A program made the translations under genes and the position numbers. Positions 1 through 64,000 of a stretch of 64,000 nucleotides of DNA are shown here, piece after piece. Every line of letters begins with the position of its first letter. Position 1 is the first letter of the stretch. This DNA comes from Dryococelus australis. Lineage: Eukaryota > Arthropoda > Insecta > Phasmatodea > Phasmatidae. Below the pieces are notes generated by a model. The model did not search any database and was not told where the DNA came from. It saw only the letters and a list, made by a program, of their open reading frames with translations. The stretch covers positions 291,410,966 through 291,474,965 of the forward strand of contig CM057009.1 of the NCBI GenBank assembly GCA_029891345.1, read 5' to 3'.

Positions 1-61
1 TTCGTGTCTACAGATCGTTTGAATCTAAGAAGAGTTCGACTTCCTTGCTATAAACTATCGA
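1..61 (-). repeat. G-family terminal fragment
   Basis: Resembles the last ~60 bp of family G copies at 37543 and 54805 (tail with 'ataaaccat' just before the terminus). A second G-like tail lies at 362-434, on the far side of an F element. Too short to judge further. Confidence 0.4.
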
Positions 62-356
62 CTGGGACACCCGATCTTCGCGAAAAACTTTCATGACCAG
101 GTGTATTTAATAACACTTGAGCGCAGATACGCATTATTGATTATATCATCTAGGCGTTGGGCTTCTTAGGTTTCAGCCCGCGAATCACAGACGTGTAGTA
201 TTGGAGTAACCTGATTCTGATTGGCAAGTCAAGTATGGAAATATCTTCTCATAGCGACATTGCGCCAATAATCAAAATAAATCTGCTGCTATGCCCGTAT
301 AGGTTATTGAAACGTAGCATATAGGGAAATCTTTTCGCAAATTTTGTGTGTCCCTA
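62..356 (+). mobile_element. hAT-type MITE, family F (copy F1)
   Basis: Begins CTGGGACACCCG and ends TGTGTCCCTA, the F terminal inverted repeat. Interior matches F3 (8099) and F7 (45338), including the shared stretch around 'cgaatcacagacgtg'. The flanking 8-mers do not match, so the copy is old or has rearranged flanks. Non-autonomous, no coding capacity. Confidence 0.8.
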
Positions 357-361
357 CCAAT

Positions 362-434
362 ACCGAAAGAAAACTCCATTCCTTGTTTACAGTTCTTCTG
401 AAGCTAAGAAGAGTCAAATTTCCCTGCCATAAAC
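362..434 (-). repeat. G-family terminal fragment
   Basis: Ends 'ccataaaccatcgtctcta', the G terminus. About 60 bp of it is a diverged direct duplicate of 1-61, so F1 is bracketed by two G tails. Confidence 0.45.
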
Positions 435-2274
435 CATCGTCTCTAGGAAAAATTTCAGGTTATAATAAATCTTAAGGTGTCTCTCGACTGGCCTGCTGAC
501 GAAAAACGGGTATTTTAACAGTTGTTGATACTTTTCAATACATTACCTTATTTCCGTGTGTAATACATGTAGATTTTTATTCACTACAAGTGATATAAGT
601 TTCATGCAATTGTGTGTTCTTTGGCTAAGAAAAAATATTTTCTCTATTAGCTCTCGAATTTGCTGTCGCAATGTTTTCGTTATTTAGGAATAAATACTAA
701 AAGACTTAACAAAGTGAACTATTGAATGCCAAAATTCTTTGTTACTAGCTGCTGAAATGAATATGTAAAATTCACCTAAGAGAAATTATTTTCACATTAA
801 TTGTGAAATTCCTGGCAAATCGAACCTATTTATGTACATGAAAATGTTAAGTGTTTTGGAGTTTAAAAAAATTTATTTTTGGTATATTTTCTTAATGTAG
901 TATTGCTGCGTTACTACCGCTTCAGGTTAGTAAGTGCTCTAGATTTTTATGTGATAACTTTACAAGAATAGATGTTTTGAATATGGCAGGAAATTAAGTG
1001 AAAATTATCAAAACGAATGCATTTTAAGGTATGAAATTATGTTAACGAAGTATTTAAGAACTGACTAAAGTTACTCATAAATATAAAATAATGAGCTAAG
1101 AAGTAGCCTGTTACCTTAATGAACAACTATTATTAAGATTCCCACTCCTGCCCTGGGTTGGTCTTGAACAATCACCATCAAAACTGCTGCCAGCAACTTG
1201 ATACGAGCATGAACCCTCCGTAGTGACGGCAACTTAACCCCTAGCGGAAATCAGAGCACTGTGATGTAATATAGCACGTGATTAATAGGGCACGTTATAA
1301 GCATGCACTTGTGAACGCGGCTAGTGCTGAAGTTTCGGGTGCATGCAAACGAGGATAACAACCTATACTTCCTCTCGTGAAACTTGGTAAGTAATGAGTG
1401 TTCGTACTGAGGCAAGGTGCGAGCATTAAACCTAGGAAAGGGGCGAAAACTCGTACACGTTTAAAAAGCTAAGCAATTCGACATCGAAAAGGCCAACTCC
1501 ATCTGAGAATACCTTTGTAAAATATACGTATAGAGAATATTATGTAAAAAAAAAAAAAAACGTGCATTCCAAATGCGTATTAATTCCTAGTCCCAAAATT
1601 GAATAAAGTTTACTTACCAACAGTAACATCAAAATCACTCGGTTTGAATACGTCGGTACGCAAGTTTTATATAATTACTCAGTAAATTTATTATGTTGTT
1701 TTAAAAATAATTCTGAAGAAAGTAGAAGCGAAAAAAATGTATTTACCTTACAAGATATTGTTGTATTTTTACAATATCGTGTTCTATTAACTAAAACAAA
1801 CAAAACATTTTTTTTTTTGTAATAAATATGACCGTCTACAGAAACCGAGAGAAACATTTAAACATTTACTTGAGGTACTGCACAAGACCGTATTGTAAAA
1901 TGTTCTCTAAATTACATGCCGTTTTGTAAAACTTAAATATGCATAAATTTACAAAAAGGCTCCGTGATTTTTTTCTACTTTAAAGTTTCAACGCGTCTCA
2001 TATTTGTCGAGTTTAACAGCTGAAAAAAAATATATCGAAGATACTCGTAATGTTTTAATCATAAATTACATATCTGCTGTTAAAGCAAATGTAACAAAAA
2101 TAAATGTCATAGTTTGTATTGGAAAAAGGGGGATTTTGACAGTTCTGCTGCGAAGTTTTTTGCCAATATTAGAACGAGAGCAAAAGCATGAAACATTTCT
2201 ACTATTCGTCAACGTAACCCAACAACTTAGTGTTAATATAGTGTGTTTAACACGTTTGAGTCAAGATTTACTAA
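435..2274. other. A/T-rich spacer without recognised genes
   Basis: Low-complexity A/T-rich DNA with poly(A) at 1546-1560 and a less A/T-rich stretch around 1140-1450. Small open frames here have no codon structure or motif I recognise. No repeat family shared with the rest of the window was seen. Confidence 0.6.
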
Positions 2275-2547
2275 TGGAGATCCGAGAAATTCGCCATTTC
2301 AATGACCTGTAGGCTAGACTTCGCAGTATTATATACTCCCATACAGGTATCAACTGTTTATGGATTGATTTTTGTGGTAGCTAATAGCGGTGGTTCGGCG
2401 CACAATTTATTACATGTGTATTATTTGCTCATATATCTACAGGAGGTGTCAAACAACACGTCCGCCAATTACAAAAGTAACATGAACGTATATGTGTGTG
2501 AATTTCAACTTGCCTAGAAATAAACCCGCGAAATTCTCGGATATCTA
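2275..2547 (+). mobile_element. hAT-type MITE, family B (copy B1)
   Basis: Starts TGGAGATCCGAG and ends GATATCTA, with 'attcgcc' and 'cccgcgaaatt' near the termini. Collinear with B2 (30214) and B4 (42774). Three ATTGG/CCAAT-like boxes are expected; the first is mutated to ATGGATTG. No matching flanking duplication. A1 follows 35 bp downstream. Confidence 0.85.
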
Positions 2548-2582
2548 ACCATCAGTTTTGCCCGTCTCTGTATTCCCATTGA

Positions 2583-2821
2583 TAGAGACCTCATAAATTC
2601 GCGAGTTCGACGACCTATAGGCTAGAATCTACAGTCTTATGTACGAATATGCTGATAGCTGCACATTGGTTATCTGCTGTCACTGTGGAAGGCGACAATT
2701 GGACACCGTTCTCCAGGAGGTGTCAACCATCGATGAGGACCAATGGCTTGATTTATATAAACGCCTGTGTTTTGAATTCTAGCTTGTCCCAGAATGAATC
2801 CTCGAATTCTTCAGGTCTCTA
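2583..2821 (+). mobile_element. hAT-type MITE, family A (copy A1)
   Basis: Termini TAGAGACCT and AGGTCTCTA; TTCGCG 16 bp in. Flanked by cccattga (left) and cccatcga (right), an 8-bp target duplication with one mismatch. ATTGG lies 83 bp from the left end and CCAAT about 80 bp from the right. No ORF; presumably mobilised by a hAT transposase elsewhere. Confidence 0.93.
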
Positions 2822-2996
2822 CCCATCGACAACAATTTTAATGGTTCGCACGACACTGGACACGCCTAAGGTACTGTACTGCGGTCATTACTGGCCGGCT
2901 CTCTGCCAGAGTATTTCCGAGTTGAAATTGTCCCAATCAAATATTCTTTTTTATGTATAACAGAGTACAATTCACTAAGTTCATTTGAGTACTTAA

Positions 2997-3259
2997 CAGA
3001 GACACCCGAATGTCGCGAAAAGATTTCCTCCCACGCTATACTTCGATACCCTACGGGCATACCATCAGATTTCTTTTGCTTATTAATGGCGTATGTTAGT
3101 GAGAAGATCTTCTCCTAGTTCGCTGGCCAATCACTTCAATACTGCGCGTCTGTGATTCACGTTACACGGAAACCATCGAATCACGAAAGTGGACGTGAGC
3201 TAAAGTGTTACGAAATACAATTGTTCGTGAAATCTGTTCACGAAACTCGGGCGTCCCTA
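2997..3259 (-). mobile_element. hAT-type MITE, family F (copy F2)
   Basis: Reverse copy: starts CAGAGACACCCG, ends GGGCGTCCCTA. Flanks gtacttaa and gtatttga agree at 6 of 8 positions. Contains the F interior in reverse ('gccaatcac', then 'cgaatcacgaaagtgga'). Confidence 0.85.
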
Positions 3260-3761
3260 GTATTTGACACTTTGAGTTTTGCTGGCGTATAGTTAAAAAT
3301 TGCAGAGTACCTCATGGATACAGCTGGCAAGGTAATTTTTCCTCGCGCGTATCTTCAAAGGATTCGGAATGTCGTAATTTGCGACAAACTCCACACAACT
3401 GGGTTGAATTCAGGCGACCTAGTATTGCGTTGCCAGCAGTGAGAGCGTTAATATGCAGAGGATGGTTAGAGGATGCGTCGTAGGTTCTGGACGACGTCCA
3501 AAAAACAGTTCGAAGGGAAGATCTCTATCTCTGGCGGGAGGGTTGTCTAGGGACCAGGCCGAGTTAAGTAGGTCAGAAACACATCGTCAGCAGTTCGCCA
3601 GCCGATGTTACCATTCCATCCGACGGGCAAGTGCAAAAATTCACACTAACCCTTTTATTCACACATGAACGTTAGTTTTTATGCGTTTTGACGGGTAGAT
3701 TTTTGTTCGTAACTCTACGAATATCTGCACAGCGCTCTTTCGGACGTCAAGACCAAATAAG
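3260..3761. other. Spacer, no feature recognised
   Basis: Unique-looking sequence. A 71-codon open frame at 3453-3668 has no recognisable domain and no splice context, and I leave it out as a gene. Confidence 0.5.
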
Positions 3762-4212
3762 TAGGGGGAGGAAAATTTCGCGTTTTCAACAACCTTCAGG
3801 CTGAACTTCGCTGTATTATTTATTTTGGAGGCTCATATTCGTGTTATAGGCCATTTATGGTAAAGTGAGCACTTTTTAAGGCCCTGCTAAATTTTTCCTT
3901 TCAATTAATTTCTACTTTTGCGCCACTTTTTAATGTAAAAATTGCAATATGACTAATAAACACAGTGTATACACTTCATCACTCTCAAAAGTTAATGTCT
4001 GAGACTGCAATTAAACATATTTATTAGGGGTTAATGCCTTTTGGAAGGGACTTAAAAAGTGCTCACTTTACCGGGAATAGCCTATAGTTGGCTGCTGCCC
4101 CAGCGTGTAGCGAGTTTCACATCAGACCAGGCGGCACGGGATTCGGTGCTTGTTTCCTTGCAGCGATGTTCGATGTTATTGGCTCAGGGTTTACCTGGAC
4201 GTATATAATAAT
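3762..4212 (+). mobile_element. hAT-type MITE, family D (D1), interrupted twice
   Basis: Left end TAGGGGGAGGAAAATTTCGCG. Family D interior resumes after E1 with 'ttggctgctgcccc' and runs to 'tacctggacgtat', where A2 begins. The right end is lost. This makes D1 older than both E1 and A2. Confidence 0.82.
3847..4084. mobile_element. TA-flanked MITE, family E short variant (E1)
   Basis: 238-bp variant keeping the E terminal repeats (left 'taaagtgagcacttttt', right 'aaaaagtgctcacttta') but with a different interior from the ~425-bp E copies. TA at 3845-3846 and 4085-4086. Inserted in D1. Tc1/mariner-like by its TA target. Confidence 0.88.
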
Positions 4213-4452
4213 GAGAGACCGAAGGATTAGCAGATTAATTTTGGGACAAGCTAGAATTTAAAACAAGTGCTTTCATATAACTTTGGCAACTGGTCCACAC
4301 GTCATTTGACGCCTGCTGGAGAACGGTGTCTAATTGTCGCCTTCCACTGTGACAGCAGACAACCAATGAGCAGTTGATATTGGCATATTTTTACACAAGA
4401 CTGTAGAGCCTAGCCTGCAGGTTATTGAACTCACGAATTTTTCAGATCTCTA
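4213..4452 (-). mobile_element. hAT-type MITE, family A (copy A2)
   Basis: Reverse copy with GAGAGACC start and GATCTCTA end; full interior including 'gacagcagacaaccaatg'. Sits at the broken right side of D1. Flanking 8-mers match poorly (4 of 8) in A/T-rich sequence. Confidence 0.9.
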
Positions 4453-5320
4453 CATATGATATATAATAAATAGGCACTATATTATCAGCGTTACAGTTAA
4501 GGGGACCATGTAGCTGCTCGTCCAAAGTCAAGAAGAGAAGGAGCGATTCGGGCGATAATTACACGCACGCCTAGTGCCTCATCGCTCCTACGCGCAAGGC
4601 GTGTACTGTTTCCGTCGTAACGCTGTACAGTGCAAACTAGGTTTGTAATATAGGGTTTAATTACACGCGATAAGACCACAGGTTAAACTAGGTCCGTATA
4701 TTTGTAGTTTTCTCTTGCCGCTTAAGTAAACTGCATAGGCAAGTTTTAAAAATGTAATATTTGACCATCTTCACGAATGTTTTCTCCAAGAACACATTTA
4801 ATACGACAAAAGTAAAAGAAAAAAAAAAGGACATAGATAATTGTTTTTACCTTTTCGGACAAAAAGTCGTATTTGCAGAACATTTATTTACCGAAATACG
4901 CGTTTACACGCAAACGACGATTTCACAGAAAATGTGTCATTGCGTATGACTATTAAAGGCGGCTTGGTAGCTTGGTTGATATGATAATACACGGGTGTGG
5001 AAGCAAGGATCTATGTGTTCGAATCCTAGTAACAGCAAATTTTATTTTATCTTACTGTTTTAAAATTACGTTGAATTGCACAATTTAAACATTGGCTAAT
5101 GGAAATATATTTATTTTTCTAATGATCTGGCTAAATTCAATAAAAACAATATTTAATTCGCTAAACTCAGTTGTGTGTCACTTAGGCTATTCAGACCGTG
5201 AAATTGTTACAGTGAAACAATCAGTGGTTTACACCGATTCAAAGTGGAGCAACTTTCACTGTTTTGAGTAGTTTAGTTTCACTGCCAATCAGTGATTTTT
5301 TACTAATTCTAATTTAGGGC
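4453..5320. other. Spacer, mostly unassigned
   Basis: Unique A/T-rich DNA apart from a tRNA-like stretch at 4957-5031. At 5160-5310 there are loosely inverted 'aatcagtg' / 'agtttcact' motifs that may be an eroded TIR element, but no boundaries could be set. Confidence 0.45.
4957..5031 (+). repeat. tRNA-like (possible SINE head)
   Basis: Contains an A-box-like 'tagcttggttg' and a B-box-like 'gttcgaatcc' about 50 bp apart. No cloverleaf with a proper acceptor or T stem can be drawn, so this is more likely a decayed SINE promoter than a tRNA gene. Confidence 0.3.
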
Positions 5321-5570
5321 GAGTGAAGAGATTTGGACGGCTCTTAACATCGAAGTCTTGAGAGTCGCTGAGGGTAAAGTGAGATGAGAATGGAGCAGTG
5401 CCGGAATGAAAGGGCGGGGGAAAACAGGAAATTCCCGAGAAAACCCGCCGACCAGCGGCATCGTATGGCACGAATCCCACTTGAGAAAATCTGGAGTGAA
5501 CCGGCAAGGGATTGAACTCGGTTCGCCTCGGTAAGAGACGAACCGTCTAACCGCTCAGCCAGCGTGGTCC
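5321..5570 (-). mobile_element. tRNA-derived SINE, family S (S1)
   Basis: Reverse copy. The tail (left) reads 'agatttggacggctctta'; the head (right) carries the B box 'ggattgaactcggttcg' and A-box region 'ccgctcagccagcgtgg' in reverse. Aligns along ~250 bp with seven other S copies. Pol III-transcribed type, mobilised by a LINE in trans (family knowledge). Confidence 0.85.
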
Positions 5571-5585
5571 CTCTAGTTTAGAGTT

Positions 5586-5803
5586 CACAGTATTGTCACA
5601 AAAATACAGAGGCCGCTCGCCAATCAGCGCCCGTCATCCTACATGACAGGAGGCAGCCCAGGCAATAGGAATATTTCGCAGTACGCTGTGAGCAATCAAA
5701 CACAAGATCCCGCTCCTAGATTCTCGCGCAGCCAATCAGGGAATGGGTACGCCCAGATAAAACGAACCACCACACTATTTCGTCCCTGTGTTTCTACTAT
5801 GTG
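5586..5803 (-). mobile_element. hAT-like MITE, family I (I1)
   Basis: Ends CACAGTATTG and CTACTATGTG, inverted relatives of each other; interior 'gccaatcagggaatgggt' is the reverse of the I signature 'cattctctgattggct'. Starts 15 bp from SINE S1, an association also seen at 27727 and 42024. Confidence 0.7.
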
Positions 5804-5826
5804 GAGGCGTGGCAAATGGCACAGTA

Positions 5827-6210
5827 CATAAACTAAAGATGAGGTTGACTGATATCGCTGGCTGCGCACAACCAATCTCTGTGTCCCGATATTGAACTAC
5901 TACACTGCCAACATGTTTAGCGAAAACGACATAGTTTGGATGATAGGTTGGAACACTGATATGTAAAATAGTGCTTAGAGTGGTTATTAGATGTCCACTA
6001 ACTAATTTGTAATGCAATTTGATTAAATTTAAACTGGCAAAAGTAATCTATTCATTATAAAAATGCTCGTCTTATGAAAACTGAGATATAAACAAACGTG
6101 TTAATCAGTTTTGACCATTTGATTTTGACAGATTTGTTCTTTTGGGGTAGGTCAATGTTGTGTACATGCGCAGAAGACGAATAAGCGGCCTATCTCATCT
6201 TTAGTCTATG
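5827..6210. mobile_element. hAT-type MITE, family V
   Basis: 384 bp bounded by inverted repeats CATAAACTAAAGATGAG and CTCATCTTTAGTCTATG, with an exact 8-bp duplication gcacagta on both sides (5819-5826 and 6211-6218). Single copy in the window. No transposase fragment inside. Confidence 0.9.
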
Positions 6211-6627
6211 GCACAGTATCGTCGTTTCCGTTAAGTTCTTGATAGCACGACTCTAGTTAATTTATCAGATAACCCCTTAATATTTCAAGAGTATACTCAT
6301 TCTAGTCAGGCATGTTGCACTAGAAACTAGCACAAATTTGCACACAAGGTCTGTTTTAGCGGTTTTTTTACACAGCGAAGCTCTCGTATAGTATTCAACA
6401 AAATCAGGTACAATATCCAGGCCTCAACCTTAAATATGTTTTAATTATACGCAAATTTAAAGAGCGCCTTAATTTAAGCGTAATACTTCAGCTTTAATAG
6501 TAATAACAAAATTCCAACCATATTTATAGTGAATGCCAGGATACAGTTCTAAAAATAATATGGTAAAAAAAGAAAGGTACACTATATTAATGCACCATTG
6601 CACCAAACATATACCAGGTTCTATAAG
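6211..6627. other. Spacer, nothing recognised
   Basis: A/T-rich, unique in this window, no motif or repeat assigned. Confidence 0.5.
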
Positions 6628-6853
6628 TAGAGACATGAAGAATTTGGTATAAGCTAAAAATCCAAACACGTGAGTTTGTATAACTTCAGCCATTGGTCCA
6701 CGCGGTATTTAACACCTCATGGTGAACGGTCTCCACTTGTCGCCTTCCACTGTGACAGCAAACAACCAATGTGCAATTGATATCGGCATATTTGTACATA
6801 AGTCTGTAGTCTAGCCTGCATGTCATTGAACTCGCGATTTTTTCAGGTCTCTA
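6628..6853 (-). mobile_element. hAT-type MITE, family A (A3)
   Basis: Reverse copy, TAGAGACAT to AGGTCTCTA; slightly shortened near the left end. Flanks tctataag and gctataat agree at 6 of 8. Retains 'cattggtccacg' and 'aaccaatgtgc'. Confidence 0.88.
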
Positions 6854-8098
6854 GCTATAATAATAAAGATTCAATTGTAACGCCCACTATAAGACGATTA
6901 AAACACCAAAATATATTGATCAGTGTTTGAATAAAATAATGACAATCATCAGATATATGGATATCTCTCATAGGAAATGAAAACCAGACTCTGTATTTCT
7001 AAGGCTATAAAAAACACACTGAATTAACGCACGTGTAAACCAAATGCATTAAAAATTATAAGAGATATCCTATAGTAGGAACTCACAGTTTATACACAAA
7101 GAGGCTTCAATTTGTAAAGCATCCGCTAATTATTACTTATATAATTTAGCCATAGCAAAAGACCAAACATAAATATCTTGATACAAGATTCCTGGATTCG
7201 TCGTAAAGCCTGGGACGAGGGGTCAAAACACTAATTAATCTTGCATAAATTTTGGCACTGTATTTAAAGATATTCCACATCTCAGTAATAATTCTGTAAT
7301 TGTTTTCACAAATCATACCAACGTTTACTACAATTCATGTGAACGGCAGGCGCTCATCAATCACGCACTCAATCCTTGGGTAACATTCAATAGAATTTTC
7401 CTTTTTTCACACGTTCGATACTCTGGGAAAATATATCCCTGATAATTACAACATAACAATTTTAGATGTATACACATAAAGGCATAAAATTCACTACTCT
7501 CTTCATGACACTTCCGTTCCTGACTAAGTATGAATCTAGGGGCGAATGTTTTCACACACCAACCTTAACAAAAGCAAGGCCTAAAACCAAGATAAAAGCT
7601 GACGTTATATATCATTACATTAATTAAAGACCCACGGACGTGGCGACCTTAGAGGGCCCGTCAAAGCACGTCCGACATAAAAACCTGATTAAAATAATGC
7701 ATCGAAAATTACAATAAAACCTCAATTTAAATATGGTCTACAGTTCGGAGACCAAAAAAGGTTAAGACGAGGCATGAATAATAATTAATGCAGTCCTTCC
7801 AAGGCTAGCTGTAATAAAATACACTGGAAAGCAGATTATATTTAAAAAAAACTTATCTTACGACGAGTCGTGGCAGCGGCGATACAACCAAACAGCTGGC
7901 CGGGCTAAAGTCAAATTGGGCAGCGGCGTGAAACTATTACGACTCGGAACAGGGTTTTCAATCCAAAAACATTTAGTTATAACAACCAGACTACACCAAA
8001 ACGTAATATCAAAGGTGCCAAGAAAAATATAATTTTGAAAAGGGAACTGTACACCGCTACCCTCTACAGTAAAGCAGTACTAAAAAAAAAACCATCAA
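6854..8098. other. Spacer, nothing recognised
   Basis: About 1.2 kb of A/T-rich unique sequence. Short open frames only; no TIR, SINE or microsatellite found. Confidence 0.5.
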
Positions 8099-8392
8099 TA
8101 GAGAGACCCGAATTTCGCTAAAAGATTTCACGACAAGTTGTATTTCATAACGATTTAGCTCAGATCTACTTTCGTAATTGGACGGTTTCCGCCTTACGCG
8201 TCTTTAGGTGTCTGCCCGCGAATCAAAGACGCGCAATATTGAAGTAACCTAATCCTGATTGGCCAGTTAAGTAGGAGGAGATCTTCTCACAAATACACAC
8301 CGCCAACAAGCAAAAGAAAACTGCTGGTATTCCGGTAGGATATTGCAATCTAGCATGAGCGGAAATCTATTCGAGAAATTCGGGTGCCCCTA
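8099..8392 (+). mobile_element. hAT-type MITE, family F (F3)
   Basis: TAGAGAGACCCG to GGTGCCCCTA with 'tttcgctaaaag' and 'tattcgagaaatt' near the ends. Flanks accatcaa / gccatcaa match at 7 of 8. ATTGG at position 79; a mutated CCAAC about 88 bp from the right end. Confidence 0.92.
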
Positions 8393-9086
8393 GCCATCAA
8401 AATACAAGCAAAATTTGGCCTTAATTATTATAGACTCGTTCATGTCCACGACTCGCCGTTGCCATCCTTCTTCCTATGTGGTTCCATTTCAAAAATAAAG
8501 CTGTTAATGGACCACATCTCTGTTTCAATGGCCTGGTGCGGTAAAATATCATTCTGATTTCGTTACGCCGGATGCTATACTACGAAGCAGCAATTAATAT
8601 GAAAAGTGAAGGTCTTGACGATATGGAAACTACCAGAAACCGCGGTGCTACTGTCTCAATGTTGCATGATACGTGAATCATGGTCGGTACAGTGCAATTC
8701 CAGAAGCTAGCATCAATAGGAACAGCGCCTTCGCCTGGGCATTGCTGACAGTTAGTGCTGGCACATCACCATTTTTAAATTCTGTTTTATTTCTGTGCCA
8801 TGAAACTATTTCAATAGGTTTCAAAGTGTCAGTTGGTGTGTGCAAATCTTAAATATATTTCGCACCACAAAACTCTTATTTTGCAACAACTAAAACGAAC
8901 AATTATGTGTACGTTAATCGGTTAAACTATTCTCGCGAACAAATTTTATGTCACCAACTGTCATTGGAGGGCTTGTAGTGGTGGCACTTGATACGCGTTA
9001 AAGAGAGGTCTTTTGAGGGATATTTGACATTACATTCAAAACACATGCAGACTAGTTTGCTTGTAGCTTTTTTTTTAACTTATAAA
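8393..9086. other. Spacer, nothing recognised
   Basis: Moderately A/T-rich, no repeat shared within the window, no coding signal. Confidence 0.5.
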
Positions 9087-9320
9087 AAGAGACCTGAAAC
9101 ATTCGCGGATTCATTTTGGGACAAGCTAGAATTCAAAACACGTGCGTTTATATAACTTCAGCCATTGGTCCACATGACACCTCATTGAGAACGGCGTCCA
9201 ATTGTCGCCTTCCACTGTGATAGCAGACAACCAATGTGCAGTTGTTATCGGCACATTTGTACATAAGACTGTAGAGTCTAGCCTGTAGGTCATTGAATTC
9301 GCGAATTTTTTAGGTGTCTA
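9087..9320 (-). mobile_element. hAT-type MITE, family A (A4)
   Basis: AAGAGACCTG to AGGTGTCTA; flanks cttataaa / cctataaa match at 7 of 8. Complete reverse copy with a small deletion after 'ggtccacatg'. Confidence 0.92.
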
Positions 9321-9741
9321 CCTATAAATAACAGTAATTATTGGTTATGCGATGTTACTATACTAAGAGGACATTCACATTAATACTACATTGCTAACAA
9401 CGCACTTGATTCCAAAGCTAATCTCACTTTATCCAGTGTAAATTCAATGTCCAAGGAAGGGGCTTAAGCCCACTCAGCACTTCCCCCTCCCCCCCCTCCA
9501 ACACCGAACTCCAGTTTCATTACAGTATGAAGTTAACTGCTATGCACATCAGCTCTCTTCGCGCGAATCAGTAAATTTTAGTTCGGAATAACTTTATAAT
9601 GATTGGCCCACTCGTGAAAGAAAATGTCTTCTTGGACAGAAAAACTGCAAGCAATCCGAAGTTAAGCTGCAGGTATGCACGTCTGTGATCGATGTCTGGT
9701 CTGCGTGTTAACACTTTTCGTGAAAAACAGGTGACATAGCT
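9321..9741. other. Spacer with eroded F/K-like end
   Basis: A C-rich run at 9482-9499. From about 9600, 'tgattggcccactcgtgaa' and then 'cgtgaaaaacaggtgac' near 9720 resemble the right half of F/K elements, too diverged to delimit. Confidence 0.4.
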
Positions 9742-10037
9742 TAGAGATCCGGGAATTCATTAAGTTGATGCGATGCTAGGACAAACATTACAAACTTATG
9801 CTGCCTTCTTGGTTTTTGTGTTTGGACCACTGGTTTTCTGAAACGCGCTGCAGATTTGTGAACCATAAGTTGACATCTATAAGGATAGCGAGCAAATTAC
9901 ATAGCACCTAGTAAACAGGACCAAGTGCTCTTCATGTAGACATGAGTCAATGAACTCATGATATATCCTGGAACGTATGCAGAACTGTCAACTTTAGTAA
10001 AGCCCTCATATTAACTCCCAAATTTCCGGGTCTCTTA
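9742..10037. mobile_element. hAT-like MITE, family L (L1)
   Basis: Starts TAGAGATCCGGGAATTC and ends 'aatttccgggtctctta', an inverted terminal pair. Internal segment 'gagcaaat.acgtagcacct'-like region near 9890-9910 is shared with L2 (25825-26093). No convincing flanking duplication. Confidence 0.6.
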
Positions 10038-10395
10038 ATGTTATGTTTCTCATAAAAACTTCACGTAATATGCTGATACTGACAGGCATATCATTTAAGT
10101 GTTCTGGAGATTGGTGCCCAGAAGAGAAGAATACTATCATAGAAACTCCGTCACTAATGATGTGAACTCAACGACATTTTATTAGGTCTAAAATGGTACG
10201 CACATTTCACGAATTCATTCTGTGGTACCCAAGATTTCAAGCACGTTTAATTTGTGCAGTACTGCGGTTATTTTGACAGTTACTTGACGACTCTGTGCCA
10301 GTAATAAAGTGAAAGAACTCTGCCGACAGAATCATGAACAACAAATTTCAAAACAGAGTAGGTTGGGGGAGTTACTCCCACCTCAAAAGCATCTA
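10038..10395. other. Spacer, probable degraded D-like repeat
   Basis: Around 10190-10330, 'cacgaattcattctgtgg' and 'cgactctgtgccag' look like fragments of a reverse family D element, but no ends are visible. Confidence 0.35.
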
Positions 10396-10819
10396 TAGGC
10401 GGTTCACGGTAAAATGAGTACTTTTGAAAGCCCTGCTTAAAATATACTTGAATACACTTTGTGTATATTCCGCATTATGTAAAATTAACACTGCCACGGG
10501 CTTCATCACTTTATTCATGCGTCGGTCAAATTAAACTGTGAAATTATTAAGGAATGAAATACTTAATAAATCTGCTCATTTTTTACGCTTAGATGAATTT
10601 AAAAAAGTAACAGAAAGCGAAATAAATAATTTTAAATTATCACAAATGGTTACCTAACACGTTTTATTCGACGTTAAGATATGGAACTACTTTCCACCCT
10701 TCGTTACCAAATTTACTATACTAATGTTACTCAGTGCGCCCATTAAAATATATGTATGCAGGGGCAGTGACTTTTCTAAGGTTCGTTTTTAAAGTGCCCA
10801 CTTTATCGTGAACAGACTT
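10396..10819 (+). mobile_element. TA-flanked MITE, family E (E2)
   Basis: TAGGCGGTTCACGGTAAAAT at left, 'actttatcgtgaacagact' at right, TA on both sides. Interior includes 'gggcttcatcactttattc' and 'ttattcgacgttaagatat', shared with E4, E5 and E7. Confidence 0.92.
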
Positions 10820-10852
10820 TACTGAATAAAAGGCGGTGGTCCGATTGCGTCA

Positions 10853-10939
10853 AGGCGCAGCATACTTACAGAGGGGAACAAAAGCCGCTAGTGCCGCCAA
10901 CTCGAGCCGCACACGCCAGCAAAATGGCTTCACTGGCCA
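10853..10939 (-). mobile_element. Family I fragment (I2)
   Basis: 'cagcatacttacagagg' and 'cacacgccagcaaaatgg' match the terminal part of I8 (42024). Cut off where A5 begins. Confidence 0.6.
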
Positions 10940-11145
10940 GCGAGTTCAATGACCTGCAGACTAGACTCTACAATCTCATGTAGTACAAATATGCCGATAT
11001 CAACTGCACATTGGTTGTCTCCTTTCACAGTGGAAGGCGACAATTGGACACCGTTCTCCAGGAGGTGTCAAACACCGTGTGGAACAATGGCTATATAAAA
11101 CACACTTATTATGAATTCTAGCTTGTCCCAAAATGAATCCGGGAA
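10940..11145 (+). mobile_element. hAT-type MITE, family A (A5), ends eroded
   Basis: Runs from 'cgagttcaatgacctgcag' to 'cccaaaatgaatccggga'; both outer ~18 bp are missing. Apparently inserted in I2. Confidence 0.85.
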
Positions 11146-11224
11146 CGTACCCAAAGGTACTTCCTATGGGCACTTCAGAAGTTTTATTTATCTTATTGGT
11201 GACGCGGCTTTATGAGGAAAAATT

Positions 11225-11609
11225 TTCTTATAATATATTCGCCTTTTCTTCATAATTTTTAAATCATACCTTTGAAAAACCACTCCATGGTGGTTTTCTG
11301 AATATTCCATGTATCACATGCGTGTTATACTTTGTTTAACATAAAAATGCTGTATTTTTTAAATATAATTTTTACTTATATTTTCTCTATAAAATTATAA
11401 CATGGCATTAGAAATTAATATGGATAACGCCAGGGGGGAAATAGGTGTGTTGGTAATGCCAAGTAAAAAATAGTTCTTATGCAAAAAATGATTACACTGA
11501 GTGCGTACGCTTTGGTTAAGCTTTGTTTGAATGACGCGGATTAATATCCTGGAAGTAGAACTTCGGCAGGGATTCAGAAAAGTTGGAAATAACAGTGAAT
11601 GGTCTATAC
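11225..11609 (+). repeat. Dispersed repeat, family H (H1)
   Basis: Aligns with 22225-22625 over ~390 bp: shared landmarks are 'gaaatag', 'aaatagttcttat', 'tacactgagtgcg' and 'aatatcctggaagtagaa'. No TIR defined. Overlapping ORFs on both strands at 11395-11890 are by-products of the repeat. Confidence 0.65.
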
Positions 11610-11771
11610 TTCCCTGGCCAATCAGAATAAGGTTACTCCTGCAGTGTGCGACTGTGATCGCGAGCAGGCACATAAGACGCTTAACTCTTAAACCAGCCAA
11701 TCACGAAAGTGAATCTGAGATAAAATGTTGTAAAATACAACTAGTCGCGGTATTTTCTTTTTTTCGCGGAA
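11610..11771 (-). mobile_element. Family F fragment (F4)
   Basis: Reverse right-to-left portion of F: 'ggccaatcagaataaggtt', 'aaccagccaatcacgaaag', 'aaaatacaactagtcgcg'. Left terminus absent. Confidence 0.7.
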
Positions 11772-11895
11772 ATTGTTATTCACTGCACATCAGACACAAG
11801 GCCTGTTCTCAGAGCCTCGCGCAACTAATCAGGGAATGCCTGAGCCCACAAAAAAAAGGCAGTCGCGAAATTGCACTTCTATATTGTTAAGAATT
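11772..11895 (-). mobile_element. Family I fragment
   Basis: 'acacaaggcctgttctcag' and 'gcaactaatcagggaatgc' correspond to the reverse of the I core ('gggccttgtgtctggttgg' and 'cattctctgattggct'). Diverged. Confidence 0.5.
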
Positions 11896-13717
11896 ATGCT
11901 GCCCAAGACTCAGGAATCCACGCCGACAACAGATACTATTTCGCTGATTGTACGTACACTTTAAAAAAATCTAAATGTGTAGTTTTCGCTTTTGTTTTAC
12001 TTTAATGTAAGTTTTTAAATGTAATTTACTGCGATTCGGTTTAAGAGTGCATCCGGTAAAAAAAAATATATATTGTAAGAGGTAATAGGATAGTTTTACT
12101 GCAGTTAGGATGATCGTTGGATGATATTGCCAAATGCAATAAACTGTAAAACTCCTGTGAAAAGGTGTTCCAGAAAAATAATTTAATATAAATCTAGTAG
12201 ATGTCCTTCCTTCAAAAAAATGATTAGATTTTATTTTTTAACCTCTTTAAACACTGCATCTCTGCGTGATTAAAAATGTAGAATTTCACAACTTTTAATT
12301 GCATTATTTCTTTCAAACGTTCTAGTAAGTCTCTTGCGAGAATTCAAATATCTCTTTTAAACTGGTGTATAAATATATGATGTAAATTTTGTTTTCCGCA
12401 CCTTAATGTATCAAGTATCTTAGTAATTGGTTTTTGTCGAGTTAACTTTTTCTGAGGCATCGTGGGAAGATATGTAAAACGTCAGCGACTGGTGAATTAA
12501 TTTCTTTTTCCGTCTTTGAATGACATTCTGTGTGAATTCGCAGCGCTGAGAGGTACAGCGAGGCCCCGTGCGTATGTAATTAATTACTGCACGGAGTTTC
12601 GTTGCTGTCGAGGACGCATTATTTACCAAAAGGTATTTACCATACAGCTGTGATTAATGTTCGAAATTTATTTATTTTTAAAATCTTTTTTTCAAGGCGT
12701 GGTTGCCAGCGGCAACAGTTCACCGGAATCTCCAAATAATAACGGGAGAATTTTATTTTCATCGGGTGCGGATTTCGGGCGATGCGACAGGTGCCAGCGC
12801 ACGGGCGCCGAATAAAAGGGGCGCCGAAATGTGTGTTAAAATTACAAAACTATTAATTTTAATGAACATAACATATGTAGTTGTACCGAATGACAAGTGC
12901 GTAGCAGATCTAAAGGTGGCGTTTTCAGAAACTGAGAAACCGTGTGAAACAGACTGTATCGCCATGGTCGAGCAAAGTTAGAAAAAAAACTACTATAGTG
13001 CTAGTGGCTAACAGCTGGGCGAGAAGCGCGGCCAGCAAGAGCTTCCGTTCATTGCTTGACACATCTGTTAATATTGATTTTGTAACTGGAATTTATATCA
13101 TTACTAAATTTAAAAAAAAAAAAATTTAAAATAATTGTTGGATAGCAGGTTTTGATGCCTCTTTTTATTCGTTACACCAAATTATTGTGACTTTGGAAAA
13201 GCTTTCTTTGTGTTTTAATAAAATAAATATCCTAGGCTATCAAAAATAAATAATGTGAAAACCAATATTCGGAAGTTGAAAACTAATATTAGAAAAAAGA
13301 TAAAATCAGTAAATTTGGTACATTTTCCATTTTATTCATATTACTAGTTATATTCAGCAGTAAAAGAAGAACTTAAAATTTCATGAACTAGCATGTAAAA
13401 AAAAAAAAAAAAGCCAGAACAGTGTCCTTTGCTTGGTAATATTTAACATCACCTTCGCCCACCTTTTACACTTTTAAGATGATTGGGTACGGGGGACACC
13501 CACGGACAGTTTTGCACAGGGACCCACTTCACCTAAAACCGGCCCTGATTTTCATTATCATGTTTGTGCCAAAAAAAAAATTGGATCCATATTAGTTTGA
13601 AAACTCACGGAATAATCTGTTGTAGATATGTTCTTGGCATCGCAGTAATTGTATAGCCATCTTTTTATTTTTTTCGTTTAGAGTGATACATTGTGTTCAG
13701 TTACAAAACTGAGGTGC
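11896..13717. other. Spacer, mostly unassigned
   Basis: A/T-rich with several poly(A/T) runs. A GC-richer patch at 12690-12830 contains a small open frame on each strand without recognised motif. 13460-13551 ends in CCGGCCCTG, like the right end of a DNA transposon with a CAGGGCCGG terminus, but the left end is missing. Confidence 0.45.
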
Positions 13718-13805
13718 AGACTGTTCACGTTAAAATGAGCACTTTGAAAGCCCTGCTTACGATCTACTTGTGTCCACGTGGTGTATTGTTCCGCCATTGT
13801 AATGT
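13718..13805 (+). mobile_element. Family E left-end fragment (E3)
   Basis: 'gactgttcacgttaaaatga' and 'gaaagccctgcttacgatct' match the first ~85 bp of E; the rest is absent or unrecognisable. Confidence 0.75.
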
Positions 13806-14006
13806 TCTGCCAACGACTGCATATAATTCGAAACAGGGATAGAACGTCACATCAACAATAAAAAAGTAAATAATATCTAGATAGTGGATTATGTGTGATG
13901 ATTTAATTTTTTATAAATTTTGGCAGAAAACTGGAGGTTAGTTGAATTGATTACAGTTCAGATATTCCAATAGCTAGAGAGATACTCTTATAATTTTCCT
14001 TACAAC

Positions 14007-14490
14007 TAAGGAAACCTGATTTTGTTGTGAAACGTTCCACTTAGGCTAGTCACCAATTACTTATGTATACTCCTGCAGTTTTCCTTTGGTTATTGGCCGC
14101 ATGACCTTGCGTGAAGACATTATGATTAGAGACCTGACGAATTCACGGATTAATTTTGGGACAAGCTATAATTCAAAACATGTGAGTTTATATAACTTTA
14201 GCCATTGGACCACATGGTGTTTGACACCTCCTGGAGAACGCCGGCACAATTCTCGCCTTCCACTGTGACAGCAGACAGCCAAGGTGCAGTTGATATCGGC
14301 ATATTTATACACAAGTCTGTAGAGTCTAGCCTGCAGGTCATTCAACTCGCGGGACTGAAAGACTTTGATTAGCGGACAGGAAACTGACACACCTGGAAGT
14401 TAAAACTATCGTATCACGAAAGTCCATCTCAGTCGAAGTGTTTTAAAATACAACTAGACAGAGAATTGTTGCGAAAATAGTCTGTTCCCA
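14007..14490 (-). mobile_element. K-family MITE (K7) split by A6
   Basis: Left part starts TAAGGAAACCTGATTTTG and includes 'tttggttattggccgcatg'; after A6 it resumes with 'tcgtatcacgaaagtcca' and ends 'gcgaaaatagtctgttccca'. Eroded ends. Confidence 0.6.
14127..14351 (-). mobile_element. hAT-type MITE, family A (A6), right end lost
   Basis: TAGAGACCTGACGAATTCACG start; interior complete through 'cctgcaggtcattcaactcg', then stops ~17 bp short. Nested in K7. Confidence 0.88.
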
Positions 14491-14539
14491 GTTAGTGTCC
14501 ACGTGCCTTTGGGGGAAAACATTTCAACTAGACCAATTA

Positions 14540-14960
14540 CAATGCGGTTAATCTAACTGCTCAACCTCAACTATTCGCTGGCAGGCACTAAAGGCGCATA
14601 ACATCTATAACTGTATAATCATTAAAATTCATATTTCCTAAAGTGTTGGAGCCGCGGTAGTGTAGTGGTTAGACTACTCACCTCCCACCTAGGCGAACCA
14701 GGTTTGATTCCCGGCGTGGTCACCGCATTGTGATTTTCGCATGTGGGAATCTTGTCGGTGTATGCCACTGGTCGGCGGTTTTTCTCGAGGATCTCCCGTT
14801 TCCCACGCCATCTCATTCCGGCGCTGCTCCATACTCACGTCACATCATCCGCGTCGGCTCTCAAGGCCTCGTTAAGAGCTGCCCAAATATCTTCACTCAC
14901 TCCTAAAGTGTTCTGAAATCCAACTAGACAAAAACAATTTTTCAAAAATTTACCTGGCGT
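14540..14960 (-). mobile_element. Family F relic split by SINE S2
   Basis: Segments 14540-14647 ('ggcactaaaggcgcataac') and 14901-14960 ('aagtgttctgaaatccaact') are the two sides of a reverse F element. S2 duplicated 12 bp of it. Confidence 0.55.
14648..14900 (+). mobile_element. tRNA-derived SINE, family S (S2)
   Basis: Head has an A-box-like 'tagtgtagtggttagac' and a B-box-like 'ggtttgattcc'; the body carries 'cgcatgtgggaatc' and 'tctcccgtttccca'; the tail is 'cttcactcac'. Exact 12-bp target duplication tcctaaagtgtt at 14636-14647 and 14901-14912 defines both ends, so this copy fixes the SINE boundaries for the family. Confidence 0.95.
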
Positions 14961-15649
14961 GCTTAACCGTATAGCCTTTTAGCCAAAAACATATCAAAGA
15001 ATGGAATTAAAGGTAAAATAAAAATATTTTAAGATAAAAATTGTGTCGTGTTGGAAACACGCTATAGCTCATGCAAGTTACGTAATTTTTATATATGTTT
15101 TCAATAACAAGGACTTCCCCTATACAATTCAACGCGCACAAGATATATTGTAACAAATTGCCATGGGCGTATCGAGTTCGTGATGGATGGAGGTCTTGAT
15201 AAAAATAAAATAAAATAAATAATTTTATCAATTTATGTACAATGTTATAAAAATAAACAACTGTTTCATTCGAAATACAACTACTTAACTCTGCTATTAA
15301 CGTATATTAATCCTATCAGTGAACGCAATTTTCATGCCATTCTCGATGGTAACTCGTTTTTATCACAATTTTTATACTAGCTACAGTCGCTAAATCGTTG
15401 TTTATTGGTTACATATATACTATAAAATGTCTACTGCCATGCTGATTTGCAAGATTTCTTAATACTATAAGTACAACAGAACACAAAGCCTACAGCTCAT
15501 TGGTTGATATAAACAAGTGCCATGTCATCTTATTTACAACATGTGTTTAAAAAAAAAGTATTTTATTCAACATCTGAAACCATAATTTTACGGTAGACTG
15601 AAAGAATAAAAATGAACGCTATTGTTAATGTAATTTATTATTGAATCTA
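14961..15649. other. Spacer, nothing recognised
   Basis: A/T-rich unique DNA. Confidence 0.5.
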
Positions 15650-15895
15650 ACACTTTTAAAATCAACCTTTGAAAAATTACATGGTCCCTACCTGCATGCG
15701 TTTTAACGAGCACACTGACTGACATGTAGGCCTAGTAGGTAGCGTTGGTAACGAGAAAAGTAATTAAGATCCATGTCCTATAGTTGAGATAATTGTGTTA
15801 GGTAAACGTTTGTGAATATTTAAATGGTTTACCTTTCTTTCTGTTTTTTATGCGATGAAGTGCAAGAATGAGAAAATTAGTCAAACGTTTAGTCA
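15650..15895 (-). mobile_element. Diverged family E fragment (E10)
   Basis: Follows reverse E: 'cacttttaaaatcaacctt', 'gcgttttaacgagcacac', 'gttggtaacga', 'gtgttaggtaaacg', 'ctttctgtttttta'. Neither terminus intact; one of the older E copies. Confidence 0.65.
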
Positions 15896-16260
15896 TGTAA
15901 TAATATCGCATACAAGTAGATAGTCAAAAGAGATTTTAAATGTTCACCGTGGAGAAACTATACAAGAGAAAACGTACTAGACGAACGCTACGACACAGTA
16001 CCGATATGAATGAAACCACTGCTATGTCTCTATTTCCAGCCAGCGACTTCACCTTTGGCGCGGTTGGCCAGCGAAATGACATCCGAGCCAGATTGCAACA
16101 CTTCTCTTTGACCTCTTGCGCGGTTGATGACGTCTGCGGCGTGTGGAAGTAACTCCCCGGGTCTGCCCGAGATGAACCTCCACTTCCACGCACCGTTTTT
16201 AGTCTCCGGCGACGGCACAGCAGAGATGACGCAGCATCACCGCGCAAATGCTCGGTGACG
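15896..16260. other. GC-rich patch, unassigned
   Basis: CpG-containing stretch (16050-16260). Two opposing open frames (128 codons minus, 70 plus) overlap each other, neither with a recognisable domain; I read them as composition artefacts. Confidence 0.4.
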
Positions 16261-16787
16261 CCAGAGAGTAGGTCAGGGCACAGAGGCGAAATGGCGCAGC
16301 AGTTCCTTTCACGTGCGCCCACCCGTTCTCTGATTGGCTGCGGCGCGAGAACATGGGAACGGGCCTTGCGTCTAATTAGTTACTGCGTGCCGCGAGAGTT
16401 TATTCCCCCTAGTGGTTGAAATGCCGATTGGTAAGTAGGATACCAGGCGCTGATTAGCTAACAGCATTCCGACATGGTACTGGCTACTGACACCATCTTG
16501 GTGGCGCGTGCTTTTTTTTGTTTTGTTTTAGTGTATCGCTTAGATCTTTTTTCAATACATAGCTGTACAACGATACTGCGCAAGTCAAATTACAGTATAC
16601 GAAGTTTAAGAAATGCGTACAAAGACATGTTATGCAATAATTTCTTAATTTTTGTAGTTTTAGATATTCATCTACACTATAAAATGTTAGTTTACAAAAA
16701 ATTATTTCAGCTGTTTTTAAAGAGTTTTTGGGTAGGGGAGTAGGCGAAACAAGCGACTATTTCACCTCTGTATTCTTAAGAACTCTG
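16261..16787 (+). mobile_element. hAT-like MITE, family I (I3), long copy
   Basis: Starts CCAGAGAGTA, ends 'cttaagaactctg'; flanks cggtgacg / tggtgaag match at 6 of 8. Contains 'ctctgattggctgcg' and 'ggtggcgcgtg'. The interval ~16512-16735 is absent from other I copies and may be a further insertion. Confidence 0.65.
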
Positions 16788-16810
16788 TGGTGAAGGGTGT
16801 AATATAAGCT

Positions 16811-17033
16811 GAGGAATGAAAAATTCGCGAGTTCAATGACCTGCAGGCTAGACGCTACAGTACAAATATTCCGATATCAACTACGCATTGGTTGTAAGCT
16901 GTCACAGTGGAAGGCGACAATTGGACGCCGTTCTCCAGGAGGTGTCAAGCACCGTGTGGACAAATGGCTAAAGTTACATAAACACATGTGTTTTGAATTC
17001 TAGCTCGTCTCAAGATGATTCCGCGAATTCTCA
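16811..17033 (+). mobile_element. hAT-type MITE, family A (A7)
   Basis: 'gaaaaattcgcgagttcaat' through 'ccgcgaattct'; small deletion after 'gacgctacagtac'. Outer ends eroded. Confidence 0.87.
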
Positions 17034-18194
17034 TGTGTGATTGGACGGTTAAAGTCCCATAGTTCGATCTGTGCAACGGGAACACTGAGCGCAATTTTGA
17101 AACGTTGCGTATAAATACGCCGGGGCGTTATGTACGCTGGTGGGTGTCGCCCTTACCGCCATCTAACTTCTGTTTTTTTCAATGACCCGCACAGCTTCTG
17201 GTTCACAGGACTCTTGAATTCGAGATGAACGGTTTCAACTTCTGCGAACTAACTGAAAAGGTCGAGGGTCCGTGTTCTTATCTCGGATAAGTCACGCAGA
17301 AGTGCACAATAAAAGCATCTAACTTCGCTAAGACTTTCGGCAGTCAATGTCGCTCGTTCAAGGCACCAATTAAGCTTCAGTAATAAATTCCAAGGCGAAA
17401 GTTATTTCCAAAAGTACACTTTCAAGAATTAAATTTCGCTGGGCCATCTTCCCCTCCCCCGCCCCCTTTTTCCCCCCGGCCACATGGTGAACGTTGCGAG
17501 CAGGTTTATACTGCTGGCGGCGACAAATGACAGCCCAGCTGCGTTCTCGTGTGGGCCATTATCGTTCATTACGCGATGCCCTGCGCGCGGACAATTATCG
17601 GGGGGCCGAAGTTCCGCCGCTTCTCTCAGACTGCTGAGCGTGGTTGTGACAAGTGTGGCAGCACCGCGATTATCGCCGACCAGACGTGCGCTTGGCGAGG
17701 ACGTAAAAGCGATCGACCCCCCCCCCCCTCCTCACCCTGCCCAGTCAACCCTCCAAAGGCACCCTAAAACTCCACCGCAATCCCCCCACCCAAGCCGATA
17801 AACCGCGGACGTGAGGGTGGGAGCATTTTTTGAGGTCGCTCCATACGGGACGAACTCCACCGCCCTTTTCCCCCTTCCAACAGCCCTTTTTAACAATAAC
17901 CGCGCTTCATTATTCGATTAGGTTAGCGCGGGCGGTTGTGCAAGCATGACTGTTGGGGGGGGGGGGGGCTGCTTGTTCTGGCAACACGGTAATATTCCCC
18001 CCCTCCCTGCATCCTCACCGTTCAACCTCGCTATTCGCGTTAGTTCGTCGTCCGTCGCGTGCACCTGGATCGAGTCGCTTGTCGCGCGAACTCGTGGTTT
18101 TGACGGCGCTTGCGTAACTGGCCGCACTCTGCACACCCACGAGCAAGAGTGCTAACTACGAGAAGTTAAAAAGTCGGTAATCGGGTAGAAAAAA
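17034..18194. other. GC-rich, CpG-containing region with homopolymer runs
   Basis: 17450-18150 is markedly GC-rich with C runs (17709-17731), a G run (17955-17968) and many CpGs. Overlapping open frames on both strands are Pro/Arg-rich low complexity and not credible genes. An unmethylated CpG island or first exon of a neighbouring gene cannot be excluded. Confidence 0.4.
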
Positions 18195-18196
18195 TA

Positions 18197-19466
18197 CTGG
18201 ATATCCATAAAGAATCACTACAACTTCAAACGTTATTAAAGAAAATCACCGAAAGGTGATAGAGTTATGCTGGTTTTTTTTTTTGCATGCGAAAGAGCAT
18301 TTCCCAAAGATTTGTAATGGATTTTGGTTTTCTATTCAGGTGTAACTACTAATTCACCTAAATTTCCACTCCACAAGAGAAGGCTCAATGTGTTTCTTGG
18401 TTTATTGAGAGCAAATCAGGCACACGTAATTACAGGACGTGGTAGGACCCACCTGCACGATCCACAAAACGGGAGGGGCACCGTAAGTTTATGGAAACTG
18501 GCAGCGTTCCGCATCAGAAGGGTAGCGGCTGGCCACGCACAAATGCTGAAGACACTGACCGCGTGCGCGCTGCATACGTGGATACCCCCTGGTTAAGTCG
18601 GTTCGCACTGCGGCAAGGCCACTGCCGTCACCCCGATCAACGGTACACAAATTCCCACACAAGCAAGTACGACTCTATACATACAAAGTGCAGCTGGCTC
18701 AAGCTCTGCAACCTGACGACGCTCGGAATTTGCTGGCGACATGTTGCAACGCGTTGACGAAGGTGAAGGATGACAGCTTCTTCGAGCGAATTGTCTTCAG
18801 TGACGAGGCAACATTTCACGTTTCCGATGTACTCAACCGGCATAATGTCGGGATCCGGGGATCGGAACACCCTCGTGAATCGCATGAAATTGTGCGTGAC
18901 AGCCAGAAGGTGAATGTGTGGTGAGGTGTCGCCATTGGCCCATTCTTCTTCACTGAAAGAACTATCACATCCAAGGTGTGCCCGGCCATGTTAACAGAGA
19001 CTGAAAGGCATGCAAAACTTACGCCATATTTCAACACAATGGAGCACCCCCACACTGGGGTTTGGCTGTGCATGAATCCTTTAATCAGATGTTTCCTGGA
19101 CTATGGATTGGCAGAGATGGTCAAATTCCTTCGCCGCCTCGCTCCCTGAATATCACGCCTCTAGACTTCTTCTTGTGTTAAGGACATCGTGTACAACTAA
19201 CCTGTTAACAATGTGGATGAACTAAAGCAAAGGATTGTATCAACCATTGAGACTGTCGACAAGAGAATGCTAGTGCGGACATGGCAGGGACTGGAGTATC
19301 TTTTCTACGTGCTTCGGACAACAAAGGATGCACATGTAGAGGTCTACAGAATGTTTAAAAACTTTGGAAAATGCTCTTTCACATTCAAAAAGTCGCATAC
19401 CTCTATCACCTTTAGGTAATTTTGCATTAACGTCTGAAGTCATAGTGGTAATTTATGGACATTCTG
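18197..19466 (+). mobile_element. Tc1/mariner-superfamily transposon (defective), TA-flanked
   Basis: 1270 bp bounded by imperfect ~70-bp terminal inverted repeats (left starts CTGGATATCCATAAAGAATC, right ends 'aatttatggacattctg'; both include the 'aggtgatagag' motif facing inward). TA target duplication at 18195-18196 and 19467-19468. It encloses a broken transposase gene. No longer autonomous. Confidence 0.93.
18330..19419 (+). pseudogene. Mariner-type transposase pseudogene
   Basis: Coding remnants lie in shifting frames across the element. The N-terminal DNA-binding part is traceable near 18450-18720. The block FSDEATFHV (18796-18822) carries the first catalytic Asp, followed by NRHNV. 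At 19026-19061 the second catalytic block reads QHNGAPPHW, with Asn where active relatives have Asp. At 19137-19180 TPLDFFL keeps the third Asp. The C-terminal block begins NVDELKQRI at about 19207 and runs to 19419. In-frame stops occur at 18922 and within 19146-19180. It would have catalysed cut-and-paste at TA sites; frameshifts, stops and the lost Asp make it dead. Assignment rests on motif order recalled from the insect family, not on a search. Confidence 0.88.
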
Positions 19467-19662
19467 TAAGTTTGTATTCCCCTATATGACAACAAAAGTT
19501 CAGGTCCCGTGAGAATTAATATATACATATGAAAAATCTGTATACATATGCATGCACCTAAAGGATGTATCCAAATTGGACCGACAAATTTCGGCAACAT
19601 GTTAATCACAAAAAAATATTGTGAAAAAACATATACAATATATGGCCTAAAGTGAAGCCTAA

Positions 19663-20232
19663 CGCCCGGTTGCACCATCGTGGTTTGAAACTCGATCCGA
19701 GATCGCATCTAACATCGACACAGAAAACTGTTGCACCATTCGAGTTCAGAGCTGGACTGGAGATCGAGATGAAATTCAATTCGAACCGCTGAAATTGGCG
19801 GTCCCAAATCTCGATCCGAGATCAACATCATTGTCGACAATTGTAGTTTGAAAATACGCCAACAGATAGAACTACGTTCGATTGTTTTCTTGGGAAGTTA
19901 AAACAACATTATAAGCACTTGAATATTATTCAGTAAAATTCGTACAACAATAATTAACATAAATTAGACAAAACATCACACATCTTTAACTACCTATAAT
20001 GATAGAAACGCCTACTTCTATGACGTCAAATATTACAAACCAATAGCAAAATTTGTCTCATACTTAATATCGACCTCTCACTTTGGAACCAAGATCGACG
20101 AATCGGATATCCAAAATCATGAAATTTCGTTGGTGCAACATATTTACATTGGAACCAAGATCAAACTGGATCCTGTTCCGGAACTTGGATTATTCGATCT
20201 CGGATCGGAGAAAATGTTGGTGAAACCAGGTA
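19663..20232. mobile_element. PIF/Harbinger-like MITE (element P)
   Basis: 570 bp with inverted ends CGCCCGGTTGCACC and GGTGAAACCAGGTA, followed inward by 'ctcgatccgagatcg' and its inverse 'cgatctcggatcgga'. 3-bp TAA at both flanks (19660-19662 and 20233-20235). Subterminal copies of TTGCACCA in both orientations (near 19731 and 20133). No ORF of note. Superfamily is inferred from the TWA target and terminus style. Confidence 0.75.
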
Positions 20233-20487
20233 TAAGGGTGGTACACGTTTTCGAACTTCGACCTAAAGTTAATTCTGACATGCGGTTTAATAATCCATCT
20301 TTTAAATACCAAGTTTGCTACAGCATCATGAAGATGAAGTAGATACAATTGCAGTGACAGTGTTTATTTCGATGAACTATACTGATGACAGCGAGACAGG
20401 TTTTTGTGTACATAAGTTTGTTCCGTTACACATTATCCACACACTCAGTGTTCCATCTTGAATAATTTCTCCAATATTTGTAATAAG

Positions 20488-20915
20488 TAAGGATAGGAAA
20501 ATGTCTCAAGTTCATTGACCTGTAGGCTGTACTCCACAGTCCTGTGTACACTCGAGCCTCAAATTGTTGTTCAATGGCTGCTGCCCCGGAGAGTAGCCGG
20601 AGTTACTCTACACCTTGGTGCCGACCTCCCATGGCGCAGTCGGTTAGTGCGCCACCGATTTGGGGTGCGGGAGGCTCTGGTTTCGAATCCCCGGATAAGG
20701 CATGGGTGCTCATTTAAGTTAGGTTCTAAGTTAGTCAATGCAATTTACACCTGGCAGTATGGAACTCACTATTTGTTTCATTGCAAGTCTGCTATTGGCT
20801 CTAAGTCGTCCAGGGCGTGTCTAATGAACTGTATTCCAATTTTAAATGTGACTTCAGCGTACACGTATTGGACGTCTATCATGTCCTGAAATATTCGCGA
20901 AATTTTCCTATCCCT
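20488..20915 (+). mobile_element. hAT-type MITE, family D (D2) carrying a SINE
   Basis: TAAGGATAGG to CCTATCCCTA; flanks gtaataag / gtaataaa match at 7 of 8. Interior is typical D ('ggctgctgcc', 'tattggctctaagtcgtcc') apart from the tRNA-like insertion at 20615-20741. Confidence 0.93.
20615..20741 (+). mobile_element. Short tRNA-derived SINE, type U
   Basis: ~127 bp inserted in D2. A-box-like 'tggcgcagtcggttagtgcg' and B-box 'ggtttcgaatcccc' in tRNA-like spacing. Imperfect target duplication around 'ctctacacc' / 'atttacacc' on the two sides. Differs in sequence from S and T. Confidence 0.75.
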
Positions 20916-20990
20916 AGTAATAAACTAGTGCTTCAGGCCCAACTATAAAGATGTGCACGCTCTTACGATTCACTTTAGACCATAGGTATT

Positions 20991-21460
20991 ATGAACGAAG
21001 AGTCCTGGGGTAAAACAAATGAATGCCCATATTTGCTAGTTTTGAGTAGAAGGAAACTAAAGAAAAGCTGTAAACTCCTCCCCTGGAAGTGTTGCTTCCG
21101 AGACCTGTAATTTTGGACTCTTGTCTCTTTAACCATTATGCTCTGGAATGCAAAGAGTACTGACAATTCTTTTTCAGATAACACCATAACCTCATTGTCT
21201 GTAAAAATGGACAATCACCGTATTTCCCAATTACGGTTCACATGTTTTCGCCATCTTTTTTCGTGGGAATTCTGCTGCACAAGTTTGTCGGCCGAGAAAT
21301 AAAAAACATTTTAATACCTTAATATTTATGCGCTGTTCCAATGAGAAGCCAGATTTAAATATTAACTAGTAGCACGAGATTAAATACTTGTTTACGTGCG
21401 GTATTATAATGGGATCGTATTATTTTTTGCTATTAGGTAAGTTATTGTGATGCATAGGCA
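20991..21460. other. Spacer, nothing recognised
   Basis: Unique A/T-rich sequence. Confidence 0.5.
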
Positions 21461-21884
21461 TAGGCTATTCACGGTGAAGTGAGCACTTTTGAAAGCCCTG
21501 CTTAAGATCTACTTGTATGCACGTTGTGTGTTTATCCGCCTTATGTAAAATCAACATTGTCATGGGCTTCATCACTTTATTCATGTGTCAGTCAGGTGAA
21601 ACTGCGGAATTATTAGAAAACTAAATATGCTACAATTCTGGTCATTTTTACACCTCGACGCATTAAAGAAAAACAGAAAGGGAAAGAAATAATTCAACTT
21701 ATCACAAATTGTTACCTAATTCTTTTTATTCGACGTTAAGATATGGAACTACTTTCCATCCATGATTACCAACTTTACTGGGCGCATGTCACTCAGTGCG
21801 CCCATTAAAATGTATGCAGGCAGGGGCGGTGACATTTTTCCATGGTTGATTTCAAAAGTGCTCACTTTATCGTGAACAGGCTTC
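21461..21884 (+). mobile_element. TA-type MITE, family E (E4)
   Basis: TAGGCTATTCACGGTGAAGT to 'ctttatcgtgaacaggctt'. One of the best-preserved E copies; good reference for the family consensus. Confidence 0.92.
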
Positions 21885-21923
21885 ATATGACATAATAGGT
21901 ATTTACTCATAAGTGTAATGCCA

Positions 21924-22210
21924 CAGAGTAGATACGTACGCAGAGCTGAAATTGTGTGGCTGTTCCTTTCATGTAGTCGTATCCATTGTCTCATTGGCTG
22001 CGCGAAGGCCTGGGAAAGAGGCTTGTGTCTGGTTGGCTACCGCGTGTTGCGGGAGGTTCCCTATTGGCTGGGCTGCCGGTTGGCAAGTAAGTTACCAGCC
22101 GCTTATTGACGAACGGCGTTCCGAGATGTTGCTGGATAGTGATGTCGTATTACTGGCGTGTGCACCTCGAGTTCGCGTAATAAGCGGCCATGTCACCCAT
22201 AGTCTATTCG
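21924..22210 (+). mobile_element. hAT-like MITE, family I (I4)
   Basis: Starts CAGAGTAGATACG. Core 'ctcattggctgcgcgaagg', 'gtctggttggctaccgcgtg', 'ctattggctgggctgccggt', 'tattgacgaacggcgttcc'. Right end fades near 'ccatagtctat'. Confidence 0.75.
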
Positions 22211-22224
22211 CGGTTTCTTCAGCC

Positions 22225-22625
22225 TTTTTGAATCAAACCTTTAAAAAATCTCCACATTTATGACGTATTTAGTTATTTCCAACATAAGCCATGTATCGCA
22301 AGCGTTTTATACTTGTGTTCATAACAGTTACTTTATATTCTGTTAAATTCAAATGCTGTTAATATATTTTCCATAAATTATAATGCTTCAATAATTAATA
22401 ATTTGAATAAAACCAGGGAAAAAATATGTATGTTGGTAACACCTAGTGAGAAATAGTTCTTATACTAAATACTGTTACACTGAGTGCGCATGAGCTCTGT
22501 GTGTTTTCATTTGATGTAATTTTTCAGACTTAGTTAAATTTAGTTTATACGGAGCAGAGGAATATCCTGGAAGTAGAATATAAGCAGGACTTCAGGAAAG
22601 GATGAAATAACCGTGAATGGTTTAT
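22225..22625 (+). repeat. Dispersed repeat, family H (H2)
   Basis: Partner of 11225-11609; both lie next to family I and A/F material, so H may be part of a larger eroded composite. Confidence 0.65.
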
Positions 22626-23430
22626 ATATATTATTAACTACTCTGTGGTAATGTCGCGGTGGATCCTTTAATCCAAGCATACGCTGCTGAAATACTTTTT
22701 TTTTAATTGCACGTCTACTAAGATTTATTCTGTAAAAAATGCATTTCAATTTATCAAAGCCTCGAGATGCTGAAGTGTTTTTGAAGAACTGTTTCAACAA
22801 TAATGTCTGGAAATTTTTCCATGGTTCTGCGTGTAATATAAATTCTCATTGGCCCAATCAAACACCACACTGTCTTAGACGGAAGTACGCGGTCAATAAA
22901 TTATTTTCATATCGGGTGCCGGTACCAATAACAGAAGTTCGATATTTTCTAAATCGTCGAGTCCTTAGAAGTAATTAACAGGAATATACAGAAGCTAATC
23001 GATTGCTATGATTAGTGATATTTTCTTTCGTTTATGTTAGGTGTTGTTTTCAGTCTCTGTACGATTTGGATAAAAGTGAAATAAATTCTCCTTTGATAAT
23101 TTTTTACTACTGTCGACATAGCAGTTCTATTCTTCTGTACTCACATGTTTATTTGACTCACGAAGTTCTGGGAGAAGTACACTTGTCGGATTGGCTGTTG
23201 CATGGAGCAGAAGATTTCCTATTAGTTTTGCGGCCGTCTAGATAATTAGTCTCCAGACGCTGACTGACAAATGACGTTCCACCATGTTGTTAGTCAGTGA
23301 GGCCATTTTAATGGCAAGCATGATTGGTGTTCTCCATAGCACCGATTCTCACAATCATTCCTCTTACATATTCTGTAGTTTAACCGTTGGAATTTAAGTT
23401 AACTTATTTTAACTGTTAATCATTACAAAT
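22626..23430. other. Spacer with diverged I-like stretch
   Basis: No gene recognised. The only repeat similarity is at 23163-23330. Confidence 0.45.
23163..23330 (+). mobile_element. Diverged family I fragment
   Basis: 'cggattggctgttgc', 'gctgactgacaaatgacgtt' and 'catgttgttagtcagtga' follow the order of I4 and I3. Confidence 0.45.
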
Positions 23431-23640
23431 AGTGTCCTCTATCTGTGAAATCGTACAGAAAGTGAATTTAATGATCAGCACTGTACAGAGCAGGAAGCAG
23501 GAGCCCAATAAGGAAGTCCCTCACATGTGGCAGACATAATTCGCTGTTGAGAATAGGTTCCGTAGTATTCTAAACAGCTGCTGCCAGTAACATGAAGCCA
23601 AATTACAATTTTACTGATCCCGATATTTTACATAACGTTA
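23431..23640 (+). repeat. Dispersed repeat, family M (M1)
   Basis: 'agtgtcctctatctgtg', 'cactgtacagagcagga' and 'gctgctgccagtaacatgaa' recur in the same order in M2 (55632) and M3 (59815). Length ~210 bp; no TIR or tRNA-like promoter seen. Class unknown. Confidence 0.7.
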
Positions 23641-25084
23641 TACCAATAGAGGTACAGTTTGAAAATGGAATAAAAGGAGAGATTTTTTATTGTAACGCCT
23701 GGAACGATAGGTTGAATAGTTGTGTTCTGTACTTATTATTGTGTCTAAATATATTTAAAATCAAATATATAAAATATGGGTTTGATGCGTGCCATGAGAG
23801 AATTTGTTAATCATTTTTAGGTAAGTGTGTCAGAGGAATGATAATCTTCATTAATTAACCAGACATACACTGGACACTGCAATCACAACTATATATCACT
23901 ACAATAAAAATATTCATTAAACAAGCATCTGCACTACACCGAAAAAAGCGACATGAATAAGCATAGACAATGCAAGTGAATGAAAACATTAAAATAAATC
24001 AATTATCACACATGGCTATCTTAAAAAACAACTTATACCTGAATTATGTTGATGAAGAATAAAAAAGACCTAAACAAACATTTTAATTCAAAGTAAAACA
24101 CGAAAAACCGGCTGTCAGCTCAATAAATTATAATTTGGCACTGCCAACACGAGATACAATACCACGACCTAGAGAACTTAATTAGGTAAGTTTTCATCTG
24201 GTTGCCTCGGTTTCATATAAAAAATATTATTTAAATGAGTCCTGCTAGCTGTACGTCGGAGGCACTCGGGACCTCTAGTTGTTCAAAGCGAGATTCAAGA
24301 AAAAATATAAATAAATAAAACTTTTATTTTCAAGTTCTCAAGCACTGTATCCGTGTACGGACTTCCCCATTAAATAATATACAATTAAACTTGGAGAAAA
24401 TAATTATACTGCCGAAGCAAATTTACTCTGACGCTCTCTTACTTCATTCATCTAGGGGGCGATGCAGGAATCCCAGTTTCTTTGGCACCTCGGATTCAGA
24501 GTACCTCGAGCCTTCCTCGGGTCACCAAATCAAGCACATCCCCGCTGGCAGCTCTCGGTTCCCCGTACATCTCCATCTTCGCGATGTTCGGCGAAAATCA
24601 TTTCCTGTAGCTCTAAAACTCATTTAGCCGGCATCGAGGAGTTTCTTTGTTCGGAAGTTCTTCCTTAAACGTTCCATCCAACATTCTATTTCACTAACTT
24701 TTATTTTCAACAGCTCTCACATTCCAAGTTTGTTTTTCCAATTCTTGTCTTTACCGAAGTTTTACATATAGAGGAAGTTGTAATAAAACTTTCAATTTTT
24801 TCCTTTAGACAAGATAGCTATAAGTTTACTATGGAAACAGTTTTGTAATGACAAACTTATTCAAAATTATCGTTACCATCTGGCGTGCAAATAGCAATCT
24901 GTATCTCAATGCAAATTAATTATTACAAGTGCATAAAATGGTATGCAATATCAGAGCTTTGCATGTTAGCAAACATATGTAACATATTATAACTTTACAA
25001 AGTATAAGTTCACGTGACCGTAAAGGGTTAACGGGGCATTTCTCTGTTGCATGGACTCGGTGGCATCAACAACTTTCAATTTGT
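23641..25084. other. Spacer with a small GC-richer island
   Basis: A/T-rich except 24425-24665, a sharply bounded GC-richer block with two overlapping short plus-strand frames (78 and 68 codons) and no motif I recognise. 'accgtaaagggttaa' at 25017-25031 looks like the right end of a TTAA (piggyBac-type) MITE without a clear left partner. Confidence 0.4.
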
Positions 25085-25332
25085 ACCGAGCGAGTGGTAC
25101 AGTGGTAACTCACTGGACTCGTATTCGGGAGGACCTGGGTTCGATTCCCGATCCGGCCATCCTGATTTCGGCTTACAATGGTTTCCCGAAATGACTCCAG
25201 GCTAATGCTGGTATGGGACCCTAACGAAGGCCATGGCCGATTCCTTCCCAATCCTTCCCCAATCCCTCTTCCCTGTACAAATTGCACCGTCTCTAATGAC
25301 CGCGTTGTCGAAGATACGTTAAGCCCAATTAC
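25085..25332 (+). mobile_element. tRNA-derived SINE, type T
   Basis: Head 'gagtggtacagtggtaact' (A box) and 'gggttcgattcccg' (B box), body 'gatccggccatcctgattt', tail 'agatacgttaagcccaatt'. This is the architecture of a SINE group widespread in insects (family recall). Its 3' end abuts K1's target duplication. Confidence 0.88.
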
Positions 25333-25629
25333 TAGGGCCTCCTGATTTTCGCGAAAATATTACGGGGCTGTTGTATTCCAAAACTTTAGAGATCATATCC
25401 ACTTTCTTGACTGGATGACTTTAACTGTCGCACGTTGTAGATGTCTGGCCGCGAATCACGGACGCTCACGGTTGGAGATAGTTATTTCTGGCTGGCCTAG
25501 TCAGGTAAGGAACTGTCTTTCGACAAATACATGTGGCCAATAACCAAAGGAAATATGAATTTATGCCATAGGACATTGGAGTCTATCTAGCCTTCGCGGA
25601 GATCTTTTCGCGAAAAACAGGTGGCCCTA
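25333..25629 (+). mobile_element. hAT-type MITE, family K (K1)
   Basis: TAGGGCCTCCTGATTTTCGC to 'ttttcgcgaaaaacaggtgg' plus CCCTA. Exact 8-bp duplication ccaattac on both sides. CCAAT near the right end preserved ('ggccaataacc'). Young by its flanks. Confidence 0.95.
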
Positions 25630-25732
25630 CCAATTACCTACCTGCCTTTCAATTTGTAGTGTAGTAAAGTACATAATCTGCAAGAGGACAGCCCGACTAG
25701 CGCAGAAATTCCAACAGCTGGATCTAGTCAAT

Positions 25733-25822
25733 AAAAGGCAAAAGCCATTTTCCAACGCATATGGGACCCCACGCTTACTTCAAAAGAACCGACCACCACG
25801 ACATTTATCCCCTCTGTTCCTA
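25733..25822 (-). mobile_element. Family I terminal fragment
   Basis: 'cttacttcaaaagaaccg' and 'ctctgttcctac' resemble the outer end of I8 and I1. Weak. Confidence 0.35.
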
Positions 25823-25824
25823 CC

Positions 25825-26093
25825 CGATATAGACTCGATGCTCACTTCACCGTGAACATATTTTACCCTCATGTTACGTTTGTGATTCGGCCGCTCGTTT
25901 CCTGGCACGTCCTGTAGAACTGTAAACCATAAATACACACGTAGAGGCGAGCAAATCACGTAATACCTAAGTACAATGCATAGATTATTCACCATGAAGG
26001 CACCAACTAACTAGTGTCATCGCTACGGGTGTGTTCAGAACTGACAGATTTACCCTAGCCGTAAAATGAACTCCCGAAATATCTGCGTATCTA
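25825..26093. mobile_element. hAT-like MITE, family L (L2)
   Basis: Shares 'gtaaaccataaatacacacg' / 'gcgagcaaatcacgtaatac' region with L1 and ends 'cgaaatatctgcgtatcta'. Left terminus unclear. Confidence 0.55.
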
Positions 26094-26165
26094 CTTATAA
26101 CTTGGAAAATTAAAATGTCATGCAATTACTAAGATTCTCTCACAAAATTGTATATTATCTATATA

Positions 26166-27209
26166 CAGGCTGGTCGGAAAGTTCCCTTACAAACTCCTAG
26201 GACTTGTGGAGGGGACTAGGTAGAGTGTCTTTTGAATAGGAACCCATGTCCGGAAACGTACTGTCTCCGTGCTACAGTCATTTTTAATCAGGTGTATCCC
26301 TCGTCGCTTTCCGCTGAGGGGAAAAGCAATGTCTCGGATGCGTCTGGGTTGGTATGCAACCGGGTAGGCCGTACAATACTTAAGGCAATCACCTGATGGC
26401 ACGCGACGTCGACCCTGTCTTGAGCCCATTCCACGTGCCTTTGTGTCTCCGGTTGAGTACACGTTTACGGAATACACAGACACGATTCTTGTGTATGGCA
26501 CAGCTGAAGGTAATGAATGGCAGAGCAGCTCGTTGGCAGTATCAAGAGCGTTATACACAACGTGCGACACCATCGCATACCCTTTTTGCCACAGTTACGC
26601 AACGGCTCCGAGAACAAGGTACCTACATCGCTGACAGGAACGACTGTGGTGCTTCAAAGAGGCGCCGCACTCCCGAATTGGAAGAGGCTGTACTGCATCA
26701 CGTTGAACAGAGCCCGTCAGCGAGTACGCGAACAATTGCGCGTGCAATGGGTGTTGCTCCCAGCATAGTCTGGGAGGTTCTGCATGAGCAACAACTACAT
26801 CTCTACCACCTCCAAAGGGTACATACAGTCTTTGAGTCCAGCCGATGTTGCACCACGTGCTGACTTCTGCACGTGGTTCCTCCATCGTTGCACCGACGAG
26901 CCCGTTCCCACGTCATGTTCTGTCCACATATGAATCTAAATTCTCTAGGAACAGTGTTATAAATTCTCGAAACAGCCATGTGTGTGCAAACGAAAACCCT
27001 AATACCACGAATGTCCAGGGGTTCCAGCACATATTTTCTATCACTGTGTGGGCAGGTATTCAGGACGGTCATGTGTCAAATACCTGATTTGAAATGGCTG
27101 CAGCACGGAAATTGTATGTTTCCGTACATGGGTTCCTATTCAAAAGATCATCTAATCAGTCCCTTCTACAAGCCCTAGGAGATTGTGAGAGGAATTTCCG
27201 ACCACTCTG
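26166..27209 (+). mobile_element. Tc1/mariner-superfamily transposon with internal deletion
   Basis: 1044 bp bounded by ~110-bp imperfect inverted repeats (left CAGGCTGGTCGGAAAGTTCC, right ends 'aatttccgaccactctg'; inner parts share 'gaataggaacccatgt'). TA at 26164-26165 and 27210-27211. It holds the first part of a transposase gene only. The coding remnant runs straight into the right inverted repeat, which implies loss of the catalytic C-terminal part. Confidence 0.92.
26440..27086 (+). pseudogene. Mariner-type transposase pseudogene, C-terminally truncated
   Basis: Begins near VEYTFTEYTDTILVYGTAEG (26456-26515), shifts frame, then continues through a helix-turn-helix region (LEEAVLHHVEQSPSASTRTI, ~26680-26740; AMGVAPSIVWEVLHEQQ). 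Another shift leads to FSITVWAGIQDGH near 27035-27070, after which a stop comes at 27085. The position of the first catalytic Asp reads STYESKF, with Tyr in place of Asp (codon 26929-26931). The other two acidic residues are absent. Not functional; useful only as a source of inverted repeats for an active relative. Confidence 0.85.
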
Positions 27210-27431
27210 TATAATGTTTTGAAGAACAACGGTCTACAGCAAAATTATTATGCGCTAAAATATTGTTCAAACTCGGTAGCAGCTTCCTAAATTTAGGAGA
27301 GGACTCCGTATTTTTCACTTTGCTCGAGAGTTTTCTGGCGAATTACAAATTTCTCGTTTACGAGAAGTAAAGTTCTCTTTGGCTCAGTTAAATTACAAAA
27401 CAAACTTTCAGAACTGAAATTTAACGGAGCC

Positions 27432-27726
27432 ACATAGTATGAAAGTCAATAGAGACGAAATGACGAGGCTATTACTTTGCTGTGGGCGTGCCCATTCACT
27501 GACTGGCTGGCAAGGCACTGGAAACGGGCCTTGTGTCCGGTTGGATACTGCATGCTGTGAAAGGATCCGTACTGGCTGGGTTGCCGGCAGGCGAGTATGT
27601 TAGCAGGCCCTTATTGGCAAACGGCGTTGTGCTATGTTGCTGTCCAGTGACACCAACTGCTGGCGTGCTTGGCTGGACTTCGTGGTATAAGCGGTTATTT
27701 TACTTCTGTATTCTTGAGTATCCTGT
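27432..27726 (+). mobile_element. hAT-like MITE, family I (I6), joined to SINE S3
   Basis: Starts CATAGTATGAAAG, core 'actgactggctggcaagg', 'gggccttgtgtccggttgg', ends 'ttcttgagtatcctgtg'. The SINE head begins in the next base. Confidence 0.78.
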
Positions 27727-27925
27727 GGGGTCGCGGTGGTGTAGTGGTTAGACCACTCGTCTCCCACCTAGGCGAACCGGGCTCAATCCCCAGCCGGGTC
27801 ATCCCGGATTTTTGCTAGTGGGAATCGTGCCGGACGATGTCGCTGATCTCTGGGATATCTCTGGGGTTTTCTCTGGGATATCTCGTACCCCCCTCCCTTT
27901 CATTTCAGCGCCACTCCGTACTCAC
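27727..27925 (+). mobile_element. tRNA-derived SINE, family S (S3)
   Basis: Head 'gcggtggtgtagtggttaga' and 'ccgggctcaatcccc', body with a short internal triplication of 'tctgggatatctc'-like units at 27856-27888, then fading tail. Directly downstream of I6 in the same orientation, as S5 is relative to I8. Confidence 0.83.
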
Positions 27926-28181
27926 CTCAGTCACCCTTTTAGGATAAGTAGTGCAATGAGGGTGAACGACTAGATGGGGATTTTTGGACATTCACCATTG
28001 CGATGCAAATATCTGTAACGGAAAATCAGGACTGAACACGAACAAATTGTTAAATAAGACAAGTAACCTATGGAAGAAAAAAGAAATATATGTATAAAAC
28101 ACTGTAAAATACTAAGAGGGAATGGAGTCAACAAACAAAGAGCCAATAATTACGCAATATGTATATGCATATATCACATAT

Positions 28182-28272
<91 letters not shown>

Positions 28273-28285
28273 TACACACATATAT
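28182..28285. repeat. (TA)n with adjoining (CA)n microsatellite
   Basis: About 80 bp of nearly pure TA, one interrupting 'tac', then 'acacacacac' runs. The open frames across it (Tyr/Ile repeats) are artefacts. Confidence 0.97.
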
Positions 28286-28379
28286 AGCACCAATCGAAAT
28301 CAAATAGAATGGACCTCAATTACTGAAAGGGCTGAAGTACGATTCGTCCTTAACGTGTTTCCGTGAAATTCCCAAGAGT

Positions 28380-28900
28380 CTACTTGATCTGTTGCGAGTC
28401 GCAAACCTCGGTGGGGCTAGTTTACCCTCCTTCCCCCCCCCCCCCCCCTCGTGCTCAACTCGGCGAACACAACTCGTATAAGCAGCCCGCCTAGGTGCTG
28501 ACGCTCAAGCCATTAGCCGCGACGCTGGGCGGGTTCGCGATTGTGCAAAGTCGAGGCAGCGCGCTGTTTGGTAGTTCACACAGGCGCTGCTGACTCGGGA
28601 ACTACCCCCCCCCCCCTCCCTTCCTCCAGCCGGTCAACCACCCATCACTCCCTCACAGCTACCCACCCACGTAACCATCCACACCTCACGCCGCGCGGTG
28701 GTTTACCCCTCCCGGGCCGCCCGCATTCGCACCCCTCGCCAACCCGCCCCCCCCCCTCTTCGAACAGCACCTCACGCGGACCGCTGTTGCCAACTGTTGG
28801 AACACGTCCATGCGCGTAGCGACTTTCGGCTGCTTTCCCGATCACCTGGCGACAAATTTTCGAATCCAGGTCAAAACGCCGCGACTTTATTGCCAGGAAA
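28380..28900. other. GC-rich, CpG-containing tract
   Basis: Contrasts with the A/T-rich surroundings; contains long C runs at 28434-28449, 28606-28618 and 28746-28756. Open frames are Pro/Ser/Thr-rich in plus and Gly/Arg-rich in minus, as expected of skewed composition. Similar tracts occur at 17450-18150 and 30840-31100. Confidence 0.5.
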
Positions 28901-29274
28901 TTTGACTCTCTGAACTGCAATAGACGACGCATGAAGTTATCTGATTTCAACACAGTTCTGTGGATATTTCCCGTAATATTACGCCACGAGCAGTTTTCAT
29001 GAAGTACACTGCAACGTAATTTAAGTCGATGGTAGTCGAAGTGTAAAATTACTCAACAATGAACACAGTGAATTGAATGTTATGTTACCTACGAAGGAAC
29101 ATTCCGTTGGTAAACTGACAACGTCATTGATTAACATCTCGCCGTTAAGCAGCGTTGTATAGCATAGTAAGCGTACACGTTGGATTGTGATTACTATAAC
29201 AGTGTAATTGCGAATATAGTTACCAATTGAACTGGTATTCTCTGTACTGGTCGATATACCCTACTCACTTATAA

Positions 29275-29573
29275 CTGGGGACAGGTGTTTTGCGCGAAAA
29301 TATGCATGGTCATTGTAAGACTTCAATATCCGACGTTCACAACTACAACTTCTTTTGATTATTGACCGGGTGTCTACGTGAGACAGCGTGTTCTTATTTG
29401 ACTGGGCCAATCGCAGCAAAGTACTCCGATACCGAACGTCCCTGGTTCACAGGCGGACACTTCAGGCCCGTGATATTTAAAATCATCCAACCACGAACGT
29501 GCATATGAACTCAAGTGTTTTGGAGTACAACTGGTCCTGAAATCTTTTCGCGGGAAAAAACCACCTCTCTCCG
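29275..29573 (-). mobile_element. hAT-like MITE, family Q (Q1, K-related)
   Basis: Left 'ggggacaggtgttttgcgcg', right 'gaaatcttttcgcgggaaaa' then 'accacctctc'. Interior shares 'gactgggccaatcgcagc' and 'gagacagcgtg' with Q2 (50976). No clear flanking duplication. Confidence 0.68.
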
Positions 29574-29910
29574 GAAATGCGTATGTGCCGCGCCTAAAGC
29601 ACTAAATTAAAATATGAATAACATTTTTGATGATTACTGCACTAAACCATTTTACGTTAGCATGTTTACAAAAGTGTGTGATTAATTTTCGACTGAAGAA
29701 CAATAATACTATCGTAAACACCATGGTGGTTATCACCATAGTTCTGTCTCGCTGGCCACTGACGTTAGAAAAACCAGCAGTGCTAATCAATACTCTGTGC
29801 AGTTGCGCTGGTTATGGTTCGAGATAATGTTAGTAAGGACAGGAAAATTCCGCGGAGTCAATTACTGCACTATCATATACATATTAAAGCATCAGCTCTT
29901 TATCTATAAG
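29574..29910. other. Spacer, nothing recognised
   Basis: Contains a partly self-complementary stretch around 'aacaccatggtggttatcac' (29717-29737) but no repeat family. Confidence 0.45.
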
Positions 29911-30205
29911 TAGGGACTGGATAATTTCGCGTTTTGAACGACCTCTGTGCTAGACTCCACGCTGCTGCGTGTTTTAAAGCCTAAGCTCTCTGTTCATTGG
30001 CTGCTGCCTCAGTGCGAAGCCAATTTTACCTCAGAGCAGGTGGCACGGGATTCTGTGCTTGTTTGCTTGCAGGTCTGTTATTGGCTCATTGTTCACCTGG
30101 GCGTGTCTAATAAACTGTGGTCCAATAGAAAACGTGACTAAAATGTACACGTATTTGGAGTCGCCGTTGTTCTGAAATTTTATTCGCGAAAATTTCCGGT
30201 CTTTA
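29911..30205 (+). mobile_element. hAT-type MITE, family D (D6)
   Basis: TAGGGACTGGATAATTTCGC to 'tttccggtcttta'. ATTGG at position 86, a second ATTGG mid-element, CCAAT 80-84 bp from the right end. Flanks agree at 5 of 8. B2 inserted immediately beyond its right flank. Confidence 0.92.
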
Positions 30206-30213
30206 GTTATGAG

Positions 30214-30496
30214 TAGAGATCTGAGAAATTCGCGAGATCATTAACCTGTAAGCTAGACATCACAGTAAAATATAATCTCATACAAATATCAACTGTTTAT
30301 TGGTTGATTGTTGTGGTATTAAATAGAGGTGATGGGGGGGGGGGGGGGGCACAATTTATTGCGTGTTTCTTATTGGCTCATTTATTTCCAGGAGGTGTCA
30401 AACAACACGCCGACCAATTACAAAATTAACATGAACGTACATGTGTGTGAATTCCAACTTGCCTAGAAATGAACCCGCGAAATTCTCGGGTCTCTA
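30214..30496 (+). mobile_element. hAT-type MITE, family B (B2)
   Basis: TAGAGATCTGAGAAATTCGC to 'aattctcgggtctcta'. Exact 8-bp duplication gttatgag on both sides. An 18-bp G run at 30331-30349 interrupts the interior. Among the youngest insertions here. Confidence 0.95.
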
Positions 30497-32049
30497 GTTA
30501 TGAGCAGCACAACATTTGTTGAAATGGCAGAAGTTATATCTTTTACTAAATTAATAAGATAATTTTGCTAAAATTTTTGCGAAAGTTCAAATTATTCCCG
30601 AGAAAGTTATTTTCCAACCGGTTCCCTGAATGAACTAGTTTGACTGGTCGAATTTACCTCTGGCAAGTATGAATATCCATCACTCGCTTTTCTTTTGTTC
30701 ATTATTTGTGCATTGATTTATATTTCTGTCTGTATGTAGGGTATCGTGTTTGTTAATGTGGCAGTTGTTAAACGATTTTTTTTCCCCGCGTAGGGACTTT
30801 TTTTGTGAATGTAGGGCCATTTCAAGTGTTGTGCAGGGACTTGGCGAATACTGGATTGGCAACACTGCTGCGGTGGCAACGGAACGTCTGCCATCCTTTA
30901 CTCCCCTTTCTCCCTCCACCACCCCTAGTGCAAAACCACCCCGTGGCGACGCACGAATTGTGCGGGAACAGTGTTGCCAAATTAACCCCGGCGAGTTCCC
31001 TCGCAGAGCAGAGGCCAGTATGCGAGATGGCGCTTGCCGCGTCGCCCCTGACCCATCTGCCCCATTCAACCCTGCGACCGTCCTTTGCCTTCGCTAATTT
31101 GACTTGACGCATGGCAGAGTGGGATCTCTGTAAAGGATATGGCGACACATGCGACTATATTTACGCAAGTGGAAATAATTGCTACGTTTCCATGTCGTTT
31201 TCAAAACGATTACAATTCACTTTCAATATTGAATTTGTGCATACAACGTTGGGCAGAATTCATGTAACAAACTCTGGGAGGTGGTTTCTTATCAAAAATA
31301 AGTTTGGGCATCAACTGACAAACATTATCGGAAGGTATGCGGCATTGACAATAAAAGTTTGAAATAAAATCATATAAAAATATCTGAAAGTTCTTGAAAT
31401 GGAACGACAAAAATTGGAATGTGTTTCATAAAATCTATTGTGTAAATATGTAAAATTATGGTATGTCAAATCGTCTCCCTTCGTTGTTTACATAGGTCCT
31501 TTTGTCCGAACTCACTCCGGTAAACCGTTTTTGATCAAACGTCACTCAAAATTTCCAAAGTGCGCTGAAGCCCCGCGGAGGTAGGCAACACTTATACACT
31601 CGCGTCTCGCACGTAGCTGAGCAAATCGCTGCATGAACTTATTTGAGCTTGATTGCTGGCAAGTCAGTAAGTGTCTGCAGCTAATCGTGGAATCAAGGAA
31701 CTTGTTACGCGAGCGGAGCTAGCCGACATTCACCTAGTGAACGGAGCAGCCAACACGAGTGCAAGACGAACAGTGAGCGCTGTACCGGCTGCGCTACCCT
31801 GTGCCACGTCAACCTTCCTGTGCGACATTTGCACGGCTCCATCAGAGATTGCGTGATGAAGGCTCAACAATAGTGACGTCGCCGAATGCTGGAGCCACCA
31901 CGGACAAGGCGAACTGCGGCATTTGACGGGGACATGTTTCGCCGTACTACATACTACGTACACATGTATCATGCATTTCTCATATTTGTACTCCTTTCAT
32001 TATTTACGCTTGTCCTCCATCAAATTAACCAGTCTTACATACACATTGA
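30497..32049. other. Spacer with GC-rich tract, no gene assigned
   Basis: 30840-31100 is GC-rich, with four overlapping open frames of 100-129 codons on both strands. None has a recognisable domain, and they mutually exclude each other. 31560-31900 is also GC-richer and unique. A host first exon or promoter is possible but unsupported. Confidence 0.4.
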
Positions 32050-32323
32050 TTGAGACGCGATCATTTTGCGGGCTCGTTTATAGGCAAGTTGTAATTCACA
32101 CACTTGGGCGTTCGTGTTACTTTTGTAATTGGTCGACGTGTTGTTTGACACCTCCTGGAGATAAATGAGCCAATAACAAACATGCAATGAATTGTGCGCC
32201 CAACAACCGCATTTTACTACCACAACTATCAAGCAATACACAGTAGATATCTGCATGTGAGGTATATAAGACTGCGAAGTCTAGCCTACAGGTAATTGAT
32301 CTCACGAATATCTCAGGTCTCTA
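32050..32323 (-). mobile_element. hAT-type MITE, family B (B3)
   Basis: Reverse copy from TTGAGACGCG to 'atctcaggtctcta', with 'aattggtcgacgtgttgttt' and 'gagccaataacaaac'. Complete. Confidence 0.9.
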
Positions 32324-32873
32324 TACATAGAGTAGCGCGGGTGACAGATGTGTTGCCTATCCTCATAGGGCTGCATCGTCTCTCGTCGACAACGAGGTCA
32401 TTAAATAACCAGTGGCTCAAACAATCACGATGAGAGGGAAGTAGTAAGGAGATATTACGTACAACCACGTAAACCGAAATCACGATGCTACGAACCGTAA
32501 TTGGAGTTGAGTTTTCACGAATACGAGTACAAAGAGTTGCCGCTGCCCCATCTGACAGGGTGAAAAAAATTATTAACGCAGGTGTGATATCGGGATTGTA
32601 CAATATTCTTTCGGCGGTGTTTTGATCGCTGTGTAAAATTCACAGGGTTGATTAAAAAAAGTAACACATGTTGTTCGCCGTGAAATATTGTACAAATATA
32701 AAAAGAGTAATTAAAAACCAAACAACACTCATCGGTATGGTACAGAAACCTGATGTTATCGAAAATATTCAATATTCAATGTGCAGCTTTCCTATTGTTA
32801 TTGACCCCGTATCCTCGTGGGAAGATGTATGCCAATTATCTGGACCAAATTCAATTAGTTTACTTCTCTACTG
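32324..32873. other. Spacer, nothing recognised
   Basis: Unique sequence; small open frames only. Confidence 0.5.
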
Positions 32874-33005
32874 ACTGTCCGTGATCCGAAGAAAGACGCT
32901 TACGTCGCACATCAATTAAAATAATCAGTTTTTGAATACGTGTATGAGCTAAGGGGTATTGAAATACAACTAGTCACGAAATCATTTCCCGAAAATCAGA
33001 CGTCT
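32874..33005 (-). mobile_element. F/K-family fragment
   Basis: 'gactgtccgtgatccga', 'gaaatacaactagtcacga', 'cccgaaaatcagacgtct' form the right half of a reverse F/K element. Left half missing. Confidence 0.55.
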
Positions 33006-33138
33006 GAATGTATCGGCTGTCGGCTCCAGTAGTAAATGAGGGAGAAGGTCGAAATCGTCAATAGTATGGCTACTATTATTTCCTAGTTGCGGGTCTTTAT
33101 TTCTGCTGAATTTACGTAAAGAATGTGTAAGTGATCGT

Positions 33139-33415
33139 AAGAGACCTGGAAATTTCGCGAATTAATTTCAGGAAAAGATAGACTCCAAAGGAATGTGAAT
33201 TTGACTTCCTTTTTCAATTGGATCGCATTTTGTAAGACACTCCCTGGTCAAATTTGAGCCAATAACTATCCTGCAAGGAAACAAGGACCAAATACCGTGC
33301 CAACTGCTCTGAGATAAAACTGGACCATCAACCAATGAACCGAAAGCTCGCGTAGGCAAAGGATTGTGGAATCTAGCTTGCTGCCAAATGGACCCGCGAA
33401 ATTTCCGGATCCCTA
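33139..33415 (-). mobile_element. hAT-type MITE, family D (D8)
   Basis: AAGAGACCTGGAAATTTCGC to 'aatttccggatcccta'. Exact 8-bp duplication gtgatcgt at 33131-33138 and 33416-33423. Reverse orientation; 'gagccaataactatcctgca' intact. Confidence 0.95.
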
Positions 33416-33423
33416 GTGATCGT

Positions 33424-34190
33424 TCATGACGTTTGGATAAAGAATGTATCGGGGATAATGTTACAAAAATTTAGGGGATGATGAAAAACCACACCAGCTT
33501 CCCTTTTATATGGAGAACCTCGGTACGGAAATATCTCCTTGCAACAGTACATCCAAAATAGCACTGGCATGCCTGTTCCAGTATATTACAACAACTTAGA
33601 TGACTTTGTGAAGTAACTTAATGTAATAATGTACTACGTACATGTCCGGCAAACTATGAACACGACAGTTCACAACACGTATCCAAATGTACGTCCTCCA
33701 GCTTCGATGCAGTCATGACAAGGTCGCACGAAGCTCAGTCGCATCCGGCATCTACACGCCGCAGGCGATCTATCGTGTATTAGTGGAGCGTACGTTCTCA
33801 CCCCGTGTCCTGTACTACTACTACAGGACATGTTGTCTGGCTCATGGCGTCGGGGATAGCATTCATAACTGCCACCCTCCCGGCACCGAGTTTGATACCC
33901 GGCTCGGGCGATGATTTTTACCTTAGTCTGCCAGATTCAAGGAAATGTTAGTACTTGATATTATGAAATTATATGTAGTGCATTCCATAACAATGCCCCG
34001 ACCGTTGTCGTATTCCACTGTAACAGGTATCCCAACACGATTTGGTTGTAGGGTTCAACAGAAGGGTTTGCGGTCCGGTTTTCCCCATCTAAAATTGATG
34101 CTTGTGCCCTGCGCCATCATCCTGCGAAGATTGTAACATCACCCCGGATACAGCCTGTATAATTGAAATCAAAATTTTAAAACATTTTAA
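33424..34190. other. Spacer with a possible SINE relic
   Basis: 33833-33915 has 'tcatggcgtcggggatagc' and 'ccgagtttgatacccggct', loosely tRNA-like A and B boxes in normal spacing. A short perfect hairpin lies just upstream. Otherwise unassigned. Confidence 0.35.
33806..33830. repeat. Perfect 9-bp stem hairpin
   Basis: TGTCCTGTA (33806-33814) and TACAGGACA (33822-33830) with a 7-base loop ctactac. No T run follows it. Likely structural noise or part of a repeat. Confidence 0.7.
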
Positions 34191-34448
34191 GGCGCCGCGG
34201 TGGCTGAGCTGGCAGGTTGCTCGCCTCCCACCGAGGCGAAAAGGGTTCAATCCTCGGCCGGGTTATTCCGGATTTTCGCATGTGGGAATCGTGCCCGACG
34301 AGGCGGCCGGTCGGTGGGTTTTTTCGGGGATATTCCGTTTCCCCCGCCCTTGCATTCAGAACGCTGATCCATTCTCACATCATTTTACCCTCATCGGCTC
34401 TCAAGACCGCGTTGTTAAGAGCCGCCCAAATCTCTCAACTCTCAACAA
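34191..34448 (+). mobile_element. tRNA-derived SINE, family S (S4)
   Basis: Head 'ggtggctgagctggcaggtt' and 'agggttcaatcctcgg'; body 'cgcatgtgggaatcgtgccc'; tail 'gagccgcccaaatctctcaa' followed by a short 'ctcaac' repeat tract. Different head variant (gctgagctggc) from S2 and S3. Confidence 0.9.
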
Positions 34449-35118
34449 CTCTTAACTCAACTCAGAACAGTTTTAACACGCAATTTGGCAAGCTACATAG
34501 TGTAAATTGTATTTGCTTGAAATGACATTTTGGGCTTAGGGGAGAAAAAAGAGAATCCAGTTGCTTTCGACTATTTTCTCTCCGTTAAACGAAGTTTTGT
34601 TGGCAAAAAAAAGGCGATATATAAATCACGTCCGTTTTTTGCGTCCGCGTGTGTTCACGTAGCACAGATAAAAAAAAATGAAAAAAAAAAAATGGAATTG
34701 TACATTGAGGCACCAGCCAAATATGGTTTACGTGCTTTCCTCTTCTCACCGATACATGTCGGCAGCGTTCGCAGTCCGATTTCAATCTCTCGACTACTTT
34801 CAGTTGGATGGAGTCATTCCCAGCAAACTTGTTTTCCTGTGTACTTCTAAAATCAATTACGGCAGGACGAAAAAAAAGCCGATATCAGGCAAGTCATGCA
34901 TACCATATAAAGGGAATTTTAATCTGCCGAAGTGCCAGGCCTGAAACGCACATACAATGTGGGCGAACTTTCACAAAATATATCTACTTCTTTGGAGTCC
35001 CTCGGTTGGCAATGTCAGCACAGTTTCATCGAAGCTTCGTGTGACTTTAAGTTTATTATTTATGTTACCAGTATACGAAGATCCGGCATAAATACGCCTG
35101 CTTCTGGGACGGAAGACT
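34449..35118. other. Spacer, nothing recognised
   Basis: A/T-rich with poly(A) at 34670-34692. Several overlapping short plus-strand frames at 34530-35147, none with a domain. Confidence 0.45.
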
Positions 35119-35858
35119 ATTACCGAGCATTATGTTTATACCTCTAATGTACTGATTGTGAGATTCACAGTTATCATTAGTGTCGTCTTCCTATTACCGA
35201 GCATTATGTTTATACCTCTAATGTACTGATTGTGAGATTCACAGTTATCATTAGTGTCGTCTTCCTATTACCGAGCATTATGTTTATACCTCTAGTGTAC
35301 TGATTGTGAGATTCACAGTTATCATTAGTGTCGTCTTCCTATTACCGAGCATTATGTTTATACCTCTAATGTACTGATTGTGAGATTCACAGTTATCATT
35401 AGTGTCGTCTTCCTATTACCGAGCATTATGTTTATACCTCTAATGTACTGATTGTGAGATTCACAGTTATCATTAGTGTCGTCTTCCTATTACCGAGCAT
35501 TATGTTTATACCTCTAGTGTACTGATTGTGAGATTCGCAGTTATCATTAGTGTCGTCTTCCTATTACCGAGCATTATGTTTATACCTCTAATGTACTGAT
35601 TGTGAGATTCACAGTTATCATTAGTGTCGTCTTCCTATTACCGAGCATTATGTTTATACCTCTAATGTACTGATTGTGAGATTCACAGTTATCATTAGTG
35701 TCGTCTTCCTATTACCGAGCATTATGTTTATACCTCTAATGTACTGATTGTGAGATTCACAGTTATCATTAGTGTCGTCTTCCTATTACCGAGCATTATG
35801 TTTATACCTCTAATGTACTGATTGTGAGATTCACAGTTATCATTAGTGTCGTCTTCCT
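35119..35858. repeat. Minisatellite, exactly 10 x 74 bp
   Basis: Unit starts 'attaccgagcattatgttta' and repeats at 35119, 35193, 35267 and so on with a strict 74-bp period and no indels. Units 3 and 6 share an A-to-G change ('ctctagtgtac'); unit 6 adds a second ('attcgcag'). The near-identity of the units indicates recent expansion or gene conversion. Confidence 0.98.
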
Positions 35859-36268
35859 ATTTCAGGCGGAAGAAAGTCATCTCCCTCTAATAGGTTTTGT
35901 TTAACATCGAAGGAAATAATGAGCATAATCCACACCAGAAAGAAAGTTTTTGCTAATATTTTTCGGTGTAGTTTCATTCAAAATAATGCACTGTGTGATT
36001 CGTAAATTTTCGCTACTTTTAGCATACTTAGTAATGAAGGGTGAAAAATTAATTCCGTGTCTGCATAATTGTTTCGCTATAAATCCACAAAGTTGTATGG
36101 GTTCAGTCTTCTGACAGCATTTTTAAGATTACGGTCGTTAGTATTGCTACAATTTCGCAAAGTATATTTAGCCAGGTTCTTTAAGGAAGTAGAAGTCTTA
36201 ATTAAACAACCGTGTTAATAATAATTGTTTACTTATTTAGCTAGTAATTTTAGAAAATGCCCTATACT
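35859..36268. other. Spacer, nothing recognised
   Basis: Unique A/T-rich DNA flanking the minisatellite. Confidence 0.5.
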
Positions 36269-36563
36269 TAGGGCCACCTGTTTTTCACGAAAAGATTTGC
36301 GCGGAGGCTAGACTTCCAACATCTTATGTGCACACTTGACGTCTTCATTTGACTATTCGACACTTAACGTGAGTGAGGAGATTATATTACGTGAGTGAGC
36401 CAATTATAATTAAGTTTCTATGATAGTGACTATCCGTGATGCGCAGGCAGGCAGATACGACGCGTAACAATTCAAATTATCCAATCACGAAAATGTTTCT
36501 GAACTAAAAGGCTTTGGAAAACAGCTTGTCCTCAAATCTTTCCGCGAAAACCAGGTGGCCTGA
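36269..36563 (-). mobile_element. hAT-type MITE, family K (K2)
   Basis: TAGGGCCACCTGTTTTTCAC to 'cgcgaaaaccaggtggcc' plus TGA. Flanks cctatact / cctatgct match at 7 of 8. Reverse relative to K1. Confidence 0.93.
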
Positions 36564-36831
36564 CCTATGCTTAATTTAAATGTTGAAAGTAAATATCACT
36601 TCCTATTTTGCCAATATTATTTATTTAATCGTAATCATCCGTTACTAACGTAAATTAACACTATCAAACACTTGAAAACAGTCTTTATAAACAGTTTTAT
36701 ATTACCTACTGAATTACTATTAAAATTTAATATTTAATATTTGACAGCTTCAGTATTTACAATCAAGTCCGTGTCACTCGTCGATTCATTTCCATTCATT
36801 TCCACTTTGTATCAGTCAGTACAGGGTGATT

Positions 36832-37209
36832 CTCAATTAGATCGAAAAAATTCAGGAGGTGATTCTTCATGAAAAAGTAAACAGAAAACTAATGACACTT
36901 TATACGTAAACAGAATATTAAGGAAGGTATAAGCCCTTAAGAAGACGAGATTTTAAGGCGTATTTATGCAAAATATCAGCTCTTACGTTGAAGTTTCCGA
37001 TAACATACAATACTATTCCGAGAGTTGTCATAGTATTTTACTTTCTTATCGATATTTTGCACGAAAACGGTTTAAAACCTCGTTTTTTAAGGGGTTTCAT
37101 GTATCCCTTAGTATTCGGATTATGTACAAAGTTTCACATATGTTTTCCTTTTACTTTTTCATGAAGTATTACCTCCCGAAGTTTGTCGGTCTAAATGCGA
37201 ATCATCCTG
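36832..37209. mobile_element. TA-flanked mariner-type MITE (element R)
   Basis: 378 bp with imperfect ~110-bp inverted repeats: left CAGGGTGATTCTCAATTAG, right ends 'gcgaatcatcctg'; both arms carry 'cttcatgaaaaagtaaa'. TA at both sides. The longest open frame of the window (157 codons, 36966-37439) starts inside R and runs out of it, so it is fortuitous. Confidence 0.92.
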
Positions 37210-37542
37210 TATATCATCTTTCCTATCCGGAATGTTCTGAACCGCCCCGAGCGCTCCTGTACACAACGGATCTATACTCGTTAAATACCTCACCCACCAC
37301 AGCACTTACGCGCTCTCGTCCATCCCTGCCACACACACATTCGTCCACCACCATCGCTCACCGCTGGTTCACTCTTCTCCGCAATTCGCTAGATGACTGC
37401 CCCAGACTGCCGATCTTCTGGCTAAGGTGTTATTTGTAGTGGCCGGCGTACTGATCCAGAATCTTCTTCACACTTCGAGCTGCGCCGAGAAGGGAATTAC
37501 CATAAAGTTCAAGCCGCTAACGCCGCCAGAAGGGGGATGGCA
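37210..37542. other. Spacer, slightly GC-rich
   Basis: No repeat or gene recognised. Confidence 0.45.
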
Positions 37543-37833
37543 TAGAGGTGATGGAAAATCGCGAAAATTTTTTGAACCAACATATCTTCTATAACACTCT
37601 AACTAGTTTATTCTTTCATGATTGGATGGACAAGTTTTTGAGTCGGCTAAGTTGTTTGCAGACCAATTACGAACGTTCTGACTTAAGGCAACCGAATCCT
37701 CATTGGTCCAGTGAAATGGGGTAGTAACTTCATACGTGCATGACAGCCAATAAGCAAATAAAACTGTCTAACATGTGTACAGTACGTTGAATACTAGCAA
37801 ACAGTCCTCTTTTCTCGTGATAAACCATAATCT
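37543..37833 (-). mobile_element. hAT-type MITE, family G (G2)
   Basis: TAGAGGTGATGGAAAATCGCG at left; 'ctcgtgataaaccataatct' at right. Nearly identical over its first 110 bp to G3 (54805). Confidence 0.9.
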
Positions 37834-38258
37834 GTTGGTATGGGGGGGGGGGGGGGACGGTGACGCCAGTTCAGGCCAACTGTCAATCATTCTCGTTCGC
37901 CCGGAGACATAAAGACTGCCGGGCCCCCGTGAAACCCCCCCCCCCCTTCCCCAATTACGCTAACCCTCATCCACTCACACCAATCAGCGTCAGCGCCGTG
38001 ACTAGACGCACGCATTAAAGCCTAGTATGAAGATTCGTGTGGTCCACACAAGCTCGATGTCCTCACTTTTTATCCGCAATTTTACTCGATTAAGCTTATT
38101 AATACCTTCGCTACCTCTGCCTCAAGTCATATCACATGGCTGCTGACATAACAAACCACCCTACATTTACATATAAAAACGTCTTGTGTTCCGTTTCTTT
38201 GCCCGAGATTCAAATTTTGAACCTCGTGGTTTGATATCAAATCATCAGCTACATAAAC
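37834..38258. other. Spacer with G and C runs
   Basis: G run 37842-37857 and C run 37936-37947; otherwise unassigned. Confidence 0.45.
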
Positions 38259-38481
38259 ACGAGTTCAATGACCTACAGGCTACACTCTACAATTTTATGT
38301 GCAAATATGCAGATATCAACTGCACATTGGTTGCCTGCTGTCACAGTGGAAGGCAACAATTGTACACCGTTCTCCAGGAGATGTTAAACACCGAGTGGAC
38401 CAATTGCTAAAGTTATATAAACGCGCGTGTTTTGAATTCTAGCTTGTCCCAAAATAAATCCGCGAATTCTTCAGGTCTCTA
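38259..38481 (+). mobile_element. hAT-type MITE, family A (A8), left end lost
   Basis: 'acgagttcaatgacctacag' to 'aattcttcaggtctcta'. Interior complete with 'cacattggttgcctgctgtc'. Confidence 0.9.
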
Positions 38482-38496
38482 ATTATAAGGTATTCA

Positions 38497-38790
38497 GAGG
38501 GACCGGAAATTTTCGCGAAAAAATTTCAGAACAACGGCGACTCCAAATATGTGTACATTTTAGTCACGTTTTCTATTGTATCACAGTTTATTAGACACGC
38601 CCAGGTGAACTCTGAGCCAGCAACAGACCTGCAAGGAAACACGCACTGAATCCCGTGCCACCTGGTCTTAGGTAAAACTGGCTACACACTGGGGCAGTAG
38701 CCAGTGAATAGATAGCTCAGGCTAAAAAGTACATAGTAGCGTGGAATCTAGCACACAGGTAGTTCAAAACGCGAAATTTTCCAGTCCCTA
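38497..38790 (-). mobile_element. hAT-type MITE, family D (D3)
   Basis: GAGGGACCGGAAATTTTCGC to 'gaaattttccagtcccta'. Flanks ggtattca / gattcatt are related only if one base is skipped. Sixteen bases from A8. Confidence 0.9.
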
Positions 38791-38831
38791 GATTCATTAT
38801 TTCCTGGGTAAACATTCTGTTTCACAGTTAT

Positions 38832-38883
38832 GAAGAGAGCGAGAGGTGAGAGAGAGAGAGAGGGGAGAGAGAGAGAGAGAGAG
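38832..38883. repeat. (GA)n microsatellite
   Basis: Purine tract dominated by GA, with two small interruptions. Confidence 0.97.
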
Positions 38884-38949
38884 TAATTTTTAGGCACATT
38901 TAAATGTCTCGAATTGGTTTGAGGACAAGAGAAACATAAAACACTACAA

Positions 38950-39055
38950 TTTAATCACTTCCTCAAATGGATCATACTGATTGAAGACCCTGAACGACTC
39001 TGGGCCAGTAGAATTTCTACTTACAAGAAAACATAGGATGAAACCCGTGCTACGT
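38950..39055 (-). mobile_element. Family D fragment
   Basis: 'ctgaacgactctgggccagt' and 'aagaaaacataggatgaaac' follow the D middle section. Both ends missing; runs into I7. Confidence 0.5.
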
Positions 39056-39094
39056 TTTCTGGGGCACATAATAATAAATAATAATGAAGAGAAA

Positions 39095-39350
39095 GGGTGG
39101 CGTCCATCTCGAACTCCAGCCACACACGCCAGCAAATTGGTCTCACTGACCAACAATATGGCGCAACGTCATCGGCCAGTCATCACCTGAAGACTTGCTC
39201 GACAGATGGCGGCTGAGTTTTCTGCAGCACACAATAGCCAATAAGACAAAATGCATATTTACCGAGATTAGCGCGACCAATCAGCCAGCAGGCACGCTTA
39301 CATTAGAGGAACAACCACGCCATTTCACTTCTGTATGTATACATACTCTG
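39095..39350 (-). mobile_element. hAT-like MITE, family I (I7)
   Basis: 'actccagccacacacgccag', 'atagccaataagacaaaatg', 'gaccaatcagccagcaggca', ends 'gtatgtatacatactctg'. Left end incomplete. Confidence 0.72.
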
Positions 39351-39469
39351 TAACACCACGGAGGATTTTTTAATTCAAACCTCCACTTACAACGAATCGA
39401 ACTCATGCCGTGGTACACAGGAAATTAATATACATATCTGCATTTTGTATACACTAAGTTAAGTTGGTA

Positions 39470-39887
39470 TAGGTGGCTCACGGTAAAATTAATACTTTTG
39501 AAAGCCCTGGTTAAGATCTACTTGTATGCACGTTGTGTATTCTTCCGCTTTGTGTAAAATTAACATTGGCATGAGGCTCATCACTTTGTTCGTGCGTTGG
39601 TCAGGTGAACATGTGGAATTATTATAAAGTAAATATGTTACAAATCTGGTAAATTTAACACTTGATGCATTTAAAAAAACAGACCACGAAAGAAATAATT
39701 TAGTTGTCACAAATGGTTACAGAACACTTTTTATTCGACGCTATCATATTGAACTAATTTTCCTCCATTGTTACCAACTTTACTGGGGTATGTCACGCAG
39801 TGCGTCCGTTAAAATATATGCAGGTAGGAGTAGTGACTTTTTACTAAGGTTGATTTCAAAAGTGCTCACTTTATCGCGAACAGCCTT
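39470..39887 (+). mobile_element. TA-flanked MITE, family E (E5)
   Basis: TAGGTGGCTCACGGTAAAAT to 'actttatcgcgaacagcctt', TA on both sides. The preceding 'aagttgg' resembles E's own 'aagttggtaac' site, so it may also have landed in an E relic. Confidence 0.92.
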
Positions 39888-39889
39888 TA

Positions 39890-41767
39890 TATGTATGTGA
39901 TCAAAAATGACAAACTATCGAATAGAGAGAACTCACTAGAAAATGTGTGGTTCTGGTGTAAGATATCTAGCGAGTGTTCATTTGCTCATAACGCATAGTT
40001 TAGTTTCATTTTTCTCATCCAACGTGGATTATTTTGAAGCAATTTCTCGTGTCACGCATGTAATTATCAATAACACAACAGGAATCTCTATCAACTCACA
40101 ACTTCGGTTTTATTCGTATGATTTTCCTGTTTCAACTAAAATAGGCCAGTTTGGAATGCCAATCTCTGTAATGGTTTTCCCAACGATTGGCAAGGAATGT
40201 TCGCTCGCGTGTGTATTCACGTAGACTTCGAGTAATTACTGGGTGAAATAGGTCTAATTCACAGCGAGGACTTCATTTTAATGGCATGTGTGATGTAGAT
40301 AATGTGGGAGCCATCTGTGACAGTTGTAATTGTTAGGGGATGTATAATTGACAATTGTGAGTCATATGCTTTTGCATATACAGAGGTATTATTTTCTAAT
40401 AGGTGCCTGCCCACATTTCGCACGGATTCATACTATGTAATTTCTTCGTGTTATACGTATTAAGTTTGTGCCAAGCCCTGCTAACGTTCCCATCTCAGAG
40501 AGAAACGAAAATGATAACTACCAAATGAGATTTATTTTGATATAATCTTCCGCAGGCAAAGTGCGTTTTAAAATGCCGTGGACCAACATGCAACTCACAT
40601 GTAATTTCTTACATTTCTTTTGACCCGCGGGAAACCTTTATTTCTAGTACGTTAGTATATACAGTAAATGCGTTAGACTCGCCACAAAAAAAATATTTAG
40701 AGGAAAGTTATGGATTTTTAAATTTATATAGGCACATACGTTCGATGCCACTATAACTAGGCATTTACTATCTTTCACTTTTTTTCAAAATAACCTTCGG
40801 CTGCTATCGGGCATATATAGAAATAAATAAATATAACTTTAGCATACCACTCACACTACATATGCCGATAACGTGTATGCCTTTTTTTCTTCCTTTATGG
40901 CGATATCTTTTTGGTAATAAAAGTTCAGGCGTACAAAATTTTTAAGCTTGATAAAGACGATAAATAGAATAAATGCTTCTTCATTTAAAAAAAAAAAACA
41001 CGAATGAAACTTTTGTATTGTTATGAGAGATGTTGATGAACACATGCCAAATAAATGTATCAATCGTGAACTAAATCAACATTTTCAAGCCTTAGTTGCG
41101 AAAGAGCCAATTTGTGAGAATTTAATTTTCCTTGTCGGACGTTCCATTATATAAAATATGTAACTGAACAGTAGCATATTTAAATTTTTGTGCTCGTGTG
41201 GCTTGTTCAGTTGAAACGTACAAGTCGGAAAAAAATAATTACTAAAAATGCATAGGCTAATTTCCCTTCCTCAACAGAAAACAAAAAAAAAAAAAAAAAT
41301 CAGCTTCGAGCATTTGGAGCGTCTGAAGTAAAGCCAATTACATGCAAGTGGATGTAACAATTTACCGGATTCGTGAATACGGTGGAGAGAAGGCACGTTA
41401 TCCAATAAGTAGATCTCTACGGGAATCACATGAGTGCATTACGGGGATCACATGTTTGGAGAGGAGCAAAACCGCAGATCCAATCAATTTTAGAAAGAGA
41501 AAATAAAAATACGGAACGAAAGGCTGTTTCTTTTGCCATTCGCGTTGGGCATCATGCGATATACAGCTTGATATAGTGCTCAATTTTGCTTCACGACCAC
41601 CGATATTTCAGGAACTTCACTTTTTGCTAAAAAAAATTATTCCAGTTCGCACCTACTTCCTCAATGGCGAATTCGTGTAGTGATAGACAACTGTTTGTCA
41701 TAATTCTAGCTAATATTCGCCACTATTTGTTCAAATTTAGTTGGGGAAGCAATGCCATAGTGCTGAA
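39890..41767. other. Longer repeat-poor spacer
   Basis: A/T-rich, poly(A) at 41283-41299 and elsewhere. A 93-codon plus frame (39943-40224) has no recognised domain; no splice or poly(A) context that would support it. Confidence 0.45.
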
Positions 41768-42023
41768 GAGTGAAATGGAGATATTTGGGCGGCTCCGAAA
41801 TTCTAAATATTAAGAGCCGGCGAGGGTGAAGAGATGCGAGCAGAGAGCAACGCCGGAATGTAAGGACAGGGAAAACAGGATATCCCCGAGAAAACATCAC
41901 GTCCAGCGGCAACGTCCAGCAAGATTCTCCCATGCCAAAACCCGCGGGTGACCCCGCCGGGAATGGAGTCCGGTTCGCCTAGGTTGGAGGCGAGTGTTCT
42001 AACCACTACACCACCGCGGCCCC
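41768..42023 (-). mobile_element. tRNA-derived SINE, family S (S5)
   Basis: Reverse copy: tail 'agatatttgggcggctccg', head 'ctaaccactacaccaccgcg'. Its head abuts family I (I8), the mirror image of the I6-S3 junction. Confidence 0.92.
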
Positions 42024-42252
42024 TCAGCATACTTCAAAATACAGAAGTTAAATAGCCGCATGTTAGACAACTCCAGCCACACACGCCAGCCTTGGTGACT
42101 CACCAGCCGGAAGCCCCGCCGAAACGGAATATTCGGCAGCATGCAGTAGCCAACCAGACAAGACCTGTACCCAGGGTGTGGCGAAGCCAATTAGATAATG
42201 GGTACGCCCACTTCAAAGGAACCGCTATACAATTTCGTATCTGTATTCTTAT
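42024..42252 (-). mobile_element. hAT-like MITE, family I (I8), joined to SINE S5
   Basis: Starts CAGCATACTTC and ends 'gtatctgtattcttattta', inverted versions of one another; interior 'aagccaattagataatgggt'. F5 begins at its outer end. Confidence 0.78.
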
Positions 42253-42256
42253 TTAT

Positions 42257-42464
42257 AGGGACACCAGATTTTGGCGAACAAAAATTTGCGACCAGATGTA
42301 TTTCATAACACTTGAGCTCAGATCCACGTTCCTGATTGGATGATATAGATATGCGCCTTAGGTTTCTGCACGTGAACCACAGACGTGCAATATCGGAGTA
42401 ACCCAATTCTAATTGCCCAGTCGAGAAAGAAAATGTCTTCTCACAGCGACACGCCACCAATAAC
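42257..42464 (+). mobile_element. hAT-type MITE, family F (F5), truncated by G1
   Basis: TAGGGACACCAGATTTTGGC through 'cgacacgccaccaataa', where G1 has inserted; the right third is missing. Confidence 0.85.
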
Positions 42465-42472
42465 TTATTGGT

Positions 42473-42765
42473 AGAGATGATGGTTTACCGCGAGAAAATT
42501 TGACTGTTTGCCAGGATTCAACGTACTCTACACATGCCCATAAGTTTTCTTTATTTGATGGCTGCCGTGCATGTGTGAAGCTACTACCCGATATCACTGC
42601 GTCTATGAGGATTGTGATGCAATAAGGCAGAACATTCGTGATTGGTATGCAAACAACTAGGCCGAAACAAAATCTTGCTCATCCAATCACAAAAGAATAA
42701 ACTTGCTACAGTGTTATCAAAGACTTGACGGCTCAAAAAATTCTCACGATTTTCCATAATTTCTT
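42473..42765 (+). mobile_element. hAT-type MITE, family G (G1)
   Basis: TAGAGATGATGGTTTACCGCG to 'acgattttccataatttctt'. Exact 8-bp duplication cttattgg at 42465-42472 and 42766-42773. CCAAT 79-83 bp from the right end. Confidence 0.94.
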
Positions 42766-42773
42766 CTTATTGG

Positions 42774-43037
42774 TGGAGACTCGAGAAATTCGCGATTTCA
42801 ATTACCTGTAGGCTAGACTTCACAATCGTATATACTTTCATACAGATATCAACTGTTTATTGGTTGATTGTTGTGGAAGTAAAAAGCGGTTGCTGGGAGC
42901 ACAATTTATTGCATGTTTGTTATTGGCTTATTTATCTCCAGGGTGTGTCAAACATCACGTCGACCAATAACATGAACGCACACGTGTGTGAATTCTAACT
43001 TGTTTAGAAATGAAGCCGCAAAATTCTTGGGTCTCTA
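42774..43037 (+). mobile_element. hAT-type MITE, family B (B4)
   Basis: TGGAGACTCGAGAAATTCGC to 'attcttgggtctcta'. Starts directly after G1's right duplication. Confidence 0.92.
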
Positions 43038-43593
43038 CCAATTATATATGTAAAAATAACATATACTTCTATGCCACACAGCATGTTACCATATTATAAC
43101 GCGAAATGATATGGTTCCTACTCATTCATAAATTTTAGGTACGCGATTTATGCCATTATTCCTCAAGAATTGCTGTGAAAGATTTTAAGGCAAAACGTGG
43201 GATTTTAAAAGTAAATAATTTTCACGTTTAAATGACCATCGTACACTGCACAAAGCAATGTAAATATTTGGAAATAATTAGTATTTTTCATTTTAAAAAT
43301 GTTGTCATTTGTGACGAGTCGATTCGCGTGAAGGTCATAAGTATTTCAAATGTATGGTGTTGCACTGAAGTTCGGTTAATGTGAATGTAGCATTTTGTGA
43401 TTAAGTTGATATTTCAATGGAAGGAAGTTTTCTGGGGAATATGGAAACGTACTCAGTAATGAACACCTTCCGAACAAATTTCCGTCACAAACAAATACTC
43501 AGCCAAGAAATTACTAAATGGTTTTCGCAACTACAGCCCAAAAATAAACACTGCTGTGGCTGTTGCGATATTTAGACCACTTATGCACATTCA
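43038..43593. other. Spacer, nothing recognised
   Basis: A/T-rich unique sequence. Confidence 0.5.
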
Positions 43594-43889
43594 TAAGGGT
43601 ACCTTTTATTTAGCTAAAAGATTTCGTGACAAGCTGTGTTCTAAAACACTTTAGTTCATAACCGCTTTCGTGATTGGATCGTTTGAATTGTAACGCGTCT
43701 TATCTGTCCGCCAGCGAATCACGGACGGTTAGCATGGGAAATACTTAATTGTGATTCGTTCACTCACGTAACAGACTGTATTCACACAAAGACAAGCGGC
43801 CAATAGCCAAATGAACACTACAAGTGTGCACATAGGTTATCGAAGTCTAGACTCTGCGTAAATCTTTTCGCGAATAACTGGTTGCCCTA
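43594..43889 (+). mobile_element. hAT-type MITE, family K (K3)
   Basis: TAAGGGTACCTTTTATTTAG to 'cgcgaataactggttgccct' plus A. Flanks cacattca / cacatgca match at 7 of 8. ATTGG at position 80; CCAAT 86-90 bp from the right. Confidence 0.92.
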
Positions 43890-45054
43890 CACATGCATTC
43901 AAACATCATAAGTCAACATAAAATATGTCTTATAGATGGCTTTAAGCAGAGTCTCTTAAGAAGGGGAAATGAAAATATGTGTACTTCAAATAAAAATAAA
44001 AGTAATTTATAATGGTAACAGCCAATAAACTATCTGTCACAGGCTACTTTAAGCTTACTGCGGTAACTTAAGTTTTTATAATTCCAATCCTGGAATCAAA
44101 TGTTTAATTCAATTGTACTTATTTATGGGCACTGTAATAAGTACTAAACACAAATAATCTTTTCTTTACTGCTGATGACACTTCAGAACGGTAAAAAAAA
44201 ATTAAAATTTAATAAATAATTTTTAGATACTTTCGTTTTTCTGGGAAGTCTCCTAAAAATGGCAAGATGTATGTGTAGTTGAATAAAGAGTCGATAAATC
44301 AACAAAGATTTCTAGTTTTTTTTTTTTTTGCTTTCCCCTGCAAGTACGAAAAAAAAAAAAACTCTTTAGTGTGGTAGGATAAATTTAAAAGTGTTCACGT
44401 CTATCGTTTCTCGTAATATAGTCGCTCACTTCTTGCAGCGACCCGTGACAGATGAAAATGACATCTGGACATCGTCAATAGGGAGGTTAAAAGCGGTACA
44501 AAAATATATCGACTACTCGTAGCACGCATGACGAAATTTAAAGTAAAGGCATCCGTCCTCAGAGCAGCTCATAAACTAATCCAAACATAAGATGATGTCT
44601 ACTTAGAAGTCGCTGTTTACGTGCGTAACGTATTCCGGTGCTGCGTGCAATACAGGAACGGTAGAAGATCTAGGAAAGCACATAGCAACACGACTTGTAA
44701 ACTTGACATCAGGTCATGTAAAGGTAGGATGTTTGCAATGCATCGAAGTTGTATGTATGATCTTATCCTTACATGTAATTTTCAGTATTCAGTTATTTCG
44801 AATAAATATGTTGTGTGAAGCACATATGCTCCTATTTTCTTAAAGTGTTAAATCTAACGAGATTTTTCATATTTTTGACGTGTTCATGTTATGAACTATT
44901 TTTAATTAACTTTGTCTAGACATGTGCTTAAGTGAATTTATGTAATTCCCTTCAGGTTCCCATGTTTATAAATTTTCTTAAAATTTCGGTTTAATTTATT
45001 TGTGAATTTTAATTGCAATAAAATAAAGTGTGTGTGTGAGTGTATATATATATA

Positions 45055-45125
<71 letters not shown>

Positions 45126-45337
45126 TAACAAAACCCGTTACGAAAAATATTTAAATTTCAAAATAAGTGTTTGGGACTTTTATTTTTACCTTCCAGAAAA
45201 CTGAGATGTAATTTCAGTAACAAATATACAAATAGTTTTAGGCCATGCAATGAACAATTTTTTTTTTTTGTTTGAGACGGTCCTTATATTGGTGTACTGC
45301 TATGACATACATCGGTGCAAATCAAAATGTTATTTGT
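43890..45337. other. Repeat-poor spacer with TA microsatellite
   Basis: A/T-rich with poly(T) at 44316-44330; a 65-codon frame at 44621 is unconvincing. Confidence 0.45.
45044..45123. repeat. (TA)n microsatellite
   Basis: About 80 bp of TA with two interruptions, preceded by a short TG run. Confidence 0.97.
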
Positions 45338-45630
45338 AGGGACATCCAAATTTCGCAAAAATATTTCACGACCAGTTGTATTTCATAACACTTTAGCTCC
45401 CCTCTACTTTTGTGATTTGGTGCTGTAGATGTTACGCGTCTTAAGTGTCTGCTCACGAATCAGAGATGTACAGAATCGGAGAAACTTAATTCTGATTGGT
45501 CAGTTAACTAAGAAAATGTCTTCTCAAAGACATACGCCGCCAATAAGGAAAAGGAATCTGCTGGTACGCTGGTAGGGTGTTGAAATATAGCGTGTGCAGA
45601 AATATTTTTACCAAACTCGTGTGTCCCTAG
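45338..45630 (+). mobile_element. hAT-type MITE, family F (F7)
   Basis: TAGGGACATCCAAATTTCGC to 'aactcgtgtgtcccta'. Flanks gttatttg / gttatttt match at 7 of 8. Best reference for the F consensus. Confidence 0.94.
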
Positions 45631-46465
45631 TTATTTTCACTTCATTTAACCAGCAACAGCAGTTCATGAGCCTATAGAATATTGTGTCAACAACGAACGA
45701 TAGCCCCTAAACTTGAGGGACTTCCTTCATCAGACATTCTTTTCGCCTGTGTACGACGTAGACAATAAAAGCCACTTCCATAGAACGTCCCATACACTGG
45801 GCACTGCCACTGAAAGGCTTAAAATTGAATCGATAATCGATGAGCACTACGAGATCGGTTTTGAAATCGAACTCGGTAAAGTGCTGGAATCGATCCGCCG
45901 CTTCCGGATGGCTCGACCTATCGCTACTGAGTGCCGCGACGATCCGCTCTGACACAGCGAACCAGTGCAGTGCAAGTTCAACGTTACGTCATCTCGATCC
46001 GTGCTTCACATCGCGACCACGACATGACAACGGACATCGATTCCAATTACATTTTTTTTTTTTTTTTTTATTGTTTCACCGAGCTGCACGATTTTCCTGT
46101 TGCGGTAAATATTAATCTTGTCTCTGGCGGAAATTCATTTATAGTGGTCGCAGCCATAAATAAAACAATTGTATGGCTATAGCAATTTCGTAAATGTGCG
46201 AATTCTCTTCAAATATGAGTTTTTAATCAGTAATCGTACAGAGCTGAACCACCTGATAAAATATTACGCTTGACAAGTAGCTAAAGCTGAGAGGACACAT
46301 CCATAGCAAATAACCGGAGGCTTCATTGCCTGAGGCTTGCGACTAATAGACAGTTTCCCATTACTCTGAGCTGAAGCAACAACCTCATTCCATTTTTGTA
46401 CCCAAACTGCATGTATACAGTCTCTTTCCGTTATAGTAAATATTGGCAAAGAATTCTCGTATAAG
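45631..46465. other. Spacer with one open frame of uncertain meaning
   Basis: 45713-45952 (plus) is open for 79 codons, beginning with TTG rather than ATG, with a mixed-charge, protein-like composition (for example IESIIDEHYEIGFEIELGKV). The complementary frame is open too. No homology recognised, no splice context; not called as a gene. Poly(T) at 46052-46069. Confidence 0.4.
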
Positions 46466-46759
46466 TAGGGATAGGAAAATTTCGCGAATTTATTTCAGGA
46501 CAAGATAGACGTCCAATACGTGTACACATAAGTCACATTTGCAATTGGAATACAGTTCATTAGACACGTCCTGGACGACTGTGTGCCAATTGCAGACTTG
46601 CAAGGAAACAAGTAGCGAGCGCCTTACTACCAGGTGTGTAGTAACATCAGCTAATCTCTGGGGCAGCAGCCAATGAACAAACAACTGAGGCTCGAGTGTA
46701 CACAGGACTGTGGGGTCTAGCCAACAGGTCACTGAACTCGCGAAATTTTCCTACATCCA
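46466..46759 (-). mobile_element. hAT-type MITE, family D (D5)
   Basis: TAGGGATAGGAAAATTTCGC to 'gaaattttcctacatcca'. Flanks cgtataag / cttatatg agree at 6 of 8. First member of a ~1-kb cluster. Confidence 0.92.
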
Positions 46760-46767
46760 CTTATATG

Positions 46768-46970
46768 TAGGGACACCCGAATTTCGCGATAAGATTTCAT
46801 GACCAGTTCTATTTCATAGCACTTTAGCTCAGATCCATTTTGGTTATTGGATGGTTCGCGTGTACCGCGAGTCAAAACCTTGTTCATCCAATCATGAAAG
46901 AATAAAATAGTTAGAGTGTTATGGAAGATATGTTGAATCAAAACATTTTCAAGATTTTCCGCCACCTCCA
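46768..46970 (+). mobile_element. Chimeric F/G MITE
   Basis: Left ~98 bp is family F (TAGGGACACCCGAATTTCGC and 'gatccattttggttattgg'). The right ~105 bp is family G ('ttgttcatccaatcatgaaa' to 'gattttccgccacctcca'). The switch is near 46865. It lies between D5 and D7. Confidence 0.85.
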
Positions 46971-46975
46971 GTTAC

Positions 46976-47511
46976 TAGAGATCCGGAAATTTCACTAAAT
47001 CATCCGACAACTCGAGCTTAAGTCAGTTGTTGCTTGGCCGATGATTCGGTTTTACCCCAGAACAGGTAGCACAGGTCTTGGTTCTCTTTTACTTGCAGGC
47101 AGAGACCGAGAATTTCGCGGGTTCATTTCTAGACAAGTTGGAATTCACACACATGTGCGTTCATGTTACGTTTGTAATTGGTCGATGTGTTGTTTGACAC
47201 CTCCTGGAGATAAATGAGCCAATATCAAACATGTAATAAATCGTGCGGCCAACTACAGCCTTTTACTAACACAACAATAAACCTATAAACAGTTGATATC
47301 TGTATGACAGTATATAAGACTGTGAAGTCTAGCCTACAGGTCATTGAACTCGCGAATTTCTCGGTTCTATGCTTGTAGGTTAGTTCTTGGCTCGAATACT
47401 TCGAGGGCACGGTATATAAACTGCAATCCAACTGAAAAAAAGTATTCAAATGTACATGGGTTTGAAGACTATCTTGTCCTTAAAACTAGTTGGCGAAATT
47501 ATTAATCTCTA
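46976..47511 (+). mobile_element. hAT-type MITE, family D (D7), split by B5
   Basis: TAGAGATCCGGAAATTTCAC; breaks at 'ttttacttgcagg' (47099) and resumes at 'cttgtaggttagttcttggc' (47372) to end 'attattaatctcta'. An older, more diverged D copy. Confidence 0.85.
47100..47371 (-). mobile_element. hAT-type MITE, family B (B5), nested in D7
   Basis: CAGAGACCGAGAATTTCGCG to 'cgcgaatttctcggttcta' plus TG. cttgcagg (47092-47099) and cttgtagg (47372-47379) are copies of one 8-bp D7 sequence, so the insertion duplicated it. Confidence 0.93.
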
Positions 47512-47806
47512 GACATTTATCTTTCGTGACGTTATAGTGAACGAGGCATCTGAAACATATATTTGAAACTTAATTCATTAGCCTAACAAACGCAACAAAA
47601 ATTCGAATTCATTACAGTTTGCAGCTCGCCACTCAGATTTTACCAGTCGCAAAAGGACTAATATCACAGTGATATGGTTAATCGTATGAACACATAATTT
47701 TCACCATCCTAAAATCCCTCCAGAAGTTTGACTGTCGGTTGACGCCTTTCTCTGCAAAATTTTTCGTATCGAACACTTATATTTTCCTAAAGTATTTTAA
47801 GTATTT

Positions 47807-48097
47807 TACAGACACACCATGTTTACCACGAAAATATTTCACAAATAGTTGTACTATAAAATACTTTCTATTTCAAATCCACTTTCGTGATTAGACTTTT
47901 AAATTTTTTTCCTCGTCTCAGGTGGCTGCTTGCAAATCCAGGACAGTCAGTGTTGAAGTAATGTAATTCTGATTCGCCCAGTCAGATAAGAAGCTGTCTT
48001 CTCACATCACAAACACACGAGGACAATGAAAGTGTGCACATTGGAAAAGGAAGTCCGTTCTGCACATAAATGTTTTCTTGAGAAACTGGTGGCCCTA
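47807..48097 (+). mobile_element. hAT-type MITE, family K (K4)
   Basis: 'acagacacaccatgtttacc' to 'tgagaaactggtggcccta'; interior 'tttcgtgattagactttt' and 'attctgattcgcccagtcag'. Diverged ends. Confidence 0.78.
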
Positions 48098-48154
48098 CTT
48101 TTAAAATCTGGTGCTGGGCTCTGTGCATCCGCCTGCTTATTGGAATGTCACAGG

Positions 48155-48395
48155 TAGAGACGCCAAAAATTCGCGAGTTCAGTGACCTGCAGGCTAGACT
48201 CTACAGTCTTATACAGAAATATGCCGACATCAACTGCACATCGTTTGCCTGCTGTCACAGTGGAAGGCGACAATCGGACACCGTTCTCCCGGAGGCGTCA
48301 AACACCACGAGGACCAATGGCCTAAGTTTTATAAACGGACGTGTTTTGAATTCCAACTTGTTCCAAAATGAATTCGCGAATTCTTCAGATATCTA
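48155..48395 (+). mobile_element. hAT-type MITE, family A (A9)
   Basis: TAGAGACGCCAAAAATTCGC to 'gaattcttcagatatcta'. Flanks gtcacagg / gtcatagg match at 7 of 8. Confidence 0.94.
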
Positions 48396-48414
48396 GTCAT
48401 AGGTCCTAATATTA

Positions 48415-48840
48415 AAGGTTATTCAAGATAAAGTAAGCACTTTTGAAATCAACCTTAGTAAAAAGTCACTGCCCATACCTGGATATATTTTGACGGGCGC
48501 ACTGAGTGACATGCGCCCAGTAAAGTTGATAACGATGGATGGGAAGCAGTTACATATCTTAACGTAGAATAAAAAGTGTTAGGTAACCATTTGTGACGAC
48601 TTGAATTATTTCTTTCGCCTTCTGTTTATTTTTTTTAATGCATCCAAGTATTAAAATGTACAGATTTGTAAAATATTTTATTTTATAATAACATCAGATA
48701 TTCACTTGACCGACACGTGAATAAAGTGACGAGGCCAATGACAATGTTAATATTGCATAAGGCGGAAGAATACACTACGTGCATACAAGTATATCTTAAG
48801 CAAGGCTTTCGAAAGTACTCATTTTACCATGAATAGCATA
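48415..48840 (-). mobile_element. TA-flanked MITE, family E (E6)
   Basis: Reverse copy from AAGGTTATTCAAGATAAAGT to 'tcattttaccatgaatagca'; TA on both sides. Interior in reverse order of E4. Confidence 0.92.
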
Positions 48841-48841
48841 T

Positions 48842-49331
48842 ACCTATGTGTCCCTCGAGGCAAACTTAGTATATATACAAACTCTCTGATAATCTACAAG
48901 GTTGAGTAGCGGACATCCAAGTGCAACACTTAAAAATTAAAAATAATAACCGTAATAATAGGGAAATGAAACCGCCTGATTCCCTCGCTACGACAGCGCG
49001 GGCAAAACGTGCGGAGAATGCATGGACTAAATTCCTGGACACGGTCGACCTGAAAATGCTCAGGGCATATTAGATGTGCTTTGCGCTCCTCTTAATTGAA
49101 ATAGTTCTGCTCTATTGTTCCAAAAACCGAATACATAATATGAGGACGTAATTAATGAAGCTTACTAATTTCGAGCCAAATCTATCCCAATTTGCAATCT
49201 CACTCGTAATGAATACCAGTACGGAGGCGTAAAAAAGTTGTTTCTGACATAAAAGTTTATGATCTTTCCAAAATGTAGTGAGCCTTAAACGTGAATCTTT
49301 GTAGCTTTTCTCAGAGTCAGTCTGCATGCAC
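48842..49331. other. Spacer, nothing recognised
   Basis: Unique sequence. Confidence 0.5.
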
Positions 49332-49903
49332 TTATTGTCCGTTTCAGACCCACTTTAATTTAAGGCCCACGGTTGCTAAGGGGTTAGCCTGCTCGCCTCC
49401 CAACAAGGCGATCCGGGTTTAATTCCCCCTTCCGGGTCACTCCGGACTTTCACATGCGGGAATCGTGCCGGACGATGCCGTTGGTCGGTGGCTTTTCTCG
49501 GGGATCTCCCGTTTCCCCCGCCCCTTCATTCTGGCGCTGCTCCATACTCACCTCGATCCCCCTCATCGGCTCTGAAGACCTCGATGTTAAGAGCCGCCCA
49601 AATCTCTAGACTCACTCACTCACTTTAATTTACGGTTACACGTGTTTAAAAAAATATTATGATGTGCGCTGTACTGAGGTCTACAAGAAACTTATTTTGT
49701 TATCACTGCCAATGAGCTGTATACCAGATGTTTGGATACAGTAATATGAACCAATTATGACATAGACCATTAAGGCGGTTTGCGAATCATTTACCCGTAG
49801 GTAATATCATTGGTCCTAAACTTCGCAGTGTGCAGTACAGACCAAAATTTAATTACACGTCGGTAGTGTACACAATTGTGTACACTGGGTCTGAATGGGT
49901 TAA
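49332..49903 (-). mobile_element. piggyBac-type (TTAA) MITE, left copy, split by SINE S6
   Basis: Inner end '...ctgaatgggttaa' is the inverse of TTAACCCATTCAGACCC at 50102. Outer end 'ttattgtccgtttcagaccc' is a decayed TTAACCC-type terminus. Without S6 and its duplication it is ~300 bp and matches the right copy in inverted orientation along its whole length ('gaatcattta', 'gtgcagtacagaccaaaa'). Class inferred from the TTAA/CCC ends. Confidence 0.8.
49363..49620 (+). mobile_element. tRNA-derived SINE, family S (S6)
   Basis: Exact 12-bp target duplication cactttaattta at 49351-49362 and 49621-49632. Head 'ggttgctaaggggttagcct' and 'ccgggtttaattcc'; body and tail typical. Inserted in the TTAA MITE. 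Confidence 0.95.
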
Positions 49904-50101
49904 GTTATAATTTAGAATTCATTCAGTTTACGATGAGAAAAAATTCGGATATAGAAACGATATATAAGGCAGCATAAGCAATGCAGTTTATTTCAAATTT
50001 ACGAAAATAATTTATTAGAAACTGATTTAAGGTAACCATTAATTACAAAATCAATCAATATTGGGACAACACACAATTCCACGTAGTAACTTTTTGTTAA
50101 T

Positions 50102-50402
50102 TTAACCCATTCAGACCCAGTGTACACAATTATGATCATTACGCACGTGTAGGTAATTTTTGGTCTGTACTGCACACTGTGAAGCTGAATGGCCAATGTT
50201 CGTACATGTGGATAAATGATTCGCAAACAATTTTACAGATCTAGGTCATAATTGGTTCATATTACTGTAGCCGAACATATATCCTACATCTCATTGGCTG
50301 TGTCAAAGAAACAAGTGTTGTTTCGACTTAAGTACAGCACGCATCATAACATTTTTTTACAACGCCTTAAACCGTAATTTAAAAGGTTCCGAAGGGGTTA
50401 AT
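50102..50402 (+). mobile_element. piggyBac-type (TTAA) MITE, right copy
   Basis: TTAACCCATTCAGACCCAGT to 'aaggttccgaaggggttaa', 301 bp, TTAA at both ends. Head-to-head with the 49332-49903 copy, ~200 bp apart. No coding capacity. Confidence 0.85.
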
Positions 50403-50975
50403 AACTGTAATCTGTGATAACTTTATTATTTCCGAATGAGCAGAACTGCACATTGTCTAAATGAAAATCGAAGTGCCATTATGTTGAAGCATGTTTCATT
50501 GCACTTCAGTCTACATTACTTTTTTTCCCACAAAATATTTACGAACAAACGCCACTCCTCTCTTGGAATTCGCCGGAATTTTACAAAAAGGATAATCGGT
50601 CACGGTTAAGTCATGGATACCATAACGAAGCCAAGGAGGGTTTCGATGAAAAATTGCAGTGACAGCCGAAACTTCACTGTAAATGTTTTACTCTAAGATT
50701 TCTAAACAGTAGAATAAAGTTTTTTAAACTGTACATATCATGGAAAACTTACCACACGTCCGGTTGTAAATATAGAAGCGCTATTTTACACAGTTCGGAA
50801 CTTGACGACAGATTTGCCTCTTTCCTGAACAACCGTAGCAAATCTGCCCCGGACGGATGGTGAGAAAAACTTCTCCATTTTTGTCTAAGTATGGGTATTC
50901 AAAGATGTGGTAACATTTTTAGACTGTTTGTAACATGTTTGTTATATCAACGATGTATTAGATGACGAGATGACT
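50403..50975. other. Spacer, nothing recognised
   Basis: Unique sequence with short frames only. Confidence 0.5.
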
Positions 50976-51262
50976 AGAGAAACCCGATTTTCGCGAAAAG
51001 AATCCCACGGAAGCTAGATATCAATATCGTACTTGAACACCTGCAGTTTTCCTTCATTTATTAGTCGCGTCCCTTCGTCGAAGACAGTGTGGTCTTCGAC
51101 TGGGCCAATGAGCGCTAAGTGACTCCGTTAGTGAACTTCTGTGATTAGCGGGCAGGCTCACGAGGCGCCCATCAGTTGAAACCATCCATTTGCTATAGTG
51201 GATTTGAGTGCAAGTGTATAGAAATAAAACTTGACAAGTCATCTTTTCGCGGAAATTAAAAT
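50976..51262 (-). mobile_element. hAT-like MITE, family Q (Q2)
   Basis: TAGAGAAACCCGATTTTCGC and 'cttgacaagtcatcttttcg' near the right end; 'gactgggccaatgagcgc' shared with Q1. Confidence 0.7.
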
Positions 51263-51539
51263 ACCACTGTTATGTACGTGCATTTCTTCCGAACCATACT
51301 CTCCTTTTGATAGTCCAACCCTTATTATTGGCTGTGGTGCGTGTTGCCCACCTGTCAGGTGTAAGTATCATTTTGAAATTAAAACACGTATTTCTCGAAA
51401 ACGGCTATGCTTAATTTGTGTGTAAACTTCATCGTTAATTGTGCCATGCGAATTACTAATCCATCATTCAAATACCAAATATGATACCGCGTCGTGGAGG
51501 TTAGTTCGAAATAAGGGTATTTCATTCACATGACATAAT

Positions 51540-51812
51540 TAGATATGATGGTTTTATAGCGGGAAAAATTAACTGTTTGTTAGGATTCAACGTACTGTAC
51601 ACAAGTTCCGGCAGTTTTATTTCCTTAGTGGCTGACATGCACTCACTGGACAAATGAGGATTTTGATAGTATAATGCAGAACGTTCGTGATTGGTCTGCA
51701 AGCAACTTAGCCAAGTCAAACCATGTTCATATAATCATGAAAGAATAAATTAGCTAGAGTGTTGTAGAAAATATGCTGGCTCAAAATATTTTGCGGTTTT
51801 CCACTATCTGTA
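51540..51812 (+). mobile_element. hAT-type MITE, family G (G6)
   Basis: TAGATATGATGGTTTTATAG to 'gcggttttccactatctgta'. Flanks gacataat / gatataat match at 7 of 8. Both CCAAT boxes near the ends are mutated, unlike G1. Confidence 0.92.
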
Positions 51813-51828
51813 GATATAATTTGATGAC

Positions 51829-51995
51829 AGCGGCAGGTGTTAAGGTGTTTGCAAATCTTTGTTCAGTTACCCATTATCCAGTCTCTCAGTGTTCCATTTG
51901 AAATATTTTCAGTAAACTGTGCTTCAGGTCCAACTTCAAAGACATATACCGTCCATACGATTCACTTTAGACCATCTTTATAAAAAAAGATCCCG
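51829..51995 (+). repeat. Dispersed repeat W (W2), uninterrupted
   Basis: Collinear with W1 (20377-20990) but without the D2 insertion, reading straight through 'ttttcagtaaactgtgcttc'. Confidence 0.72.
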
Positions 51996-52593
51996 ATAAA
52001 CTTCTTAAACTGAGGCTGAAGCCTCAAGTTACACCACTTACCATATACAAAAGTAAATAAAAATATTTTAAAAAAATATGGGTAAAGGTTTGGCTTTCAA
52101 TCAAAATTGGTTACTAAAAAAAGAAAAAAATGGATTGAAGGGTTAACCTAAAGTGCAACAAACAGGCGCACTAAGTCGAATGAAAATAATTTGTTACAAA
52201 ATTATACACAGATATATAATTTAGTTTCTTTGATATATAATTTTACATAGTGACAACCGCTGCCTACACTTCCAGCTTAACTCCCACTCTCTTTGTCACG
52301 TGCACCCTCCTTCCCAGGCGGTAGCGCGACGTACGGCATACGCGAGAACTCTCACGCTTTAAAGGAGCGCCCACAAACATTTGCACGCAAATAACCTTAT
52401 AGATTATACATCAAAACATGAGCAGCTGATTAAGTAATAAAATACTACATTAATAAAACTGTATAATAAACAAAATATTACAAAATTACATAGTTATATA
52501 AAATCCAAAGAACATACAATGCAAATATATGTGTAGACTCATTTATATGCAACAGCCAAAGAACTGGGCAAGCATCGCAGAAGGCCCTGTGCA
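51996..52593. other. Spacer, nothing recognised
   Basis: A/T-rich with a GC-richer patch at 52270-52370. Confidence 0.5.
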
Positions 52594-52835
52594 TGGAGAC
52601 CTGAAATATGCGCGAGTTAAATGACCTGTATGCTAGAGTCTACAGTATTATGTACAGATATGTCGATATCAGCTGTATATTGGTTGTCTGATAGCACAGT
52701 AGAAGTCAACGATTGGCCCAGCATTCTCCAGGAGGTGTCAAACACAGTGTGGACCAAGGGCTGAAGTTATATAAACACATGTGTTTTGAATTCTGGCTTG
52801 TCCCAAAATGAATCCGCGAATTTTTCAGGTCTCTA
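52594..52835 (+). mobile_element. hAT-type MITE, family A (A10)
   Basis: TGGAGACCTGAAATATGCGC to 'gaatttttcaggtctcta'. Flanks cctgtgca / cctatgaa agree at 6 of 8. Confidence 0.92.
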
Positions 52836-52888
52836 CCTATGAAGATAAAGCCCTCGTCTAAATGATGACCCGTCACATGTTGAAACAT

Positions 52889-53140
52889 TGGGTGGTATGG
52901 TGGTTAGACTACTCGCCTCCAACCAAGGTTGACCAGTTTCGATTATCGGCAGGGTAACCCGGATTTTCGAATGTGGCAATCGTGCCGGACGATACCTCTG
53001 CTCGGTGGGTTTTCTCGGTAATCTCCCTTTTCCCATGCCCTTTCATTGCGGCGCTGCTCCAAACTAACCTCGCTTCACCCTCATTGGCTCTGAAGACCTC
53101 GATGTTAAGAGCCGCCCAAATCTCTTCACTCACTCTACTC
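52889..53140 (+). mobile_element. tRNA-derived SINE, family S (S7)
   Basis: Head 'ggtatggtggttagactact' and 'agtttcgattatcgg'; body 'caatcgtgccggacgatacc'; tail ends in 'cactcac' repeats. B box is mutated. Confidence 0.88.
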
Positions 53141-53274
53141 ATTCACTCACATTTATACCAAGCTAAATTTCAAACAATAATTGCTGGGCTTTTTAATGTA
53201 CACAAATATATTTGACCCGCGGAGCGGTGGAGCGAGTTCACATGGGCGGGTCTAATAAACTGTGATAATTACGG

Positions 53275-53830
53275 GCCCCTGTTATTCGCGAAAAGAGTCC
53301 ATGACTAGATTTTCTCCAAAAACTTAACATCTGATCCACTTTCCTGAGTGGGTGACCTTACTTGCAATCTTTCTAGCTGCCTCCCCATAGGTAATGGACG
53401 AGTAGTATCGGAGTAACTTAATTCTGATTTGCACAATAGGGCAAAAATATGTTCTCACCAAGACACGTGGCTGATATCTAGGGATTGTGAAATTTCGCGA
53501 GTTCAATTACCTGTTCGCTAGACACTTCAGTCGTGTTTACATTCAAACCTCAGATGTCTGTTCATTAGCTGCTGCCCCAGAAAGTAGCCCGTGTTTCTCC
53601 ACACTCAGCAGTATGTCACTCGCTACTTGTTTCCTTGTAAGTCTGCTATTGGCTCAGAGTCGTCCAGGGCGTGTATAATGAACTGTGATCCAATTGCAAA
53701 GGTGACATCAGTGTACACGTAGAGGACGCCTATCGTGTCCTGAAATGAATTGGCGAGATGTTCCTATCCCTACCGATAACCAAAGTAGAGCGGTAGATAT
53801 ACACATAGGTACTGGAATCTAAACCTGAGT
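53275..53830 (+). mobile_element. hAT-type MITE, family K (K6), split by D4
   Basis: 'gggcccctgttattcgcgaa' to 'aagacacgtggctgatatc', then after D4 'ccgataaccaaagtagagcg' to 'actggaatctaaacctgag'. Right terminus not found. Confidence 0.72.
53479..53772 (+). mobile_element. hAT-type MITE, family D (D4), nested in K6
   Basis: TAGGGATTGTGAAATTTCGC to 'gatgttcctatcccta'. Flanks ctgatatc / ccgataac match at 6 of 8, and both correspond to the one K sequence 'gccaataacc', as expected of a duplication. Confidence 0.92.
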
Positions 53831-53879
53831 CAGTGGTGTCAATAAGGATACTTATTTTACTTAATTTTGAGGTAATGAG

Positions 53880-54171
53880 CAGGGGCACCTGTTTTTCCCG
53901 AAAAAAATTCCGGACAAGTAAGACTCCAAAACACTAGTTAAGAATCACTTTCGTGGTCCGATCATTTGAACTGTTTCACGCCTTCTCTCTTTGCCCGCGA
54001 ACTACAAACAGTCATTATAGTAGAAACTTAACTCTAACTGACCCACTCATGTAGCAGTCAGTTTTAACGCAAAGACAGGCGGCCAATTGCCAAAGGAAGT
54101 TGGCAAGTGCACATGTAGGATATTGAGCCTAGCCTCCAAGTAAATATTTTCACGAAAATCAGGTGACGCTA
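53880..54171 (+). mobile_element. hAT-type MITE, family K (K5)
   Basis: CAGGGGCACCTGTTTTTCCC to 'cacgaaaatcaggtgacgct' plus A. Flanks gtaatgag / gtcatgag match at 7 of 8. Confidence 0.93.
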
Positions 54172-54301
54172 GTCATGAGCTGTTTACTGGCTAATCAGTG
54201 AAAAGCAGTAAGTTTTTACTGCCAGGCCAGTGCAGTTCACTAGGCATCAGTAGCAATCACTGTTTAATTAATCATTGAATAGGAGCAACCATAATTCTCA
54301 A

Positions 54302-54546
54302 TAGATTTTTACCTGAAACATTCACGAGTTCAGTGACCTGCAGGCTAGACTCTACAGTCTTATGTACAAAAATGTAGATATCAACTGCACATTGGTTGTC
54401 TGCTGTCACAGTGGAAGGCAACAATTGGACACCTTTCTCCATGAGGTGTGAAACACCGTGTGGATCAATAGCTAAAGTTATATACACGCATGCCTTTTGA
54501 AGTCATGCTTGTCACAAAAAGCATCGGCGAACTTTTCACGTCTCTA
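54302..54546 (+). mobile_element. hAT-type MITE, family A (A11)
   Basis: TAGATTTTTACCTGAAACATTC to 'gaacttttcacgtctcta'. Interior intact; flanks agree at 5 of 8. Confidence 0.88.
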
Positions 54547-54804
54547 ATTTTTACTGATTCAAGTTGAGCAGTTGCAGCAGATCTGAAGTCAAACACGCTG
54601 ATTTCAAGCAGTTTAAATTGTTTGTTTTTGAGTAAAGCCTATCTGTAAATATTTTCGCAAAAAAAAAAACTGGTGGTTCTAGTGACACAGTTGCAGACCT
54701 AACAGAAATGTGAACGTGTTTCAAGTCTAGCTTGTTCTGAAGTGAATTCACGTAGTGTATAAGGATCTGAACGCCCAGCCAGTGACCTCGACAAAGACAA
54801 TCCA

Positions 54805-55400
54805 TAGAGTTGATGGAAAATCGCGAAAATTTTTTGAGCCAACATATCTTCTATAACACTCTAACTAGTTTATTCTTTCATGATTGGATGGACAAAGTTT
54901 TGAGTCGACTAATTTGTTCGCAGACCAATCACGAACGTGCTATCTTAAGGCCCTGTCACACTGTCAAATTTTTCCTTCGAACTGCTTCCAATAAGTTTGA
55001 TCAACTATAGATTGACAATTATGACGTGATCAAAATATCATAAACGATACTGATTGAGTGAGACCGTCAAACTTCAGAGAAATTTTAGAAACGGAAATGT
55101 TTGATGAAAACTGACGCCATCCAACTTTCTCGGCTAAATGTGGAGGTATTTATATTAATTTTGATGACATCATAATTGTCCATCTATAGTTAATCAAACT
55201 TATTGGAAGTAATTTGACGGAAATATTTGATAGTGTGACAGGGGCTTTATAGTATCAGAATCCTCGTTGGCACAGTGAACTCGGGTTGTAGCTTCATACA
55301 TGCATGGTAGCCAATATGGAAAGAAAACTGTCGGACATGTGTACAGTGCGTTGAATCCTACCAAACAGCCAACTTTTCCCGCGATAAACCATCATCTCTT
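54805..55400 (-). mobile_element. hAT-type MITE, family G (G3), split by J
   Basis: TAGAGTTGATGGAAAATCGCG to 'gcgataaaccatcatctctt'. Flanks acaatcca / acagtcca match at 7 of 8. J occupies 54947-55246. Confidence 0.93.
54947..55246. mobile_element. PIF/Harbinger-like MITE (element J) inside G3
   Basis: 300 bp, ends AGGCCCTGTCACACTGTCAA and 'gatagtgtgacaggggct', inverted for ~90 bp (both arms hold 'aataagtttgat.aactatag'). TTA at 54944-54946 and 55247-55249. G2 shows the unoccupied site ('gacttaaggcaaccgaatc'). Confidence 0.9.
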
Positions 55401-55631
55401 ACAGTCCAGTAAGAGGGACGGCTTAGACGCGAGAGCGATGTTCCGTTCGGACTGTCGAAGCCCGTGATCCGACGACGGTAATTAGCAGTGCAAATCCTCA
55501 GTCCGGGAGGTGCTGAGACGCTGACTTCTTCAGAGGCAGCTGTCGACACGAACACCTCGCGACCTCTGGCGACTATCGACCGTCAGCCGCGTCGACCGAC
55601 TTCAGTTCTACTCTCTCCGCACGTTTTAACT

Positions 55632-55845
55632 CACAGTGTCCTCTGTCTGGGACGTTGCGTATGAAGTGGTTTGAATGGTCTGCACTGCACACAGCAGTGC
55701 GATACCGTCCAATGGGATAGGTGTCCTACTTGTGGTAGATATCATTCGCTGCTGAAGCTATGTTCCGCAGCCTCATTTACCACTGCTGCCAGTAATATAA
55801 AGCACAGATAGATTTTTATTGGTCCCGATGTAAGACAAAGTGTCG
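55632..55845 (+). repeat. Dispersed repeat, family M (M2)
   Basis: 'tcctctgtctgggacgttg', 'ggtctgcactgcacacagca', 'tagatttttattggtcccga', 'gtaagacaaagtgtcg', collinear with M3. A GC-rich unique stretch (55400-55630) precedes it. Confidence 0.75.
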
Positions 55846-56741
55846 TGAGCTTCACGAGAGTTTGCTCTCGGGTCCGTTGAAACTATTCGTTGAGAATGAG
55901 CAGTACGTTAAATCAAAATTTACGATAGTATAGTTCGGTTCTTTGGCTTTATGCTTCACACACAATCGTATAGTTCCGACGTCATCAAGCCGCAGTGGGA
56001 GCCGCGCTGCAAACCTCTGATTTCGAGCGGTTTAGTATGCTTAAGACTGATTAACGACCTAACGGCACATCCGATCAGGGAAATTGTGATGTCAGGTTAT
56101 GCGTAAAAAAGAGTAACTAAAAACATAACTAGGAATAGTAAATAATAAACACACATAGTGACTTCTAACCAATAATCATTTCCTTTCCAGCTGCAAACCA
56201 AAATAGTTAAAAAGTACATGTTAGGCAAAAAGGACACTAATGATATTAAAATCACGAATAGTTCTCGACAAGAAAAATCTAACACTGAAAGGATGATTCA
56301 GCTACCTAAATCGATTCCAAAGTTATATAAAGAAGAAGTTGACAATTCTACGCAGCAGCGAAATGCGGATATGGTGATTGCGTCATCATCACATGCCACA
56401 TCACGTGACGAGTCTAAGAATAAACAACGACACAATTAGCGCAAACGCAAAAAACATCAAGATAGATAGCGACAACTCGGAGAATTAAATGCAAAATGAA
56501 GGAAGACGTCGATAGACACGACTAGTGATCCTTCATACTGTACTTCTCGTAACATCGACCAATACTCAATCGTTTGTACACAGCCGCTGCACTCCCGTTG
56601 CGTGCTAATAACAAATAAATTGATTTAAATAAACCCACAAATTCTATTTTTTTCCTCTCACCACCAATAAGACGTCACGTAAGAATACCTACGGCCATGT
56701 AGAAGACACAGTCCACCCCATTTTCGACTGAAAGTGTTAAA
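55846..56741. other. Non-repetitive stretch surrounding the candidate exon
   Basis: Apart from the exon candidate at 56191-56439 nothing is recognised. Absence of MITEs over ~900 bp is mildly unusual for this window. Confidence 0.4.
56191..56439 (+). CDS. Candidate terminal coding exon, function unknown
   Basis: Preceded by a textbook 3' splice site: branch-point-like CTAAC (56165-56169), then 'atcatttcctttccag' ending at 56190, 22 bases after the branch A. The frame is open from the first base (LQTKIVKKYMLGKKDTND...) through 83 codons to TAG at 56437-56439. AATAAA occurs at 56614-56619 and 56628-56633. The product would be a hydrophilic Lys/Asn/Ser-rich tail with no recognised domain or membrane segment. 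The stretch matches none of the repeat families here. No upstream exon was identified, so this could be chance; the minus-strand frame opposite (56097-56285) is its hydrophobic shadow. Confidence 0.3.
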   Translation: MQTKIVKKYMLGKKDTNDIKITNSSRQEKSNTERMIQLPKSIPKLYKEEVDNSTQQRNADMVIASSSHATSRDESKNKQRHN

Positions 56742-56855
56742 TAGGGACTAGAAAATATCGCGAATTAGTTTTAGGACAAACTAGACTTAAAACAAATATG
56801 TATTATTATTATTATGTTTGCAATTGGATCACAGATTAATAGACAAGTCCACGTG
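56742..56855 (-). mobile_element. Family D fragment (D9)
   Basis: TAGGGACTAGAAAATATCGC, 'ttttaggacaaactagactt', 'tgcaattggatcacag', then lost after 'aagtccacgtgaactct'. Contains an ATT microsatellite expansion at 56800-56812. Confidence 0.75.
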
Positions 56856-58876
56856 AACTCTTCAAAACTAATTTCAGTACTCAATTCTAGTTACCTATTT
56901 CAAAACAGTGAATTAGGTCTGGGTGACCCAGTTTCTTGAACGAATATCTCACATCAAGAGCACAGGCGGATGCTGCTTTAAATAAGGCCAATGGAAGTTA
57001 ATAACGATTGAGATCTATCAGTTTGCTATTGGAGGAAAGATCAGTTCGTCTATTCGGTGACTTAGCAGCCCGGTTTACAACGCTTTAAGGAGGAGAAAGG
57101 AGTGTTCCGCGTTAAATTTCGTGTTTCTACTTTTTTTTCTGCTTGGTGTATCGAGTTATCGCTTCCTTTCCGAACCCTTAAGCGAGCGCCCGCTTCCGCG
57201 TTGCTGACTTTTTTTGTTATCGCCCTACGAGTTTTCTTAAAGCCAGCTCGTTCCAGAAGAATTCTACGATGACGCTTTTCTTTTCCTGCATCTCTCGAGC
57301 ATACAAAATTGAAACAAATTGCTTTAAAACTGCATTTCTAATTTTAAAAAAAACCTGCATATAACTAAGAAATAAAAAAAACCACCCTACGTGTTTTTAC
57401 TCTATAAAAACGAGGTCGCGTATTTTCTGTTACGGTCCACTTATTGCAAACGCGAAGTGAGCTGTGATCAGTTAAATTCTATGCACTCTGTATGAAGACT
57501 AGTGTTTCTCACATAGAACAACCTCAAAGTTTTTGGACCAAATAAAACTGCTTTACACAACATCGTAATGTTCTTTTGAAAAATGCTCAGCCACGGCGCT
57601 TCGTGGAAGCAATCTGCAGCAGTGTCAACAGACGAGCACTTTATATCACATCAGTGCTGCTCGAGGCGATACCTTTTACCGCTTCCAGACAACAGACAAC
57701 TTCTCATAAAATACAGTAAACAGCGATAACAACTGCTCTGACACTTGAAGCTAATGGTCCATTGCATTTTCCGTTTCTCTTCACTTAAGTGTAAAACCTG
57801 AAACACGAAAAGGGGAAATAACTGTCTATACTTATTTAGAGAATTGCAAATTTTCTCCCACTTGTTCTGACGCTGAAATACGTTTCACACATTACGGTAT
57901 GGAACTTTTTATTACAGTATAGAACTTTTTATCAGCCAATCTTAGGCTGTAAGGAGAAATTACTATAAATTAATACGTCAGTATAGTTTTTCTAAAGCAG
58001 AGAGAGAGATGTATTAACTGCAGGCATAATTATAAGGTGAAGCTTCTTCCTCATACTGTTCAGTTCCAACTTTCATTATAATTTAAAAGTAAGCTTAATT
58101 AGGCCTATGGTTTGTGTGAAAATTTTATTATACGGATATTAGTAATATATGATATTTATTTTGCACAGCAAAACTATGTAAAATTTCACAATGTGTTGGT
58201 AGTTTTACATTTTTGTATGCCTAAATTTGGAAAACAACTACAGTATGTGTAATTCTACACATATGTTTATACCACTACAAAAAGGGTCAGATATTCCAGT
58301 TTAAAACACAACCAATGTATACATATATTAATTTAATAATTGATTTTAGATTACAATTTTAAAAGTAGACTAAGTTTATAAATGCATCAACACAAAGTAC
58401 TAAACCTCTTCATTTTGCATTTTATTAGTGTACTTGCATTGTATTAACACTGTTATTACCGTAATAAGAATGCTACATAGAACACTTCTACAATTACTAA
58501 TTACGTGTGAATTTATATTAAAACTTGAGTGAAAATACCATCACTGTGAACAAATAAAGAAAGAATTTGCGTACATAAACTAGGGTACTTGAGTAGGCAG
58601 TCAAAAAAATGTATGTTTAATGGCCGTGCGAAGTGACTGGTTTGAACAGCTCAGTCGTACCACGCTTACAAGTATTAGCTCTTTATCACGTATGTCATTA
58701 AGCTAAAATAAGCATGGCAGCGAATAATTCATTTTTTGCAAATGACGAACAGTATTTGAAGACATAACTATAAGATGCCAAACACAGCCAAGTCTTGCAT
58801 CTATCGCTTAGCTCTTATACCACATACCGTTCCAAACTGCTTGTTCCAGGTAACTATCTTCAGCAAGAGCCAATAA
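56856..58876. other. Longest repeat-poor stretch (~2 kb)
   Basis: No MITE, SINE or long frame. TATAAAAA at 57403-57410 is isolated. A small tandem duplication around 'tatggaactttttattaca' lies at 57898-57940. Confidence 0.45.
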
Positions 58877-59117
58877 TAGAGAACTGAAAAAATCCCCAGT
58901 TCAATGACCTGCAGGCTAGACTCTACAATCTTATGCACAAATATGCCGATATCAACTGCACATTGGTTGTCTGCCGTCACAGCGGAAGGCGGCAATTGTA
59001 CACCGCTCTCCAGGAGGTGTTAAACACCGTGTGGACCACTGGCTAAAGTTATATAAACGCACGGGTTTTGAATTCTAGCTTGTCCCAAAATGAATACGCG
59101 AATTCTTCAGGTCTCTG
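58877..59117 (+). mobile_element. hAT-type MITE, family A (A12)
   Basis: TAGAGAACTGAAAAAATCCC to 'aattcttcaggtctctg'. Complete interior; no matching flanks. Confidence 0.91.
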
Positions 59118-59814
59118 ATCATGAGTTTCTGGTGGTCTAGCGGCTACTACTCCGCGGGTCACGGGTGCGAATACTGTCAAGGCAAGGAAGTTTTCAGGTT
59201 GTGAAACGCTTGTGAGCGAATTTCCCTAGGTGGCGGTATCTAAATACATAAGTGTAAAAAGGTTTGTGTCGTGTAATTTGTGTGTGCAATTTTTTAAGAA
59301 GCTAAAAGGTTACAACTGCCATAGTGCAAAATTACACAACTGTTTAAAATGTGTTTTCTCTATTGTAATGCGTGTTATTTGACACAATTGCCTGTATTAA
59401 TACAATCATATTCGCTTGATTATTTTACCTGTCTTAATGGCCATATTACTGTGACAGAAAGGTAAAAAACACATGAATATAACTGGTTTAAAATTACACG
59501 GATGTTGCTGGAAACCCTGCTGCCACATACATTTCGTGAAAAATTACACCATTTATTTTCAGTATATATTGGCTTAGCATTGAATACCTTAGCACATTAC
59601 GCTCTGTTTATTGGGTTACAACTTCAATTCCATTGCTTGTCTGAAATAATTTGTCCACAAATGCTTCAAAACCCAACACGCTCAAACCTGGGAAATTTGT
59701 ACGTGAGAAACATGGCCGACCATGCCGCTCGCCGCTAGACTTTTTCCCTTTAGGTCCTCACTCTTATAACACCACTACATAAACATTACTGGCTTGCTAC
59801 TTAATTTTTTTAGT
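59118..59814. other. Spacer with a tRNA-like fragment
   Basis: 59124-59180 has 'tggtctagcggctactact' and 'cacgggtgcgaatactg', a decayed tRNA/SINE head. A 78-codon frame at 59502 lacks support. Confidence 0.4.
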
Positions 59815-60030
59815 CACAGTGTCCTCTATCTGGGACTTTGCATATGAAGTGGCTTGAATGGCCTACACTGTACACAGCAGAGCATACCCGTCCAATGAGG
59901 AAGGTTCCCTACGTGTGGGAGACATTATTATCTGCTGTGACTATGTTCCGTAACCTCATAACACACTGCTGCCAGTAACATAATGCATATATAGATTTCT
60001 ATTGTTCCCTATGTAAGACAAAGCATCGTC
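59815..60030 (+). repeat. Dispersed repeat, family M (M3)
   Basis: 'cacagtgtcctctatctggg', 'ggcctacactgtacacagca', 'actgctgccagtaacataat', 'atgtaagacaaagcatcgtc'. Confidence 0.75.
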
Positions 60031-60093
60031 GTCTGGATATCAGTACATGCAAAGCCTAAAATTATATATTTATTTTTGAATGAAAGTGTTAAA

Positions 60094-60345
60094 AGTGAAG
60101 AGATTTGGGCGGCTCTTAACAGCTAGGTCTTCATAGCCGATGAGGGTGATTTAGATGAGTATGGAGCAGCGCCAGAATGAAAGGGTGGGGGAAGCGGGAG
60201 ATCCCCGAGAAAACCCGCCGACCAGTGGCATCGTCCGGCACGATTCCCACATGCGAAAATCGGGAGTGGTCCGGGCGGGAATTGAGCCCAGCTCGAATTG
60301 GTGGGAGGAGGGAAGGCTAACAGCTTAGCCACCGCGCCGCCCCCC
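60094..60345 (-). mobile_element. tRNA-derived SINE, family S (S8)
   Basis: Reverse copy: tail 'agagatttgggcggctctta', head 'aacagcttagccaccgcgcc' followed by a C run. Well preserved. Confidence 0.92.
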
Positions 60346-60859
60346 CCCCCCAAAAAAAGGGTTGAAAGGAAGGTACAAATCGCACGCCCAACGCGGCGTA
60401 TAAGTTTCAGCCTTCGCCAATAACAGCAAGCTTTCGTCGTGCTGTCGCGGCCAGCTCAGCCTGCCTGAAGGATGACATCCCGTCAGCTCTTTGACACCAC
60501 TGGTCAGTTTTCTGTGTCCGTTCTCTCATCAGGCCCTGTAAGCTTTAGACGCTGGTGACAGTGGTTGCCAATCGATACGTCAGGAACCTGTCTGTCACAG
60601 AAAACTGCGGAGTGACCAAACTCTTGCTTTCCGATAACATGCAATATTATGTGCAAGACTCGTTCGATTTTCCGTTTGCTATATAACCCGTTCGTTTATA
60701 AACTGTTGCTCAAATGTTTACTTTAAAATACTGTACCGATCTTTACGGAATATCTAGAACACATTTTTAGCTTACAGGCTTATGATACCAACTTTATCTC
60801 TGCGTGTGGATTAGGTATGAGTTTCTTACGTATATGTTTATGTCACCCCTAATATCGTT

Positions 60860-61943
60860 TTAACCCGTCCACTGAATTTTACTAAACTCGGTACAGCAGT
60901 AGCACTTAGAAAGGAGGCACAACTTTATAATTTTTCACCACGATGGATGTTAATTTTATAAATGGTGGCCTTTCATAATTTTTTTTACTATGTCGTATCT
61001 AAAAAAAAAAAAAAAAACATTCAAGTGATTCGATTAAAAACTGGTATTTCAAAATTCCACAGTGTCGGAAAGAATGACACATCAATATCGGTAATCCATC
61101 CTGTGAGATAGTACCGCTGGTAGATGTAGGCTGTACGTCGTACCTCAGGAAACACTCAGCCCATTGTTGTAAAAATATGTCATAGTCGATGTTCTATAAT
61201 TAACCATCAAAAACAGGTGCGTTTTCATTACATTGGACGCTTATTTTCCAAATGACAACCCCATGAATCTTTACGTTGGAATGATATACTTGCCGAAACG
61301 TTTAACTGTTTCCAACGCGGTTGGCAGAGAGTACTGCGAACATTAATTAAGATAATTCACTGCCTCTCTCACAGCTATTTTGTAACATAGTGCCAATTGA
61401 ATAAATAAAGATTTCTGAAACTTATCAGCAGATTTCTAGCAAAAATGGTATGAACCTTGTTCAATGTTATACCACAATAAACGTGCGTGATTTTAGTAGA
61501 TCAGGCAACTGTTTTCAAAGTGGCAGTTCTATAAATATTTGAAGTTTGTCTGCCAATCTACGAAGCATTATGCGCATTGCAATATAACTTGGAATACTGT
61601 TTGTTGCTATCGCGGGAATTAAATGCCACATTTGAAATTATTTGACCGTTCAGTCACAGTGTCCACGATCGTAGACGTGTTGCAAACGAAAGGTATCTAT
61701 GTCCAGTACTGTACACATCGGGGAATCAGTACCCAATGCCTTGAGAGTCTTCTAACGGGTAACGTGATTTGTGAAAGTTACCAGGTCTCTTGTTTATGAA
61801 TGGATAATGGTAACGTCTATACTAACGCAGCACGTAGTTCAGTGTTTGTAAAATGGACAGTAGACACAAGTACAACAAACACCGAAATATTACACGATTG
61901 CAACACTTCTGCTAACAAATTGATGCGTGACCGAACGGGTTAA
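60860..61943. mobile_element. Possible piggyBac-type non-autonomous element
   Basis: TTAACCCGTCC at the left and 'ggacc'-less inverse 'ccgaacgggttaa' at the right, TTAA at both ends, ~1.08 kb, no transposase frame. The terminal match is only ~11 bp. The end style resembles the TTAA MITEs at 49332-50402. Confidence 0.35.
61650..61770 (+). repeat. Diverged family M fragment (M4)
   Basis: 'gtcacagtgtccacgatcg', 'ccagtactgtacacatcg' and 'caatgccttg' follow the first half of M. Confidence 0.5.
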
Positions 61944-62175
61944 AGCTATACTTAGTGGGTAACACCTCATAAAATAACAGTTCTCGCACTGTATCTCAAT
62001 AACTACTCATCCGATTGCCGCTAAATTGACACACAATGTGATTGATATGTAAGGTCACTCGAAACAAATGTGATTATTTGTGTTTCATCCACTTTTTTTA
62101 AATGAGGAAAATGTGAATATTTTTGTTTGTATTTTGTGTATTTATCTACTCTGTTATATAAGTATCCATTAAATT

Positions 62176-62950
62176 AAAGGCTATTTACGGTGATGAAAGA
62201 ACGTTTGAAATGAACATTTGAAAATTTTCACTACCCCATATCTGAATATATTTTAAGAGTCACGCTGAGTGGTACGCACCCAGTAAAGTTGGTATAGGCT
62301 GCTCGCGGTAAAATGAGCACTTTTGAAAGCCCTGCTTAAGACCTACTTGTATGCATGTTGTGTATTATTCCACCTTGTGTAAAATTAACATTGCAATGGG
62401 CCTCATCACTTTATTCATGCGTTGGTCAAGTGAAACTGTGAAATTATTAGAAAAGTATATATTTTACTAATGTGGTAAATGTTACACTTCCATGCATTAA
62501 AAAAAATTGAAAATTAAATAAATAATTTAAGTTATCACAAATGGTTACCCAGAACGTTTTACTCGACGTTAAGATAAGCCGTTACTTTTCATCCATCGTT
62601 ACCAACTTAACTGGGTGCATGTCCTTCAGTACGTCTGTTAAAGCAAGCAGGGCAGTGACTTTTTTCTAAGGTTGATATCCAAAGTGCTCACTTTATCGTG
62701 AACAGCCTTTAACGACGGGGGAAAGTAGTCCAGTGCTTTAACATTGAATTGAAGGTATCAGTTAGACTTCTGCGAATAATGAAGAAATTGCATTCGCTTT
62801 CTGGTTTTTTAATGCATGAAAAAGCAAGAATGAGCAAATCTGCAGGATATTTACTTTCCCAATCATTTCAGTTTCACTTGACTGACGCACGAATAACGTG
62901 ATCCGGTCCACGGAAACTTTAGGCAGCATTCGAATTCTCTTCAAGTATAT
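62176..62950 (-). mobile_element. TA-type MITE, family E (E8), split by E7
   Basis: Reverse copy: 'aaggctatttacggtgatga' to 'cccagtaaagttgg' (62292); after E7 it resumes 'acgacgggggaaagtagt' (62711-) and fades near 62950. The right terminus is lost. Confidence 0.82.
62295..62709 (+). mobile_element. TA-flanked MITE, family E (E7), nested in E8
   Basis: TAGGCTGCTCGCGGTAAAAT to 'ctttatcgtgaacagcctt'. TA at 62293-62294 and 62710-62711, duplicated from E8's own 'ggtaacga'. Confidence 0.94.
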
Positions 62951-63049
62951 ACATATCCGTACTCGGCACCACCTGTGACGTCACCATGTGTATACTAGCG
63001 CTGTCCTAATTCCCTGTAAAGTACACACAGGCCCTGTACTTGGCAAGTA

Positions 63050-63470
63050 AAGGCTGTTCAAGATTAAGTGAGCACTTTTGAAATCGAAATTACAAAAAAG
63101 TCACCGTTCCTTCCTGCATTTACTTTAACGGGTGCCCTGAGTGACATGCGTCCAGTAAAGTTGGTAACGACGAATGGGAAGTAGTTCTATATCTTAAAGT
63201 CGAATAAAAAGTGTTAGGCAACCATTTCAGATTACTTAATTATTTCTTTCGCTTTCTGTGAATTTTAATGTACGGAAGCTTAAAAATTACCTGATTTGAT
63301 AGATATTTCCTTTTATATTAATTTCACAGTTTCACTTCTCCGTCCCATGAATAAAGTTATGAGGCCCATAACAATGTTAATCTTACATAAGGCTGAATAA
63401 TACACAACGTGCATACAAGTATATCTTAAGCAGGGTTTCCCAAAGTGCTCATTGTACCGCGAATATCCTA
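63050..63470 (-). mobile_element. TA-flanked MITE, family E (E9)
   Basis: AAGGCTGTTCAAGATTAAGT to 'cattgtaccgcgaatatcct', TA on both sides; complete reverse copy. Confidence 0.92.
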
Positions 63471-63471
63471 T

Positions 63472-64000
63472 ACACGAAGTTGCTTCATTGCTGGGCATAC
63501 TTGCGTACTTACGGCAGTCGCCATATTTACTTCAGTTGTTGAAATTACCGTGTACGTTTTGTGGTAATAAAGCTCTCATGTTTTAAAAGTTAATAAGTTT
63601 TGACAATATGTCGTTCTGTTGTATGTAAACAGTTTTAGGTCATCTATTTCCGTCAATAGGACGTGTAAATATTTGTATGTTTAATGAAAGTGCTTCCAAA
63701 TATGAATAAAATGCTGAACGTTTTACAGATTTCTGCAGCATATTTCCCAGATGCATGCTTACATATAAAATTAAAATTTCAATCCGCAATTCCGGGTTAT
63801 TACAAACCCTCATTCAGTTGTATTTTTCTTTCTTTTGTTATCAATGTGCATATTCCAAACACATGGTAAGGTACGTATCGAGGGATGAGGAAAGAATGCC
63901 AGTTATTGTGCAATGCCGCTTTACATACGATAAATAACAACTGCCCTTATTTGTTTACAATCTTCCAATGGCGTAATAAAGCAACATCCCAAGGCTATTG
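63472..64000. other. Spacer, nothing recognised
   Basis: A/T-rich to the end of the window; small plus-strand frames only. Confidence 0.5.

What the first reader, a model, noticed from the sequence alone, without database searches (positions are those of the whole stretch)
2583..55400. Inverted CCAAT boxes ~80 bp from each end in several MITE families
Seen directly: ATTGG starts 79-86 bp from the left end (A1 2665, B2 30299, D6 29996, F3 8177, K3 43673). CCAAT lies about 77-91 bp from the right end (A1 2740, B2 30414, D6 30122, F7 45540, K3 43800, G1 42683). Interiors of the families otherwise differ, and two 5-mers at mirrored positions in so many families is not expected by chance. Inference: either a subterminal binding site for a shared hAT transposase (hAT enzymes are known to bind short subterminal repeats) or captured NF-Y-type promoter boxes. 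If the latter, each insertion would seed a CCAAT box.
Basis: partly seen in the sequence, partly recalled or inferred. Interest (0 to 1): 0.75.

Follow-up and report, generated by a model that had tools for sequence, protein, structure and literature searches.

The report
Paired CCAAT boxes in transposon ends
Several short jumping-gene families in what looks like a stick insect genome carry the same CCAAT box at the same fixed distances from both ends, which suggests that a DNA-binding protein, perhaps one of the host's own, uses these sites to help the elements move.

Summary
All 11 coordinates are right. The elements are MITEs (consensus 241-294 bp) with TAGRG tips and 8-bp target duplications, hAT-like. 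I built consensuses for eight families (145 copies). One end carries ATTGG with its outer base at bp 85-86 (8 of 8 families); the other at bp 78-79 (7 of 8; family M reads ATTGA). F, K and J are drawn in reverse. A second, inverted CCAAT lies 41-46 bp further in (bp 131 or 119-121) in seven families; N keeps all four boxes. Of 25 CCAAT/ATTGG words in the eight consensuses, 23 sit at these places; shuffles give 0.15 on average, at most 3. The families share descent, so the position is inherited. Yet the box, with TCGCG, is the best-kept block (cross-group identity 1.00 and 0.96, against 0.40 and 0.43 from column 51 on), so I infer selection for keeping it. Purines at -2 (21/23) and +2 (22/23) fit NF-Y; C at +1 (6/23) does not. 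I favour a cis-acting end site for mobilisation, read by host NF-Y or by the transposase. No partner transposase was found among 40 of 150 hits examined; no binding was tested.

The parts
2583..2821 (+). MITE A1; boxes ATTGG 2665, ATTGG 2698 (inner), CCAAT 2740; TSD CCCATTGA/CCCATCGA
30214..30496 (+). MITE B2; boxes ATTGG 30299, ATTGG 30372 (inner), CCAAT 30414; TSD GTTATGAG on both sides
29911..30205 (+). MITE D6 (tips set by eye, no clean TSD); ATTGG 29996 (bp 86), ATTGG 30080 (inner), CCAAT 30122 (outer base 80 from right)
8099..8392 (+). MITE F3 (79-end on the left); ATTGG 8177 (bp 79), ATTGG 8258 (inner); right box reads CCAAC
45337..45629 (+). MITE F7; ATTGG 45495 (inner), CCAAT 45540 (86-end); left box reads ATTTGG; TSD GTTATTTG/GTTATTTT
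43595..43889 (+). MITE K3 (79-end on the left; left tip degenerate, start extrapolated); ATTGG 43673, CCAAT 43800
25333..25629 (+). MITE K1; CCAAT 25537; left box reads ACTGG; TSD CCAATTAC on both sides
42256..42463 (+). F-type element broken by element N; ATTGG at 42335 (bp 80)
42472..42765 (+). MITE N; boxes at bp 86 (GATGG in this copy), R121 (ATTGG 42641) and R79 (CCAAT 42683); TSD CTTATTGG on both sides
20488..20916 (+). D-type element (429 bp, with an insert); inner ATTGG 20794, CCAAT 20836; TSD GTAATAAG/GTAATAAA

Best explanation
These are related non-autonomous, hAT-like MITE families that share one end design, read from each tip inward: TAGRG tip, TTCGCG at about 16-21, a GCTAGA.TTCA-like block near 38-48, ATTGG at bp 86 (one end) or bp 79 (the other), and an inverted CCAAT 41-46 bp further in (about four helical turns). 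The boxes are cis-acting sites that a source element needs to be mobilised, so amplified masters keep them while the sequence around them drifts. The protein I think most likely to read them is the host CCAAT factor NF-Y, acting as a sequence-specific DNA-bending, chromatin-opening helper that lets the transposase synapse the ends. Shown: positions, inverted symmetry, retention, flank preferences. Inferred: the need for mobility, NF-Y as reader, the bending or synapsis role.
For: Consensus positions 85-86 in 8/8 and 78-79 in 7/8 families. 23 of 25 CCAAT/ATTGG words at four places (within 1-2 bp); 1000 shuffles mean 0.15, max 3. Cross-group identity of box columns 1.00 (86 end) and 0.96 (79 end) against 0.40 and 0.43 from column 51 on; five of five box columns invariant at the 86 end against 2 of 61 others. 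Flanks of the 23 words: purine at -2 in 21, at -1 in 17, at +2 in 22. PMC6843132 (passages): all five CCAAT bases are mandatory for NF-Y, common preferences are purine -1, C +1, purine +2, and NF-YA initiates DNA bending with 25/30 nt contacted. Hermes, a hAT, needs at least ~220 bp of both ends in cells; mutating its left-end BED sites beyond bp 50 left ~70% activity, and the authors propose a cellular factor, naming DNA-bending proteins as examples (PMC10368747, section 16 and passages).
Against: C at +1, a preferred NF-Y base, occurs in only 6 of 23; purine at -1 fails in 5 of 7 outer79 boxes; T, which PMC6843132 says mammalian NF-Y selects against in flanks, stands at -1 in 5 of 23 and at +1 in 3 of 23. 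A at +5 is present in 15 of 15 outer boxes (20 of 23 overall), beyond the flanks named for NF-Y. The families are few and share descent, so counts are not independent. The orientation of F, K and J was first chosen from the box distances (supported by the GCTAGA block), and the four places were defined on the same data, N excepted. The 79-end retention alone is weaker: 7 of 56 other columns there are invariant, and column shuffling reaches it in 3% of trials. M lacks the 79 box in its consensus. Five families with a hAT dimerisation domain and a visible 3' tip have no such box at 70-95 bp (L130 has an ATTGG at 115), so it is no general hAT need. No partner transposase found; no occupancy data.
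Confidence: 0.48

Rival explanations
1. The boxes are subterminal recognition sites of the lineage's own transposase, extended to about CCAATNRNNAAA at the outer sites, and part of the end-complex geometry.
For: Near-fixed distance to the tip with few indels and inverted symmetry at both ends. A at +5 in 15/15 and AAA at +5..+7 in 10/15 outer boxes, beyond the flanks named for NF-Y. The Hermes transposase binds short subterminal repeats, AAG(T/C) (PMC10368747).
Against: The invariant core is exactly the NF-Y pentamer with mostly NF-Y-like flanks; inner boxes lack the AAA extension (0 of 8). The same ends carry other conserved blocks (TTCGCG, GCTAGA) of unrelated sequence. Five hAT families of the genome lack the box. 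Partner transposase unknown.
Confidence: 0.32
2. The boxes are leftovers of the transposase promoter of the autonomous parent and do nothing in mobilisation.
For: CCAAT is a classical promoter box and element ends often hold the transposase promoter (general knowledge). The A consensus has TATATAAA starting 10 bp after its 79-end CCAAT (sequence).
Against: Boxes are kept at both ends and inverted, while a promoter is needed at one end only; they are kept in non-coding MITEs over family divergence. The TATA-like word was seen in A only, by eye.
Confidence: 0.1
3. Plain common descent without function: the families are young enough that a few words survive by chance.
For: Ends are homologous; families match one another by BLAST.
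Against: Columns from 51 on are down to 0.40-0.43 cross-group identity while the box stays at 0.96-1.00; TCGCG does as well or better, and GCTAG reaches 0.93 at the 86 end. Column shuffles of the seven-family alignment reach the box score in 0.0002 (86 end) and 0.03 (79 end) of trials.
Confidence: 0.1

Closest known systems
Hermes (hAT) transposon ends
   Same: terminal inverted repeats with a need for sequence well inside the tips, and an unidentified internal feature in cells (PMC10368747)
   Different: Hermes repeats are AAG(T/C), many and asymmetric between ends; here two inverted CCAAT boxes per end at near-fixed places. Hermes ends were not searched for CCAAT here.
Tol2, Tag1 and Ac/Ds ends (hAT)
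   Same: 100-200 bp per end needed for movement of Tol2 and Tag1 (passage); Ac transposase binds repeats (AAACGG, recalled)
   Different: no fixed pair of CCAAT boxes is known to me there (recalled, not searched)
NF-Y bound CCAAT boxes of promoters
   Same: CCAAT core with purine flanks (preferences from PMC6843132)
   Different: here tied to transposon tips at near-fixed distances in inverted pairs 41-46 bp apart
Transposons with DNA-bending helpers (Tn10 with IHF, Mu with HU)
   Same: proposed role: a host bending protein at a subterminal site (examples named in PMC10368747)
   Different: the helper here is only inferred

Membership tests
hAT superfamily, non-autonomous (MITE) | 8-bp target site duplication | tested here: met
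   35 of 125 copies 8/8 and 35 more 7/8 identical, tips allowed to slide by up to 4 bp; random pairing of flanks 1.35 per 125; the other 55 copies do not show it
hAT superfamily, non-autonomous (MITE) | terminal inverted repeats with a [T/C]A[A/G]NG tip | tested here: met
   TAGRG ... CYCTA in the eight consensuses (trimming looked for such tips); that this tip marks hAT is recalled
hAT superfamily, non-autonomous (MITE) | mobilised by a hAT transposase (shared ends with an autonomous element) | tested here: inconclusive
   3' flanks (0.8-1.3 kb) of 40 of the 150 listed PF05699 hits fetched; none was judged to carry these ends; the other 110 were not looked at; other superfamilies with 8-bp duplications not tested
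hAT superfamily, non-autonomous (MITE) | short and without coding capacity | tested here: met
   consensuses 241-294 bp; two ORFs of 150 aa or more in the window, neither inside the elements listed in parts
NF-Y binding site | intact CCAAT core | tested here: met
   8/8 and 7/8 outer boxes and 8 inner boxes in the consensuses
NF-Y binding site | flank preferences: purine -1, C +1, purine +2 | tested here: inconclusive
   17/23, 6/23, 22/23
NF-Y binding site | occupied by NF-Y in vivo | not testable with these tools
   no chromatin data
NF-Y binding site | NF-YA gene in the host | not tested
   search with PF02045 not answered; NF-Y genes said to be conserved in all eukaryotes in PMC6843132
Hermes-type subterminal repeat (AAG(T/C)) | clustered AAG(T/C) repeats near the tips | not tested
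   only seen by eye as ACTT in some GCTAGACTTC blocks

The most novel reading that the evidence does not exclude
A lineage of hAT-like transposons has made the host histone-fold factor NF-Y an obligate architectural partner: two inverted NF-Y sites per end, about four helical turns apart, bend and open the subterminal DNA for synapsis. NF-Y or a like factor would then be the missing cellular feature postulated for hAT ends, and each of thousands of insertions would plant up to four CCAAT boxes in the host genome.
Probability: 0.35. Interest if true: 0.85.

Novelty: new variant of a known kind. Interest (0 to 1): 0.6.

Why it matters
[quoted passage not shown] A lineage in which the same five bases stay at two places per end, across families that are otherwise hard to align, gives a concrete four-site target for mutation and a named candidate protein. 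It would also mean that high-copy MITEs (first-look candidates 1,924 to 5,094 per family query, most not scored) spread CCAAT boxes through the genome, which bears on regulatory evolution.

Tried and rejected
A generic TIR/TSD scan without a tip rule gave 103 hits against 79 in reversed sequence: too noisy; the tip-anchored scan gave 15 against 3. Of the 15, 12 belong to the families treated here; the other three (L009:6119-6757, L026:2674-2950, L015:5744-6550) do not. The first has no box near its ends; the second has a CCAAT 79 bp from its left tip, in the opposite sense to our boxes, and none on the right; the third was not examined. Partner transposase: 3' flanks of 40 of the 150 PF05699 hits; a loose tip pattern matched strings in 9 of the 40, none with TTCGCG plus a matching tip by eye; BLAST with the seven consensuses found only 15-24 bp matches, the best of them F and B boxes against L142 (E 0.009 and 0.03), where the word reads ATTGC about 102 bp from the tip; set aside as chance. 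Partial ends without a mate in the fetched loci were not followed further. Independent capture of the boxes was rejected because the place is the same across families. Families D and De (2 full copies each) were dropped from consensus building; copies covering under 80% of the query or too near a locus end were dropped too. Copies come largely from the best 40 scored hits per query, so copies close to the query are over-represented. Two of the 25 words, K at bp 47 and J at bp 139, lie off the four places. Literature: searches; the combinations CCAAT box+hAT+MITE (20), NF-Y+hAT+transposase (46), NF-Y+transposon ends+host factor (71) and CCAAT+MITE+NF-Y (72) listed 1, 1, 0 and 5 papers, none on this by title and start of abstract; only open-licence papers are held. 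Opened: PMC10368747 (passages, section 16) and PMC6843132 (passages). The abstract of PMC10268593 was seen in part in a listing.
Full report
Where we are. The window lies in a 3.415-Gb genome of 646 contigs. Contig C4 has 262,277,254 bases and is the fifth largest of the contigs whose lengths I saw, after C1, C2, C3 and C17. The abstract of PMC10268593, as listed, gives 3.42 Gb, scaffold N50 262.27 Mb and L50 5 for the stick insect Dryococelus australis. I take that as the species; it is an inference from those numbers.

Checking the claim. Each of the 11 positions carries the stated word. The elements are real: A1, B2, F7 and K1 have 8-bp duplications with at most one mismatch. A tip-anchored scan, blind to the boxes, found 15 candidates in 264 kb against 3 in reversed sequence; 12 of the 15 belong to the families treated here.

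Families. I took copies from the window, the 20 stretches of 10 kb, the loci and targeted fetches of listed hits (places; letters) and built consensuses for A (21 copies), B (16), Db (13), M (11), F (26), K (24), J (14) and N (20), 145 in all. D and De had two full copies each and were left out.

Positions. Outer base of ATTGG from one tip: 86 in A, B, Db, M and N; for F, K and J the mirrored word lies 86, 85 and 86 from the right tip. From the other tip: A 78; B, Db, N, F, K and J 79; M reads ATTGA there. A second block, GCTAGA or a near form of it at about bp 39, matches best when the ends are paired this way, which supports the orientation independently of the boxes.

Inner boxes. Reading inward, a CCAAT follows at bp 131 in F, K and N (86 end) and at bp 119-121 in A, B, Db, J and N (79 end). 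At the 121 place F and K read CGAAT and M CCAGT, one base off; at the 131 place A, B, Db, M and J have no CCAAT. N keeps all four. Spacing between outer and inner box is 41-46 bp, in inverted orientation.

Statistics. In 125 copies of seven families 98 have the 86 box, 88 the 79 box, 70 both; shuffles give 2.07, 1.85 and 0.05 on average. With N, over 145 copies, the four places (86, 131, 121, 79) are filled in 114, 58, 64 and 106, with the limits used. In the eight consensuses 25 such words occur, 23 at the four places; 1000 shuffles give 4.50 words on average (at most 11) and 0.15 at the places (at most 3).

Descent or constraint. The families are related: BLAST joins A-B and F-K over their length, and B-Db, J-M and others at their ends. 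So a shared position is inherited. But in the eight-family alignments, cross-group identity from column 51 on is 0.40 (86 end) and 0.43 (79 end), while the box stands at 1.00 and 0.96; five of five box columns are invariant at the 86 end against 2 of 61 others, and four of five at the 79 end against 7 of 56. Among 5-column windows, only TCGCG equals the box at the 86 end or exceeds it at the 79 end. In the earlier seven-family version the column-shuffle value was 0.0002 and 0.03, so the 79 end alone is weaker evidence. Within families the boxes are also a little better kept than other CpG-free windows (mean percentile 0.73, 19 of 23 above the median).

What reads them. Flanks of the 23 words: purine at -2 in 21, -1 in 17, +2 in 22; C at +1 in 6, T at +1 in 3; A at +5 in 20 and in 15 of 15 outer boxes; AAA at +5..+7 in 10 of 15 outer and 0 of 8 inner boxes. 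PMC6843132 (passages) names purine -1, C +1 and purine +2 as shared NF-Y preferences, each CCAAT base as mandatory, and T in the flanks as selected against by mammalian NF-Y. So core and most flanks look like NF-Y; the misfits are the outer79 boxes (purine at -1 in 2 of 7), the few C at +1, and the +5 A. The +5 A and the near-fixed distances would suit the transposase. I lean to NF-Y because the one invariant word is exactly the NF-Y pentamer; this is a judgement, not a test.

Controls from other transposons. Of 150 PF05699 hits listed I fetched the 3' flanks of 40. None was judged to have these ends. Five families whose CCCTA- or CTCTA-type tip could be seen (L115 group, L122/L144, L128/L130, L142, L124) have no CCAAT or ATTGG with its outer base at 70-95 bp from that 3' tip; L130 has an ATTGG at 115. 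Their 5' ends were not seen. Two elements with other tips (L009:6119-6757, L026:2674-2950) lack the design too, though the latter has one CCAAT at bp 79 in the other sense. The design thus looks lineage-specific, and the mobilising enzyme is unknown. The elements are hAT-like by tip and duplication only.

Link to an open question. For Hermes, at least ~220 bp of each end is needed in cells; mutating the left-end BED sites beyond bp 50 left about 70% activity, scrambling the left end after bp 50 or 140 left no or little mobility, and the authors speak of an as-yet-unidentified feature and hypothesise a cellular factor (PMC10368747, section 16 and passages). A pair of sites for a DNA-bending factor at each end is the kind of feature they ask for. 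That these boxes play this role is my inference.

Noticed in passing
MITE families A, B, Db, M, F, K, J; 35 perfect target duplications: Positions 4-5 of the 8-bp duplication are AT in 35 of 35 perfect cases; the pattern is mostly NYYATRRN. A very strict target preference.
   Followed up: partly
L009-L028 against window: The MITEs are unevenly spread: ends were found in 6 of 20 stretches of 10 kb (L012, L019, L020, L021, L026, L028), while the 64-kb window holds dozens.
   Followed up: no
families' ends, about bp 16-21 and 38-48 from each tip: Two further conserved blocks, TTCGCG and GCTAGA.TTCA-like, are shared by most ends; TCGCGA resembles the ZBED1/DREF BED-finger site (recalled; listing only).
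   Followed up: partly
window 20488-20916: D-type MITE with an inserted stretch that looks tRNA-like (GGCGCAGTCGGTTAGTGCGCCACC...GGTTTCGAATCCCCG), by eye.
   Followed up: no
window 29911-30496 and L012:326-926, L012:7083-7887: MITEs of different families sit side by side or a few bases apart, as if one tip were a preferred target for the next.
   Followed up: no
window 42256-42765: Element N has inserted next to the CCAAT box of an F-type element, whose remainder is missing.
   Followed up: partly
window 54947-55247: Inverted-repeat element with 90-bp arms, 88% complementary, and CCCTGTCACAC-like ends. Two partial matches to element N (54813-54947 and 55244-55399) flank it, as if it sat inside an N copy.
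   Followed up: no
window 26396-26863: 155-aa ORF resembling the DUF4817-type helix-turn-helix of insect mobile elements (name recalled, not searched).
   Followed up: no
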